From: Saxidomus purpurata
Lineage: Eukaryota > Mollusca > Bivalvia > Venerida > Veneridae
Length of the DNA stretch: 64,000 nt
Assembly: GCA_022818135.1 (NCBI GenBank)
Contig: JAFMSR010000017.1
Coordinates: 9,783,144 to 9,847,143, forward strand
Direction of reading: 5' to 3'
A model generated the notes under the pieces. The model saw nothing but the letters and a program-made list of their open reading frames with translations, ran no database searches and had not been told where the DNA came from. The position numbers were made by a program, and so were the translations under genes. This document shows, piece by piece, positions 1-64,000 of the stretch. Each line of letters starts with the position of its first letter. Position 1 is the first letter of the stretch.

Positions 1-293
1 GGGTATCACATGTGTCCTCTGTGGTGTTAAGATTTGACAGTGTGACCTAGTTTTTGGCCCCATGTGACGCAGCTACGAACCTGGTCTAGAGCTCATCGAG
101 ACAATCGTTCTGACTAATTTCTTCGTGATTGGGGGTCAAATGTGGTCCCTACAGATTTAACAAGTTTTTCCTTTGATTTGTTACGGCGACCTATTTTTGA
201 CCCGATATGACCCATTTTCAAACCTACCTAGATTTTTCATCAAGGCATTCAAATGCTCCTCTATTAGTTTAATTTCAACTCCCATTTGAAGTG
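1..293. repeat. dispersed molluscan-type repeat fragment
   Basis: No coding potential. The wording of this stretch, with repeated 'tgacct', 'gacccat' and 'gaacctg' motifs around 'tgacctagtttttggcccca', resembles an interspersed repeat I associate with bivalve genomes. No termini are visible because the copy runs off the window edge. The family assignment is recognition only. Confidence 0.4.
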
Positions 294-564
294 TTACTGG
301 TACGCCGATTTGTTAGTACAATGTACATGTATATACAAATAAGTGTCGATAGAAAGTGAGGGTGAAAACAAAGGATAAAAATGTTTTAGCATGTTAAAAA
401 GATGGAAATGAAGAGATAAGGTTAAAGGAAGATAAAAACATTGCCCCTGATTTATGACTGGAAGGCTGTACACCCACTTTGAAAGCATCAAGGGAAGGGA
501 TTGTTTCTGTGTGACTTGGCAGAATATTCCACAGTATGACTGAGTAAGGAAAGAATGTGAATTT

Positions 565-617
565 TTTGGTGCGTTTTTGGTACGTGGCATTCCCTGTTTG
601 ATATTATTTTTGGTTTT
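565..617. repeat. dispersed repeat end, inverted copy at 18255-18302
   Basis: About 50 bp containing 'gcgtttttggtacgtggcat' and a following 'ccctgtttgatattattttt' reappears as its reverse complement at 18255-18302, just before the CA microsatellite. Homology stops at the same inner point, so this looks like the terminus of an interspersed element. The small ORF over it is not a gene. Confidence 0.55.
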
Positions 618-619
618 AA

Positions 620-848
620 AGTGACATTATGCGCATCTTACTGCAAATATTGTATTTTTGGTGACAGTTTTATAAAAGCAATTTTTGGTTGCTGTGCATT
701 TAAATATGTTAAATTAATGAGTATGCCGCATTAGTATTTTTGAAGTTGGTGCTTTAGATATAAAAAAATCGGACTGATAAAATGATAGTTGATTGTGTCG
801 TTGTTGATGTTGATAGAGATTTCGGCAGTGGAAGGGAAGCAACTCCTG
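620..848 (+). mobile_element. MITE family A, truncated copy
   Basis: Starts with AGTGACATTATGCGCA directly after TTAA (616-619) and matches the first 230 bp of the full copy at 908-1318. It stops at 'gcaactcctg', where the complete copies continue into 'catgcagttg'. What follows is a 57-bp block shared with the copy at 6135. Confidence 0.75.
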
Positions 849-905
849 AATTATTTTTATTGGCTTAAACATTTTATAATGTTGACTATGTGATTATTTT
901 TCATT
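849..905 (+). repeat. 57-bp block shared with 6075-6131
   Basis: The AT-rich block beginning 'aattatttttattggctt' and ending 'gattatttttcat' precedes family A copies both here and at 6075-6131. The two copies of the MITE were therefore mobilised or duplicated together with this flank, or the block is part of a longer version of the element. Confidence 0.6.
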
Positions 906-907
906 TA

Positions 908-1318
908 AAGTGACATTATGCGCATCTTACTGCACATAGTGTATTTTTGGTGATAGTTTTATAAAAGCAATTTTTGGTTGCTTTGCATTTAAATGTGTTA
1001 AATAAATGAATATGCCGCATTAGTATTTGAAGTTGGTGCTTTAGATATAAAAAAATCGGACTGATAAAATGATAGTTGATTGTGTCGTTGTAGAGATTTC
1101 GGCAGTGGAAGGGAAGCAACTCCTGCATGCAGTTGTTCTTTTCTTAAATTGACTCTCCCAGTCAAATAAGAAAATCAATATTTGGAAAGTTATTTTTTCA
1201 TACGGGTAGCGGGAAGAGTTTGGTGTATTGGGTTAAAAGCTATTATTTCCTCTACGCTTTTGTACACACACCATTTTCAGCTGGATTTTTACTTGAAAAA
1301 AATGCGCATAATGTCACT
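908..1318 (+). mobile_element. MITE family A, complete copy with TTAA flanks
   Basis: A 411-bp element bounded by TTAA at 904-907 and 1319-1322. The terminal inverted repeats are AGTGACATTATGCGCA at the left and its complement at the right. There is no transposase ORF. The 70-residue ORF inside is repeated in other copies only because the DNA is repeated. Other copies: 620-848 (partial), 6135-6543, 28624-29042, 53282-53681 (inverted), and a 92-bp derivative at 45662-45753. TTAA target sites suggest piggyBac-type mobilisation (inference), although the ends do not start with the usual CCC of that family. Confidence 0.85.
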
Positions 1319-1336
1319 TTAAGAAATAATCAATGG

Positions 1337-1477
1337 CTTGGAGTGCTTTATCGAAATTGAAGCATTTCCTGGAGGTGATGTGCCTGGCGGAATAATTCAC
1401 GAGGGCGAAGCCCGAGTGAATTATTACGCAGGCACATTACCGACGGGAAATGCTTCAATTTCGATAAACACTCCAAG
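1337..1477. mobile_element. palindromic MITE / foldback element
   Basis: A 141-bp imperfect palindrome. The arm 'cttggagtg..tttatcgaaattgaagc' returns as 'gcttcaatttcgataaacactccaag'. The centre is 'cacgagggcgaagcccgagtg'-like. It lies 19 bp beyond the end of the MITE A copy. A related centre occurs at 12961-13107. Confidence 0.6.
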
Positions 1478-1579
1478 ACATAGATTATTTCGATTCTTAG
1501 AAGCCGATTTTTTTTTAACTATCGTAACTACTACGGACATTTTTTTCAGTTCGGCGGTAATGTGTAAAACAGCATAAAT

Positions 1580-2334
1580 AGTAGCTGTTGGAATTCACTC
1601 CCCTATTCGGGCAACCATTCAAGATATCAAACATAACTATATTATACAAACTTATTTTATTTTAATCATCTAATACATAAAATATAAAAGAAATACCTGA
1701 CTGACATTATGCAGAAGACGTCAGATTCAGAACCTAACAAAGCAGCCAATCGATTTAAATGCGTACCGTTAATTTGAACTGTACAACGTTTTAACGTGGA
1801 GTAATGACGTCAGTGTGATGACGTAAACGTTTTCATTCATAGTTTTGTCTCCCGGAATCAAAACATGGTATGACTGTTAATCCTGAATTTCTTGGCCTTT
1901 TTTAAGGAAAGCAAGGTGAGGGTATTCTAAGGCTTACTTGACGTAATCAAAAATAATATTTAGGTTCTTAAACAAATCTTTTTTATGCGACTGATGTATT
2001 TATACTGATATTATTTCCATTTCTATATTTTATTTTTGAGCGGGAGTAAATTAGAAAAGTCTGAAGGAGCTATTTCCATGTCCGAAACTCCGCCTACTTT
2101 TCCGAGTGCTTTAATCATATTAATGCACTCGAATTGACTATAGAAATATACCGTAGGCATATTAGAATTCCTGGTAATCAGATGTAATTTATACTTGTCT
2201 GTAGCTGAGTGGATGCATTAATCTGGAACATCTTGTTAGCGTTTGTATGTAGCTTGGAAAGTTAATAGCAACAAGCTGATGAAAGATTTTGTAAAACATT
2301 ACTAAAAGCGAATCTATTCTTATCTGTTCAAGCG
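1580..2334. other. no gene seen
   Basis: AT-rich non-coding sequence with several TGACGTCA-like palindromes near 1716, 1805 and 1820. No convincing ORF or repeat boundary is visible. Confidence 0.5.
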
Positions 2335-3190
2335 AACGCTAACTCAGTCTTTCCTGCATAGCTGTAACACTGAACATATGATAGGGGAGTAGTCTCCAGT
2401 AGTTACCCATCGCAGAGCCCGTTGGACCATTTCTATTTTGTGTGTAGGGGTGCCAGATGGTAGAGGCATACTCCAGCTGCGGACGAACAAGGGTTTTGTA
2501 TGCAAGTATTTTGACATGTTCATTGTTTGCTATGATGTTTCTTTTGATAAAGCCAAGAGTTTTGGTTGCATTAGTTGTTATTCTAGACATATGACTGTTC
2601 AAGTTTAGAACGGATACTATGTCAATATCAAGATATTTTGCAGAAGAGACACACTCTAAGATTTGCCGTTGGAGAAGATATTGAGTTTTTTTAAATATTG
2701 TTCTTTTAGTAATACAAAGAACTTGGCATTTGGACTTATTTAGGTAATCTTGGATAGTTTTGCTATCTTCTGGAGAGTTAATGGTAAAGTAGACCGAAGT
2801 ATCGTCGGCAAATAGTTGAACTTGAGATGTGATGTTGGAAGGAAGATCATTTATCTATATTCAGAAGTAAAGAGGTCCAACGACAGAACCTTGGGTAACT
2901 CCAGATGTTACTGGTACTTCCTAGGAAAAGTCATCGTCCAAGGCTACAAGTTGCGTTCTGTTTAGACGAAATGTCTCGGACCACTCTCTTGAGGACTTGT
3001 GTTCACACACCATAGTCTTGAAGTTTAAAAGGGAGTTTTAAGTGATTCACCTTATCAAAAGCTTTGATGAGTTCTAACAAGTTTAAATCAATCTGTTTGC
3101 CACTGGAAAGTTGTTGATCAGTTCATCTAAAAACTAATTTGTGGCAAAAAGTGGAGTGTGAAAAATTCTAACAAGATGTTTTATGTACAA
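2335..3190 (-). pseudogene. LINE reverse-transcriptase relic (Jockey/CR1-like)
   Basis: Read on the minus strand in shifting frames, the stretch gives 'LIKAFDKVNH', then 'GVTQGSVVGPL', 'INDLPSNITSQVQLFADDTS' and finally 'YKTLVRPQLEYASTIWHPY'. This is the order palm, FADD box, thumb of a non-LTR retrotransposon reverse transcriptase. Stops and frameshifts interrupt it, so it is dead. The 87-residue ORF at 2339-2602 is the best preserved part. The endonuclease and the 5' half are missing. Confidence 0.8.
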
Positions 3191-6073
3191 TTAGAGATGC
3201 GGTACGTTCTCTAATTTGATTTCTTCGGGATCACGCAAACCAGGGTCCGTGCGTAAACATACACGATCATCTTAATGCGGAGAACTTTACAGTAGTAATT
3301 TTTTTCCTTTATGTAAAGAAAATATATTAAGCACTACGTGAAAACAATAAATTTCGGCGCTATTTAAAAAAATAAATAAAAAGGGACACTTTCGTCAGGG
3401 AAAGCAAGTAGGGAAAGCTTACAAGTTAAAGTAGTTTCGGCCGATTCCGTCAAAATTCATACTTTCATATCGGACATTATAATGAAAACTATACACAAGC
3501 ATCACTGGCATAGACATGGCAACATAACCACTGCATATTAACTAGAATTTGCATTATTTCGTAACGTTATAGCCTAAAATGTAAACTGTAATGCAGTCAA
3601 ATGCTCTATTTCGCTTTCATTTTGGCCGATCGATTGACGGCCAGTCAATGCGCATGCGCACGAATGACGTCATATCGGGGATTCCTAAAACCTCCTATTA
3701 CACCAAAACCTTATCTGTAGCTCTGACTGAGTATTACATAATTTTATCACTTGGGCATCAGACGAAAAAGTATTTGTTTTCATATTTAATGAGGGAAATT
3801 GCTAAGTGTAAGATGATGTGCCTTCAGTAGGCTGCACATACATATATAATGTTAAATGTTGACTTTATATTTTAGTTTATATAGAAATGTTGAATATGAT
3901 TAGAAACCAACACATAAATTAAAGCACACAACTAATTTTTATTCGCCTACAAGAGTAACTGTGACGTATATATTGCGGTCGGTGTTTTTGTTTGAAGTTT
4001 TAAACGCGGGAAAAGTATCAAACGGGAAAGATATTAACGGGTACAGGTCGATTTGTAGTAATTTATACACACCATATAAAACCATAACAGCATATGGTCA
4101 TTCTAAACAGAATTATAAGATACTATTTCTAAAAGCCATGGCTAGCTGTACATTCTTCAAATGAATTAAAACAGTAGATTATACAAGTTCGTAAAATGGC
4201 CATGATTATGAGATAAAAATACCTTGTTATAGTGTCACACCGGTATTGTTTTGCTTCCGGGTCGTAGGGTGCTAAATTAATCCCAAGTGAAAATTTCATT
4301 TTTGAGATTTCATGTGCATTTGTGATGAGAAAACATTAACTGCAGGCCAGATTTTGCATGATGATTTTAATTCAGACTGTTTATTAAGAACTTACAGTGT
4401 TTAAATTGTTTTTTATAGGATTACTTCTTCAGAGTGGATGAACACAGAAGTAGAGGTCATCTGAGTCATTCGGCTGGAGTGTACTGGAAAACTACACAGT
4501 GACTGGTTGTGTATTGAAATAGCGAGAAACTTGTGCGTTAGAGTTAGTGTTTTTTGTGAGTGTTTGGGAAGGACAGTAGGTGTATTTTATAGAAGGACAA
4601 TCAGAAAATCTTTAGAAGTGCCAGTATGACCAAGGGAGACTGTGGAATATAGACATTTTCACTCTATTTTTAATGTAGCAAAATGGCTGTGGTGTGACAC
4701 CTTATGGTCGGAAAAGATGCTCCCTGTGTGGAAGTCTCGATGTGCATGTCGAACTCCGACCACACCCACTCATCTGTCGGAAACCATTGCGTTAAAATTT
4801 CGTTAAAAGTTCCCTGTCCAACATATAGATGATCTTGCCTACCTCGGCGAAGTTGTCAGTTTGAGCCCGGGCTCGGCCTTGTGAAATCATTTTTAAGAAG
4901 CCTGTGAGTTTCTGATTCTGCCCAGTGTTTCTCTACCACAAACAGACGATCTCCGACATTTAACTTAAATTTAACTAACCGTTAAAAATGACCCCATTGT
5001 TGATCAAAATTTAACGACTGATCAGGTCTCAACAACATTGCTGGCAGGGTCAATTCTCAACGTCAAAAAATGACCCAGGGTCAGTTCTCAACGTTGAAAA
5101 ATGACCATTGGGGTCAATTTTCAACGAGGTCAAAACTTAATGTTACAGAGACAATAGTCCGGAGGCATGCAAGTCTACCATCCAGCTTGTCCCAACCATG
5201 TTGTTTAAGAACATAATCGATATAGTGTATATATAAGTTGGTCTTCAGATCATTTTATTTGTGTACTGTGAATCTGTCAGCGCAGAGCTATCACTGCCGC
5301 AGGGAACATTGCCTGGGGACTGAAAGTCCCCTAGGCCTAAGTTAGTATACCACATTTCAAACACTGCAAGAAATTTAACTGTGCTATGTGCGAACTACAA
5401 CTGTAAACATGCGCTATTGAAAGTAGTGCAAGACAGACCAGATCAATCGTCTGTTTGAATGTCGCATATGATAAGAACATATTACAAATGAAAACAGTAC
5501 ATAAAACTTCAACGACTGCAGGAAGGTATATAGCTTACGGGCTGCATTACACATTTTTTTCTGTTTTAGAAATTAATGCGCTGTTAGCTGATTACGGAAG
5601 ATAATCATATGCATATCACCGAAAAGTACGGATATGTACGGAAATTTACGAAAACGTACGGAGCTCGATATAAGAGTTTGTAGTTTGATTTTCAAATTTC
5701 CGATGTTATTTCATTGACAACTTTGTTATTTACGAACGATTACATATATATTTACCAAAAAATAAATGTCACTAAAAAAAAGATATAATTTACGTACATT
5801 CCCGAGAAGGAGCTCATGTGATCAAAATCCCCCGCCATTTATCGAGGACGCTGCATGTCAAGGCCCAGTGAACGGTTTCACCGATTACAACTACAAGGTA
5901 ACCCAGAATCATTTTTGGTTTTCTCTGTTATACACATTGTACAGTACTGTATTTATATTTCATTGCTGGTATTGCTTTGTTTATTTCTGTTTCAAGGTCT
6001 TGTCCTTGGTACACAATAATTTTCGATCCACATCATCAGATCATATCGCTTGAAGTTGTACAAAGCGCAGATC
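3191..6073. other. no firm gene; degenerate local repeats
   Basis: Short ORFs at 3591-3830 and 3961-4164 have no recognisable domain, signal or splice context, and I treat them as chance. Between about 4970 and 5145 there is a degenerate tandem/inverted repeat built on 'gggtcaattctcaacgt' and 'aaaaatgaccc'. A possible short coding segment is listed separately at 5766-5900. Confidence 0.4.
5766..5900 (+). CDS. weak candidate first exon, unknown product
   Basis: An ATG opens a 45-codon stretch (residues such as 'RRSSCDQNPPPFIEDAACQG') that ends at AAG|GTAACC, a usable splice donor. The composition is protein-like, but there is no partner exon, signal peptide or domain. The upstream region is AT-rich and the downstream is a MITE. 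I report it only as a candidate; chance is more likely. Confidence 0.15.
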
Positions 6074-6134
6074 GAATTATTTTTATTGGCTTAAACATTT
6101 TATAATGTTGACTATGTGATTATTTTTCATTTAA

Positions 6135-6543
6135 AGTGACATTATGCGCATCTTACTGCACATGGTGTATTTTTGGTGACAGTTTTATAAAAGCACTTTT
6201 TGGTTGCTTTGCATTTAAATGTGTTAAATAAATGAATATGCCGCATTAGTATTTGAAGTTGGTGCTTTAGATATAAAAAAATCGGACTGATAAAATGATA
6301 GTTGATTGTGTCGTTGTAGAGATTTCGGTAGTGGAAAGGAAGCAACTCCTGCATGCAGTTGTTCTTTTCTTAAATTGACCCTCCCAGTCAAATAAGAAAA
6401 TCAATATTTGGAAAGTTATTTTTTCATACGGGTAGCGGGAAGAGTTTGGTGTATTGGGTTAAAAGCTATTATTTCCTCTACGCTTTTGTACACACACCAT
6501 TTTAGCTGGATTTTTACTTGAAAAAAATGCGCATAATGTCACT
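6135..6543 (+). mobile_element. MITE family A copy
   Basis: A 409-bp copy almost identical to 908-1318. TTAA is intact on the left (6131-6134), but the right flank now reads ATCA after the terminal 'aatgtcact'. It carries the same 57-bp upstream block as the first copy pair. Confidence 0.85.
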
Positions 6544-6544
6544 A

Positions 6545-7899
6545 TCACGTACGTTTTATAATAAAACAAACTTCCCTGCCACCCATATATTTGTGAATCA
6601 TTCATTCTGTGTCATATATTGAATTTCGTCCTCTGCACATTTCGACCCGCGCTTTAGGTAAGATTCAGCGCAAAACACGTAGGTCAAAAGTTGTTTTTCG
6701 GGGAGTTAACCTATAGGCCCCAGGCCGTCAGCGCTTACAGCGCTTTGATTTTTTTATTATTCGTCCGTACACCGTGTACAGTTACCCACGTCTACCTGGT
6801 GGATGTTGACGAGTACAGCAACTGAAAATGAAATTGAAGGACTATATAAATGTGTCTTAAAACACATTATTGACCGGTTGTTGACATCCAAGTTTATTTA
6901 CTAACATTTTGATACTATGAGATTTCTGAGTAGAGATATAAATCAGTGATAATCGATATGGCGTTACTTTTTCATTACTGTCAGTGTTTATCGTAGTATT
7001 TCAATGAGCTAAAAGGAGAGTTACCCATCAATGCGCTCAGTTCATCTATAATGTTCGGCCTTTAGAGTACCCGGCCGTGAACTAGAGCATCAACCTTAGT
7101 CTGTTGAAACAACCTATAATGTTTCTCCCGGTTGTCAGTAAGGCATCATTGATCTACGTTCCACACCTCAGACGGGTAACGGCGGACGAGTTCAATCCCC
7201 AGCTCTAGCAACATATTAAACTGGCAGACCCTACACTGCTCACTTGAGTTTCTACATATACAAATCTTTGAATCGAATTTTATAAAGGTCCGCCCATGAC
7301 AGCAAATGTGCGTATTAGCTTTTTATTCGTGGTTGAGACCCCTTACATATACAAATCAATATCTGATAAGCAATTTATAGAAGAGTCACAAAAGGAACAA
7401 TTCTATGAGTTATCATCAAAGTCTAATCAATGGTGTGTGGGGAGTGGAGCTCTTGAAGGTCACTCTATAGATACATTGTATATTGGAAGTTTGGAACAAT
7501 CACAGCCGTGTTGTTTGATAGAACAACATTAGTTGAACAATTTTGACAGAGGGTCATATATAAGTATAATTGCAGTGAAATTATTTGAAAATGTTACCAA
7601 TGGTTACCGAGGAAATGTTTATGTTTCAAATTTACAATATACACTTATTGAAATTCTGTTAAAGCCGTATTTTCCGTTTTGCATTTTATGTGCGTCAGTC
7701 GTTGTAAATAGGAGCAAATATACGACTTTGGCGGAAAAAGGAATTTCCCTTTATGGAGAAAACCAGTCCTAGGGACCGAGTTATTTGACGAAACAACATG
7801 AGTTGAACAGTCTACATTGTATATATTGTGTCACCTTTGATTCATATTCGTTATTTGGAAATGTGGCCAACAGTTCCCAGAGAGAAGTATGCATGTATT
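6545..7899. other. no gene seen
   Basis: ORFs at 7296-7532 and 7533-7772 abut each other but show no domain, composition bias or splice sites that would make them credible. Around 7165-7200 there is a tRNA-B-box-like word ('gagttcaatcccc') that may be a SINE remnant. Confidence 0.4.
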
Positions 7900-8105
7900 T
7901 TAGAGTTCGTCCTGTGGTTAACGCGCTGGACTCGTAATTTTTCTTAATTTCTCGTAATCCAGGGAACGCAGGTTCGATCCCCCGTTCCTCCACTAACATA
8001 ACTAATGGTCCTTCGGATGAGACCTAAAACCGAGGTCCGATGTATCGGTGCTGTACGCCGCGCATGTTAAAGAACAAGGGAATGTCTCTGGAACGGGACA
8101 GGGGT
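7900..8105 (+). mobile_element. tRNA-derived SINE
   Basis: The head carries an A-box-like 'gtggttaacgcgctgg' and a B-box 'ggttcgatccc' (7971-7981) and ends in an acceptor-like 'gttcctcca'. The anticodon arm folds as ctgga/tccag, but the loop contains a 20-nt duplication (ctcgtaat at 7931 and 7951), so it is not a working tRNA. The body has 'ggatgagacctaaaaccgag' and 'gttaaagaac', a central module shared with the minus-strand copies near 12655 and 42320. It resembles conserved metazoan SINE core domains (recognition, unverified). Confidence 0.7.
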
Positions 8106-9108
8106 ATAACTTAAAGCGAGAACTTTTTCAACCATGCACAGATGCATAACTTAAAGCGGGATCAATTTCAACCGTGCACAAGTACATGACTAAAAGCTAG
8201 AACAATGTCAACCATGAACAAGGGCATAACTTAAATCGGGAACAATGTCAACAATGCACAGGGGCATGACTAAAAGTTAGAACAATGTCAACCATGAACA
8301 AGGGCATAACTAAAATCGGGAACAATGTCAACAATGCACATGGGCATGGCTTAAAGCGGCAACAATGTCAACCATGAACAGGGGCATGACTTAAAGCGGA
8401 AAGAATGTCAACCATGCACAGGGGCATGACTTAAAGCGGAAACAATGTTAACCATGCACAGGGGCATGGCTTAAAGCGCGAACAATGTCAACCATGCACA
8501 GGGGCATGACTTAAAGCGGGAGCAATGTTAACCATGCACAGGGGCATGACTTGGAGCGGGAACAATGTCAACCATGCACCGGGGCATGACTTAAAGCGGG
8601 AACAATGTCAACCATGCACAGGGGCATGACTTGGAGCGGGAACAATGTCAACCATGCACCGGGGCATGACTTAAAGCGGGAACAATGTCAACCATGCACA
8701 GGGGCATGACTTGGAGCAGGACCAATGTCAACCATGCACAGGGGCATGACTTAAAGCGGGAGCAATGTTAACCATGCACAGGGGCATGCCTTGGAGTGGG
8801 AACAATGTCAATCATGCACAGGGGTATGACCTGGAGCGGGAACAACGTCAACCATGCACAGGGGCATGACTTGGAGCGGAAACAATGACAACAATGCTCA
8901 GGCACATGCCTTAAAGCGGGAAAAATGTCAACCATGCGCAGGGGCATGACTGAAAGCGGGTACAATTTCAACCATGAACAGGGGGCATGACTTATAGCGG
9001 GAACAATGCCAATCATACACAGGGGCATGACTTGGAGCGGGAACAATTTCAACCATGCCCTTGGGCATGACTTAAAGCGGGAACAATTTCAACCATGCAC
9101 AGGGGCAT
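8105..9108. repeat. 40-bp minisatellite, about 25 copies
   Basis: Tandem units of the form catgacttaaagcgggaaca + atgtcaaccatgcacagggg (40 bp). Units drift at the edges. In 8520-8760 units with 'ttggagcg' alternate with units with 'ttaaagcg', giving an 80-bp higher-order period. The minus-strand ORF at 8768-9052 is a by-product of the repeat. Confidence 0.95.
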
Positions 9109-9540
9109 TACGTTTTCCTATTAGTTTCCATCGCAATCAGAGTTCCGCATAAAAAATAGAACTTTGTACTGTTCAGTGATTAGTGTTTTCTAACCAGTAC
9201 ACAATGAAAAAGATTCACTGAGCGCACTGTTTGTCTGGTACTTCTACCTAGCCTCGCCACCAGGCTAGATGATAATCTATTTTATTAAAACTCCAAGCAA
9301 ACTACTTTCAGCCTTTTATTCTAACAGGGCTCGATCATCTCTTACATTTTTGGCAGCAACGGGAGATAACTGAGAAATAGTAAATGTAAGGACTGGATGC
9401 CAATCTAACTACTACCCTGCTGGTGGTGCAGATCATGACTAGCGTGCACACAGCAGTATGGTCATGATCTTCACTGTTCGATATTCAGTCAGAAAATTAT
9501 CAATGGATTCCCTTTAATCTTTTTTAATTTACTGATATTG

Positions 9541-9842
9541 TAAAATAAATGCACTGATAGGATAATAATAGAACCATGTTGTAGTCACTCTAAAAACAAT
9601 GTTGACATATTCATTTCTTTTGTATTCAAGTCGCATTTTTCACGAAAAAGAGTTGCCAGGAAGCCTTTTTTATTTTTTGCAATATCATGGAAAAAACTGC
9701 TTTATATTTTTAACAAATACATCGATTTAAAAAGTAAAGTTATGAATGTTTTTTGGTACACATAAAGGTCATTTCCGCCGGTAAGAGTTTATCTTGGTAA
9801 AATAAGAGCTACTTGTCATTATGGTCCTGGGACTTTAAGCAA
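9541..9842 (+). repeat. 300-bp dispersed repeat, second copy at 51591-51873
   Basis: Alignable over about 300 bp with 51591-51873, from 'aaataaatgcactgatagga' to 'gggactttaagc', with scattered substitutions and small indels. There is no coding potential. Both copies end with 'gggactttaagc'. The family is not identified. Confidence 0.8.
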
Positions 9843-10196
9843 TTAATAGTAGTCCAAATGAAATATGGACAGGTCTATTTTTAGAAATTTAGCGCAATAC
9901 GAGTTAATCTTTTCTGCAAAAAAGCATCCAGGGAAAACTGCATCTTACTGTTGGCCATCATGTATTTCAAACGAGTGATCACAAAGAAACCATTTCAATT
10001 GGTCCACGTAATTAAGGTCAAGCAATATTCATGTGCCAAAAAAAGGTTCCTTTTTACTTCAAATGATCAACATGAACACGTCGGGTATATCTACACGAAA
10101 TCTTGTAAATGTACACTGTATCTGTTTCGATGTAACATAAACTAAATGAAACCGAAACACTGTGCTTGGTCTCTGAAAGTCAAACTTAAAGGCAGT

Positions 10197-11204
10197 TTAA
10201 TACGGACGTTCCACTTTAAAGCGTGAACGGCGACCGTGTGTTGTTATTCCAAATTTTCTATAAAATGCGGCAAGTTGGCCCCCTTGCGAGTAGTTTTCTT
10301 TCAGCGGTACAACAGCTGTTTTAGCGCCTTTTCCTCCTTGTTGTGTAGATGCAAACGGATATTCATCACATGACATCCCTTTTGTCGTCCAGGTGTTCCC
10401 ACAAGCTTGTTGTCTGTTTCTTGAGGCGGAAGATTTGGTCCGAGTAAGGTATCTGGGTTTCCCGTCATCAAAAGCTCTTTGAATATTTTCACAAATATGT
10501 GGCATTTTTGAACAGTCAAATTTCAATGTTGGTACATATGCACTCCGCTTGCCCCTCTTACTCATGTCCTTCTTATTTGAATTCCGGTTCTTTCTCAGAA
10601 AAAATTGTTTGTTTGAGGTCTTTTGTGCCTTTAAATGTTGATTGTCTTCACTTTTCGGGCGACTTCCCCTGCGTTTTGGGTAAATGTTATCGTTCATAGT
10701 ACTTCTGGTATTTTTGGCATTTGCATCGCTTCTCAAACTTTTCTGTTTTACATTACTGCTCAAAATACTACGGGAATTTTTCAGGTTTACATTACTGCTT
10801 CTGCTGCTTTTCTGATTTTCATTACTTCTCTGCTTAATACCACTTCTTTGGCTGCTTTTCTCATTTACATTTCTACCTCCGCTGCTTTTCTGACCGACAT
10901 TACTACCTCCGCTGCTTTTCTGGCCGACATAACTACCTCCGCTGCTTTTCTGGCCGACATTACTACCTCCGCTGCTTTTCTGGCCGACATTTCTACCTCC
11001 GCTGCTTTTCTGGCCGACATTACTACCTCCGCTGCTTTTCTGGCCGACATTTCTACCTCCGCTGCTTTTCTGATTTACAGTTTTGCTCGTAGTGGTTCTC
11101 TTGCCTGCATTACTGCTTGTAGCACTTCGTCCACCTCGACCTTTCGCAGTGACATATGCCACACAGCATACAAGTAACACACACAATAACCAGACAATCT
11201 TCAT
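10197..11204 (-). CDS. secreted NucA/NucB-type DNase with repetitive pro-region
   Basis: 335 residues in one coding exon. Residues 1-20 are a signal peptide (hydrophobic WLLCVLLVCCVAYV, then TA|KG). Residues 45-118 hold about seven 10-residue repeats (QKSSGGRNVG type), followed by a Lys/Arg/Asn/Ser-rich stretch to 215. RGKR (217-220) is a furin-type cleavage site. Residues 222-335 match the NucA/NucB nuclease family: CDEYPFAS at 279-286 (D280 and E281 as likely catalytic acids), GGKGA at 290-294, KEN at 302-304, QGG at 307-309 and a C-terminal aromatic/basic end. Four cysteines (230, 237, 268, 279) could form disulfides. The family is known mainly from bacteria and fungi as extracellular non-specific DNases. 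The likely role is secreted DNA degradation (defence or nutrition; inference). A splice acceptor (tttctttccag) sits 7 nt upstream of the ATG, so a 5'UTR intron exists. The stop is TAA. Confidence 0.88.
   Translation of the reverse strand: MKIVWLLCVLLVCCVAYVTAKGRGGRSATSSNAGKRTTTSKTVNQKSSGGRNVGQKSSGGSNVGQKSSGGRNVGQKSSGGSNVGQKSSGGSYVGQKSSGGSNVGQKSSGGRNVNEKSSQRSGIKQRSNENQKSSRSSNVNLKNSRSILSSNVKQKSLRSDANAKNTRSTMNDNIYPKRRGSRPKSEDNQHLKAQKTSNKQFFLRKNRNSNKKDMSKRGKRSAYVPTLKFDCSKMPHICENIQRAFDDGKPRYLTRTKSSASRNRQQACGNTWTTKGMSCDEYPFASTQQGGKGAKTAVVPLKENYSQGGQLAAFYRKFGITTHGRRSRFKVERPY
10862..11075 (-). repeat. 30-bp coding minisatellite in the DNase gene
   Basis: Seven 30-bp units (plus-strand core 'cctccgctgcttttctggcc') encode the QKSSGGxxVG repeats. 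Units are near-identical at DNA level, alternating Arg/Ser and Asn/Tyr codons, which indicates recent expansion or homogenisation. Copy number is probably polymorphic (inference). Confidence 0.9.
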
Positions 11205-11265
11205 CGTAGACCTGGAAAGAAATAAAAAATTAATTTCTGTAAAGTTACCTTTTCAAAATTAGAAA

Positions 11266-11313
11266 AAGATGATGATTATTATGGTAATAATAATGATGAT
11301 GATGATGATGATA
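11266..11313. repeat. ATG/TAA trinucleotide microsatellite
   Basis: Runs of 'gatgat' and 'aataat' lie just upstream of the DNase coding exon, in its presumed 5'UTR intron. Confidence 0.8.
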
Positions 11314-11395
11314 AAATGCTAAATGTTTCTCCGTTGAAAAGCAATCACTTTATATTCATAGAAGCACTCTGCTTTTATCATGCTAATACGGGCAT

Positions 11396-11805
11396 TTACC
11401 AGGGGCGTAGGTGTATAGTGAGTGCAAACTTGGTGTAACTGAGAACAATGATAGCAAAATGGCGGATGACGTGATTTTTTAACGAGGTCAAGCGCATTCA
11501 TACCAGGGAAAGTCGTTTTCTTTACGCTATGAAATTATATGAATATGCCATTAGACAAGGGTTATATGTAACCTTCATTCGGATCTTTGTTCCCACCATA
11601 AATGATTCGAAGTTTTGAAGTTATCGAAGGTTGAATCTGATCAGGTGGAAGCTTTCACAAATTTAAACCGAAAGTGCCCCGGACATTTTTCAAAATTTTC
11701 ACCCAAAGCGATAGATGTTGAGGCCAGAGATTGCTTGTTTTACAGGAACATATATATGAAATATTTACCTGCACTTTACTGCGATCACGAGTGTTTTCAT
11801 ACTCA
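11396..11805 (+). repeat. left arm of a 0.4-kb inverted repeat
   Basis: The sequence around 'gatctctggcctc'-type words (here 'gaggccagagattgcttgtt') recurs as reverse complement at 14686-15052, with roughly 85-90% identity by eye. The two arms enclose about 2.9 kb. The 99-residue ORF at 11615-11914 lies in the arm and has no domain support. Confidence 0.75.
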
Positions 11806-12654
11806 TATAATTATCTTGGTTTTAACACATTTTGGCGACATAATTTTTACTTCAATACTTTTAAAGACAAACTTGTTACGCGCGCTTCACTTAGTGCACG
11901 ACAATAAGGAATAACCTGTACAAATGAATGGAATGAACTGAATAATTATCTTTTAACACCGCATTTATACATGTATGTGATTCTCCTTTGATCACACATA
12001 CACCAGTGTTTGCTCTACATTTCTACCTGAAACTGCCTCGAACAATTTATTTATACCTGTTTATTTGCTAATTGCCTCCTTATAATCTTATCTTGAAAGA
12101 AGATGGCAATAGTTATTATAGTTTGACATACTTTCTCGTCCAACAAAATTGGTAGATCGTACTAACGATTTGAAAAATATATTGTATATAATGCAGGTAA
12201 ACCGAATTATACTTACATTATCTGATACATGTATGAAAAGGGCATGACGTCAGCCCTTGTGGAATTTTGTGGCTGGACTTATGTTAATTAGCATCAGCGC
12301 TAAAGTAATTCAAAGTGACCTTTTTGAATGCCATAGTTCGTTTCACGACAGTTTGACAGTATCGGTTAATGATTCACTTCTTGGATTTTTTATAAAAACA
12401 TGCTTGTTTGGAAATGCATTTTCTGCTTAAATATAAATGTAAGTTAATTTCACGACACTGCGACGGCGTTTGTATATCATAGCTTACTTCTTAATTTTCT
12501 GTCTAAGTCGAACCAAAACATCAAAACGACATAATTTGCAAGTACGTGCATAGTATTTTAGAGTTTCGTGGTTGATGCTGAGTAATTCATATAACCAACG
12601 CATCTGAAAGAGGGTAATTATTCTAGCATTCAGGGATAGTGCAATATACAATCT

Positions 12655-12838
12655 CAGTTCCAGAGACATCCCTTGGTTCCTTACAAAGTCCGGCGTTTAT
12701 CACAGATACATACATGTCGGACATCGGTTTAAGGTCTAGACCGAAAGACAAGTATGAATGTTATTGGTGGAGCGAAAAATCGAACCTACGATCTTTACAA
12801 GTCTAGCGCGTTACCACTACAGTACATAATACATGCAC
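12655..12838 (-). mobile_element. tRNA-derived SINE, minus orientation
   Basis: Reverse complement reads A-box-like 'tagtggtaacgcgctaga', B-box 'taggttcgatt', then the same body as the SINE at 7900 ('tagaccttaaaccgatgtcc', 'aggaaccaagg', 'gatgtctctggaac'). It is diverged and sits inside the inverted-arm region. Confidence 0.65.
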
Positions 12839-12960
12839 TTTTGCAGACTGGGCAGGTAACATATCTTGGCCTATAAGAATCGTCTATATGTGATATATAC
12901 CGTAGGAAAGGTTTTTGACCAGATGCCAATTCACTGCACGGATAAATATATAGAGGATAA

Positions 12961-13107
12961 TTGTTGGTTTCGGTGTAAGATCATGTTATAATTTCACCGA
13001 GTGAGCACCAAAAGTGATATTTTCACGAGTGGCGCAGCCACGAGTGAAAATAACAACTTTTGGTGTTCACGAGTGAAATTAACGTGATATTACACCGATA
13101 CCAACAA
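12961..13107. mobile_element. palindromic MITE
   Basis: 147-bp imperfect palindrome. Ends TTGTTGGTTTCGGTGTAA and TTGTTGGTATCGGTGTAA (reverse strand) differ at one base. The centre is 'cacgagtggcgcagccacga', similar in layout to 1337-1477. A derivative strand continues to about 13430 with 'gtggattat' pairs. Confidence 0.75.
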
Positions 13108-13743
13108 TTTTTCTGTTTATTTTATGGTTAAAACTCTACTTTTATTGAGTTTGTTTCTACAAAATATCGAAAATCGCGGGAAACGTCACCAGAAACAGAG
13201 CGCAAATGACGTCATTTAAACGACGTCATCGTCGCATGGTTTCCAGCATTAATTACGCTCGGTATACTTTTTGACGTAAATCCGGGTTAAAGATTGCAAA
13301 ACAGTGAAAAATAAAAATGGTAATCCACTGTTTCAAAACTGTGGATTATCACTTTTATTTCACTGAGAAAACTCTATAATTCACTAAAAACATAAAATAA
13401 AGTGGATTATTACACCCTGAACGTGGCAGTGATATAAACTGTGTAGCAGCAGTATTTGAATAGGGACATTTAGAGCGACACAGAAACCAAGTAGTTAACG
13501 GACGCCGTTTGGGTTTCTAAACTGTTTTAGCTTTTAGCCTAACCATTCGTACACGAGGTTGTCAGCCATAATTTTTCGACCCCGCAACCACTGCTAAACC
13601 CTGTTCATTTCTTTTAGATATCTTAAGATACTAGAATCTAGATATAGCATGAAATTAACAGGGAATCTCTACGACCTCAAACAAGACGTATACTATTAAA
13701 GAGAAGCGCGCGTGACGGTTTGTTTTAAAATGTGTTTAATTAA

Positions 13744-14667
13744 GGGGGATCACTGGTGAGGTTTTGAATTTTGGCACTTCCGGAAATTTGCATTTGTTAT
13801 ATTTACAAAATGATGAGTTAACTGGAAAAAACAATTATGTAGTAGTAAACTTAGGCACAATAGGAATATTTTAGTGTAAAAAAATTGAACATTTTTTAGA
13901 AAAAATATTTTGACCTCACATTTTGTGATTAAATTGAAAAAAATGGTCATATGCCAAAATGAAGGTAGGGGTACAAAAATAGTCATTTCTCAATAACCAT
14001 TAAGATAATAACTTAATTCAAACTTTATTACAAGAAGAATTGTTAGGATATAAAAATCATTATAACACATTCCTTTTACAGTTTGTTACAGACCTATGCC
14101 GTCATATCTCAAAGCTCGTTGAAATCTAAAAAAAAACATTTTTTGTCAGTTTTTTATTTTCTTTCTTATATGCACATTGACCCCAATTTTTTATTTTTGC
14201 ATTCTAAAACAAAGGTTTTAATCAAACTGTTGGCAAAATATCTGAAAAACCTTGTTATTCCTTTATCATGAAATATTTGTATATAATTATATTTATCAGA
14301 AATTTAAAAAATGAACTTTAGTAAAGTGGGTGGGGTAATAACAAGGAGCGTAATATCTATTCAGATGATGATAGACAATCTCTAATTTTTCATCCTAATG
14401 TATGACAATCTACATTAGAATAGATTAAAAATTGATACCCATTCTGAAATATACACCACATACATAAACATTTACAATACGAAAATTCTAGCTAATTCTG
14501 CATTAAGCACCTTATCTGATAGTGTATCACTAAAAAATAATATTGTGAAAAGTTAAGTCATTGACCTATCACCATTTTTCCAGAAATTAACTAGCAATAT
14601 GTTAGTCTCCATAAAAAACAGGGTCAATAAAATTTCTCGTTATTTTGAATTTCAGCAGTGATCCCCC
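13744..14667. mobile_element. TTAA-flanked non-autonomous transposon, family B
   Basis: 924 bp bounded by TTAA at 13740-13743 and 14668-14671. Terminal inverted repeats are GGGGGATCACTG-G/C-TGA. The interior is very AT-rich with no transposase. Distinct from family A in sequence but with the same target site, so probably mobilised by a piggyBac-like or other TTAA-specific enzyme (inference). It abuts the inner edge of the right inverted arm. Confidence 0.75.
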
Positions 14668-14685
14668 TTAAACGAGGATATTTGA

Positions 14686-15052
14686 ATATGAAAACACTCG
14701 TGATCGCAGTAAAGTGCAGGTAAATAGTGACGCTTCCTATATATTTTATTCTATACAAACAAGCGATCTCTGGCCTCAACATATATCGCTTTGGGTGAAA
14801 ATTTTGAAAATTGGCCGGGGCACTTTCGGTTTCTATTCGTGAAAGCTTCCGCCTGATCAGATTCAGCCTTCAATCTTCAATGCGGATGGAAACATAGAAC
14901 CGAGTGAAGGTTACATATAATCCTTGACTAACGGCCTTTTCATATAATTTCATAAAGAAAACGACTTTCTCTGATATGCATGCGATTGACGCTATCGTTT
15001 ACTCTCATTTTTCTCACTTAAACCAAGTTTGCACCCACTATACACATATTCC
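14686..15052 (-). repeat. right arm of the 0.4-kb inverted repeat
   Basis: Reverse complement of 11396-11805, from 'gaaaacactcgtgatcgcag' to the 'ccaagtttgcacccactata' segment. The pair could be the long termini of a large foldback element or an inverted segmental duplication. Confidence 0.75.
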
Positions 15053-15587
15053 CCTGTTTACAAACCACGTGTTACGAATGCATGTACAAATGTAAACTGA
15101 ATCGTCAATTTACACCTACATCTATATTTTATTATTAAACACTTACAATTTAAACATTATAACGCAATTCTTGCAGACGACATTACAAATTACAAAGTAC
15201 TCACAAAAAACAGAAACTTTCGTATATCTATACTCACACAACCAACTCTTCCTACATGCACATCCGCTAAGTCAGACTACTCGGTAACAAACTAGGTAAC
15301 TCTTTAAATATATTTGTTTGCAGTGACCTCGGATCTAGTTTTTTCTTTTATCAGTTATAACTTTATCTAGAGTATGCTATTTTTTTTCTTAAAAGCAACA
15401 AGTCAAAGTTTTCTTTGCTACGGTGAAGGATGAAAAGAAATTAGTTGATCTAGAGAAAATTAAGTAATTTGTTGAACAAGTGCAAATTTGAAATAAACAC
15501 TTTTATGCATGGTCCAACATACTTAGTCTCACTTTCGTTTTGTTGTAAAACTCGTAGCGGTTACTTCCCCTTACATTTTCGGAAATG

Positions 15588-15803
15588 TTACTCGAGTAAG
15601 AGCTTAATCTCTGATCTATCAAACCCATGTAACCATAGGTGCCCACGAGTTGACCAGAATACATTCTATTCTTACTCGAGTAACCCGGGTAACTTATTCC
15701 AAAATGCCCAATGTATTCTGGTCATCTCGTGGGCAACTGGGAGGTACATGAGTTGGGTAGATCAGAGATTAAGCGCATGTGCAAAGCTTACTCGAGTTAC
15801 TAG
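15588..15803. mobile_element. hairpin element with 85-bp arms
   Basis: The left arm (ttactcgagtaagagcttaa...gaccagaatacatt) pairs with the right arm (aatgtattctggtc...cttactcgagtta). A second copy of 'ttactcgagtaa' lies in the loop. Indels within the arms show age. The ORFs over it are by-products. Confidence 0.7.
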
Positions 15804-15884
15804 ATTCCGAAAAAGCCCATAGGCAACCGCACCAAGCTAAAAAAAATAAAAGAATTGTGTTGTATGGATTGCCGGTTAGGACAT

Positions 15885-16295
15885 GCCATTTGCTAATTGC
15901 TTATTGCTATTTGTCAATTGCTTATTTGCCATGCAGTTGCTTATTGCTGATTGCTGTTACTTATTGTCATTTGCTTATTGCTAATAGCTATTTCATTTTG
16001 ATATTTGCCGACTGCTTATTTGCGATTTGCCAGTTGCTTGTTGTTATATGCCAAAATTGCTATTTGCCAATTGCTTATTGCTATTTGTCAATTGCTTATT
16101 TGCCAATTGCTTTTTGCCTTTTACTTATTGCTCATTGCTATTACTTATTGCCATTTGCTCATTGCTTATAGCTATTTCTTATTGCTATTTGCCAATTGCT
16201 TATTTGCGATTTGCCAGTTGCTTGTTGTTATATGATAAAAATTGTATTTGCCAATTGCTTATTGCTATTTGCCAATTGCTTATTTGCTATTTTAT
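15885..16295. repeat. degenerate minisatellite on TTGCTATTTGCCAATTGC
   Basis: About 400 bp of variants of 'ttgccaattgcttattgcta' with a period near 21, plus a larger duplication ('gatttgccagttgcttgttg' occurs twice, about 185 bp apart). The overlapping Leu/Ile/Cys-rich ORFs here are artefacts of the repeat. Confidence 0.9.
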
Positions 16296-16514
16296 AGTTC
16301 AGTTCAGTGCTTAAAAGTCTGCATGATTTCAGTTTTAATATTGCAATCACGACATGTATTCTATTAGCTGCTATTTTCTTGACTCAGTCTTTTCCTGTTC
16401 CGATAGCCTTTTAAGAATGATGGAAAATTTCACTTGCGTTTGAAAACCTGAGAGACATGAATCACGTTCGACACCTTTTCATTCTAAACTTATTTTATAG
16501 ATAAGAAGAATAGA

Positions 16515-17310
16515 TATGTGTTCTAGCTTGAAAAAGGGCAGCAATCAAAACATTCACACAAACAGACCCATTTAATACCTGAAGGGAAAGATTTTTGAAA
16601 GATTTGAAAAATGTTAACAATTTCATTTCTATGCTCCCTGAGAATGGCTGGTCTAATACGATCTGGTCCAGGAGTTTTATCAGGTTTAAGGTTGGACAAC
16701 AATTTTAAGATTCCATTTCGGTCAATATGCATCTCAGGCATATGTGGATAGGCAAACACTTTTTCAGCTTTTGGAGACAGTTTTATTTGGAAGAAAATGG
16801 CGATTTTCTGCAGAAGACAGATTTAAACTGATTATTTTATATGTTTGCTTTATCAGGATTGTTTGGTTTCAAGAAGCCTTAGACTTGGTTTTTAAGAAAG
16901 GATACACTTTGGTTGTCTTATTTTGGTTCTTTATTAGTATGTAAAGTTTCTTCGAAGCACATCTGTTTGGAGTACCACCATCAATACTTGGATTACTTGT
17001 TTTCTAGGCATTCATTCAGTGTGTGCATTTTTAATTTTTGTATCAAGTAATTATTTTAGTGTTTTAAATCTGTTGTTCGAGTTAGGACTGGAAATTTTAC
17101 ATTTTCATTTTCATCTATGAACCTGACACAAATAGCATTTAACTGAAGGAGAATCTGCATCCTGTAAAATAGACTGTCTGAATTGAGTCATGAACTTTTT
17201 GAATTCCGTCCAGTTAGCTTTTCTACGAAGAGGTATATTACGAAGTTTTTGTTTTAGTATGTTTTGCCGTGCATTTGCAATGGTAGATATCATATTATGA
17301 CCACCAACAC
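16515..17310 (-). pseudogene. LINE relic: reverse-transcriptase N-terminal part
   Basis: Minus-strand frames give 'NGILKLLSNLKPDKTPGPDR' + 'IRPAILREH', the fingers motif of Jockey-like reverse transcriptases, and upstream of it (17111-17293) a basic segment 'ANWTEFKKFMTQFRQSIL' typical of the linker after the endonuclease. Stops and frameshifts separate the parts. No intact endonuclease is seen. Confidence 0.7.
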
Positions 17311-18254
17311 CAGGGAGGGTATATGGTGTTTTCAGACACTACTTGGGTCAAGTTGAAGTCATTTAAGATTTCTTAATCATATACAATGGAAGGCTTTAAG
17401 TGTGGTAAGAATCCCAAAGTAAGTTAAGGAAGGTTATGAGAATTCGGAATCCGAGTTGTTTGTTGACAATTAATTGATAGTTTACGTAAACAATTTCTAA
17501 TGTATTTACCAGTTTAGAATAAGATTTTGGAACTTTTGATGCTGTGTCATCACCCGGAAGAGAGTTGAAACTGATATGTGTAGATACAGAGATAATATTT
17601 GAAATGTTTGAATATTTAGATGTTCACATGAGTTACATGTTAAAACAAAGGAGGTGTCGTTGTCAACTAGCTACCAGAACCAATCCCGGTCCAAACTTTT
17701 GCCGGAAATGTAATACCACAAACTGCAATCATCACATTCTACTGCTGGGTCATTATCTAGTATTTCTTTGCTGCAGGAATCATAGGGATATTAAGGACCT
17801 TGGTTAGACTCAGTATCGCAGAAAGATTGCTAGATTTTGACAATTATTTTTTAATTCTCCATTCCCGTCTACGTAAGAAAGATTTCCATAAATACTCATT
17901 CTTTCCTATTCCAATCGTCCTTTGACTATTAGACTATCAAACTACATTGCACTGATCCCCAATTGAACCAGTTCAAGCGGGCAGCGGTGATATCCAATAT
18001 AAGCCCAATTAATGATTTGACTTTAAACTGTAGAATAACACTTTTCTCACCTGACATGTTTTAACAATAGCACACCGATTTTACCGCATATTCTAACTAC
18101 CATGGTGGTCTTTTCGTAAGGTTTTACTCCTCAACTGACGTGCTATATTGCAATCTTTAACACTCGTTCTAGAGGCCGAAGACAGTAACCCGTAACTAGA
18201 TAAACAATCTTTTATCTGTGGAAGCAACATTTACAATGCGTAAAAAGTCAAAAA
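17311..18254. other. no gene seen
   Basis: One 87-residue Cys-containing ORF (17544-17807, plus) has no paired splice sites or recognisable finger pattern. It may be part of the degenerate LINE neighbourhood. Otherwise unremarkable. Confidence 0.4.
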
Positions 18255-18327
18255 AACAAAAATAATATCAAACAGGGAATGCCACGTACCAAAAACGCAG
18301 CCTCCCCAAAACGAGCCCCACAGCACC

Positions 18328-18437
<110 letters not shown>

Positions 18438-18439
18438 AA

Positions 18440-19040
18440 CATACACTACCAACACACACAAGCACTGTACTACAGTGTATATACACATAATCTATATAGA
18501 AAAAATAGTAGAAAGCACAAACTGAATACCTAGTACTACGTTATGACCTCATGTGCATGTGCGCATCCGCCAAACCGTGTCTTAGATCCGGTCATTTAAT
18601 AGGTAGATCCAATTCACCAAGGTCAAGACCGTACCTCCTCATATGACACAAGTACTAGTTTTTCCAGGAAGCGGGCTCGAGAGTGACTCGATAAGCCACA
18701 CGCTTTCTTCACAATCGAGCTAAAATAAGTTAATATAAACTAATTCAGAAGTGATTAACGATTACATTTCTGATCAAGTCCTTGTTACATCCGGGGCCCC
18801 CAGGGTTCGGTCCATGGTCCTTAGCTCTTCCTACTCTACATAAATAATCTCCCTGACACGAGCACCTGTTAGGTGCGGCTATTCGCTGATGATACAGCTG
18901 TTTACCTTTCTGGTTATCAAAGGTTACAAATAATCTAAAACTAGTAAATCATTTCAGCTCAGGTAGAACCTCCTCAAGACCCCTGACAGTCGCAGGTTAA
19001 AGATACAGATGCAGAAACAAGGTAATCCGGGTACCAAACC
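18440..19040. other. no gene seen
   Basis: Non-coding with no clear repeat structure. A RT-like remnant ('gcggctattcgctgatgata') near 18885 is reminiscent of a FADD box but too short to call. Confidence 0.35.
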
Positions 19041-19044
19041 ATAG

Positions 19045-19256
19045 CTCTTCACGAACAAGTCTTTGGTTCTCCGACGTGCCCGGTGTATAGCACCGATACA
19101 CACGAGACTACCTCTGGGTTTCTAACCAGTTCATCTTTAAATTGGTGGTAAACACTGAAAACCGTTTCTGAAAATTTAAGGGCCCTTGGTGGGATTTGAA
19201 CCGGGACCTTCTTGGTAATTCAGAGCGCTAACCACTCCAACACTGCACCACCTTAC
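19045..19256 (-). mobile_element. tRNA-derived SINE, second type
   Basis: Reverse complement: tRNA-like head 'gtggttagcgctctgaatta' and B-box 'cggttcaaatccc', then a 100-bp body ending 'tcggtgctatacaccg' and 'ggagaacc'. The tail module matches the end of the SINE at 7900, but the middle differs, suggesting a related but distinct family. Confidence 0.6.
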
Positions 19257-19259
19257 GGA

Positions 19260-21169
19260 CTTTTTAAAGTACTCCCTTCCCACCATACCACAGTCCTTTG
19301 GAATAGGTTACCCCCGCGTACTACAATATTGCTGATTTGAACATTCAAGCAGGCAATTAGTCCAGCTCAGTGTTAAACTCTTGTGAACAATGTTTGCAAT
19401 TTTGCTTGTCATAAAAAAGGTTAACTCCAGATTAAATTTATTTAATGGATATAATAAGTTTCTTGATTTAAATATAAGAAAAACCCTTTGTAAATCCTTG
19501 ATCCAATAACACTTTGACAATGCCTGCTCTTCCAAGTGCAATGGCGTTACTTAAACTCTGAAAAAAAATAAAGCTCAGGTTACTCAAAATAAGGTTATCC
19601 GATTCATTTTGAATGTCCCACCAAGATCTTCGTTGAATGGTGGTGACTTCCATAATATCGGTATGTTTAAACTGCAGGACAGGGTAAAACAACTGGAAAT
19701 GAATCATGTACATAAAATATACTATGATCAGTCTCCATTATAATATGAAGGAACCTTTCATTAAGAGAAGTGATGTACATTCATTATAGAACAAGAAGGA
19801 GTAATTTCAATGTATATGTACCTAAGATTAATAATATGTCTTCTACAACTTTTTATTATAACAGTATTGTCACATGGAATGCTCTGACTGAGAACATTCA
19901 GTCCATGAAAAATCACTATATAGGTTTAAGAAAGAAGTAAAAATGCATTTTAAACTCCTATATATTATAGTTAATTTTTACCTAGTAACTACACACACTC
20001 ATTTTTAGAGCTGTTTGTACACTTTGAATCATTTTCAGCAATATTTTTAAATCTTGATATATTCATCTACCCCAGGGATCGTATATAATATAATAAAACC
20101 TGTCTATCCTTAATTGCTTTCTTTGCATATGAGAATTTATGAAAACATCAAGGTCTTTAAAAAAACTATTTGAAAGACCTTGGAAAACATGTTAATGGAC
20201 CCACATGGAAATAAGTCTTTGGACTTTTCTTGGCATTCCCATGTGGCAGAAAAAGTGTCACAGCCAGGGCCAATACACACCACAAATTTACCATAGGTTT
20301 ATATAGGAGCGCTGTCATTAACTCGCGATAACATTTTAACTAATAAAGTTATTTTAAAATCACAAACGGGGTGATAAAATTAACATTTCCCCTTTTTAAT
20401 GAATATTTTTTATTCTTCTGAGACTTTTTTGTTTGGTCTTTTTTTACTAAAACTCTACCCGTCGTTTTACTATATAATATATAGTAAAACGCCCAAAATG
20501 TGACATTTTAAGTTAAAATTTTGCAGTTTATCTTCAATTTGTTCAAAAACTATAACACTTACTTTAGAATCACAAACGGGATTGAATAAAACAATAATTC
20601 TACATTTAAGTGATACATTTTATATAAAAATAAAGAAAGAAGAGAATGGTCTTTTTTAAAGGTTTTGTTTAACAGGTATATAATCTTATTTTTACGATCG
20701 GAGCTCGGGTGCTTCCGTAATGCTGGCCGAACACTTCCGAATGATTGATCTAACTGCTTCAGGCCATCGATAAGTTTTATGGCCGGACTTACGTAACTTT
20801 ATCATGATCTTTAAAACGTTGTATATTTGGTGTTGTTTTACATTAAAATACAAACTGGGTTAGAATCTTTAGTTTTTTGTTCATAAAAAGGCAAAACCTT
20901 TCATTGAAACCAGATATACATGATATCGTCCCATGAAATTTTCAGTATCATTATCAATAATATTAATTAGCTTTTGATGTTAATTTGCAACACATAAAAG
21001 ATTCACTAGGCATGTATTTTTATTTCGAAGCACTTGCACGGGATATTTTATTTTGTTTCACTTTTTCTTTGTCTCGAGTGAAAGGCAAGCATTCGCTCCA
21101 CTGAAATTAGTGTCATTTTATAGGTGTCACAGAGTTTCTTCCAGATTCAAAATAAACAAAAAGCGAGTG
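19260..21169. other. no gene seen
   Basis: AT-rich. Contains a short perfect palindrome around 20462-20493 (gttttactatata/tatatagtaaaac). ORFs 19308-19541 and 19468-19713 overlap and have no domain support, although the plus strand near 19590-19960 looks like a weathered LINE 3' end ('gttatccgattcattttgaa'). Confidence 0.35.
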
Positions 21170-21436
21170 TACTCAAAATCCCTTGGTCAAATCCCTTGGT
21201 CTAAAAATGGCATAATAGTCGTAATCCCCTTGATGAATTTTACAAGTGGAAAAGCATATAAGATCTACTGAATAAAAAAACTTACTGAATGTTTTCTTTG
21301 TCTCTAGTTTAACTTAACTATAGCGAATGATTTAAAAAAATCAAAATTATTTAAATTAAAGTGTAAATCCATCAAGGGGATTATGACTACTATGCCATTT
21401 TTGGACCAAGGGCATTATGACCAAGGGGATTTGAGT
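21170..21436. mobile_element. hairpin MITE with 70-bp arms
   Basis: The left arm 'aaaatggcataatagtcgta' + 'atccccttgatgaattttac' pairs with the right arm 'tccatcaaggggattatgac' + 'tactatgccattttt'. The loop is about 125 bp. Each arm also contains 'cccttggtc' twice. No target duplication was resolved. Confidence 0.7.
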
Positions 21437-21439
21437 GTC

Positions 21440-23161
21440 TCCCGATAAAAGCAGGTTGTCTTATCCCTCGAATCTTTTTGTCTTTCATTTCACCCCGAAG
21501 AAATAAACGTATTATTACATTAACAAAAAGAGAAAAAAAAACAGGCAAGGTTTGATCGGTGTGCGAGTATTAAATGCACCATCTGTAAAATTTAACAGGT
21601 ATTATTCTACTGCAAAAATGGAAAAGTTTTTTCCGCATTAAATCCTTATTTCTTCTAAAATATTAATTATAAATTCAAGCAGTGTGGACAGTGTTACAAT
21701 CCAGCTGTAATTTTGAAGGAAAAATATATTTGACCACATTCTTTTTACGACATTCAACATCAAACGTTTACTAGACATGTAAAATCTATTGATATTCTGA
21801 AAAGTAAACGGTGCTATTTCTCAACTTAAAAAAGCCTACAGAAATCAAATGTCAGTTTTTATCAGATCAGGAATAACTAATTGGGAAATAAAAAAGTCGA
21901 CGTACTATTTAACGCAGACACCTATTTACGTTTTAAAAGCACACCATGCTTTTGCAACATATTTGCCGTGTGCGTCTGTACTTGAAAATTGCAGGTCACA
22001 ATTTTCAACATCTCACGAGCAAACATTACCCGGAAAGGCGATCGCCGAATCAAGAAAATCAGTGTAATAGATTCATCCCATTATCATATCAAAATCACGA
22101 ATGTTGTAGCTTTTGGATTAATCTGTGACTATTGTCAACAATTACTTCCTATGAATTTTATTTTCAACATCTGTTATTTTACATTAGATTCATTAATAAC
22201 TGAAGATGTGACTGTAATGAAGAAGTGCTGTCTAGTTAAATCATTATTGTTATTATAATCATTATTTCTATTTTTATTTTATTATTATTATTATTATTAT
22301 TATTACATTGTAATTGCGAGTAATGTGAATGATAATGTTGAATGTTCTGTTAGAAATGGTAAAATTAAAGCAGAAGATTATCCCCTTTACGCACAAAAGT
22401 AACACGTCAAGTTCAATATCTCCCTTAGACAATATTCAAGTACAATCGATAATCAATGTTTATGACCCTGTCCGTTTTTACGGATACTACCGAACCGTAG
22501 TTGTTTCCGTTCTTCTACCCCGCTACTGTCGCTGTACCTTGACACTTTTTCTGCCGTATCAAGCACTTCAAGTCAACTTTTATTGTATGTTAGTAAATTG
22601 TGTGGCATGGGTGCTAAATAAATAAATTTATTATTATAGATTTTTCTTATAGATATTTTTTGTACTGGCATAACACCGCACATGTAGATAAATAGCGTCC
22701 GCATTTATCTAATGAAGCCGAAAAGTAAACAATTGAGACCATCTGTATTTGTATTATCTCCCTTAGGAGCATCGCCACCATTTGTACATATTCCAGGTCA
22801 ACCAAGCGTAAACAAAATAAATGAATTCGTTGTTTTTTCCTTTGCTGACCTGTGTTGTAGTGTGAAACCCTACAGGCTATAACATTTTGGAAACAGCAGT
22901 AAATAGATAACTATGTTTTGCCTCCTTAACGCTATCTTATGGTCTTCCCTTTGATAGCAATGTGGGTGGGGTACAAATAAGTAGCTTTATTTTGACGACA
23001 ATTCGATATAAAATTTCGAATGATCGTAAATACATGTATGTTTTGACTCGGACTTCTTTCATATCGAATGAGTTATTAGTGATGTCGTCATTAAACAAAT
23101 CTTGGCATAATGTTCTAGCATGGCTGGACCACAGGAACTTGAAATTGTGAAGCAAAAGTCA
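21440..23161. other. no gene seen; (ATT)n at 22276-22306
   Basis: Overlapping ORFs 21849-22258 in three frames on the plus strand have no recognisable domain. A trinucleotide ATT repeat lies at 22276-22306. The ORF at 22329-22625 is unsupported. Confidence 0.4.
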
Positions 23162-23170
23162 ATTCTAGAA

Positions 23171-24050
23171 GGCAATGGCTAGAGTTACAGTACCGTAGCT
23201 CTAGCCTCTGAGTCTAGAGTTACAGAAGTTCCGTATCTCTAGAAAATCCTATGAGGATTGGCTAGAGTTACGGAAGTTTATAAAGGCTTATGTATGTTGC
23301 TTTAAATATACATGGTAATGTACTGTAAACTTAAATATTTCACCAGTAATAGTGAATAAACTGATTCATCAGCTAATGCAGCAAAATCATAACCGCCATT
23401 TTGATAATACATAATACATGGCTATTATATCACGTTATCAATCGTCTTTACTTGAGCGTTCAATTGTAGTTGGACAACTATCACAGTTTTTGCAATGCAT
23501 GATAGAAGTTATTTTGGACTTTAAATGTCCAACTATATCCAAGCAACACCACGAGAAGGCACTCAAAATCGTGACCCCCCAAAAATATTGTAATTTAAAT
23601 CGAAAGTACATTTGTCAAATTCAAAAATAAATCTTAATTTCGTTTTTTGTTTGCATTATTGTTCTCTAAAAAATATTCTTATACCCTTCTTTTCTTTATC
23701 TTACTATTGTTTTATTAACTTTGTTTATAAACAAAACATTTAACTATGTAACTAAGTATACATTATAAAGATGACAATAATAGTTCAGATATTAGCAATA
23801 TAATTCAGTTTAAAGTATAACCAAAATGGCGCCTTTGAAACGGCCGTATCTATAACAGATCAGTTTATTCATGGAAAGTGGTAAAATATTTAAGTTTACA
23901 ACACATTATCATGCATATATTAAAGCCATATACATGCCTTAATAAACTTCCGTAACTCTAGCCAATCCTCATAGGATTTTCTAGAGATACGGAACTCTTC
24001 CGTAACTCTAGACTCAGAGGCTAGAGTTACGGTACCGTAACTATCCAGCC
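23171..24050. mobile_element. MULE-like foldback transposon, 9-bp target duplication
   Basis: 880 bp with inverted arms of about 235 bp. The outermost part carries tandem palindromic words (tagagttac, gtaactcta, ggtaccgtaac). Exactly flanked by ATTCTAGAA at 23162-23170 and 24051-24059, a 9-bp duplication typical of Mutator-like transposases. Arms differ by a few indels and substitutions. The 410-bp interior has no transposase, so it is non-autonomous. The superfamily is inferred from arm length and duplication length. Confidence 0.8.
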
Positions 24051-24059
24051 ATTCTAGAA

Positions 24060-25127
24060 ACCCTTTGTCCTAAACACAGACATATATCTGTACACGTGTG
24101 TGTGTGCTACAAGGATTTCAAGCATAGACTAATCAACTGATGGAATTTCAATCTCCTGTGCGGGACCAACTGGTGTTTGGCGTGTATGGACTATCAGTCT
24201 ACTTCTATAATGGAAAATAACTTATAAGGAATTAAGATACATGTAAAAGTCAATGTTAGAAGTAAGGGAACTGTTGTTTATGTCCCTGTTAGGCCCATTT
24301 ACAAACCAAAAGAAACCCTCTTTTTCATCCAACTATCCTTGTTGACAGATTTACTGAAATCCCTAACTATAACATTTGTTTACCATTTTCAAGGTGGGTG
24401 GTCGGAGACGTCTTGTGTGAAGCTGATAAGTTTAAATTGTCCTTGGATCTATAGCCATGCTGGTACTTTCTTATAAGTTAATATTGTCAAAATGTTTCAT
24501 GATGTTGGAAACCAGGATATGCTCCAATATCTTCGAAGCTTCATTTAGATTTTAGATTTATAATCCCGGTCGACCGTGGGATTTCTCCCTGGGTGAACTT
24601 GCCAATGCCCCAGTCTGACTCCCATGCATACTGGTACATAACAAAATTTGAAAAGTTAGAGAGTTCTGTTCTGAGTATGATTGCAGTTCTGTTTTACCTG
24701 TGTATGATTGCAATGAATACAAAATTAGTTGTGTCCAAATGTTATGTTTGTAAATACCTAATACTAAATATGCTGACACTTTTATGTGTTGATACTTATT
24801 CACCTAGGTACAGTTTTAAAGCTTTTAATTATTTCAAGGGCAGCTTTTGTTGAGCAGAAATAGTTTGTAAAATTTTGTGAGGAGAATCTCCAAGTCATTT
24901 TAGATAGGAAAAAAATTTATACTCCCAAAAGGAATGCTATTTAAACTTATCTGCCTCATTGATAATGCAATTTCAATCAAACTTGTGGAAATGTTTATTA
25001 CTTTATTGAGATGATACCCCTAAAGTTACTGTTGAATTCCTTTGGAAACACAGGGAGTTATGGCCCTTAGAAAAGTGAATGCTAAATTGCTCTATTTCTG
25101 TTCGGAGCCATATCTACCATATATATA
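24060..25127. other. no gene seen
   Basis: ORFs 24558-24803 and 24593-24853 are opposite-strand shadows of each other with no domain. Contains a GT-rich tract near 24095. No repeat boundary is recognised. Confidence 0.35.
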
Positions 25128-25316
25128 CAGTAATCTCCATTTATAAGTTAACGAACTCCTTGGGACCGTTTAGATGTGTTCCTTATATCCGATATTTGTT
25201 ATTTCCTTATAGCATTTTCATATAAAATAAATAAAGAAAAAAATCAGGCCGTAAAAAGTTGTTCCTTATATCCAGATTTTCGCTATATCCAGAGTCGATA
25301 TATATGGAGTTTACTG
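25128..25316. mobile_element. pogo/Tigger-type MITE
   Basis: 189 bp starting CAGTAATCTCCAT and ending ATGGAGTTTACTG, flanked by TA on both sides. Internal 'ttccttatatcc' words are repeated. CAGT..ACTG ends with TA target sites are characteristic of pogo-like elements. A diverged pogo transposase relic lies at 50200-50880. Confidence 0.75.
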
Positions 25317-25872
25317 TATATATGATATTGGTAACAATGTAGGGCAGTCAGAACCACCCCCAGTTTTAACCGGTTAAAACTGCCCTTGTCAATACTCCAA
25401 AAGTAGTCAATACTGGTCGATTGTATGTCTCAAAACATAAACCCTACCGACCAATTCATGCCTTCAATAACTTTTTTATTTTTAGGTCCACGATCCAAAA
25501 CGGGTGTGACGATTTCATATATTACATGTGGCTATACAAAGGGCATGATAACAGTTCGATCAAATTAAAAATAAACAGTTCCGTACCAATTTTCTTATCC
25601 GTCTCCCAAAAAAACCATTAAATTTCCGCCATTTTGACCAGAACTACATCAATTTCTCACTTAACGCCCCGAGATACATCGTTTATTGGTCTATGTAGAT
25701 GGGATTTGACAGAAAGCCTGGAGTATTTTAAGTTTTCAGTCCATGGTGGGGCAGATTAGCGAAATTTATTCAATAATCACATACATGTTCTCAAATATGT
25801 TTATTGTTGTTGTTTTTTTTATGATCAGGTGTTAAACATTTAGTTTTAATTTGATTATTCCGTTTGTTATAG

Positions 25873-26106
25873 GGGTACTCAGTGTTTGTGGTGAGATGTT
25901 GTAATCACTGTGGTTTGGAATCTGAGTCGAAAACTACGACAACAACTTACTCATGCGTGATGTACATGTACTAGTGATCCAGGACGGGGCAATGCAGGCC
26001 TTGGCGACCAAGTCAACCAAGGACCCTTCGTCCTTGAAGTGTGAACAGTGCAATAAGACTTTCTCAAGGTCATGGCTCCTTAAGAACCATCAAAGAGTAC
26101 ATACAG
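25873..26106 (+). CDS. zinc-finger gene exon 1 (5'UTR plus finger 1)
   Basis: A likely acceptor (gtttgttatag) at 25872 means an upstream 5'UTR exon exists. Coding starts at 25953 and includes finger 1 (residues 30-50). The donor is ACAG|GTAGTG, phase 1, splitting the Gly of the TGERP linker so that fingers 1 and 2 are separated by the intron exactly at the linker. Confidence 0.8.
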
Positions 26107-29100
26107 GTAGTGTTGATTTCTAAAACATATTGAATTGAATAACTATAGTCTTCTTAATTTCAAAATGGATTGTTCCTTTTAAGCTCACCTGGCACAAAGT
26201 GAGCACAGGTAGAACTAATAGGAATGCTCGCTGTCCGGTGTACGTCGTCTATTCACATTTTCCTTCAAACGACATCTTTGAAACCACTGGGCCCATATTG
26301 ATGAAACTTGGCAGAATCTATCATATAGCTGTTCAAATAATTCCATTCCATGCAGAACTCCGGTTGGCATGGTAATGGAAAGGAAAAATGGAAAACCTTT
26401 AAACACAGGATGGCCCGTTTAGATCTTTGGCTCAAACTGCTAGGGGCCCCACCAAGAAAACATGCCCCAGGTGAAAATTGACCCCACCAGTGAGGTCAGT
26501 TGTTTTTACACAGGATTGTATGGGAAAAACTTTAAAAATCTTCTCTGGAACCACAAGGCCTAGAGCTTAGATATTTAGCCTGTAGCATTGCCTAGTTGAC
26601 ACAATTTATAGACTATGTTTTCCTATGCACTTTTCAATCTTGTCAATGGGACTGAAATGTTGACCAAAAACAGTAAGAAGTGCTTAGAGTATCGCATGAA
26701 TTACTTGCAGCTAGAGCATCATTAGCCCATCATCCAAAGTTTGTTTACATGTTTACACATAAGCCTTTGCATTTCTGAAGCAGTCTAAGTTTTATCAATT
26801 AGACAAAAACATGTACCCCCCAAAATGGCTATAATATGTGATTTATGGTCAATAATGAAGATTAAAACATAGTAGATGCTTTGAACATATGGGTAAAATT
26901 GATTGAGTAAAACAAGATTTAGATGTATGTGCCTTTGATTGATCAAAAATGTCTTAAATAGATACAATTTTATACATTCATCAATGTTCTATCAGCTTAA
27001 TTTCTCCATTGAAACATACATTGTATTTACACAGTGTGTATGGCTGATAAAGATCTCGAGTCAGTTTGAGTATTGAGATAAGTGTATATGTAGGTTTCCT
27101 TTGACCTTCTAAAGTAAAAACAGCAGTTGTAATAATATTGCTTGAGTGCTATAAGTAAGAGGCAATGTACTGTTGTATAATTGTAAATTAGTGCTCGGCT
27201 AATGTATGTAAATGCTGGGCTCATGTATGTGAATTTCAGCTAATGTAGGTGAATACTCGGCTAAATTAATGTAGGTAAATACTGTGCTCAATGTATGTGA
27301 ATACTGGACTAAATAGTAATGTGGTACGGCAATACTGGACCAATGTATGTGAATACTGGACTAAATAGTAATGTTGGTAAATACTGTGCTAATGTATACA
27401 TGTGAATACTTGGCTAGTAAATACTGTGCTAATGTATACATGTGAATACTTGGCTGGTAAAAACTGTGCTAATGTATGTAAATACTGTGCTAATGTACAT
27501 GTATGTGAATACTTGGCTAATGTAGGTAAATACTGTGCTAATGTATGTGAATACTTGGCTAATGTAAATAAATACACTGCTAATGTCTTGTAAATACTAT
27601 GCTAATGTACGAAGTAAGTACTAGGCTAATGCAGATAAATGCTTTGCTAATGTAATTGGTAAGAAATGTGCAGCTGGTGTAAGTAAATAATTATACTCTT
27701 GCTAATACTGAGTGCTAAGGTAATTTTGTAAAGCTTTGGTTTGTATTTGATTTCAAATGCCAGATTTGAAACACAGGTAGTAGCAAGTAGTTACAAGGTA
27801 ACTTTAGACTGTGTAAATGTAACCATCATCAACCAGATTTTTAGCTCGACAATTCGAAGAATAAGGAGGCTATTGCACTCGCCAAAGCGTCGGCGTCGGC
27901 ATTGGTTAAAGTTTTTTATAAAGTTAAATATCTTGAATACTATCAAAGGTATTGACTTGAAACTCAATATATATCTTTACCATCAACATCTACACCTGAG
28001 GAAACAATCCCCATAACTCTGTTTTGATTTTTGACAGATTTATGCCCCTTTTTAACTTAGAATTTTTGGTTAAAGTTTTTTATTAAGTCAAATATCTTGA
28101 ATACTATCAAAGGTATTGACTTGAAACTCAAAATATATCTTTACCATCAACATCTACACCTGAGGAAACAATCCCCATAACTCTGTTTTGATTTTTGACA
28201 GATTTATGCCCCTTTTTAACTTAGAACTTTTGGTTAAAGTTTTTTATAAAGTCAAATATCTTGAATACTATCAAAGGTATTGACTTGAAACTCAATATCT
28301 ATCTTTACCATCAACATCTACACCTGGGGAAACAGTCCCCATAACTCTGCTTTGATTTTTGACAGATTTATGCCCCGTTTTAATTTAGAATTTTTGGTTA
28401 AAGATTTTTATGAAGTCAAATATCTTGATCTCTATCAAAGGTATTGATCTGAAACTCAAAATATATTTTTACCATCATTATCTACACCTAAGGAAACAGT
28501 CCTTATAACTCTGTTTTGATTTTTGACAGATTTATGTCCCTTTTCAACTTAGAATTTTAGTTAAAGATTTTTATGAAGTCTAATATCTTGAATACTATGG
28601 AACATATTGACTTGAAACTTTAAGTGACATTAAGCGCATCTTACTGCACATAGTGTATTTTTGGTGACAGTTTTATAAAAGCAATTTTTGGTTGCTGTGC
28701 ATTTAAATGTGTTAAATTAATGAGTATGCCGCATTAGTATTTGAAGTTGGTGCTTTAGATATCAAAAAATCGGACTGATAAAATGATAGTTGATTGTGTC
28801 GTTGTTGATGTTGGTAGAGATTTCGGCAGTGGAAGGGAAGCAACTCCTGCATGCAGTTGTTCTTTTCTTAAATTGACTCTCCCAGTCAAATAAGAAAATC
28901 AATATTTGGAAAGTTATTTTTTCATACTGGGAGCGGGAAGAGTTTTGTGTATTGGGTTAAAAGCTATTATTTCCTCTACGCTTTTGTACACACACCATTT
29001 TCAGCTGGATTTTTACTTGAAAAAAATGTGCATAATGTCACTTTAAAATGTATTTTTACTATTAACATCTTCACTACTGTTTTTGATTTTTGACAGATTT

Positions 29101-32100
29101 ATGCCCCTCTTTAACTTAGAAATTTTTCACAGTTTTTACCAGACTGAAATACTCGAAATGGCTTTTTTTTTAAATGTCATAAAATAATAATGCAGCATGC
29201 AGCAGTTATGCTTTTTTAATTTTATGCATATCAATTTTGAAATGTTACAAAGTTATTCAGGATCAAATATACAAGGTCATGTATTTCTTTGAAATTATCC
29301 CCCGCGTCCCTCCCCTCCTCCCTCCAGTTGGCTTACAGAATCCAGGGTAAAGCTTTGAACATAATGTACATTTACAGAGGTCTTTGAACAAGTTTCATAT
29401 CTTTGACCTTAAGTCTTATAGACAATTACACAATACACCAGTCCTGTTCTTAGACAAAAAAAAACGTTTTACTGACAAGCTTTCGAATAGTCGAGCGTGC
29501 TGTCATGAGACAGCTCTTGTTATAGTGCTAGTGATGAATAATAATTCATTATTTGTTGAGGTATATTCAGTTAAATCATAATCACTGTTTCCTGTTTATA
29601 CTAATGATGTTTTTCTCTTCATAAGGGGAACGACCGTACAAGTGTGTATTTTGTGACAAAGCATTTGCAGACAAGAGTAATTTACGTCAACACCAGAAAA
29701 TCCATACAACCACGGAGAAATTATTCCAGTGTGGAATATGTCAACGAACTTTCGCACAGAGGCGCTATCTCATGAAACATGCAACCGAGATACATCGAGA
29801 TGTTTCAATGAGTTTGTATGGGTCACCGAGTATGGAAACCAAGGAAAAAGAAGAGGAGTCAGTGAAGCATGTGGTAGAGAAGCAGACGACAAAGATGTCT
29901 GCTGCTGTAGCCGCTGTGCAGACGACACCAGAAATTCCAAATAAATCTGCAAATCATCAGTATTTAACCAGACAAAAATCTCGTACCAAGACTGTATCAG
30001 AGTCAAAGGACGAGAAAGAGACAAAAGAGAAAAAATATAGGCAAGTATTTGTTAAGTGCTAATGGTAACTAAATATTTCAGGCTGAAATTATTTCAAAGA
30101 TCTTCATGTGATGTTCAAACAAAATGTCTCAAAAGATCCATCATTTTCAATAAGGCCACCAGAGCTGAAAATAAAAATGTTTTTCAACGACATCTCCTAC
30201 TGAAATTTTTGGCCAATTTCAGTTGGACTTTACAGGAATAATTCTTGGATGATTCTCTTGTTTAAGTGCTCAAACCGCTCAGATCAAATGCACATAGCAA
30301 AAATAGAAAAATCTTTAAACAACATCTCCCCCTGAACCAGTGGGCCAATTTCAGTCAGACTCTACAGGAATAATCCTCGGATGGTCCTCTTTTTAAATTG
30401 CTCAACCCATTTCACTCCATAGCACATTACACTAGAGGCTACATTTTCAGCCAGGAGCCTGTCTAGTAAACCTCTCTCTGTTTGAACTGGGTAACATAAC
30501 ATGAATAACCATTTTAACATGTGATCTCTGCAATGATTCTCGGGTCAGTGATATAGGGGCCATCATGGCCCTGTCTTATATTCAATGGGAATGAAACTGT
30601 TCCACAGATTTTTATATTCTATTTATAACAATTGAAATGTTCATTATTCTATAATTAGAATTCAGTGATTAAAGTGTTTCTTAAAATAATGATGGCCACT
30701 TTGAACTGTAACATCACATTAAGGTGACTTTCTTGGTGGTCTGTATACAGATGTACATGTATATAGTAGCTTGGTAGGTTGCTTTAATTCCAGTTTGTTG
30801 TGATTTTCATATGATGATACATTTATTACAGCTACTCTTGTTTTGCACTGTGACTGTCTGATCTAATTCATTGAAAATTATTCCCTAGACAATTATAGTA
30901 GATTGATCCCTCTGAAAAATTTAGTGTACTTATACCTCTTACCCAGCTCGTGGCCAGTGATTTCTGTCTTGCGACCCGTGTAAATTGTGATCATAGTAAT
31001 TATAACCGTTTGCTAAATTGTGACATTGTGATAATTATATAGTCTGTAAATTTTCATTGAGCTTTAAAATGGGCAATTCATGTTACTATAAATTTGATAC
31101 CATTTGCAGTTACTTCATTTTAGCAAAATCAAAAAAAATAATGAAAGATTCTTTTGACATAGATTTACGCTATGATTAAAGATTTCAACTTTTGCAAATT
31201 TTAAAATGGCGAATAAGTTTTTGCTGGTATCAAATCCTTAAATTTTCATCTTATAAAAAACCTGATTTAAAGTAGTCGGATAAGGGTTAAGTGCTGTTAC
31301 AGTTACGAAGTTTTGTACAGGTGTACATGTATACCCCGGTAGTAATAAACAACATGGATCCATGTACACCCTATTCAAAGCCAAACTAAAAAAATATATG
31401 TGTTTCCAATTTCCTTGGTAAAAATATTGTCACTTGGCTTTTTATGCCCTCGTTATTTGAAATAACTTGGCTCAAATGTTCAGTAGATCAAGACAATGTA
31501 TCGCATGCAAGACCTTCAAGGTCAAGGTCACACTTAGGGTTTTAGGGTAATTGAATGCACACATTCGTGTCCAGACTGTTACTTTGTTATGCATTGGAGG
31601 ATTTTGAAAAAAACATGGCACAAATGTTCAGCACATCAAGACCACCTGTCGTGTGCAAGACCCACGTCCCTACCTCCATTACTTTTAAACTCTTGAGTGT
31701 GACCTTGACCTTGAAGGTAGGGACGTGGGTCTTGCACACAACAGGTGGTCTTGATGTGCTGAACATTTGTGCAAGTCCTGTATACATATATGTAATTGTT
31801 TTTTAAGATCATTTTCATATGAAAACAGTTTGAGGTCAGCAGTGTAAGGTTAAGGTGGATCAGGAGTCGAAGCTGAAAAGTCTTATCATGATCTGCAAGG
31901 CTGCAATATTCAGTCACTCCATTTTCACAAATCCCCCCCTGTGATCTATTAATGGCACTGTCAAAACTGACACATGGGCAAGTCCATTTAAGAAATTTAG
32001 GTGGGTAAGGGTTAAATGAGATGGTTATTTACACAGGTTCAACTAAAGCTATAAAATATCTGTTATTTTCTGTTTCAGTGAACAAGATTTAAAAGACTTT

Positions 32101-33621
32101 ATAAAAAGTAGTCAGAAGATGATGGAAAAGAATGGATACATCTTCATCAAACAAAATTTTGAATCGTTAGACACAGAACCGACATTAACTGAAATAAGTG
32201 AAGTTCCAGTAACCGCAGTGCCAGATGAAGCTGGTTTAAAAATAGATGCTGAAACTGGCAATCAGATCTTGAATGTTAATGGTAAAATGGTTTATCTTCA
32301 AATGGAAAATAAGCCACTAACGGTGCAAACTTTATCTCAAAACTCGAAAGCTACGACACAAGGCATTTGTGATCCTAACACTCATAGTGGTATTTCTAAT
32401 GTTCTTAAAGGTAGGAAACTTATTGCTAAAAAAGATACTGGTGTTCGCCGACAGGCTAACATTTTGAAAGCAGGCGGAGCTAAAAAGGGACAGGAGACCA
32501 CTTCAGGGAATGCAGTAAAGTTTGTTAATGTAAGCAATCTGAAACAAGCAACTCCAAGGCCAGTGCAGTTAATACAGAATGTTCAACCTGAGCCACTTAC
32601 ATTGGTGCAGGTCATTCCGCAGGGAACCGTGCCTGTGGTACAGAATCAGGGACCGTACATGATTCCTGTAACAGTTGTTCAGATGCCTCACCAGATTCAT
32701 CCATTAATGACCACTCCCAGTTTGACAAATCTAAAAACAGTTTCACTTCCCAGCATTAACACTGTCAGTGTGAACAACACAAATATAAACAGTCCCTCCA
32801 ACACTGTGATTACAGCAGATTCAAACCCGCAGGTTATTGAAATTCAGACTGTTCCAGTTGCTGTCAATGAAAAAGGGGCTGCAGGCGACATTTCAGGATC
32901 TCATGTTGTAACCTCAACCCCCATTGTCACTGATGCCCCATGGCAGGGAATAGTGAATATAAATTCAGAGCAGGAATTGTTAGAGTATATTAATTCACAG
33001 TCGGTGCCAACAGTAGAAAATGACCAAGGAATGACAATTCTTATACAAAATGTTGATTCGCAGAATGGTACGGTTATGTCCCTTGATTCACAAAGTTTGT
33101 TGTCTGGTTCTGGTAATTTTTCTAGTGTGTTCCAAGACCAGGCTGCAATAATTTCTGACGTTTTACCTGGAAGCATAACTGAAGTTCAGATTAATTCTGA
33201 GGATGGAACCAGTCAAAATTCAAATCAAAGTAAAGAAGAAATCAGTAATGAAATTGAACGAGAAAATGATAATACTGCAGATAGCAGTTTAGTTGTAAAA
33301 GAAGAAGCATCCAATGACTCTGATGATGCTCAGAGTCAAGTGATGCTCACAGAAGCAAATAGAGAGAATTTGAGTGACCAGGAAGATTTTACAGATGATC
33401 ATAATGACAAAATGCTTGTTAAAAGTGAGAGTGAGTGTGACCCAGACCCATTCAGTGACCACACTATGTATACATCTCATGAAGTTAAGAGTGAAATGGA
33501 TGAAAAGGCTAATGAATTAATGGAAACAGAAGAGTGTGAGTCAGATGAAATGGTTATTGATAATGGCAGCTCGGAAAACAATGTTGAAGCAAAAGAGGGA
33601 GAGTTCAAGAATCAGGCATAA
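25953..33621 (+). CDS. Snail-like three-finger C2H2 transcription factor (3 exons)
   Basis: Joined exons 25953-26106, 29626-30040 and 32079-33621 give 703 residues and keep frame (phases 1 and 2). Fingers: C30-C33-H46-H50, C58-C61-H74-H78, C87-C90-H103-x4-H108, linked by TGERPY. Finger 1 'KTFSRSWLL' and finger 2 'AFADKSNLRQH' match the diagnostic wording of Snail/Scratch fingers, but the N-terminus lacks the SNAG repressor motif and there are three fingers rather than four or five. The remaining 590 residues have no domain: a basic patch near 160-190, Gln/Val/Asn-rich stretches, then an acidic Ser/Glu/Asp tail. Predicted nuclear DNA-binding regulator. The start ATG at 25953 is the first after an in-frame stop at 25923. 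A second in-frame ATG is at 25992. The second intron uses a GC donor. Confidence 0.9.
26180..26660 (+). repeat. interspersed repeat, partial second copy at 34498-34610
   Basis: Begins with 'agctcacctggcacaaagtg', a head I recognise as very common in mollusc genomes. Its distal part ('aaccacaaggcctagagctt' followed by 'agatatttagcctgtagcat') recurs at 34498-34610. No ORF. Confidence 0.6.
27186..27660. repeat. 21-bp minisatellite, about 22 copies
   Basis: Units alternate between 'taaatactgtgctaatgtat' and 'tgaatacttggctaatgta' types, so the real higher-order period is about 42 bp. Opposite-strand ORFs (27389-27593) are artefacts. Confidence 0.92.
27843..29519 (+). mobile_element. Helitron/pearl-like element with tandem 164-bp core
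   Basis: Starts AGCTCGACAATTCGAAGAAT. Continues into 164-bp tandem units (starts near 27904, 28068, 28232, 28396, 28559). Is interrupted by MITE A (28624-29042), resumes to about 29130, and ends in the hairpin GCTGTC-ATGA-GACAGC followed by TCTTG (29499-29519). The element at 37501-38451 has the same head, the same core period and the same terminal hairpin. This layout matches the bivalve 'pearl' elements and non-autonomous Helentrons (inference). Confidence 0.65.
28624..29042 (+). mobile_element. MITE family A nested in the 164-bp tandem array
   Basis: The copy is flanked by TTAA (28620-28623 and 29043-29046). The interrupted repeat unit resumes with 'aatgtatttttactattaac', which aligns to the 'aaaatatatttttaccatca' of intact units. 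That gives a pre-insertion site and dates the insertion after amplification of the array. Confidence 0.8.
29626..30040 (+). CDS. zinc-finger gene exon 2 (fingers 2 and 3)
   Basis: Acceptor ctcttcataag|GGGAAC completes the split Gly. Encodes fingers 2 (C58..H78) and 3 (C87..H108), then a Lys/Glu/Thr-rich basic stretch. To join exon 3 in frame it must end at TATAG|GCAAGT, a GC donor, giving AG+T = Ser. The nearest GT (CAA|GTATTT, 30044) would put a stop immediately in exon 3. Confidence 0.85.
30041..32078. other. zinc-finger gene intron 2 (GC-AG)
   Basis: 2.0 kb with donor GCAAGT and acceptor tctgtttcag. Contains a tandem pair of about 140-bp dispersed repeat units (30140-30430, 'ctgaa..ggccaatttcag'), and a strong hairpin at 31618-31772. 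Confidence 0.75.
31618..31772. repeat. 58-bp-arm inverted repeat with nuclear-receptor half-sites
   Basis: Arms 31618-31675 and 31715-31772 are complementary with one mismatch. The 39-bp spacer contains TGTGACCTTGACCTT. A neighbouring partial copy at 31518-31532 reads CAAGGTCAAGGTCACA, and relatives occur at 60855-60880 and 61006-61020. Same repeat family, here arranged as a hairpin inside an intron. Confidence 0.85.
32079..33621 (+). CDS. zinc-finger gene exon 3 (transactivation-like tail)
   Basis: Acceptor ctgtttcag|TGAAC, 1543 nt to the TAA at 33619. Encodes 514 residues without domains: hydrophobic/Gln/Val segments (VQLIQNVQ, QVIPQGTVPVV, VVQMPHQIH) in the middle and an acidic tail (EESDEM-type, from about residue 560). 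Composition suggests an activation or co-factor binding region (inference). Confidence 0.9.
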
Positions 33622-36600
33622 CTAAATGATATTAATTTGGACATTCGTTGGACAATTTTAATAAGTATTATGTCACTGTAAAAATGTTCATAGAGTTAAA
33701 CATTCATGTCTTGTAGTTTTTGCAAGTTACTTTTTGTATTTGTGCTCTTTTTCTGGTCGAATGTTACATTTAATCTTTTATTATGAAAATAGTTTTCTAG
33801 AGAAATTTCAAGTTAAATATTTTTTTGGGGAAATACGTGCTACTTTCGTGCATTTTCTTTAGGCATTTCACATTTTACTGTAAATTTGCATATAGATAAA
33901 TGGTGATTTTAAATTTGTAAATAGGGAATGTCTGTAATTAGATGTCACTATTTGTGGAGCTTATGATCTGATCATTTTTTTTCTTGGGGTGTAATGCCTG
34001 TTGCAACCTTAATTCAAGTATGGTTACAGGGAGGCAGTTTTTCTAACCCTTGTTCCTTGGAAGGCCCAGTAATAGAATGCCATCCTCAGTTAGAAACTGC
34101 TGACTTTCTCGTAGGTGATTTCAAGTTATCAACTCAGATTACTCCGCCACTGCAGCAGTTTTAATGATCTGATGTATTTATAGCTCGACTATTCAAAGAA
34201 TAAGGAGGCTATTGCACTCGCCCCAGCCTCTGCGTTGGCTAAAGTTTTATTATAATCTTCTTTACCATCAAACATAATTACTTCAAATTTGGCATATCGG
34301 GTACTTGTTTTTAATGGCAATATAGACAACTGCAGCAAGTCACATAACTCTGTAAACCATATTTGCATAGTTACGGTATGCCCATTTTTGCACCTAGATT
34401 TTGTATCGATAACTTAAAGTTGGCTATAATTTTGCCATTTCTTCATCAAACTTTCAGATTATATTGCTTATGACAACATGACCCATTCTCCTAGCCTTGT
34501 ACAGGGAATACTTAAAAATCTTGTCTACAACCACAAGGCCCAGAGCTTAGGTATTTTGAATGTAGCATTATGTAGTGGACCTGTACTAAGGATGTTCAAA
34601 TCAGGACTGTTGTTGTTTAAAAACCTTACAGTTACATTGTAGCCCGCACATTCACGCAGTCTGATCATGTGATCTGCACTGTTTGTTACTGAGTGCGCAA
34701 GTTTTGAAAGAGTGCCTCTGCAAACAAATCAAAACTATCCAAATTTAAAGATTGACTGCATCATTCTTGTGAGGGCCCAAAGGTGTCCCCAGTCTTTCAC
34801 CTAGGCCTCTAAATACATTTCTAATGCAGTACCGATGTAACGTCGTTTCTGATTGGTAACGCCGTTTAAATTTGCGACTATTAAATAACATATCTATAGT
34901 CGCAAAATTCGAACAGCGTTTTGATTTTCGCATTTAGACGCAGTGTGCGTTAGAAAAGGGATAACTATTTAGTGATTTTGATATTTGTGACCGTATATAC
35001 CATTTTAAAGGTTGCAAACAGTTTTAACAGCTCCGGCTAACGCCATCGCCGTTAAAAATATTTGCGACCATTAAAAACAGTATATACAGTCGCAAATATC
35101 AAAATTACAAAACAGTTATTCCTATAGTATACAGTTTATAAACTGAGTTTTTTAGCATGGGTTTCTAGATGTATTAATTCAGTTGTCAGTGCATGATTTA
35201 GCTGAAACTACTGTGGCCAAAGGCATGTGACTTGCAGTATGGTAAATATGTTACGTAGGAAACAACAAAGTGAAGTGCCATGTAATTGTGATGTTAAATT
35301 AATATAACTTCAGTTGATTTTAGTTTAGATCCAATATTTTGCTATGAAATGTTGACTACATGTAACTGATTCCAGACCTTATGATATTAATACACCCAAG
35401 GAAAATTTACAGGATGTTTGTATGCTTATTTTCAAATATTTCAGTCGCCAGTCTAAAGAGGTTTTGATTTATTTTTGGAAGTATAAATCATAAATGTATG
35501 CTTTACATCGTTTTTTAGGCTTGAAAAATAATCTTCACAACAGCAATTCTGTTTGCAAATTGTGCAGATCATGATCAGTTGACACATAAGGGGCACTCCT
35601 TTTAAGAATTATTTGTATTGTCCAAAATCAGGAAAGGTCATTTTACGGTGGTTACACACTTCCTTACTTATTACAGAAAACAAAGAATGATCTAATTTAT
35701 AATTTCAGTTTTTGGAATCTATGCTTTTTATATAAAATTTAGTACATGGGCCTTTATGTCATTGACAAGGTATGAAAAACTTGCGGAAAGTATTAAATCA
35801 CTTGAAACAACCAAAATACATAGATGTTATTTTGACAAAAATATTGAAAATCAATCGGGGGTCAACATTTACCTGTTTCATATATATTTATCAAAACAGT
35901 TGTTTACATTCCTTGTTTTATAATCAAAATTCAACAACATTAGATAAAATAAAAAAGTAAGATATTTTTCCTTGCATATTCTGCATATCTCGTACCTCAG
36001 TTTTGTGCTCTTTCATTTTGGACAGTACCATTCATTGTTCAAAGGGGTACCCACTGAACTTTGACTGACGGATCACTTAATAGATGCATGCATGTGTCAG
36101 CTAATCATAATCTACACCTGTCACAATGGCAGAATTAATTGTATTTAGCAGGGTTTGTATAATTATTGGTGACACACTTTTATATTGCTTTCTCTGTGCA
36201 TTCAACATGGATCAAAAGGTCGTCTTTTTTGTGAGACCTATTTTCAACGTATGTAACTGTCGGTTTTTAAACACAGAAATAGTTACGTAATATATTGATA
36301 GTAGGCTGTTAAATGTTGTGGTTCAACTTCCAATCTGACATTTTGGTATATAAATACAGGTTCAATTGAATATTTTAGACTTGCATTTGATTATTAAATG
36401 GGGTATATTTACTTGGATAAAGTTAGCATCTTTGGAAAAAGATTTAAAGAGTTAATAATATTTATTTTTAAATGTTGTAAATTTTAAATGTTTGTACTGG
36501 TACTAGTACCTTTAAATATTAGAAATGCTAAAAATCTCCTGTTGTTGTTTTGATTTGATAAACATGCCATCATTTTAAGGTACGATTGGGCAGGGGTGCG

Positions 36601-37067
36601 CAAATCGTTTATGATTATATTTGACTTCATGCCCTTGTTCATAACGTGATTGTGCTCAATTATACATGTAAACTTATAAGTAAAGAGAACAGTTACATGT
36701 GTACAGATTACAATTGAAATACATTTACAGTGTAATACGGTACAAATGATTCAGTAATGAATGAAAACCATAATGAAATCTGGTACTGAATGGGGAAAAT
36801 ATAATTGAAGAAACATTTCATAATTTGATGCTGTGAGATTTCCATTTTATTACAAATTTTGTTTCCAGAATGTGGAAAGCATTCAGATCAATTCATAGTT
36901 TAACTATTATTCTTAATTTGCAACGTTCATGTAAATAAACCACACATATTCTATTGAGAGTCGAAACAAGCAAATAAGATTGTACTATTCGCTATTCCAA
37001 CACCAAGACGGCTGTGATTATTTTAATACATTCTAAAAGCAAATAAGAAGAAGCAGAACGGAAGTTG
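33622..37067. other. 3'UTR and convergent intergenic region
   Basis: No further gene. Contains a second 'agctcgac' repeat head at 34182 followed by the interspersed segment 34498-34610, and a 34840-35120 repeat with inverted 'ttgcgacta/tagtcgca' and 'gccgtt' words. AATAAA occurs on the plus strand at 35948-35953 and 36934-36939, and on the minus strand at 36846-36851. The two genes therefore converge here. Confidence 0.5.
36846..36851 (-). terminator. candidate poly(A) signal of the astacin gene
   Basis: AATAAA on the minus strand about 220 nt past the TGA stop at 37068. It is the first such hexamer I see downstream. No cleavage-site evidence. Confidence 0.4.
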
Positions 37068-37390
37068 TCAGTATGAGGCCAGGGAAAAAATAATTCTGAA
37101 TCCTTGTGCTTCGTCCCTGTCATCACTGACGAACTGAATTTTTGCTGACTTTGTAATGATTTGATTTGTGGGTTTGTTGTTGGCATCGATTCGCAGATAT
37201 GTTCCTTCACTGAGAATGTCCACATAATCACCGCTTTTAAGATCAGCGCGTTCGAAAACAAGAACCAGTCTGTAACCGGATGTTGGAGAGACGTTCCATT
37301 CACATATGGTACCTGGCTCATATTTGTTTGGATAATGAGGGCTGTTAAGATGTGCTCCTGTGCCGGTAACCGTTATGTTCCTTGAACATT
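37068..37390 (-). CDS. astacin gene terminal exon: second CUB domain
   Basis: Acceptor attttattctag, phase 1, 106 residues to TGA. A complete CUB domain in one exon: start 'ECSRNITVTGTG', 'LNSPHYPNKYEPGTICEWNV', and end 'GFRIIFSLASY'. It keeps the first cysteine pair but lacks the second (where CUB1 has C..C, here 'SGDYVDILSEGTYLRI'). It is the protein's C-terminus, with no membrane segment or GPI signal. Confidence 0.9.
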
Positions 37391-40300
37391 CTAGAATAAA
37401 ATTTAAAAACTTATCAAATCTCAACAGTAGAAGCAAATGTGACACAGAATAAAGCTAAGTTGATAACCTAGATTACATTTCTATTTGGTGATACATTTTT
37501 AGCTCGACTTTTCTATGAAAAGGGGGTTTTCCCCCCCCCCCCCCTCTGGCGATCAACCTTGCTTAAGTTTCTGTACCACCCACTTTATTTCATAAGTATT
37601 AGAGGTATGGCTTTGAAACTTACCATATTTGTTTACCATCATAACCTCCATTTACAGACAAGAGTACATAACTCATGTCAAGGTTTTTGACAGAATAATG
37701 GCCCTTTTTTACTTAGAAAGTGTATTGACTTGGTTAAGTTTTTGTACCACCTCACTTTATTTCAAAACCATTGGAGGTATTGCTTTGAAACTAATCATAC
37801 TTGTTTACCACACGACCTTATCAACGACAGAGGACATCTGTCAAGGTTTTTGACGAATTATGCCCTTTTGACTTAGAAATACATTGAATATGGGTAAAAT
37901 CCACTTATCGCTAGCCCTCCCCCCCTTTGAGATATTGCTTTGAAACTTTTAATGCTATTTGACATCATTACCCCCATCTGTACACAGAGAAGGTAATCTG
38001 TCAGGGATTTGTTTTAAAAATTAAGCCTTGTATCGATTAGAATCTTGATTAAGTTTTTCGTACTAAGTCCACTTTTTGACTGAACTGTTTGAGATATTAA
38101 TTTGAAAGTTGGAATACTTGTTTACCATCATGATTCCCAAACATGGGCAGGAGAAGGTAATTCTGTCAAGGATTTTATTTGAATTATGGCCCTTTTTGAC
38201 TCAGAAACTCAGTTAAAATTTTCATTCTTGTCCTCTTATTAACTTAACCATTTGAGATATTACTTTGAAAGTTGGGAGTACTTATGTACCATCATAAGAC
38301 CTATCTGTAAGCAAAAGAAGATAACTCTGTGAAAATGTTTCTTGATTTGTACTTAGAAATTCCTAGTTAAGTCTTGTGTGCTCTTAACTGTCAAAGTTTT
38401 GTTTTTTTGGCAAGCCTAAAAGGCCGCACGCTGTCCTACTGACAGCTCTTGTTTGTATTCATATTCTGCCAGGATTTCGAAATAAACTCACCAGACCTAA
38501 ATACATCTATCTATCTACATTAAATGTATTTCAAAAAAAATTATTCGAGGTGTTGGATATGTCAATGTCGGTTGATTTAGATCGATTAAACAAACCAAAA
38601 GGAAAAAAAGTCATCATATAAAGCTCACTTGATCTCGTCAGCATTGGTCCTGCTGGTTGACTATTTTGCTGGTGGCCTGTTGCCTGTTGGATATTTGGCG
38701 TACACTTCAACGCTGTACTCTCTACCAAAGTGTGGGTATGTTGACAGCAGAAAATATCTTGTTGCTGGTGCCATTATAACCTCTTTGGCCCCCTTTGCTC
38801 TGTACCGCCTCTGCCGACAGCTTGTAACTGATGACGTATGCGGACACAATGGATGGCGTCTGTAAGGGCGGCTCCCATGATATATTTAGCCCTGTCACCA
38901 GCTGATCGATGTTAAGGTTTATCGGACTATAGCCTAAAATAAATAATGTAAAGTGAAAGTATGAGTAGTAATTATCATCCTTTTAAAGGCGCGTATAGAT
39001 CTATAACCCCGCTACAGACGACAGTGCCTGATTGATCATAAACCACTCCACGTTGATATGGAGATCCAATGTTTGTTATAATCACAAGCTGTCATTATCA
39101 TTCCACGAACACATGAGTATATTTACAGTATGGATTAACAAATGTTATAAAAAGACACTTATCAGTAATTTGGAGGTTAATTTCAGAAGTTCTCTTTCTT
39201 TAATGGCTACTATTCAAAACTGGACATAATTGTAAAATATTTGTCAGGTTTTCAAAGCTACTCAGTCCACCTGGTACTTCCTGGTAGTTGGTGATGAAAA
39301 GGTGCAAACACTAACACCTTAAAATCTCTGCAAAACGTGTATCTGTTGTGACAAAAGGAGGATATTAGTATTTGGATCACAAGGAAAGTAGGTGAACAAC
39401 TTGGAAGCAGTGATCACAAGAAAAGTAGGTGAATAACTAGGAAGCTATGACCACAAGGGTAGTACGTGAACAATTTGTTTCGAATCGACGAGCAGGCAGA
39501 TTGGAACCAACTTTGAAGCGATGATCACAAGGGAAGAAGTAGAACAACTTTGAAGCGATGATCACAAGGGAGGAAGTAGAAAAACTTGGAAGCCATGATC
39601 ACAAGGGAAGAAGTAAACAACTTGGAAGCGATGATCACAAGGGAGAGTGAACAACTTGGAAGCGATTATCACAAGGGAGAGTAAACAACTTTGAAGCGAT
39701 GATCACAGGGGAAGGTAGAACAACTTTGAAGCGATGATCACAAAGGAAAGTAGAACAACTTGGAAGCGATGATCACAAGGGAAGAAGTACAACAACTTGG
39801 AAGCGATGATCACAAGGGAAGAAGTAGAACAACTTTGAAGCAATGATCACAAGGGAGGTAGAACAACTTGGAAGCGATGATTACAAGGGAAGTGATGGTC
39901 AAAAACAAGGGAAACAACTTGGATGCCAGCTCCAAAGGGCGGTGTGAACAACTTGGAAGCGATGTCACAGGTATACCAGCAATGGCCACAGAAGGAGTTC
40001 TTGTAGGGTATTGATAATCTTTACAGAAATAAACGAAGAGATGGTAGAGACAACAAACAAGCCATCAAAAACCTCAATGAACCCATTCTGAAACCTCTAT
40101 ACAAGTGTACTCCTTGACTACGGCAATACTGGAATAATGAGAAAAAAGAGAAAGTCGAGAAACTGAAACACCTCTTTTTCAAAGAAAAAGAGCATTAAGT
40201 CTATAAAAGCATCTTCCAAGATGAAACATTTGAAGCAGAAATCTGCATCTCTCTACTTAGGACGTAACAAAGTTTTGGAAGCTCACCAAACAGCTGAATC

Positions 40301-43300
40301 AGAAAGGAAGAAACAACAGAGGCGGAACAATACTAATAGAGACTTACATTCTGCTGTCTCCATATGTCGTTCAACCAATTCCGTGATGACGGCTTACTTG
40401 TGAAGTTACTATATAATGGGATCTGGCTGGACCAAGTCCAGTGTTGATTGGAACTAAAGTTTCAAGTTCTGTCATCCACATGATGTCCCTTTAGGCGGAA
40501 TATTTTCACCAGCTTTATTTCTCAATTCCATAAGTAACGTAGAGCCCGACCTGAGTAAAGGTATCTAGACTGTGATGACATTGTGCTTTTGTTTATAGCA
40601 AAGTATGCGTAAATAAGCAGTTGCAGAATGAAACAAGCTTGAGGCATGCTTGGAACATAGGTAGAACATTGATACATACAGGCTTATATAGCATTTACAT
40701 GTACCGTGCAAATTAGCGGTATTTCAGTGTCTGGAAAGGTGTTACCTTCTTTGGGGTACATACGTGGAATTCAACCATGCCAAAGCTGAAACTAACGCAT
40801 GCAAACAATTTGCTTCGCTGTGGAAGCTAACTGACATGAACTGGGGAGCAAATGATAGATAAGATACTGAAAACTTTATACAAGTACATATAATTGGGAA
40901 CACTCAGCATCCACATCGAATACGGCTCCACAGTTTGGATGACCACTACAAATACAGCAAGCGCTAGGCAAGGTTCTTGAGCAAGGTTCAAGAAGCTATT
41001 ACAACCATTGTACTGGTGAAATGCGTGTAATTCCTATTAAAGAAATGGAGAAAGTCACTGTCATGAATCAGGGATGCAAAGACACTCGAACAAGTCAGCA
41101 AGGACCAGTTCTTGCCAAACAGCTCCTCTTGATTAGTCGTAACTACCAAAACCATTGAGATACGACCAACCAAACAGCACCGCTCTATTGATCCTGGACT
41201 CGAAACAGATGTATAAGATAAAAGGATTTCGAAAGGATATCCGAGGCACGGACCCATGTGTACATATACAGCCGCTATACTAGATGACGGTAGTTTTTAC
41301 CATACACAAAAGTTGCAGGATCGAGACAGACGTTCGACATCTGAGCTTAAACTGTGTTATAACATTTTGAAAACATATTTACATGACTTTCCGAAGTCAA
41401 CAAGTTTTCTGATTTTACCTTGTGCAGAAGCTATCATTGAAAAGCCACCCTGTTTTGTCTCTATGGGACCTGGTTTGGATACAAACGTCACTGCCACGTC
41501 GTTAACTGCCATGATAACATTGCCGCTTGTGGGTTGTTTATTGCAGTATAACCTTGTTTCACCAATACGGACATAGTCGCCATTACAACTATCGTCTCCC
41601 GGGATATCTAAGGACGTAAATGTTAAATTGATGTGCTGAAATGTAAGAATCTTTGGTTAGCGTGTATGAATCGTGTGTATAAGCCCAAGACGTGTGTGGT
41701 CATCTGGGTGTTAAGACTACTCACCTAGTTAGTAGTTAGAGGATATCTTTACTATTGTTGTACGCATAAACATACTTATGTGCGGACTGTAAAGGTATGA
41801 AAGCTCCGTATAGGGATTGCCATTTTCACTTAGATCTTGATCTAAACTTTTATCCCCTCATACCGGCAGCGGTTACTTCCCTTTACAATGTACGGAGCTG
41901 ATCCTTGCAAATTGCTGTGTAAACTTGGTTTCTATTTAGAGTTGCCGATTCGTTTCAACCAAATTGAATGTTCTTAATGCCAAATACATGTATGACGGCA
42001 AAGCTTGACTAGCACTAATGAAATTGCATATAGTTTAATTACAAAAACCATTCATTCATCTATTGTTTTGTATGAAAAATAACCTGTATACTGTAAACTT
42101 TAAATTGTTGTTATAAAAGCGATAATTTTAGAGAGTAACGTTAGTTTTCTTACTAAAACACCGGATTACATTTCAGACGTTGACAGATGTATTTGTGTAA
42201 GTTTTGGGTGAATGACAACTATTGCTATTGATTGGTCTTAATCGTATCGTATATTAGGGTTTTATCGTTGGTACTGGTGACCAATATGACCAACGCCCCC
42301 AGAAGAGTTTAGTTATTTTAGGTTTTCGGAGGATAGTGTAAGATACAGAAAGCGTCCCAATTCCAGAGACACCCCTGGTTCTTTAACGTCCTCGGTTTAA
42401 GTCTCATCTGAAAGACTGTTAGTAATTTTAGTTGGTTAGTCCGGGGAATCGAACCGGCTACCTCGAGATTACGTCTTGATTATAGTTTTTACTGTTTTGT
42501 AGCACTTTTCGTTTATATTTTACCTGTCTAGGTGGCGTTCTGATAATCCATTGACAAACCACATCCTGCTCGTAATACCCGTGCTTGAAGAAGGGAGAAT
42601 GAATCTTGTCAAAAGTGTCGTTATCGAGGTAAACAGTCTGGGAACAGGCTACAAATATACATGTATATACATATATGGTTCATAATATCTCTATACTGTG
42701 CTTAATTGATAGAACTGTCAAGAAGATGACATCATCAAGTAAAAATATAATCCGATCTTCACCATACTAGAAAATGATACAGAACTCGAAAGAAAAACCG
42801 TACGTGGAACCAATTTATGAAGATGCTTGATTAGAAATCCATACCTGATCTTGTGGTCACAGGATCGGAACTTGGTCCAACGCCTTTGTCAGTGATAGTG
42901 GCTATAGCAATTGTGTACCTCCGACCCGGATGGCTTGTGTAAGTGGAAAGATAGTATGCTAACTTGTTTGCAGCCAACCTAACCTGTTGCCGACGCCCAT
43001 TTGGTTCCAACTTGTATGTAAGCAAGTAGCCCTACGAGTAAAATGTCCATGTGAATGTTTCAACTTTCTAATACAAGTTACACTTAGGATAAGATCATTT
43101 GTTGTCTTATTTGTTTGCTTATGCTTTGCTAATGTAACTGGAACATCGTATACTCTGCACATGGCTGGTCGAACTTAAATCTGCAGTTACCTCCCCTTAC
43201 AGTACCTAAAGCTAAGCAATGGAGGTTTGCTGACATATCAAATCAGTTTCTATGTAGAGTTGTTCCGTTTTAGTCAGTTGTTTTCTCGGGAGGGGCACGC

Positions 43301-46300
43301 CGGCGCATGCCTGGAAGTCAAATAATTGACTATGGCGAAACGGCGAATGCCGCATGTACGCCGCATTTTAACATAACTGTAAACGTTGCGTTAAACCGTG
43401 TACATAAGGCTGCACATAAGTATATGAATGAAAAATATGAAGAAATGTGCAGACAGTAAAACGTTAAGAGCTTAGAATACCTTAATTTGATCCGTCGAAG
43501 GAGGCTGGTTCCAGTTTATTCTTAAGGCGTTTGGAAAAACTGTAACCAGAACCTTTGGTTTTCCTGGTGTGCCGGGAACCACTGAAATATACTCGATATA
43601 TTACTTAAGAGGGAAAATATGATACACCTCTAATAACATATGATAAATAAAGGATTTGTTTAATCATATTCAGTATAATGAATTTTTTATGGCCCAAAAC
43701 AGTCCTTATAAAACCAAATTTATTGATACGTAAAAACAAGAAGTGGGGACAAATGATTCGTCTTTGCAACCAGTGCAAACTGTGGTCAGCATCCGCATCC
43801 ACATCCGTTTGATAATGAACTCTTAACAGGAACACATTTGAATAACTAATAGTACCGTCCAAACTGGTAACATGGACACGTTCATTTAAGAAATTTTCTA
43901 CGCGAACGTCTGACCACACAATCAGTTTGACGTCATAATTGTCCGTGTTAAATCAATGTTAAGTGTTCAGATGCGTGATAACCATGAATAAAAAAACTAT
44001 TACCTGATTTACACGTCTAATGTTAAGTCTAAAAGAGCTGATTTAAAGCACAAGTTCAACTGTATTTCATTATAAATTATAGTGTGTTGACTTTCCGAAA
44101 GCGCTTTTAAACATACAACCTGTGTAAATATACTCACAAGGGGAAGATGGGGATGTAGATGTTGGTGTGGTTTGGGTCGTAGGTTGTGTCGTCGGTCCCC
44201 AAGTGCTAGATAAATACGACATCCACTCAGGTATCGGAGCTGGCCCTGTAAATAAGATTGTGCGACTACACAATAAAGGCAAGGAATGTACGAATGAACT
44301 CGTACTTGTACAAGATACTGTGTTTTGTTGAGTATGTTATATAAAAGTATTACTTGTCTGGAAACTGATTAGTCCAATTGTAACTGTTTAAATTTTCTCA
44401 CTATATGCAAACTTGAAATAGTTGACGTTTTAGACTGTACTTGTATACGTCCAATCATACCGTTTTAGAAAAAAGATCTCGGGTTAGAACACAGAAACCT
44501 ACCAGCAAAATACCAGTCTCTCGTGTACAAAACATCGTCTTACGAGTGTTGTCTGACAGTAAAGAAAGATGCCGATATCAAAATACACAATATTTTCTAC
44601 ATGGGATGTAAACAGTCAATTACACGTAGCTAACACATAAATGTAATCAGGTTCAACTTATTTCTATGTTCAGTTTTAAAAGATTTCGTTTAAGTGTCAA
44701 CATGTGTTTGTAAACTTTCAATATTGTATCTTGGTCGTATGAGTGGTTAACAACAAAACATCAGAAAGACAATATGTTTTTTATTAGACGATAGACAGTG
44801 CTTAAAAGGACATTATTTCAATTCTAACACGACATAATATCACGAAAAGAGAACGAATCGCACTGAGTTATCTTCTACGCGAACGTCAGACGACGCAATC
44901 AGTTTGACGTCATAATTGTCCGTGTTAAATCAATGTTAAGTGTTCAGATGCGTAATAACCATGAATAAAACACTATTACCTGATTTACAACCGTACAAAG
45001 TATTTATCTTCCAAATATCAAGTTTGCTGAATCCATTTCTTTGTCCCATTTCCACATGAGGATCATACTTGGGTGTCATGGTTGGCTGGTTTTGGTTTTT
45101 ACTGAATATATACGGTCCATAATGCATTATGCTACCGTAGTCATACGGTGCTCCGAGCGTATCTAAGTACCTCTGGCTTTGAATATTGAAGTCATGTTCC
45201 TTTCCTGTCAAATAAACAAAAGCAGTTTGACGTTAGCAAAGTGTGTACGACTGACGCAATTTATATATATATCTGAGATATGCTTTAGAGCGAAATTGGA
45301 TCTTTTTTAAATAAAAGGTACGGAGAAGCGGCTATTTGTAACTACATGTATTATCCTGTTAGCAGCAATGGATTCTGCATTTGTACCCAGTGCAGAATGA
45401 CGGCTGAATTTTGTATGCAAAAAATACACGTTTATCTCCCCTGATAAATGATGAAAATATCTTGACATGAAAGTGTAAACAAAAGAATGTATCATAAGTC
45501 CGACTTAGCTAATTTTTCGTATTCAGTAATAACCGTTTGAACAAATTGTATGGCTTGTAATTAGGGTCAAAAGTAAAATTAAATCGAGTAAACATATTTC
45601 ACGATTTCAACTATGAATTTAGTCACAGTTGTAATCAGACACTGTTACAGATGTACATTCAGGACATTATGCGCTTTTTTCAGATGTAAAAATCCTAAAA
45701 TGGGTGTGTAAAGCTGGAATAGCTTTAACCCAAAAGATGCGCATAATGTCACTTTGAAAGAACTATTTATATATTTTGTTCTTTTGACACCATTGGTACA
45801 CCATTACTTGCCTGCTTGAATATTATTACGCCATTAACTTGCCTGCATGAATATCATTACTCCATTAATTTGCCTGCTTGAATATAATAACACCATAAAC
45901 TTGCTTGCTTGAATATTATTACGCCATTAACTTTCCTGCTTGAATATTACTAAGTTACACCATTAACTTGCCTGCTTGAATAATATTACATAATTAACTT
46001 GCCTGCTTAAATATCATTACGTCATTATGTTGTCTGCTTGAATATCATTACGCCATTAACTTGCCTGCTTGAAATAATTACAAAATTAACGTGCCTGCTT
46101 GAATAATATTACACCATTAACTTGCCTGCTTGAATATTATTACACCATGAACTTGCCTGCTTGAATATCATTACGCCATTTACTTGTCTGCTTGAATATT
46201 ATTACGCCATTAACTTCCCTGCTTGAATATTATTACGTCATTAACTCGCCTGCTTGAAAATGATTACACAATTAACGTGCCTGCTTGAATATTATTACAC

Positions 46301-47028
46301 CATTAACTTGCCTGCTTGAATATTTTCCCAGAGAACCGTTACATAATCGTCCCTGTCCCATCGGTTTTGTTCGTGAAAGAAGCCTACTGCATGTGTCATC
46401 TCGTGTAATACCACACCGAGATAATAACAGTCGGGACCTATCGTCAATGTCTGTTCCCCGCCATCTCTGCCGATTGATGAATGACATCTAAAATACATTG
46501 TTATTAAAATGCATTGAAATACCGTAATCTCGAACTCTGTTTAATCGAATTCCTGTTTAGCTGAAGTCAGTTGTTGGTCCTGTCGGCGTATTTTAAATAC
46601 ATTTGGTTTGTTTAAGTCGAATTCCTTTAAAAGTGATTGCTTTCAACTGGATTCGCAAAGTTCGATTTAACCAGAGTCAAAGGACAATTTTGATATATTT
46701 TCTTACCTATAGTAGGCAGTATAAGTGCAGTGTCAATTTTTACTTTGGGCAAGTTGTAGTGAATAGCCGCTTGGAGGATTTCGGGCGACTAGCATTACTC
46801 TATTATTCCGAAAACGCCGAAACATTACGAAAGTTTATTTTATGTTTTTAAGTGGTTTTAAGCGGACTTCTTCAATCATACTAAGGACAATTTGTCTCTC
46901 TTTATTTTGTCCTTACAACCCATTTACACCCCCCGCCGCAATGTCCCCGAAGTGTTTCAGCAATCCGTTGCACGCATCATAAAAGTGGGGACAGGGTTTT
47001 TGTCCTCTCTTTCAAATACTGTCTCTCT

Positions 47029-47059
<31 letters not shown>

Positions 47060-50000
47060 CCCCCCTCCTCTATCTCTCTCGGGCGATTATTCTGAGTGGT
47101 AAGAGCTTGTTTCGCAATCGAGAATAAATAAAGTGGAACTATCATACATTCATTAACTAGCATGTTTTAAAATGACTTACCCTTGTCCGCTTTTAAAACG
47201 AACGTAATCAAATTCGTTTACTCGGGGTGTGAACTGGATACAGGAAATATCTTCGTTGAACTGTTTTATTGCTTTAATTATCATAAGTACACCATCTGTG
47301 CCTGTAAATAACATTAGAATTCATTTTATCATTTTGATAATTAACATCCATTTCTTATGAAAACATACGGATACACTTGTAATCACAAGTATTTATACAT
47401 TTATATTGTTTGCACCGACTTATTGACGCCCTTTCAATCGGGTTTTATCAAGGGAGATTGTAGCTCGACAATTAATCAATTGATATATCTCTACAATGAT
47501 ATACATCGTAGTTAAGGCACTTAACGAAGGCACAGTTTTGCGACATCACAAACGCTTTCGACAGGGTGTGACACCGAGGTCTGCTTTCTTAACTTGAATC
47601 AAAAGGTGCACTGGGACCTCTACTTTCAAGGTTTCATTATTATCTTAAAGACAGATACAGAGAGTAGTTCTTGCCAACACATCTTCAGCTTGGTGAACTA
47701 ATAAACGCAGGCGTCACACAAAGTTCAATTTTAGGTCCTCTTCTCTTCTGCATCTATATAAATGACACTGTGTCAGAAATGCAAGCAAACTATTCGTCAT
47801 TTTGCTGATTACACAAGCTTCTATATAATAGTTGATGATCCTATATAGGCCTCTGTTGTAGCGAACAATGACCTATCCCGGATCACTTCTTGGTCCAAAA
47901 ACTTACTTGTCTCATTCAATCCTTCAAAAACCGAAAATATCATTTTTCGTGTAATCGCAACAAGCCCGTACATCAAAATATATGTATGGGTCAAGCCACG
48001 ATAAACCAGGTTGTAGATAACAATCATCTTGGTCTATCTTAAAAAGCTAAATGGACTTCTTACCCCTCGTCTGCACTTGATAAGGCATGGTAACGCATTG
48101 GTATACTTCGATCGCTTAAGTTTATTCTAGCAAGTTCTTATTTAGAGAAAATGTACATCACATTTGTCAGACCACTCTTAGGCAGTGCAGATTGAGGTAG
48201 CGAAGATCGTCTCAGGTTCAATGAAGCTATGCAACACAGGTCGACTTCTGAATGATCTCAATGGGAAAACTTGTCTGAGCGGAGAAGAAAGTATCGTCTC
48301 ACTATATTTTACTAAAGGAAAAATCAATTTGTGTCCCATCTTATCTTTCAAACCTTATTCCCGAACAAAATAAACAAGTTCCTTTTTAGATACTCCTATG
48401 ATTCACACGCGTACTTAACTGTATGCCTCATCCTCCCTTCCACTTTTTCTATCCGAGACTGGAACGCACTTTCAAACGAAGTACGCAATGCATCTTAATT
48501 ATCAGACTTTAAAGGCAAATTCCGCCGTAGGCCAAATAAATCACCAGCTTTATTTAATGTTAGGACCATGCGGACAAACTCCAAATCTATCATACACTTT
48601 TGAGATCAGGATGTCCAGTTTTCTAAACTTTGACTAACATCGTCGAAATCTAGCCGAGTCCCTTTTATGTACCGACAACATCTCACTATCTATAACAATG
48701 TCCGATATTTCAGAATGCGCGCAACACATACCATTCCAAACGTCCATGTCCTCCTACAATGGATAATCTTCTCCTTGGCAATGAACACCTAACCTTTGAA
48801 GTCTATATTATATTGCAGCAGCAAAGAGATTCCTCAATTGAGTTCGGCGCTTCTGTCGGGGATTGTGTGTGTGTCATGACGACATCGATTCCTGCATTAA
48901 GAAATCAGTTCATTGTGTTCCAAACATTTATATTCTGCAAGCAGAGCCTATGGCATGGTGTGTATACTATAGTATATATTGTATAGTATTCAGGGAATAC
49001 CGCTTCCTTCACCGGGTCAAGACTGTCACTAAAAATCAGCCAGTTTGTTGACGAAACGATTCTGTCTTTTTATTGATAAATCGAAAGGGAAAAAACTATG
49101 AGGAAATCAAATGATGAAACGTTAGGAATAAACCACGGTTAAACTATAGACAAAGATGCATGATTGCGTGTATATAAAATCAATAAAATAAAAAAAGTTT
49201 TACATGTTTAGAAAGGCAGGCATCTCACACTACAAGCCTGGGTAAATCTCTAATAGTCAAAACTTACGTCTTTTCCGCACTTAGTTTTGAAATCGAAACT
49301 AGAGGGATTCCACATAGATTTACTACAGAACTTTAGCAAATTGTATCAGATTTTTATGGCATGATAAAACACTCGTAGCGAGGTCAACTCTTACAAGGAC
49401 TATATATATCTTTTAAAAAAGATGGTTGGCGCAATTTTGAGTATAAGAAAGCGATTGGTAACTAGATTTTATAGTAAAAACTTTAATGAAGTCAGAAGGC
49501 GCCAAATATCACAGGGTGAGAAAACGTGAACGCGAACCAATGGTCCTTCACATTCAGGGTTGTAAGAGCGAACGCTATCCCGGCTGAGCTAACCGCCCGC
49601 GACATCTGCGTCAGGAAAACAAATTTAAGCCTTGTTTTTCTTATCGAATGTGTTACTCGAAATATTGACCGTTATTCACCGGCCGAGAAAGTTTAATTAC
49701 TCTACATTTAAAACTATTTGCGTACTCAAATTATCATGAAGACCATTCAAGAAAGACTGAAAACGCAGTCCGAGTATTTCATTAAAATAATAGTAAAAAT
49801 AAATCATAATAAATAATTGACCCTTTTCGTTCGAAATTATCCAATTAAAAGGTGCCTTACAGAGTAAAATTCCCAATAAAAAAGTTATACGTTCTACATG
49901 TCGTTTCAATGGCGGTTGAAAACTTCCGATCAAAAGCGGACTTAATACGGATGATAGTGATGGAGGTTTTTTCGGCACAGCTGTATTAGTTGAGAAATTT

Positions 50001-53000
50001 ACTCTGTAAGGCATCTTCTAATTGGATAATACAGCTTTGGAAAGGTAGTTAACATACTCTTGCGTTTTCAGTCTTTCATGAATGGTTTTATAATTTTAGT
50101 ACGTGAATAGTTCATATCTATCATCATAATATGTTGTAACCCTCAAACGAATGTTTATTATGAGTGTAGATTGATTACACCAACTATCAGATACATTTAA
50201 GTTGATACCCTTCGGGACGTTCTCCGAATGACCCTCTTGTTTACATGTACATGCATTGTTACATGCGGAAGTATAACACTACCATTAACATTACCACATG
50301 CTATCACTGTTTGAGCCCTTAGGTCATAACTTTTGCCGGTTTATGTGATAGAAAAAGTCCTGTTTCGTCCATGTTCCAGATTTAACTTGGATTGTCGGAA
50401 ATATTATGTTCTTCCATAACTCCCTTAAATATTTACACATACGCTTCCTTGTAATAACAACATGGCGCCCAGACAGATCTTAAGCTGATATCTGGAAATG
50501 TTTCTCTTTTCATCCTCTCCCCCATTTCTCAGCTACTCTATTACTGAAAGATATATCATGTTGTATGCATACTCCCCAGCAATTCTCAAAATTGCAGATT
50601 TTGTCAAATCTATTCCCAGTTCTTGAAATAGTTCGCGCTCTTGATTTCTTGACAGTAAAGGTTTGCCACCACATTTTGCCACTTCATGTGTCATCTGCCA
50701 GACTTGATGCTGGTAGCCCATACGCCAGTTTTGGCGGCTAAACTAAGTTTATGCTTTAACCTCGGAAAGTGCGTCAGGCATGGTCTCATCGCAGTATCGT
50801 TTTGCCATTTTATGGAAAGACATTTCGCTCTGGAAATAGATAGACAAAGCAGAGTGAAAGATAGGAAGATTGAGATGCAATTAGAATTTTAAGTATTACA
50901 GATGAAAACACAGCTGTCATTGCAGAGTTTGAAAGACAAATGTATAAAATAAATCCATAAACATCATCAGACACAGCTTTGACTTACACGCGGAGGAATG
51001 AATCCTAAAACTATGAAAAAAGGCAGTAGACAAGGTACACACTGCAGCTTGTATGTATTTATATTATATAAAGGCAGCGCTTTTTCCAAGTGCAAAAGTG
51101 TATGACAACACATGCATGACGCAGACACAGCAGAAAACACTGAGCAAACACACATATTAATAATAACTATAGGTCCGAGGTAAAGGTCTTGGAATGGTCA
51201 GTTATCCGAAGTGTTGGCAACTAGTGGTTTAAACCGGTCAGTTATCCGAAGTATTGGCAACTAGTGGTTTAAACCGGTCAGTTATTCAAAGTATTGGCAA
51301 CTGGTGGTTTAAACCGGTTAGTAGACTCCGGTTTGTAGGTCTTGGAACGGTCAGTTATCCGAAGTATTGGCAACTGGTGGTTTAAACCGGTTTGTAGGTC
51401 TTGGAACGGTCAGTTTACCGAAGTATTGGCAACTGGTGGTTAAAACCGGTCAGTTATCCGAAGTATTGGCAACTAGTGGTTTAAACCGGTCAGTTATTCG
51501 AAGTATTGGCAACTGGTGGTTTAAACCGGTTTGACGCATGCAACCTCAAATCTCAATAGACTCAACTTAAAGCCCCAGGATCACTTTGAAAATAAATGTA
51601 CTGATAGGATAATGATACAACCATGTATTATTCATTCTAAAACAATGTTGACATATCCCTTTCTTTCGTATTCAAGTCGTTTCTTCACGAAAATATGTTG
51701 CCAGAAAGCCTTTTTTATATATTTTCAATATCATTGAAAAGACATTGCGCTGTATTTCTAACATTTACTTGTCGATTTAATAAGCAAAGTAAGGACTAAA
51801 TGTTATTTCCGCATGTAAGACATATTTCTTGGTAAAATAAGAACTACTTGTAACTGTGCTCATGGGACTTTAAGCGAAAATTGTGTTCTTAAAGTCGTAT
51901 TATGCCATATTCGTGCTCAAACATTTGGTATTGAGTTGCAACAGAAATAAGTATAAGCTACATAATTTATAGTTTGTTAAGGAAAAGAAACGACTAGTGT
52001 TTCTTCATTCGTTAGTTTATTTTAAAAGTGCAAGTATTCAGTTACAAATGACTGTTTCGTGGAAATGGCGCAATACTACTGTTGGAGAGATATGGCTAAA
52101 TAAAATCACATCTTAATATACCTGTATAGTTTGGAGTTGAAATTCTATATGCAAAAGCAAGAAAGGGCAAAACTTTTACCGGCGTTTGAATTGTTGAAGC
52201 AAAGTGAATAGTGCTCTGTTGAACCGTATATGTCCCGGAACGTATATATCACACGTGTGTGATATATTCGACCGTAAATATAACACGTGTTTAATGTGAC
52301 ATATTCGTTTGGTCATTTTTGACAGTTTACACCGAAACGTATATGTCTCATAGGTTGTGATATTAAAGTGCATGAAAGTACAAATTATACTTTTGCTTAA
52401 GTCATTCCAGGAAGAGGATCGGAACCGATCCACAGGAGCCGGCCATGCAGATATATCAAGTTTACTCTGTGTTTAAGTTCCAATAAGTGTTGATCGCATG
52501 TCCTATAAAATTCGAAGTCAAACGTATACATATTATGTGCCATATACGTTTCACGCGAAGACTATTTTCGACCGAATATATCACACGTGTGACATATGCG
52601 GTCGAATTTTTTCTCTCGTGTGATATATACGTTCCGGGACATATACGGTTCAACAGTGCTCCATATGTTCAATATGTAAATTTGTAAACGACAGTGAGTT
52701 GAATGCAAAGACCGTACAGAAACAAGCAATCAATAAAATGGCCAGTTTACAACATGTAACAGGACTTCGAGACAAACAGGTAGTATGCACTGAAACACCC
52801 ATGCTGCAACATTTTTTTTTTCATTTTTATTTAATCTTTCCAGTATTCACCCTCTGTTATATTTTGAATACTTGACTCTATGTAGTAGATACTAGTGAAT
52901 CCGAAATTCCAGACAGTCTAGCAATTTTCGTTCCAGCAGGACAATTCTTCTGGAGTCTCTATTCCACCAATATTAGGAGACAGTCTTTTATCAAACAATG

Positions 53001-56000
53001 TCGATGTGCGAGGACTTTTAATGCATGGAACAGACGTCTTTAAAGAATTGTCAATTATAAAAAAGCACTCGTTTCTTAGAGTCTACGCTAACATTTAGTG
53101 AGCCTTTACGTCAGTTACATTCCATCTACAACCAGACTCTCTCTGGGATAATATGTACACCACATTGTTCGACATTCTACAGGTATAAAACATTATCATA
53201 CATCACTGCTTTGAAATGTGTAATGTTTTGTAACACAATTATTAATTAAAAACGGGCAGGAATAGCGTCCCGAATCTTTAAAGTGACATTATGCTTTTCA
53301 AGTAAAAATCCAGCTGAAAATGGTGTGTGTACAAAAGCATAGAGGAAATAATAGCTTTTAACCCAATACACCGAACTCTTCCCGCTACCAGTATGAAAAA
53401 ATAACTTTCCAAATATTGATTTTCTTATTTGACTGGGAGAGTCAATTTAAGAAAAGAACAACTGCATGCAGGAGTTGCTTCCCTTCCACTGCCGAAATCT
53501 CTACCAACATCAACAACGACACAATCAACTATCATTTTATCAGTCCGATTTTTTTATATCTAAAGCACCAACTTCAAATACTAATGCGGCATACTCATTA
53601 ATTTAACACATTTAAATGCACAGCAACCAAAAACTGTCACCAAAAATACACTATGTGCAGTAAGATGCGCATAATGTCACTTTAATGTTAGTAATTAGGT
53701 ATTTAACAAGCCCTGGAGTCGGACACTGCCCGCCTCGAGAGCAAATTGTTGTCCGGTTCGAGGGCGAACTGCATGACAGCTGAATAATTGATAGTAAACA
53801 ATAGGTAGGCTACACAAATGGATTTTAAAATAGTCTTAAAAAAGGAAGGAAATGCGTGTTTTGATCGGAAAATTATGATATAGTATGTACATGTGTATGT
53901 ATTTCAGGCTATACTCACGTTCTTTGGTATTTTCAAGACGTGTAAGGTTTAAATTTTTTCATTTTCCCGCTCTGAAAACATCAAAACAAGAGGAAGTGCG
54001 GGATAAAGAGGACCAATCACGTCATCGGAGCCGGAACCGTTAAAACCGGTACGAATACTTAAAATTATCGTTTTCGTCGCAACTACAATCAGATCGGCGG
54101 TTATAATTAACGTTAAGGGGTTCGAAAATGCCCGATTTCAGGGTATAATCCGACTACAGGTCGAATAACCCTAGGTGAGATCTTCAAAATCACAAACAAT
54201 TGGAAAATAAGGTAGTTTTTCATATAGATATGAAATGTTTTTGACACAACAAACGCAATTGAGTAAATCAGACCGATCAGTTAACGAAGGGTGATCATTC
54301 CATTACAGATCATTGATTTAACAATGGCAAACATGTATGGTAAAAGTGATTTAGATCAAGAATGAGTCATCGAGTGTTTGTTTTTCATATTAATACTGTT
54401 TATTTTAAGATTTAACTTTGCCCATCACAGGGAGGCACAAATAAATTAGTAACTGGGTATCGTAGGTTGACAACAAACGCAATTTGAACTAAGTTTGGAA
54501 TTCGTTTTAAAGGCCGAGCCATATTACATTGTAAATAGGCTTTGTAATAAAAAGAAAGATGTGATGGAAGAAGCCATGTCTACCATTGACGAATAATGTT
54601 TTCACAAACTAGATCTATATTCTGTGAAACTAAATCAGCTTTATTATCGTCTTTTATCTCACAATTTTGCGTTATGAGTCAGTAACCTGTTCGAAAAACT
54701 TTTAAAAAATCCTTCAGAAGGAGTGTAGTATCCGCAGCCATATTGGATTATTTCATTGCTAAGTAGGATATAGGTCTCGTGCATACCACCTGTTATTACA
54801 CCCTTAAGACTGCGTCACGTTTAAGGCAAACATTGGAAGCAGTCCAGTATACGATTTTGGTACACCACGTGGGTATATTGGCTCATTGACTAGGCTGAAG
54901 GGATATTTTTTTCTCTATTTATTTTATTACTATATACAGTATGGTATGCAATACTCATATATAAAAGGCTAATCATGTGGAAAATTTCGGAGATAGTCGA
55001 AGTAGCACTATTGCTTACTGAATTCACTTTTATCTATTACGTAAGGAATTTTGTTATCTTTCCACAGCCAGTCTTTCACAGCCACGGCATTGCGTCTCTG
55101 AAAGAAAGAAAAAAACGTTTCATTATGTAATCAAGATCCTGGATCGTAGAAACATTTTTCTTATTTTTTTATCATTTGGAACGTTTTTCGGTACTTTTCG
55201 TAGAAAATACGAGTATACTACGGAAAAGACCGTCTGATTCCGATTTCGGCGTAAACTTTTGATTATACGTAAAGATGCTAAAATCAACAAGTAGTTCTGC
55301 TTTACGGATGGGTATATCATTGGCAAGTTTAAGCGAAAAACCCTAAGGGTAAGAACACACCCTATAATTATGCGGATAATAGAAAAACTATCTCTTTAAC
55401 AGATCTGGAAGCTGTAGCTGAAAAAAATACATGTACAAGGCATATTGCTTGTTAGAGACTATCTACTGAATATTCGAATAGGATTCTAATTCGAATACAT
55501 CAAAACAAATATTCGAATAGCATTTCTAGTATTGGTTTTTGTAAAATTACTCAAAATGTGTGACATTGACATGGGAGACAGCAATCTATTGCGCATGAGA
55601 CATACCTGTGTTGTAGTCAACAGCTATGTGAATTTACTGAAAAAATGGGTCGTACATGTAGACGTTCTAGAGATGGCACGACGTTGCAAACGGACTGACG
55701 TACCTTGACGGACGGAGCCACGTGAACCTATAATCCGACAAATCAACGAATAATAAAACTAAATTTCATGAACACGTTTGAAGATAATTCAAGAAAGATT
55801 AATAAAAAAAGAGTTCACCTTTCTGCTTCCGTAAGATCTAATTCCATCAGATTGCGCATGCGCACTGGATCCTGTAACGGGTTGCGCATTAGTAGCGGCT
55901 CCTGTAACACAGTGATTGAAGTCTAGTTGAGGATATAGTCTCTTTGTGATAGAAGTTCCGAGTTGAGACGTGAGTGCGGAAAATATTTGGGACGTGGAGC

Positions 56001-59000
56001 AGCTTATATCAAGGCTTTTCATAAGAACATTTGCATATGATATAACTAAGCTGAAATGATAAAAAAGAACGAAGAGTCTGATGTTATATGTAAAATATGC
56101 TGTAAATCATGATAAACAGATCCATCCCGATTTAGGTAACATTTACCCAGTTACAGGCAATATATACTGAAGCGAAAAAGAAACGCAGGGTAACAAAATA
56201 TGTAATAATATCAAAACGGCTATGTGTAGAAGTAGTGATATCATGCACTTACTATTTAAACTGCTTTTGAGTGATTTCAGATCGATGAGCACAGTGACCG
56301 AGATAATTATCTGACCGATTTTCATACTTCTACACATAGCCGTTTTGATATTATTACATATTTTGTTACCCTGCGTTTCTTTTTCGCTTCAGTATATCTA
56401 CATGATACTATATTCGATCATTCTTACACAAGTGAAGTGTATAGATCTAGAGATAAGTTGCATACATTGTTCCACATTTAATTACAAACTGACACAATTA
56501 CTAGTAAACATATATGAACAAAAGAGTACATGTACTGTTAATACACAAACAAATATTAAATTTACACTAACAAAAGTAAACTTTTGCTATGTTAAACACT
56601 CGATGTTCAGCGTGTCAATATAAAACGCGACAATAACATGATTGTCGTGAGAAGGAGGGCGTGTATTTTGCACGTGCGTAGTGGACGCAATTTACCTGAG
56701 ACCTGGCTCAGAATGTACTTTTCGGCACACTACTTTGGTCAATAATGCACTAGAAAGCAAATGCAATATCTTCATACAGAATCTCCTAAAACACGTGCAG
56801 AGCACAATCTCAAATTTAAGTACACTTTACTGTTTGTTCCTATTTGCTGTAAATAGACAAAAACATATTTACTTATGCGTTTGACTTACGTGCATACAAG
56901 ATCCTTGTTGTTGTACCCTTCTAGAGATCGCATCGCTGTGCTTGTATACAAGAACGACACCAGTCGAAAGTTGTCTTTACACATGGATGTTGAAACATAA
57001 TTGGCATTCTCTACAACCAGTAAATAAATGATATTGTTTATTTGCTGTCCCAAAGTATAGCATACTGTACTTTCAATTAAAAAAATGTTTGGATTTTCTC
57101 TGTACAAACAACGACAAATTTCGTCGGTATTCGCATAAAATCTTTTTTTGCATATAACTGTGAGCATGGTTCGTTTACCATGTACCGTAAGTCATAGTTA
57201 TTTATACCATATACATAGGCAAAAAGACAAGCATTATAGTTTAACATACTGAGCAACGAAGCAAACGTCTCTGGTTTATAATGCCTTTCGGTTTCCACAT
57301 GTCATTGTTGCACAATACTCAGATAACCACTATAGGCAAATAGAGCTTGCCATGTCAAAAGGGATGTACTTTCAATGTAATGAATTTTGTTTTACCTGGA
57401 CATTGTGTTAGAAGACCCAGATTACTAGCCATTCCTGCAGATAGATGTATGTACGTGTTTAATGCCGACTTCATTTGTGCCATTGTGCAATGAGAGCCAG
57501 TCCCTTGTAACTGTTTAATCATACACGCCTCCACCTCCTGGACATAGCTGTAACATTTTGTCACATTGAAAGTATTAGATTTTGTGCTGGTGATCTACAT
57601 ATAAACGGTTCAGTTTTAAATCAACTGCGGTTAATGAAAGGTCATTCATCCCTAAGTGTGAGCCACAGTTAAACAGTTTTTCCAAGTGACAAATATTACA
57701 CTTTTATGCATACAGAGAACATGGAGTTGTCTAAATAACAGATTTGTTGGAGATGAGCGGTTTTGCTCGGAGTTCAGCGGTTTTGCTAGGAGTTAAGCGG
57801 TTTTGTTAAGAGTTTAGCGGTTTTTGCTCGGAGTTTTTTGCGGTTTTGCTGGGATTTTGGCGGTTTTGCTAGGAATTGCTGGAGTTTAGCGGTTTTTTGG
57901 CTCAAGGAGTTTTAATTTGCGTTTTTTGTTTCCCCTTTTTTTTTTAGCGGTTTTGCTGGGAGTTTGGCGGTTTTGCTAGGAATTTAGCGGTTTTGCTCGG
58001 AGTTCAGCGGTTTTGTTATGAGTTCAGCGGTTTTGTTTGGAGTTTAGCGGTTTTGCTTTAGGAGTTTAGCGGTTTTGCTGGGAGTTAAGCGGTTTCGCTA
58101 GGAGTTTAGAGGTTTTGTTGGGAGTCTGATGATTTTTCTGCTTGAAGGTTTTACTCCTGCACGCACAGTGAATGGGGCGTGTTACACACAGAGGACCAAT
58201 TCTCAACCCATCATATTTGTTCTATAAATAAAATACACGATATGCCATCACCTGATAAACATAAATTTACCTAGTATGTGAGACTTACCTACATTGCATG
58301 TTTCTGTCTTGGGAATCCATATTGTCTGTGAGGTTAATATTTGAGAGCCCCGTCATACAAGTTGTGATATTTCCGTATGAGAATATAGTCACATAATTAA
58401 CACAATTCTTGTCTTCATTTACACTTACTGTCTGAAATGCAAATTGTATAAAAAAAGTGTCTAGATAATATCATCAATACCTCCCGAGTCATTGGTCTCT
58501 TGTTTTATATCACGTGACAGAAAAGTTCAGTCAAATATTGCCATTAAAGAGCTGACTATACATTTGTGTTTCCTTTAAAGTTTCCATAGAACTTCTAAAT
58601 TATTTTAAACCTGTATACAGCTATAATCTTAGTGTGTCATGGGAAATTGCCTTGAAATCTACGAATTCATTTTAACTTTTTAAGTAAAATTACTGCCGCA
58701 GTTGTGTAAATTTCAACTACTTGTACTGTATTTGTTTCATGTTTTTCTATCGCAACGTTAAAGTACTGTTTGCGAGAACAAAATTAATTGATTTCCAGGA
58801 GGCGTCATTCAAGTCAACAATAGATCTACACATGTACTCTTAGACTATCTACTTTGAGTATTACATGTATGGCACATTTGCTCTGCTGCGCTATTGTAAT
58901 TGTTCTCTATTGTAGATAGATCACAGTTTTAAGCTCCGCCCCCATACGCAGTGCAAATTCCCAGAAATACAGTACATTGTTTTCTCATAAACATATAAAC

Positions 59001-61671
59001 ATATACAGTGGCCAAAATGTAAGATATTTATTGTAAACCCAATAGGAGTAAAATCTGATGAAAACTAATCATTTGTGGTGTGGTGTTCCATAATAGCAGT
59101 ATTTTTCATACTAAATGAATCATTTTTACCTTGAAACACGTTTTAAGGTCCAGTCCCTGGACGTGTCTGGCAAGATAGCTCGTCGCTGATTGGCTCTTAA
59201 ACGCGTTCTCAATGTCTACCTTACTACACGTGACCCCTAGAAAACCCATACTTTTGTCTGCACATTCAACTAAAGAGGCGCTGTACCTTTGAACAATAAG
59301 GAGATTTCCTAATTAGAATACATGTCAAAGGTAAATGGATATGGATGTCTGTCTATAATAAAACAAGATGGCTGCTTCAAAAAGCATCCAATGGGTTATA
59401 CAAACTATTTTCTATTTGATCAGTGTTGATGAGAATGGATCCCGTGAGGAAAGTTGATGCTGATAAAATAGTTCATTCTTACATGAAATGAAGATTAAAG
59501 CTGAACATACTGTGACAGGACTATAAACTTTCAGCCAAACGCACAGACTGACGGACGAACAGACGGATAGGAGTTGGTCACAACACACGGGTGTTACATC
59601 TGGTGGTTCGGACTCTTGGCTGAGGTCATTCAGCAAAAAGGCAAAGTTTCCTTTCTAGCACGTAAATTTATTTCAAAAAAGGAAAAGTCCAGTATTCCCA
59701 CGTTGACACTATCACAGCATCATGCATGGGAAATAATACCTATCCTCTGTATGGATAGGGTTTGTTCTCACAGTGCTTAAAAGCAGTAAATGTAGGTAAA
59801 TAATATATGACAAAGTACTTGAACAGCAAATTCGGTACAGTAAGGTATGCAGTCACTCTGTTAGAATTGTATCTTTATCCAGGTGCATTTAGATTAGAAA
59901 ATGTTCCCACAAGTAAATTGTTTTATATTACACATATTTAATTTACGTACAAATAAGAGCTGTCAATGCTCCCAAAGAGGTGTCCAACAGTCTGTGATCT
60001 TACAACATCAACAACAATTCTTTATTACACCCAGGTATACAAGTATACAACATGGGGATACAACCAGTTACTTATACTGAACAAATGAAAGGGTTCCGGC
60101 TTATGATGGTTTTGTTGGGAGAAAGCTTACATCTATTAAAAAGCTTTCCTATATATTGACTTTTAAAGTATTGTTAATTTTGCACATCGGCAAAGAATTC
60201 GGAGAAGACGGAGAAGTTATATATATATATATTTTTTTTTTTACGCTTTAAGCTAACATTAGCATTTTTCACATAGGCGGTAGACTTGTTAGTAAATTTA
60301 TACTAGTATCATATGTCGTTTTCGTTTTTAAAAATAACAAAAACAAACGCGTGCTACTTGCACGAGCTTCTCACATGCCTTATCGAAGTGGGGGCGTGAA
60401 CGGACTACTTTCGGGTGATTCTGTCCATTCACGAAATTTAGTCACGTGCTTACAACTACATTGTCGTAGTAACGCACTATGCGCTTACACTGATGTCGTA
60501 AATTTCTATTCCTTTGCAAATTACTACGAATAAAAAGAGACAGTGCTAGGAAATAAAAACGAAAAAATCTCGAAAAATTTATGAAATCATTAGGAAGAAA
60601 TACATAAAATTTTGATATTATTCTTCTCCTACACCTACTACTATCTTTGCCATGAGTACTTCACTGGTTCAAATAGCAAAAAGAGCATTGTTACCGTATA
60701 ACGACTAACACATGACTTAACATTCAAGGTGTGGACCCGGTACTTGCGAACGACACTTTATCACCAAGTGCTGACTAATTGTTCCAATCATTTTTAAAAC
60801 CCTTCTCTGCATAACGGTTTGCACATGTACATTACATACATGAGAGGTCTAAGTGTGACCTTGACCTTCAAGGTAAGGATGCGGGACTTGCGCGTAATGT
60901 GTCATCGCTGTGTGCTCAACAATTGTGCCAGGTAATATTAAAATCCTTCCATGCATGACAGAGTTACCATGTATACAGGATTACATGACCTTTAAACTCT
61001 GAGTGTGACCTTCACCTTTGAGATGGGGTCGTGGGTCTTGCACGCGACACATTGTCCTGATTTGCTGAAAATTTGAAAATCAAGTTGAGAGAAATCTTTG
61101 TCAAGTTGTTGAATGACATTTGGGATGTCAGAATTCGAATATCATTTTAAATTAATGAACGACAGTGTTTTCATTGCAATACGGGAAATTTCAATATCAG
61201 AGGTTTGCATGAAAAATTCGATTTAAATCCAGAATTTGCCAGCTAATTCGGGACATAGCAAGTCGGGATTTATTATATTTAGACTTTACAGGGAAATATA
61301 CAATGTAGTATGTATCATTGCCTTCGCATGTAATTTCCGGCTAAAACATTGCCAGAGGTTTAACGGTTATTTAAGATATATGATTGCTTATCCTCTTCAC
61401 AGCGGATAATCCACATATACACAAGTATTCCGAGAACCTAGGTTCACATGTGAGAAAGAAAACCTAGGATCCCAGTGGTCCTACAGGTTGATGTGTCAGG
61501 ATTTAATCAAAACGTATTGATACATAAAGATGGTACAAGTTGTAACTTACACACAGGCACCGTACGAGTCTCCAATAAACTGCATTTGATCCAGGTAGGG
61601 GCCACACGCTATGAGTGTATACTGACTCAGCCGCTCTTCGCTTGAACAAATACTAGTTACTTCCGGTTCAA
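37068..61671 (-). CDS. modular secreted astacin: (6-Cys)x2-astacin-FN3-CUB-CUB
   Basis: Fifteen exons, all phase-compatible: 61551-61671, 59130-59286, 58289-58431, 57396-57547, 55819-55901, 55019-55097, 47181-47301, 46312-46487, 44980-45204, 44138-44245, 43481-43581, 42845-43031, 42524-42648, 41419-41635, 37068-37390. About 772 residues are visible. The 5' end (signal peptide) is not found. The order is two six-cysteine domains, a Ser/Gly/Ala linker, RKRR, astacin catalytic domain, Thr/Pro/Ser linker, FN3, CUB, CUB. Zinc site HEMTHAVGFFHEQNRWDRD and Met-turn SIMHYG are intact, so an active extracellular metalloprotease is expected, released from its N-terminal region by a proprotein convertase. 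Substrates are unknown. An FN3 exon at 38629-38933 is frameshifted and can be skipped in frame. Confidence 0.88.
37501..38451 (+). mobile_element. Helitron/pearl-like element, second copy
   Basis: Starts AGCTCGACTTTTCTATGAAA, has a poly-C run (about 37530-37543), about five diverged units of roughly 170 bp ('gaggtattgctttgaaact'), and ends in hairpin GCTGTC-CTACT-GACAGC then TCTTG (38430-38451). Head and tail match 27843-29519. It sits in the last intron of the astacin gene. Confidence 0.65.
38629..38933 (-). pseudogene. decayed FN3 exon of the astacin gene
   Basis: Acceptor atttattttag|GCTATAG (phase 1) and donor ATCAA|GTGAGC are both present. Frame 1 reads a good FN3 start ('GLNISWEPP', 'AYVISYKLSAEAVQSKG'). 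After a GGGGG run near 38790 the continuation is in the next frame ('VIMAPATRYFLL', 'YPHFGREYSVEVYA'). After about 38700 the FN3 end 'QPAGPMLTRS' is in the third frame. The exon is 305 nt; removing two bases restores phase 1-1. Unshifted translation reaches TAG. Skipping it joins exon 41419 to 37390 in frame. Either a relic exon or assembly errors. Confidence 0.75.
39395..39970. repeat. minisatellite, 30-37 bp units
   Basis: About 16 variable-length units of 'aacaacttggaagcgatgat' + 'cacaagggaagaagtag', with tttgaag/ttggaag variants. It lies immediately upstream of the LINE relic and in the long intron of the astacin gene. Confidence 0.92.
40030..41250 (+). pseudogene. LINE reverse-transcriptase relic, family L
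   Basis: Plus-strand frames give 'VPLGGIFSPALFLNSISNVE' near 40484 and 'CDDIVLLF' near 40571 (the catalytic YADD-type box), then 'HIEYGSTVWMTTTN' near 40912. The same family as 62360-63945: both contain 'ggggagcaaatga/ggggagcgaaatga' and 'atactgaaaac'. Many stops and frameshifts. It ends just before the CUB exon at 41419. Confidence 0.75.
41419..41635 (-). CDS. astacin gene: CUB1, second half
   Basis: Acceptor tcttacatttcag|CACATC, phase 0, and donor GCACAAG|GTAAAA, phase 1. Encodes 'HINLTFTSLDIPGDDSCNGD', 'YVRIGETRLYC', and 'VAVTFVSKPG', with the third and fourth CUB cysteines and the calcium-site-like acidic residues. A nearer AG (cgtccttag) would remove conserved residues, so I use the upstream one. 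Confidence 0.88.
42320..42480 (-). mobile_element. tRNA-derived SINE fragment
   Basis: Reverse complement: B-box 'ccggttcgattcccc', then 'cagatgagacttaaaccgag' and 'gttaaagaaccaggggtgtc', matching the body of the SINE at 7900. The A-box end is diverged. Located in the intron between FN3 and CUB1. Confidence 0.65.
42524..42648 (-). CDS. astacin gene: CUB1, first half
   Basis: Acceptor tatatttgtag (phase 1), donor AGACAG|GTAAAA (phase 0). Encodes 'ACSQTVYLDNDTFDKIHSPF' and 'YEQDVVCQWIIRTPPRQ', with the first two CUB cysteines and the 'SP.F..GYY' start. Joins 41635 to complete a 114-residue CUB. Confidence 0.88.
42845..43031 (-). CDS. astacin gene: FN3, second half
   Basis: Acceptor ttactcgtag (phase 0), donor AGATCAG|GTATGG (phase 1). 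Encodes 'GYLLTYKLEPNGRRQQV', 'YYLSTYTSHPGRRYTIAIAT' and 'GVGPSSDPVTTRS', the C-to-G strands of a fibronectin type III domain. Confidence 0.88.
43481..43581 (-). CDS. astacin gene: FN3, first half
   Basis: Acceptor gatatatttcag-type (phase 1), donor ATTAAG|GTATTC (phase 0). Encodes 'VPGTPGKPKVLVTVFPNALR' + 'INWNQPPSTDQIK', the A-B strands with the conserved Trp of FN3. Together with 42845-43031 the domain is about 96 residues. Confidence 0.85.
43891..44012 (-). repeat. duplicated exon end, copy of 44870-44989
   Basis: About 120 bp from 'ttctacgcgaacgtc' to 'tattacctgatttaca' is present twice at high identity. The right-hand copy includes the last ten bases of the astacin exon ending at 44980 and its GT donor. 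The left-hand copy places a second TGTAAATCAG|GTAATAG in the next-but-one intron, without the rest of the exon. Confidence 0.85.
44138..44245 (-). CDS. astacin gene: Thr/Pro/Ser linker exon
   Basis: Acceptor cttatttacag and donor CCCCTT|GTGAGT, both phase 1. Encodes 36 residues: 'PAPIPEWMSYLSSTWGPTTQ' then Thr/Pro/Ser-rich to 'SPSSP'. A mucin-like, probably O-glycosylated spacer between the catalytic domain and FN3 (inference). Confidence 0.82.
44980..45204 (-). CDS. astacin gene: catalytic domain with Met-turn
   Basis: Acceptor gtttatttgacag|GAAAGG, donor TCAG|GTAATAG, phase 1. Encodes 'GKEHDFNIQSQRYLDTLGAP', 'YDYGSIMHYGPYIFS' (Met-turn with the zinc-site Tyr), 'TMTPKYDPHVEMGQR' and the closing 'INTLYGC'. 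These are all the expected C-lobe features of astacin. Confidence 0.95.
45662..45753 (-). mobile_element. 92-bp internal-deletion derivative of MITE A
   Basis: Keeps both family A ends ('ggacattatgcgc' left and 'gatgcgcataatgtcact' right) and fragments of the 3' interior ('gtaaaaatcc', 'tgggtgtgta', 'agctttaaccca'), but lacks about 310 bp. TTAA flanks have decayed. Confidence 0.65.
45795..46320 (-). repeat. 31-bp minisatellite derived from an exon end and its GC donor
   Basis: Sixteen intronic units of 'gccattaacttgcctgcttg' + 'aatattattac' (about 31 bp), continuous with the end of the astacin exon at 46312. In gene sense each unit reads ..AATATTCAAGCAG|GCAAGTTAATGG, the exact last 13 exon bases plus the GC donor. 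About half keep AG|GCAAGT intact. The array starts inside the exon and extends downstream. Confidence 0.93.
46312..46487 (-). CDS. astacin gene: zinc-binding exon, GC donor
   Basis: Acceptor aatgtattttag|ATGTC, phase 2. Encodes 'CHSSIGRDGGEQTLTIGPDC', 'YYLGVV' and 'HEMTHAVGFFHEQNRWDRD' (three zinc His, catalytic Glu and the RWDRD continuation), then 'DYVTVLWENIQAG'. To rejoin GKEHDF at 45204 it must end at GCAG|GCAAGT, a GC donor. Continuing past it gives 'KLMV' and a stop. Confidence 0.95.
47024..47062. repeat. (CT)n microsatellite
   Basis: About 18 CT repeats followed by a C-rich run, in the intron between the two astacin exons. Confidence 0.95.
47181..47301 (-). CDS. astacin gene: N-lobe exon
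   Basis: Acceptor tgttatttacag|GCACAG (phase 1) and donor GACAAGG|GTAAGTC (phase 2). Encodes 'TDGVLMIIKAIKQFNEDISC' + 'IQFTPRVNEFDYVRFKSGQG'. The 'C.QF.PR....DYV.F' pattern is standard for astacins before the zinc helix. Confidence 0.93.
47420..48560 (+). pseudogene. LINE reverse-transcriptase relic (Jockey/CR1-like)
   Basis: Plus-strand frames read 'LTPFQSGFIKGDCSSTINQL' near 47430, 'INAGVTQSSILGPLLFCIYI' + 'ND' near 47706, and 'FADYTSFY' near 47803 (the FADD box with Asp to Tyr). Later text near 48440 resembles the RT thumb. Many stops. It sits in the 7.7-kb astacin intron in the antisense orientation. Confidence 0.7.
49499..49612 (-). mobile_element. possible tRNA-like SINE fragment
   Basis: Reverse complement has 'gcgggcggttagctcagc' + 'cgggatagcgttcgctctta' (a D-arm and A-box-like segment) and a weak B-box 'tggttcgcgttc' about 50 nt on. 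Too diverged for a tRNA gene. Confidence 0.4.
49735..50092. mobile_element. imperfect inverted-repeat element
   Basis: 'ccattcaagaaagactgaaa' + 'acgca' on the left returns inverted as 'tgcgttttcagtctttcatg' + 'aatgg' on the right. Inner pair 'ggtgccttacagagtaaa' / 'tttactctgtaaggcatc'. The middle is AT-rich. The 105-residue minus ORF is not supported. Confidence 0.55.
50200..50880 (-). pseudogene. pogo/Tigger-type transposase relic
   Basis: Minus-strand frames give 'GGKPLLSRNQERELFQELGI' (the HTH/CENPB-type region), then 'WNMDETGLFLSHK' near 50360 (the N-x-DET catalytic signature of DDE_1 transposases) and 'TVIACGNVNGSVILP' near 50310. Stops and frameshifts make it non-functional. The second and third catalytic acids were not found. 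Confidence 0.75.
51183..51530. repeat. 40-bp minisatellite, about 8 copies
   Basis: Unit 'aaaccggtcagttatccgaa' + 'gtattggcaactagtggttt' (40 bp), with two longer units carrying an extra 'tttgtaggtcttggaacggt'. High identity, so recently expanded. Confidence 0.95.
51591..51873 (+). repeat. 300-bp dispersed repeat, second copy
   Basis: Matches 9541-9842 in the same orientation. Follows directly after the 40-bp minisatellite with about 60 bp between. Confidence 0.8.
52217..52655. mobile_element. 439-bp TIR transposon, 6-bp target duplication
   Basis: Starts TGTTGAACCGTATATGTCCC and ends with its complement GGGACATATACGGTTCAACA. The arms extend about 40 bp before diverging. Flanked by GTGCTC at 52211-52216 and 52656-52661. 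Internal arms also hold 'atatcacacgtgtgtgatat'. No transposase. TGT..ACA ends with a 4-6-bp duplication would fit Ginger elements (tentative). Confidence 0.8.
52662..53281. other. no gene seen
   Basis: Intron sequence of the astacin gene with a poly-T run near 52811. No ORF, repeat or RNA feature is recognised. Confidence 0.5.
53282..53681 (-). mobile_element. MITE family A, inverted copy
   Basis: A 400-bp reverse-oriented copy flanked by TTAA on both sides (53278-53281 and 53682-53685). It lacks a short GCGCA in the left end ('attatgcttttcaag'). Confidence 0.85.
53690..55018. other. intron, no gene seen
   Basis: No credible ORF. Low-complexity AT-rich stretches. A weak B-box-like word 'ccggttcgaggg' lies near 53753. 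Confidence 0.45.
55019..55097 (-). CDS. astacin gene: start of mature protease
   Basis: Acceptor tttctttcag|AGACGC (phase 0), donor GAATTCA|GTAAGC (phase 1). Encodes 'RRNAVAVKDWLWKDNKIPYV' + 'IDKSEF'. 'LW..N.IPY' is the standard opening of astacin domains. With the preceding exon end (SRK) it forms RKRR just before NAV. Confidence 0.93.
55819..55901 (-). CDS. astacin gene: linker exon with tandem acceptor
   Basis: Acceptor cactgtgttacag (phase 1), donor AGAAAG|GTGAAC (phase 0). Encodes 'GAATNAQPVTGSSAHAQSDG' + 'IRSYGSRK'. The exon contains a 30-bp direct duplication that includes a second acceptor, cccgttacag|GATCC, 30 nt inside. Using it would drop ten residues in frame. Confidence 0.75.
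56162..56397. mobile_element. perfect 73-bp inverted repeat
   Basis: Arms 56162-56234 and 56325-56397 are fully complementary as read, with a 90-bp loop. No obvious target duplication. Located in the intron between the second six-Cys domain and the linker exon. Confidence 0.9.
57396..57547 (-). CDS. astacin gene: six-Cys domain 2, second half
   Basis: Acceptor aaaatgttacag|CTATG (phase 2), donor TCCAG|GTAAAAC (phase 1). Encodes 'SYVQEVEACMIKQLQGTGSH', 'CTMAQMKSALNTYIHLSAGM' and 'LLTQC'. Cysteines 4-6 of the domain have spacing C-x11-C-x28-C. Confidence 0.83.
57745..58140. repeat. 20-bp minisatellite, about 20 copies
   Basis: Unit 'agcggttttgctaggagttt' with G/T and length variants, interrupted near 57900 by a T-rich run. 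Lies in the intron between the two halves of the second six-Cys domain. Confidence 0.95.
58289..58431 (-). CDS. astacin gene: six-Cys domain 2, first half
   Basis: Acceptor gcatttcag|ACAGTAAG (phase 0), donor CAATGTAG|GTAAGTC (phase 2). Encodes 'TVSVNEDKNCVNYVTIFSYG' + 'NITTCMTGLSNINLTDNMDS' + 'QDRNMQC', carrying cysteines 1-3 and two N-glycosylation sequons (NIT, NLT). Confidence 0.83.
59130..59286 (-). CDS. astacin gene: six-Cys domain 1, second half
   Basis: Acceptor tattgttcaaag|GTACAG (phase 2), donor TTCAAG|GTAAAA (phase 0). Encodes 'YSASLVECADKSMGFLGVTC' + 'SKVDIENAFKSQSATSYLAR' + 'HVQGLDLKTCFK'. Spacing C-x11-C-x29-C matches the second domain. Confidence 0.82.
59300..61545. other. 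intron of the astacin gene
   Basis: No exon found. Copies of the nuclear-receptor-half-site repeat lie at 60840-60920 ('tgtgaccttgaccttcaagg') and 60980-61075. AT microsatellite-like stretch near 60220. ORFs here are unsupported. Confidence 0.5.
61551..61671 (-). CDS. astacin gene: first visible exon, six-Cys domain 1
   Basis: Acceptor attttccag|TTGAAC (phase 1), donor TGTGT|GTAAGTTAC (phase 2). Encodes 'EPEVTSICSSEERLSQYTLI' + 'ACGPYLDQMQFIGDSYGACV', with cysteines 1-3 (C-x13-C-x16-C). FIGD matches the FxGD 'aspartate switch' tetrapeptide of astacin propeptides, but it sits far upstream of the usual place, so this may be chance. Starts in phase 1, so at least one upstream exon is missing. 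Confidence 0.8.
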
Positions 61672-62359
61672 CTGGAAAATTAAAATACATTATACAAGTA
61701 AAAATTAGTTTTTCTGATATAACACGACTAGATTCATTTAGGATAACGTGACATAGATGTAGTAGATATATGTGTACAGATACATGTATGGAATAACATA
61801 CCTACGAATAAACGACCTCTTCCAGCATTAGTATTACAAAAAATATTTGTTAACAAAGGCACAATTAACAGTCTACTACAGTTGGCGCATTTTATTACAT
61901 ATAAGGAATTTAATACAGTAACTACATATGACCACATAACGAAATTTTGAAATACCTGGATGATTAAAAGAAATGTTCTGTTCATTCTTCTGAACAAAGA
62001 AGTTTATATGTGAATGCATGTGTATATAAGAGTACTGGGAAGTGTATGAAAATTATCACACAGTGTATCTATGTAGATATTTTATTATGTTATTAAGATT
62101 AATGGATGGTTTTTATGAACTGTGTTAATGGTGTTAATGATTCAATATTATTTTTATTGTTGCAGAAGGCCACATTGAAATGTTGGATACATGTATTGTT
62201 TATATGTATCTGAATGTGCACTCTTCTTTAAATAATGATATGATCATTATTTTTATTATTATTATTATAACATGTATTATTAGAGGCTATATATTTAGGT
62301 GTTAACTTCGAAAACGACTTACATAGAAGCGCCATCTAGCAAAAGATGAAACTTGGGCC

Positions 62360-63945
62360 TGTCGGAAGTTAGTGATACTACGTTAGTAACTGACACTCAA
62401 TGGGGAGCGAAATGAGAGGATACTGAAAACAACTAATAATTGGGAACAGCCAAGCCCCACCTTGAATATGGCTCCGAGGTTGGATGACAGCTGCAAAGAT
62501 AAATCAGCAAGTGCTGGATAAGGTCCAGAACCAGGCCTTAAGACTCATTACTGGAGCAATGCGTACCACTCCAATTAAGGCATTGAATAAATAACTTCTA
62601 TTTCAACACTTGTTAAAGAAGAAATGCGAAGGAGCTCAAGCAAGCCAGCAAGTACCAATTCTTGCCAGACTTAACCCATGGGAACAAAGTTTTGGGCTCC
62701 AGCAAAGAAACTTTGTCCATGAATCCAAGAAGCTGACAAAAACGAACGCTGCCTATCTTGGTTCACCAACTACTCCTCTGGACCTGTCGTAACTGCCAGA
62801 GACGCATAGAAGTATGACCTGTCAAACATCAGTATCTGCGGAAGTATGACCTGTCAAACATCAGTACCTGTGGAAATATGACCTGTCAAACATCAGTATC
62901 TGCGGAAGTATGACCTGTCAAACATCAATATTTGCGGAAATATGACCTGTCAAACATCAGTACCTGCGGAATATGACCTGTCAAACATCAGTACCTGCGA
63001 AAGTATGAACTGTATCTGCGGAAGTATGACCTGTCAAACATCACTATCTGCGGAAGTATGACCTGTCAAACATCAGTACCTGCGGAAATATGACCTGTCA
63101 AACATCAGTATCTGCGGAAGTATGACCTGTCAAACATCAATATCTGCGGAAATATGACCTGTCAAACATCAGTACCTGCGGAAGTATGACCTGTCAAACA
63201 TCAGTATCTGCGGAAATATGACCTGTCAAACATCAGTACCTGCGGAAGTATGGACTGTATCTGCGGAAGTATGACCTGTCAAACATCAGTATCTGCGGAA
63301 ATATGACCTGTCAAACATCAATATCTGTACTACCGTACCTGGTTTCCAATCAGGAGTGGAAGATGAAAATATAAAAAACTCCATGACACAAGCACATGGA
63401 CACATCTATACACAGACGGATCTGCAACCGCTGACAGGATGGTGGTGATGGTATTTTCATCATGCACACAATTAGTGGATCAGAGACAGTATGTTTACCA
63501 ACAGGCAAGCATTGTAACAACTACAAAGCAGACGTAGAAGTCATCATACAGGCATCAAAACAAAAACTATTGAAGAGTCAAAAGTGGACGGACTGTCAAC
63601 AGGTGGTCATTCAAACATATGCTCTATCAGTCCTGGAAGCTTTGGCTAATGCGAAATTACTATGCCCTGCCATAGAACTTAACAGGCTCAATGATAAGCG
63701 GAAAGTGTCCATTCAGTGGATAACCAAACACTGTGGTGCTTATGGCAATGAGATGGCAGCCCAGCTGGCGAAACAAGGAGCTAGAGGCGACCAGCCACTC
63801 AATAGAGTCACTTATGAAGAAAAGCTCACGGTGATTAAGACTCTTACAAGAACGAAGACACAGAAAGATGACTTCCATCTACTAGGCAGATGGGAACCGT
63901 TGAATTCGTTCTATTCAGGCTATTCGGGCTTCGTAAAGGTATAAC
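62360..63945 (+). pseudogene. LINE relic, family L: RT thumb and RNase H
   Basis: Around 62455-62580 it reads 'SEVWMTAAKINQQVLDKVQN' and 'ALRLITGAMRTTPIKAL' (the thumb of a LINE reverse transcriptase). At 63401 'HIYTDGSATADR' is the first RNase H box. The 160-residue ORF at 63462-63944 continues RNase H with 'YKADVEVIIQAS', 'VSIQWITKHCGAYGNEMAAQ' and 'LAKQG'. A frameshift separates the two RNase H parts, and a 32-bp minisatellite lies between the thumb and RNase H. Continues past the window edge or ends near it. Confidence 0.82.
62805..63330 (+). repeat. 32-bp minisatellite inside the LINE relic
   Basis: About 16 units of 'gaagtatgacctgtcaaaca' + 'tcagtatctgcg', with A/G and C/T variants and two shortened units. 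The first unit continues directly from LINE coding sequence and the last runs into the 'PGFQSGVEDENIKNSM'-like segment before RNase H. Confidence 0.95.
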
Positions 63946-64000
63946 AGGCTCAATGCTTATATGTATGAAAAATTGAAGCTGTTCTCACCATTGAAATGAT

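Follow-up and report, generated by a model that had tools for sequence, protein, structure and literature searches.

Analysis of a stretch of 64,000 nucleotides from Saxidomus purpurata (the whole stretch is called the window here) revealed an astacin metalloprotease gene whose N-terminal half differs from a normal astacin prosegment, as supported by domain searches and by comparison with related sequences. In the reading we favour, with a probability of roughly 0.6, the astacin prosegment was replaced in a heteroconch lineage by a disulfide-rich helical prodomain (one copy in the relative P0002, three in the window gene), which would be cut off by a furin-like protease and until then keep the zymogen latent. 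It is the type of prodomain that is new, whereas the protease family is known.

The predicted gene runs on the minus strand from position 61671 to 37068, and its 16 exons encode 861 residues in one open frame up to a TGA ending at 37068 (Table 1). All exon junctions (15/15) are phase-compatible, and the introns are GT-AG in 14 of 15 cases and GC-AG in one, 3' of E9. The first-pass annotation had already given these coordinates and a joining of exons without phase conflict, but had counted 15 exons instead of 16. E2 has an alternative in-frame acceptor 6 bases downstream; we used the acceptor that gives a spacing of x8 in unit 1, matching unit 2, while the alternative gives x6. Since E1 is entered in phase 1, the model lacks at least one upstream exon, which presumably encodes the signal peptide. 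Between 61.7 kb and a point 40 kb past the window end, scanning yielded only unconvincing first-exon candidates, and none was adopted: 61985-61802 has the right end phase but a long and odd leader, and 63405-63339 as well as three candidates further off likewise end in phase 1. On the same flank, contig C17 shows a minus-strand open frame of 867 codons 11.7-14.3 kb past the window end and, at about 20.2-20.5 kb past it, a minus-strand frame that appears C-type lectin-like by eye.

Table 1. Exons of the window gene and the broken second FN3 exon, in order of transcription (window positions).
Feature	Positions	Strand	Content	Remark
E1	61551..61671	-	unit 1, first half (C1-C3)	phase 1 to phase 2 right after C3
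E2	59130..59286	-	unit 1, second half (C4-C6)	
E3	58289..58431	-	unit 2, first half (C1-C3)	
E4	57396..57547	-	unit 2, second half (C4-C6)	
E5	56890..57010	-	unit 3, first half (C1, C3; Ala at C2)	matches start of Mercenaria P0001
E6	55819..56050	-	unit 3, second half (C5, C6; no C4), linker, first part of furin-type site	
E7	55019..55097	-	RR-NAV of cleavage site, start of astacin domain	phase-0 border; P0001 and P0002 match
E8	47181..47301	-	astacin domain	
E9	46312..46487	-	astacin domain with HEMTHAVGFFHE	GC donor CAG-GCAAGT (cut after CAG)
E10	44980..45204	-	astacin domain with SIMHY Met-turn motif	
E11	44138..44245	-	Pro/Thr-rich linker	
E12	43481..43581	-	FN3-1, first half	
E13	42845..43031	-	FN3-1, second half	
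E14	42524..42648	-	CUB-1, first half	
E15	41419..41635	-	CUB-1, second half	
Broken second FN3 exon	38630..38934	-	three pieces in three frames	outside the model; tblastn of Mercenaria FN3-2
Last exon	37068..37390	-	CUB-2 and stop codon	

Pfam recognised an astacin domain (E 5.2e-62; 209.3 bits versus a cut-off of 22.5, profile positions 2-189 of 189), two CUB stretches (1.7e-23) and one fn3 stretch (8e-07) in the gene product. Both catalytic motifs are intact, namely the zinc motif HEMTHAVGFFHE and the SIMHY Met-turn; PMC9848320 defines astacins by HEXXHXXGXXHE and SIMHY, and the window enzyme shares both with crayfish astacin, Limulus astacin and meprin beta. The gene is well formed and encodes an astacin (M12A) metalloprotease, which is probably secreted. 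It differs from the BMP1/tolloid proteases, whose catalytic domain is followed, according to PMC9848320, by five CUB and two EGF-like domains, in having two CUB stretches, one fn3 and no EGF domain by Pfam.

The N-terminal half consists of three cysteine-rich units (E1+E2, E3+E4 and E5+E6), and in every one of them a phase-2 intron immediately follows the cysteine at position C3. Two tandem domains had been described at first; their cysteine gaps (13,16,8,11,29 in unit 1 and 14,21,8,11,28 in unit 2) and intron position were as claimed, but a third unit, which shares the intron and has gaps of 28,17,29, had been missed. Unit 3 retains four cysteines, as C2 is an alanine and C4 is absent, and both are likewise missing in the Mercenaria and P0002 units. 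The two positions are either both filled or both empty, which hints at a disulfide between C2 and C4. The spacing between C6 of one unit and C1 of the next is 11 residues both times. Two of the internal introns contain repeats: an imperfect 20-bp tandem array of about 19 copies in unit 2 (57756-58125) and, seen by eye, a near-perfect inverted repeat in unit 3 (E5 to E6, about 56396-56165).

In order to assess the relationship of the units, local-alignment scores were compared with those of 1000 free shuffles; holding the cysteines in place gave the same picture. Sequence homology is clear for units 1 and 3 (z 5.8, 0/1000 shuffles as good), and unit 1 also resembles the P0002 unit (z 6.6) and the Mercenaria unit (z 5.7). 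Unit 3 is even closer to these two (z 23 and z 36, respectively). When the window units are compared with one another, the pair formed by units 1 and 2, originally taken as the related one, shows the least sequence similarity (z 1.5, 89/1000 shuffles as good), and unit 2 also scores near shuffles against unit 3 (z 1.9), P0002 (z 2.9) and Mercenaria (z 0.4). Unit 2 is therefore assigned mainly by its cysteine spacing and intron, which make it a probable homolog of units 1 and 3. The intron conserved inside the units is consistent with duplication at exon level, as proposed before, but there are three units instead of a pair, and by the phases at the unit borders (1>0, 0>1, 1>0, taken from the exon phases) no unit on its own forms a symmetric exon module.

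Searches of family libraries gave no name to the unit. The first 310 residues alone, like each single unit, remained below every Pfam cut-off, and for the N-terminal half NCBIfam returned only matches at E 0.066-0.12, which we took as chance. This agrees with the earlier view that the half is not a normal astacin propeptide, and the absence of a named family held up at the level of these cut-offs, apart from one faint contact: unit 2 touched part of the profile of DUF1397 (PF07165; the "27 kDa hemolymph protein" family) at E 0.016, with 15 bits versus a cut-off of 25.7. The other four of the five unit sequences had no match to it, and the match of unit 2 is weak enough for chance. Sequence searches of the PDB found no match for the 310-residue half, and the best hit of the unit profile was a ribosomal protein at E 0.048. 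A protein search with the N-terminal half found nothing among 988 candidates, a weak negative, as P0001, which has unit 3, was also missed; a search with the unit profile returned P0064 as sole match among 1064 candidates with lengths limited to near 189 aa. Of the papers listed by literature searches, none mentions this domain in its title or abstract opening.

Across the 1.13-Gb genome, the 310-residue half found no second copy of the units: the seven matches among nine scored candidates were its own six exons and one at chance level (contig C15, E 2.8, three stops). Around another astacin, on contig C7, no unit match was found in the surrounding 40 kb. A dispersed repeat of about 400 bases occurs in at least four places in the window (907-1327, 6133-6543, 28622-29049 and 53278-53686), which share 81-87% identity with a site on contig C7.

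AlphaFold2 predicted six helices for the P0002 unit (six rows; pTM 0.68, mean pLDDT 75.7). Fold searches with this model returned nothing from the PDB or a viral library at E<=0.001, and the structural matches were weak, which is no proof of a new fold. Judging from the model, the unit is a small disulfide-rich helical domain matching no family in the libraries searched.

Searching with the protease half yielded 63 proteins from 7992 scored candidates, of which the best 13 (P0001-P0013) all have astacin, fn3 and CUB domains and include ten named bivalves and C. gigas. Furin cuts at basic RX(K/R)R sites, and in the window gene the unit region ends at the astacin border with such a site, RKRR-NAV (cut after RKRR), where a furin-like enzyme would be expected to cleave. 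Mercenaria P0001 and P0002 resemble the window gene in having a unit before an RX(K/R)R site, followed by the same protease. The P0001 record starts at a Met inside unit 3, which is also present in E5 of the window, and runs into RKKR-NAV (cut after RKKR). P0002 comes from a contig of 2459 bases with a frame of 776 aa and is thus probably a transcript; it has a leader that is hydrophobic by eye, one four-cysteine unit and RSKR-NAV (cut after RSKR), and differs from the window gene in its single unit. These fusions support the assignment of unit 3 to the protease gene. Adjoining the protease and common to the window gene, Mercenaria and P0002, unit 3 is by sequence the conserved one; the Mercenaria record covers unit 3 onward, and no ortholog of units 1 and 2 is among the relatives. 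P0064, from a contig almost equal in length to that of P0003, corresponds to the second half of the same unit; its match to P0002 breaks off immediately before the residue that follows C3 and again immediately before KRNA, which is consistent with two intron positions of the window gene.

The pteriomorph orthologs (Pecten P0007, Ylistrum P0008, Mytilus P0009 and P0010, Pinctada P0011, Saccostrea P0012 and C. gigas P0013) differ from the window gene in having a short prosegment with EGDI or GGDV (7/7) and no unit; the records of P0009 and P0012 begin with the Met of this leader, and P0012 lacks the activation site. The N-terminus of Dreissena P0004 comprises a hydrophobic start and a short leader, with neither unit nor GD. 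The N-termini of P0003, P0005 and P0006 (P0003 and two unionids) were unusable and have no say on unit or GD. In a midpoint-rooted tree, the window gene groups with Mercenaria (83/79, not starred) and both with Dreissena (100/99); Mercenaria and Dreissena are both members of Heteroconchia. Because of this placement, Dreissena has either lost the unit or its gene model is wrong. Together with P0002/P0003 and the unionids, these sequences form one half of the tree (100/100), within which the order is not fixed, and the EGDI/GGDV sequences form the other (100/100).

The domain order astacin-FN3-CUB-CUB, as first proposed, is what Pfam finds on the model, but the relatives read astacin-FN3-CUB-FN3-CUB, with P0013 ending after the first CUB, and a broken FN3-2 exon lies between the CUB domains of the window gene. 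The architecture recurs in other bivalves as far as the fusion of unit 3 to the protease in Mercenaria is concerned, but with the second FN3 in the relatives. Mercenaria FN3-2 matches the window by tblastn at 38934-38794, 38786-38667 and 38665-38630, each in another frame. The broken exon keeps plausible splice sites, and its counterpart is intact in Mercenaria and P0002. An inter-CUB FN3 was aligned in 11 of 13 relatives (P0001-P0005 and P0007-P0012; P0006 ends inside it and P0013 before it), and Pfam found two fn3 stretches in all four relatives scanned (P0001, P0002, P0004, P0007). Since the flanking introns are both phase 1, omission of the exon keeps the frame, and two separate frame shifts favour decay over an assembly error; from its sequence, the exon looks decayed and skippable. 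Elsewhere in the protease half, a minisatellite of about 17 copies of 31 bp (45797-46324) has as its first copy the end of exon 9 with the GC donor, which suggests amplification of the splice donor itself. A stretch that runs from the last bases of exon 10 through the donor into roughly 100 intron bases (about 44987-44873) is, by eye, repeated in the E11-E12 intron (about 44012-43897).

According to PMC9848320 and PMC9629494, the prosegments of animal astacins share FXGDI, whose Asp blocks the zinc; in the zymogens of crayfish astacin, Limulus astacin and meprin beta, the propeptide is largely unstructured and lies across the cleft with the FXGD Asp bound to zinc, and a bacterial zymogen uses a Cys as zinc blocker. 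Upon activation, the freed N-terminus is bound to a family-specific Glu. The pteriomorph EGDI/GGDV resembles this motif, with I, L or Y replacing F. Compared with the FXGD astacins, the prosegment of the window gene and P0002 consists of helical units with six or four cysteines, an FN3/CUB tail follows, and the P0002 prodomain has no GD.

We propose that, in a heteroconch lineage, an all-helical disulfide domain took the place of the short prosegment, single in P0002 and tripled in the window gene. The folded prodomain would most likely cover the active-site cleft and so keep the zymogen latent. A furin-like protease would then cut RKRR-NAV, release the units and free an N-terminal Asn (Asn-Ala-Val); Limulus astacin and meprin beta have a mature N-terminal Asn according to PMC9629494, and by analogy the same is expected here. 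The FN3 and CUB domains may aim the mature enzyme at extracellular targets. The model of full-length P0002 (pTM 0.40) is too weak to reveal contacts, and its prodomain-protease geometry is unusable.

Rather unlikely, in our estimate, is that the units form a targeting or protein-binding module, the protease needing no inhibition by a prosegment or being kept inactive by its uncut N-terminus alone. Dreissena, which lacks both unit and GD motif, would fit this, as would the variable unit number (one in P0002, three in the window) and the propeptides of the four known zymogens, described in PMC9629494 as mostly extended and not as folded domains. Yet the unit occupies the place of the pteriomorph prosegment and ends at the activation site, which an intron adjoins in the window and, judged by the loss of homology, in P0064.

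It is improbable that E1-E4 with units 1 and 2 belong to another gene upstream or are a relic no longer in use, the working gene being leader, unit 3 and protease as in P0002. The single unit of P0002, the shared Met at which P0001 starts, the weak sequence relationship of unit 2 and the unconvincing candidates upstream of 61.7 kb all point that way, but the junctions from E1 to E7 are all open and phase-compatible, and the 11-residue spacing recurs at both unit borders.

That a longer leader hides the ordinary mechanism, with the FIGD of unit 1 or another acidic residue (e.g. the L-D before C6, kept in four of five aligned units) binding zinc, is very improbable: FIGD fits FXGD and PMC9848320 records prosegments of 34 to 486 residues, but the P0002 prodomain lacks GD, the other four aligned units contain no FIGD, and FXGD arises in 480 of 20000 shuffles. 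The FIGD, 277 residues before the prodomain end, may act as a switch, be a remnant of one or have arisen by chance.

Replacement of the prosegment by a folded prodomain thus remains our preferred reading. A bolder version, which we put forward tentatively and consider doubtful, is that an animal astacin lineage has abandoned the aspartate switch and relies for latency on a disulfide-helical prodomain that is folded, multiplied in tandem and founds a new family; if true, this would be a third type of astacin latency beside the aspartate and cysteine switches. A natural lineage with a folded domain in the place of FXGD would show how a protease may swap its safety catch while staying under control; the case also points to a small domain outside the searched family models, with a before and an after within bivalves.
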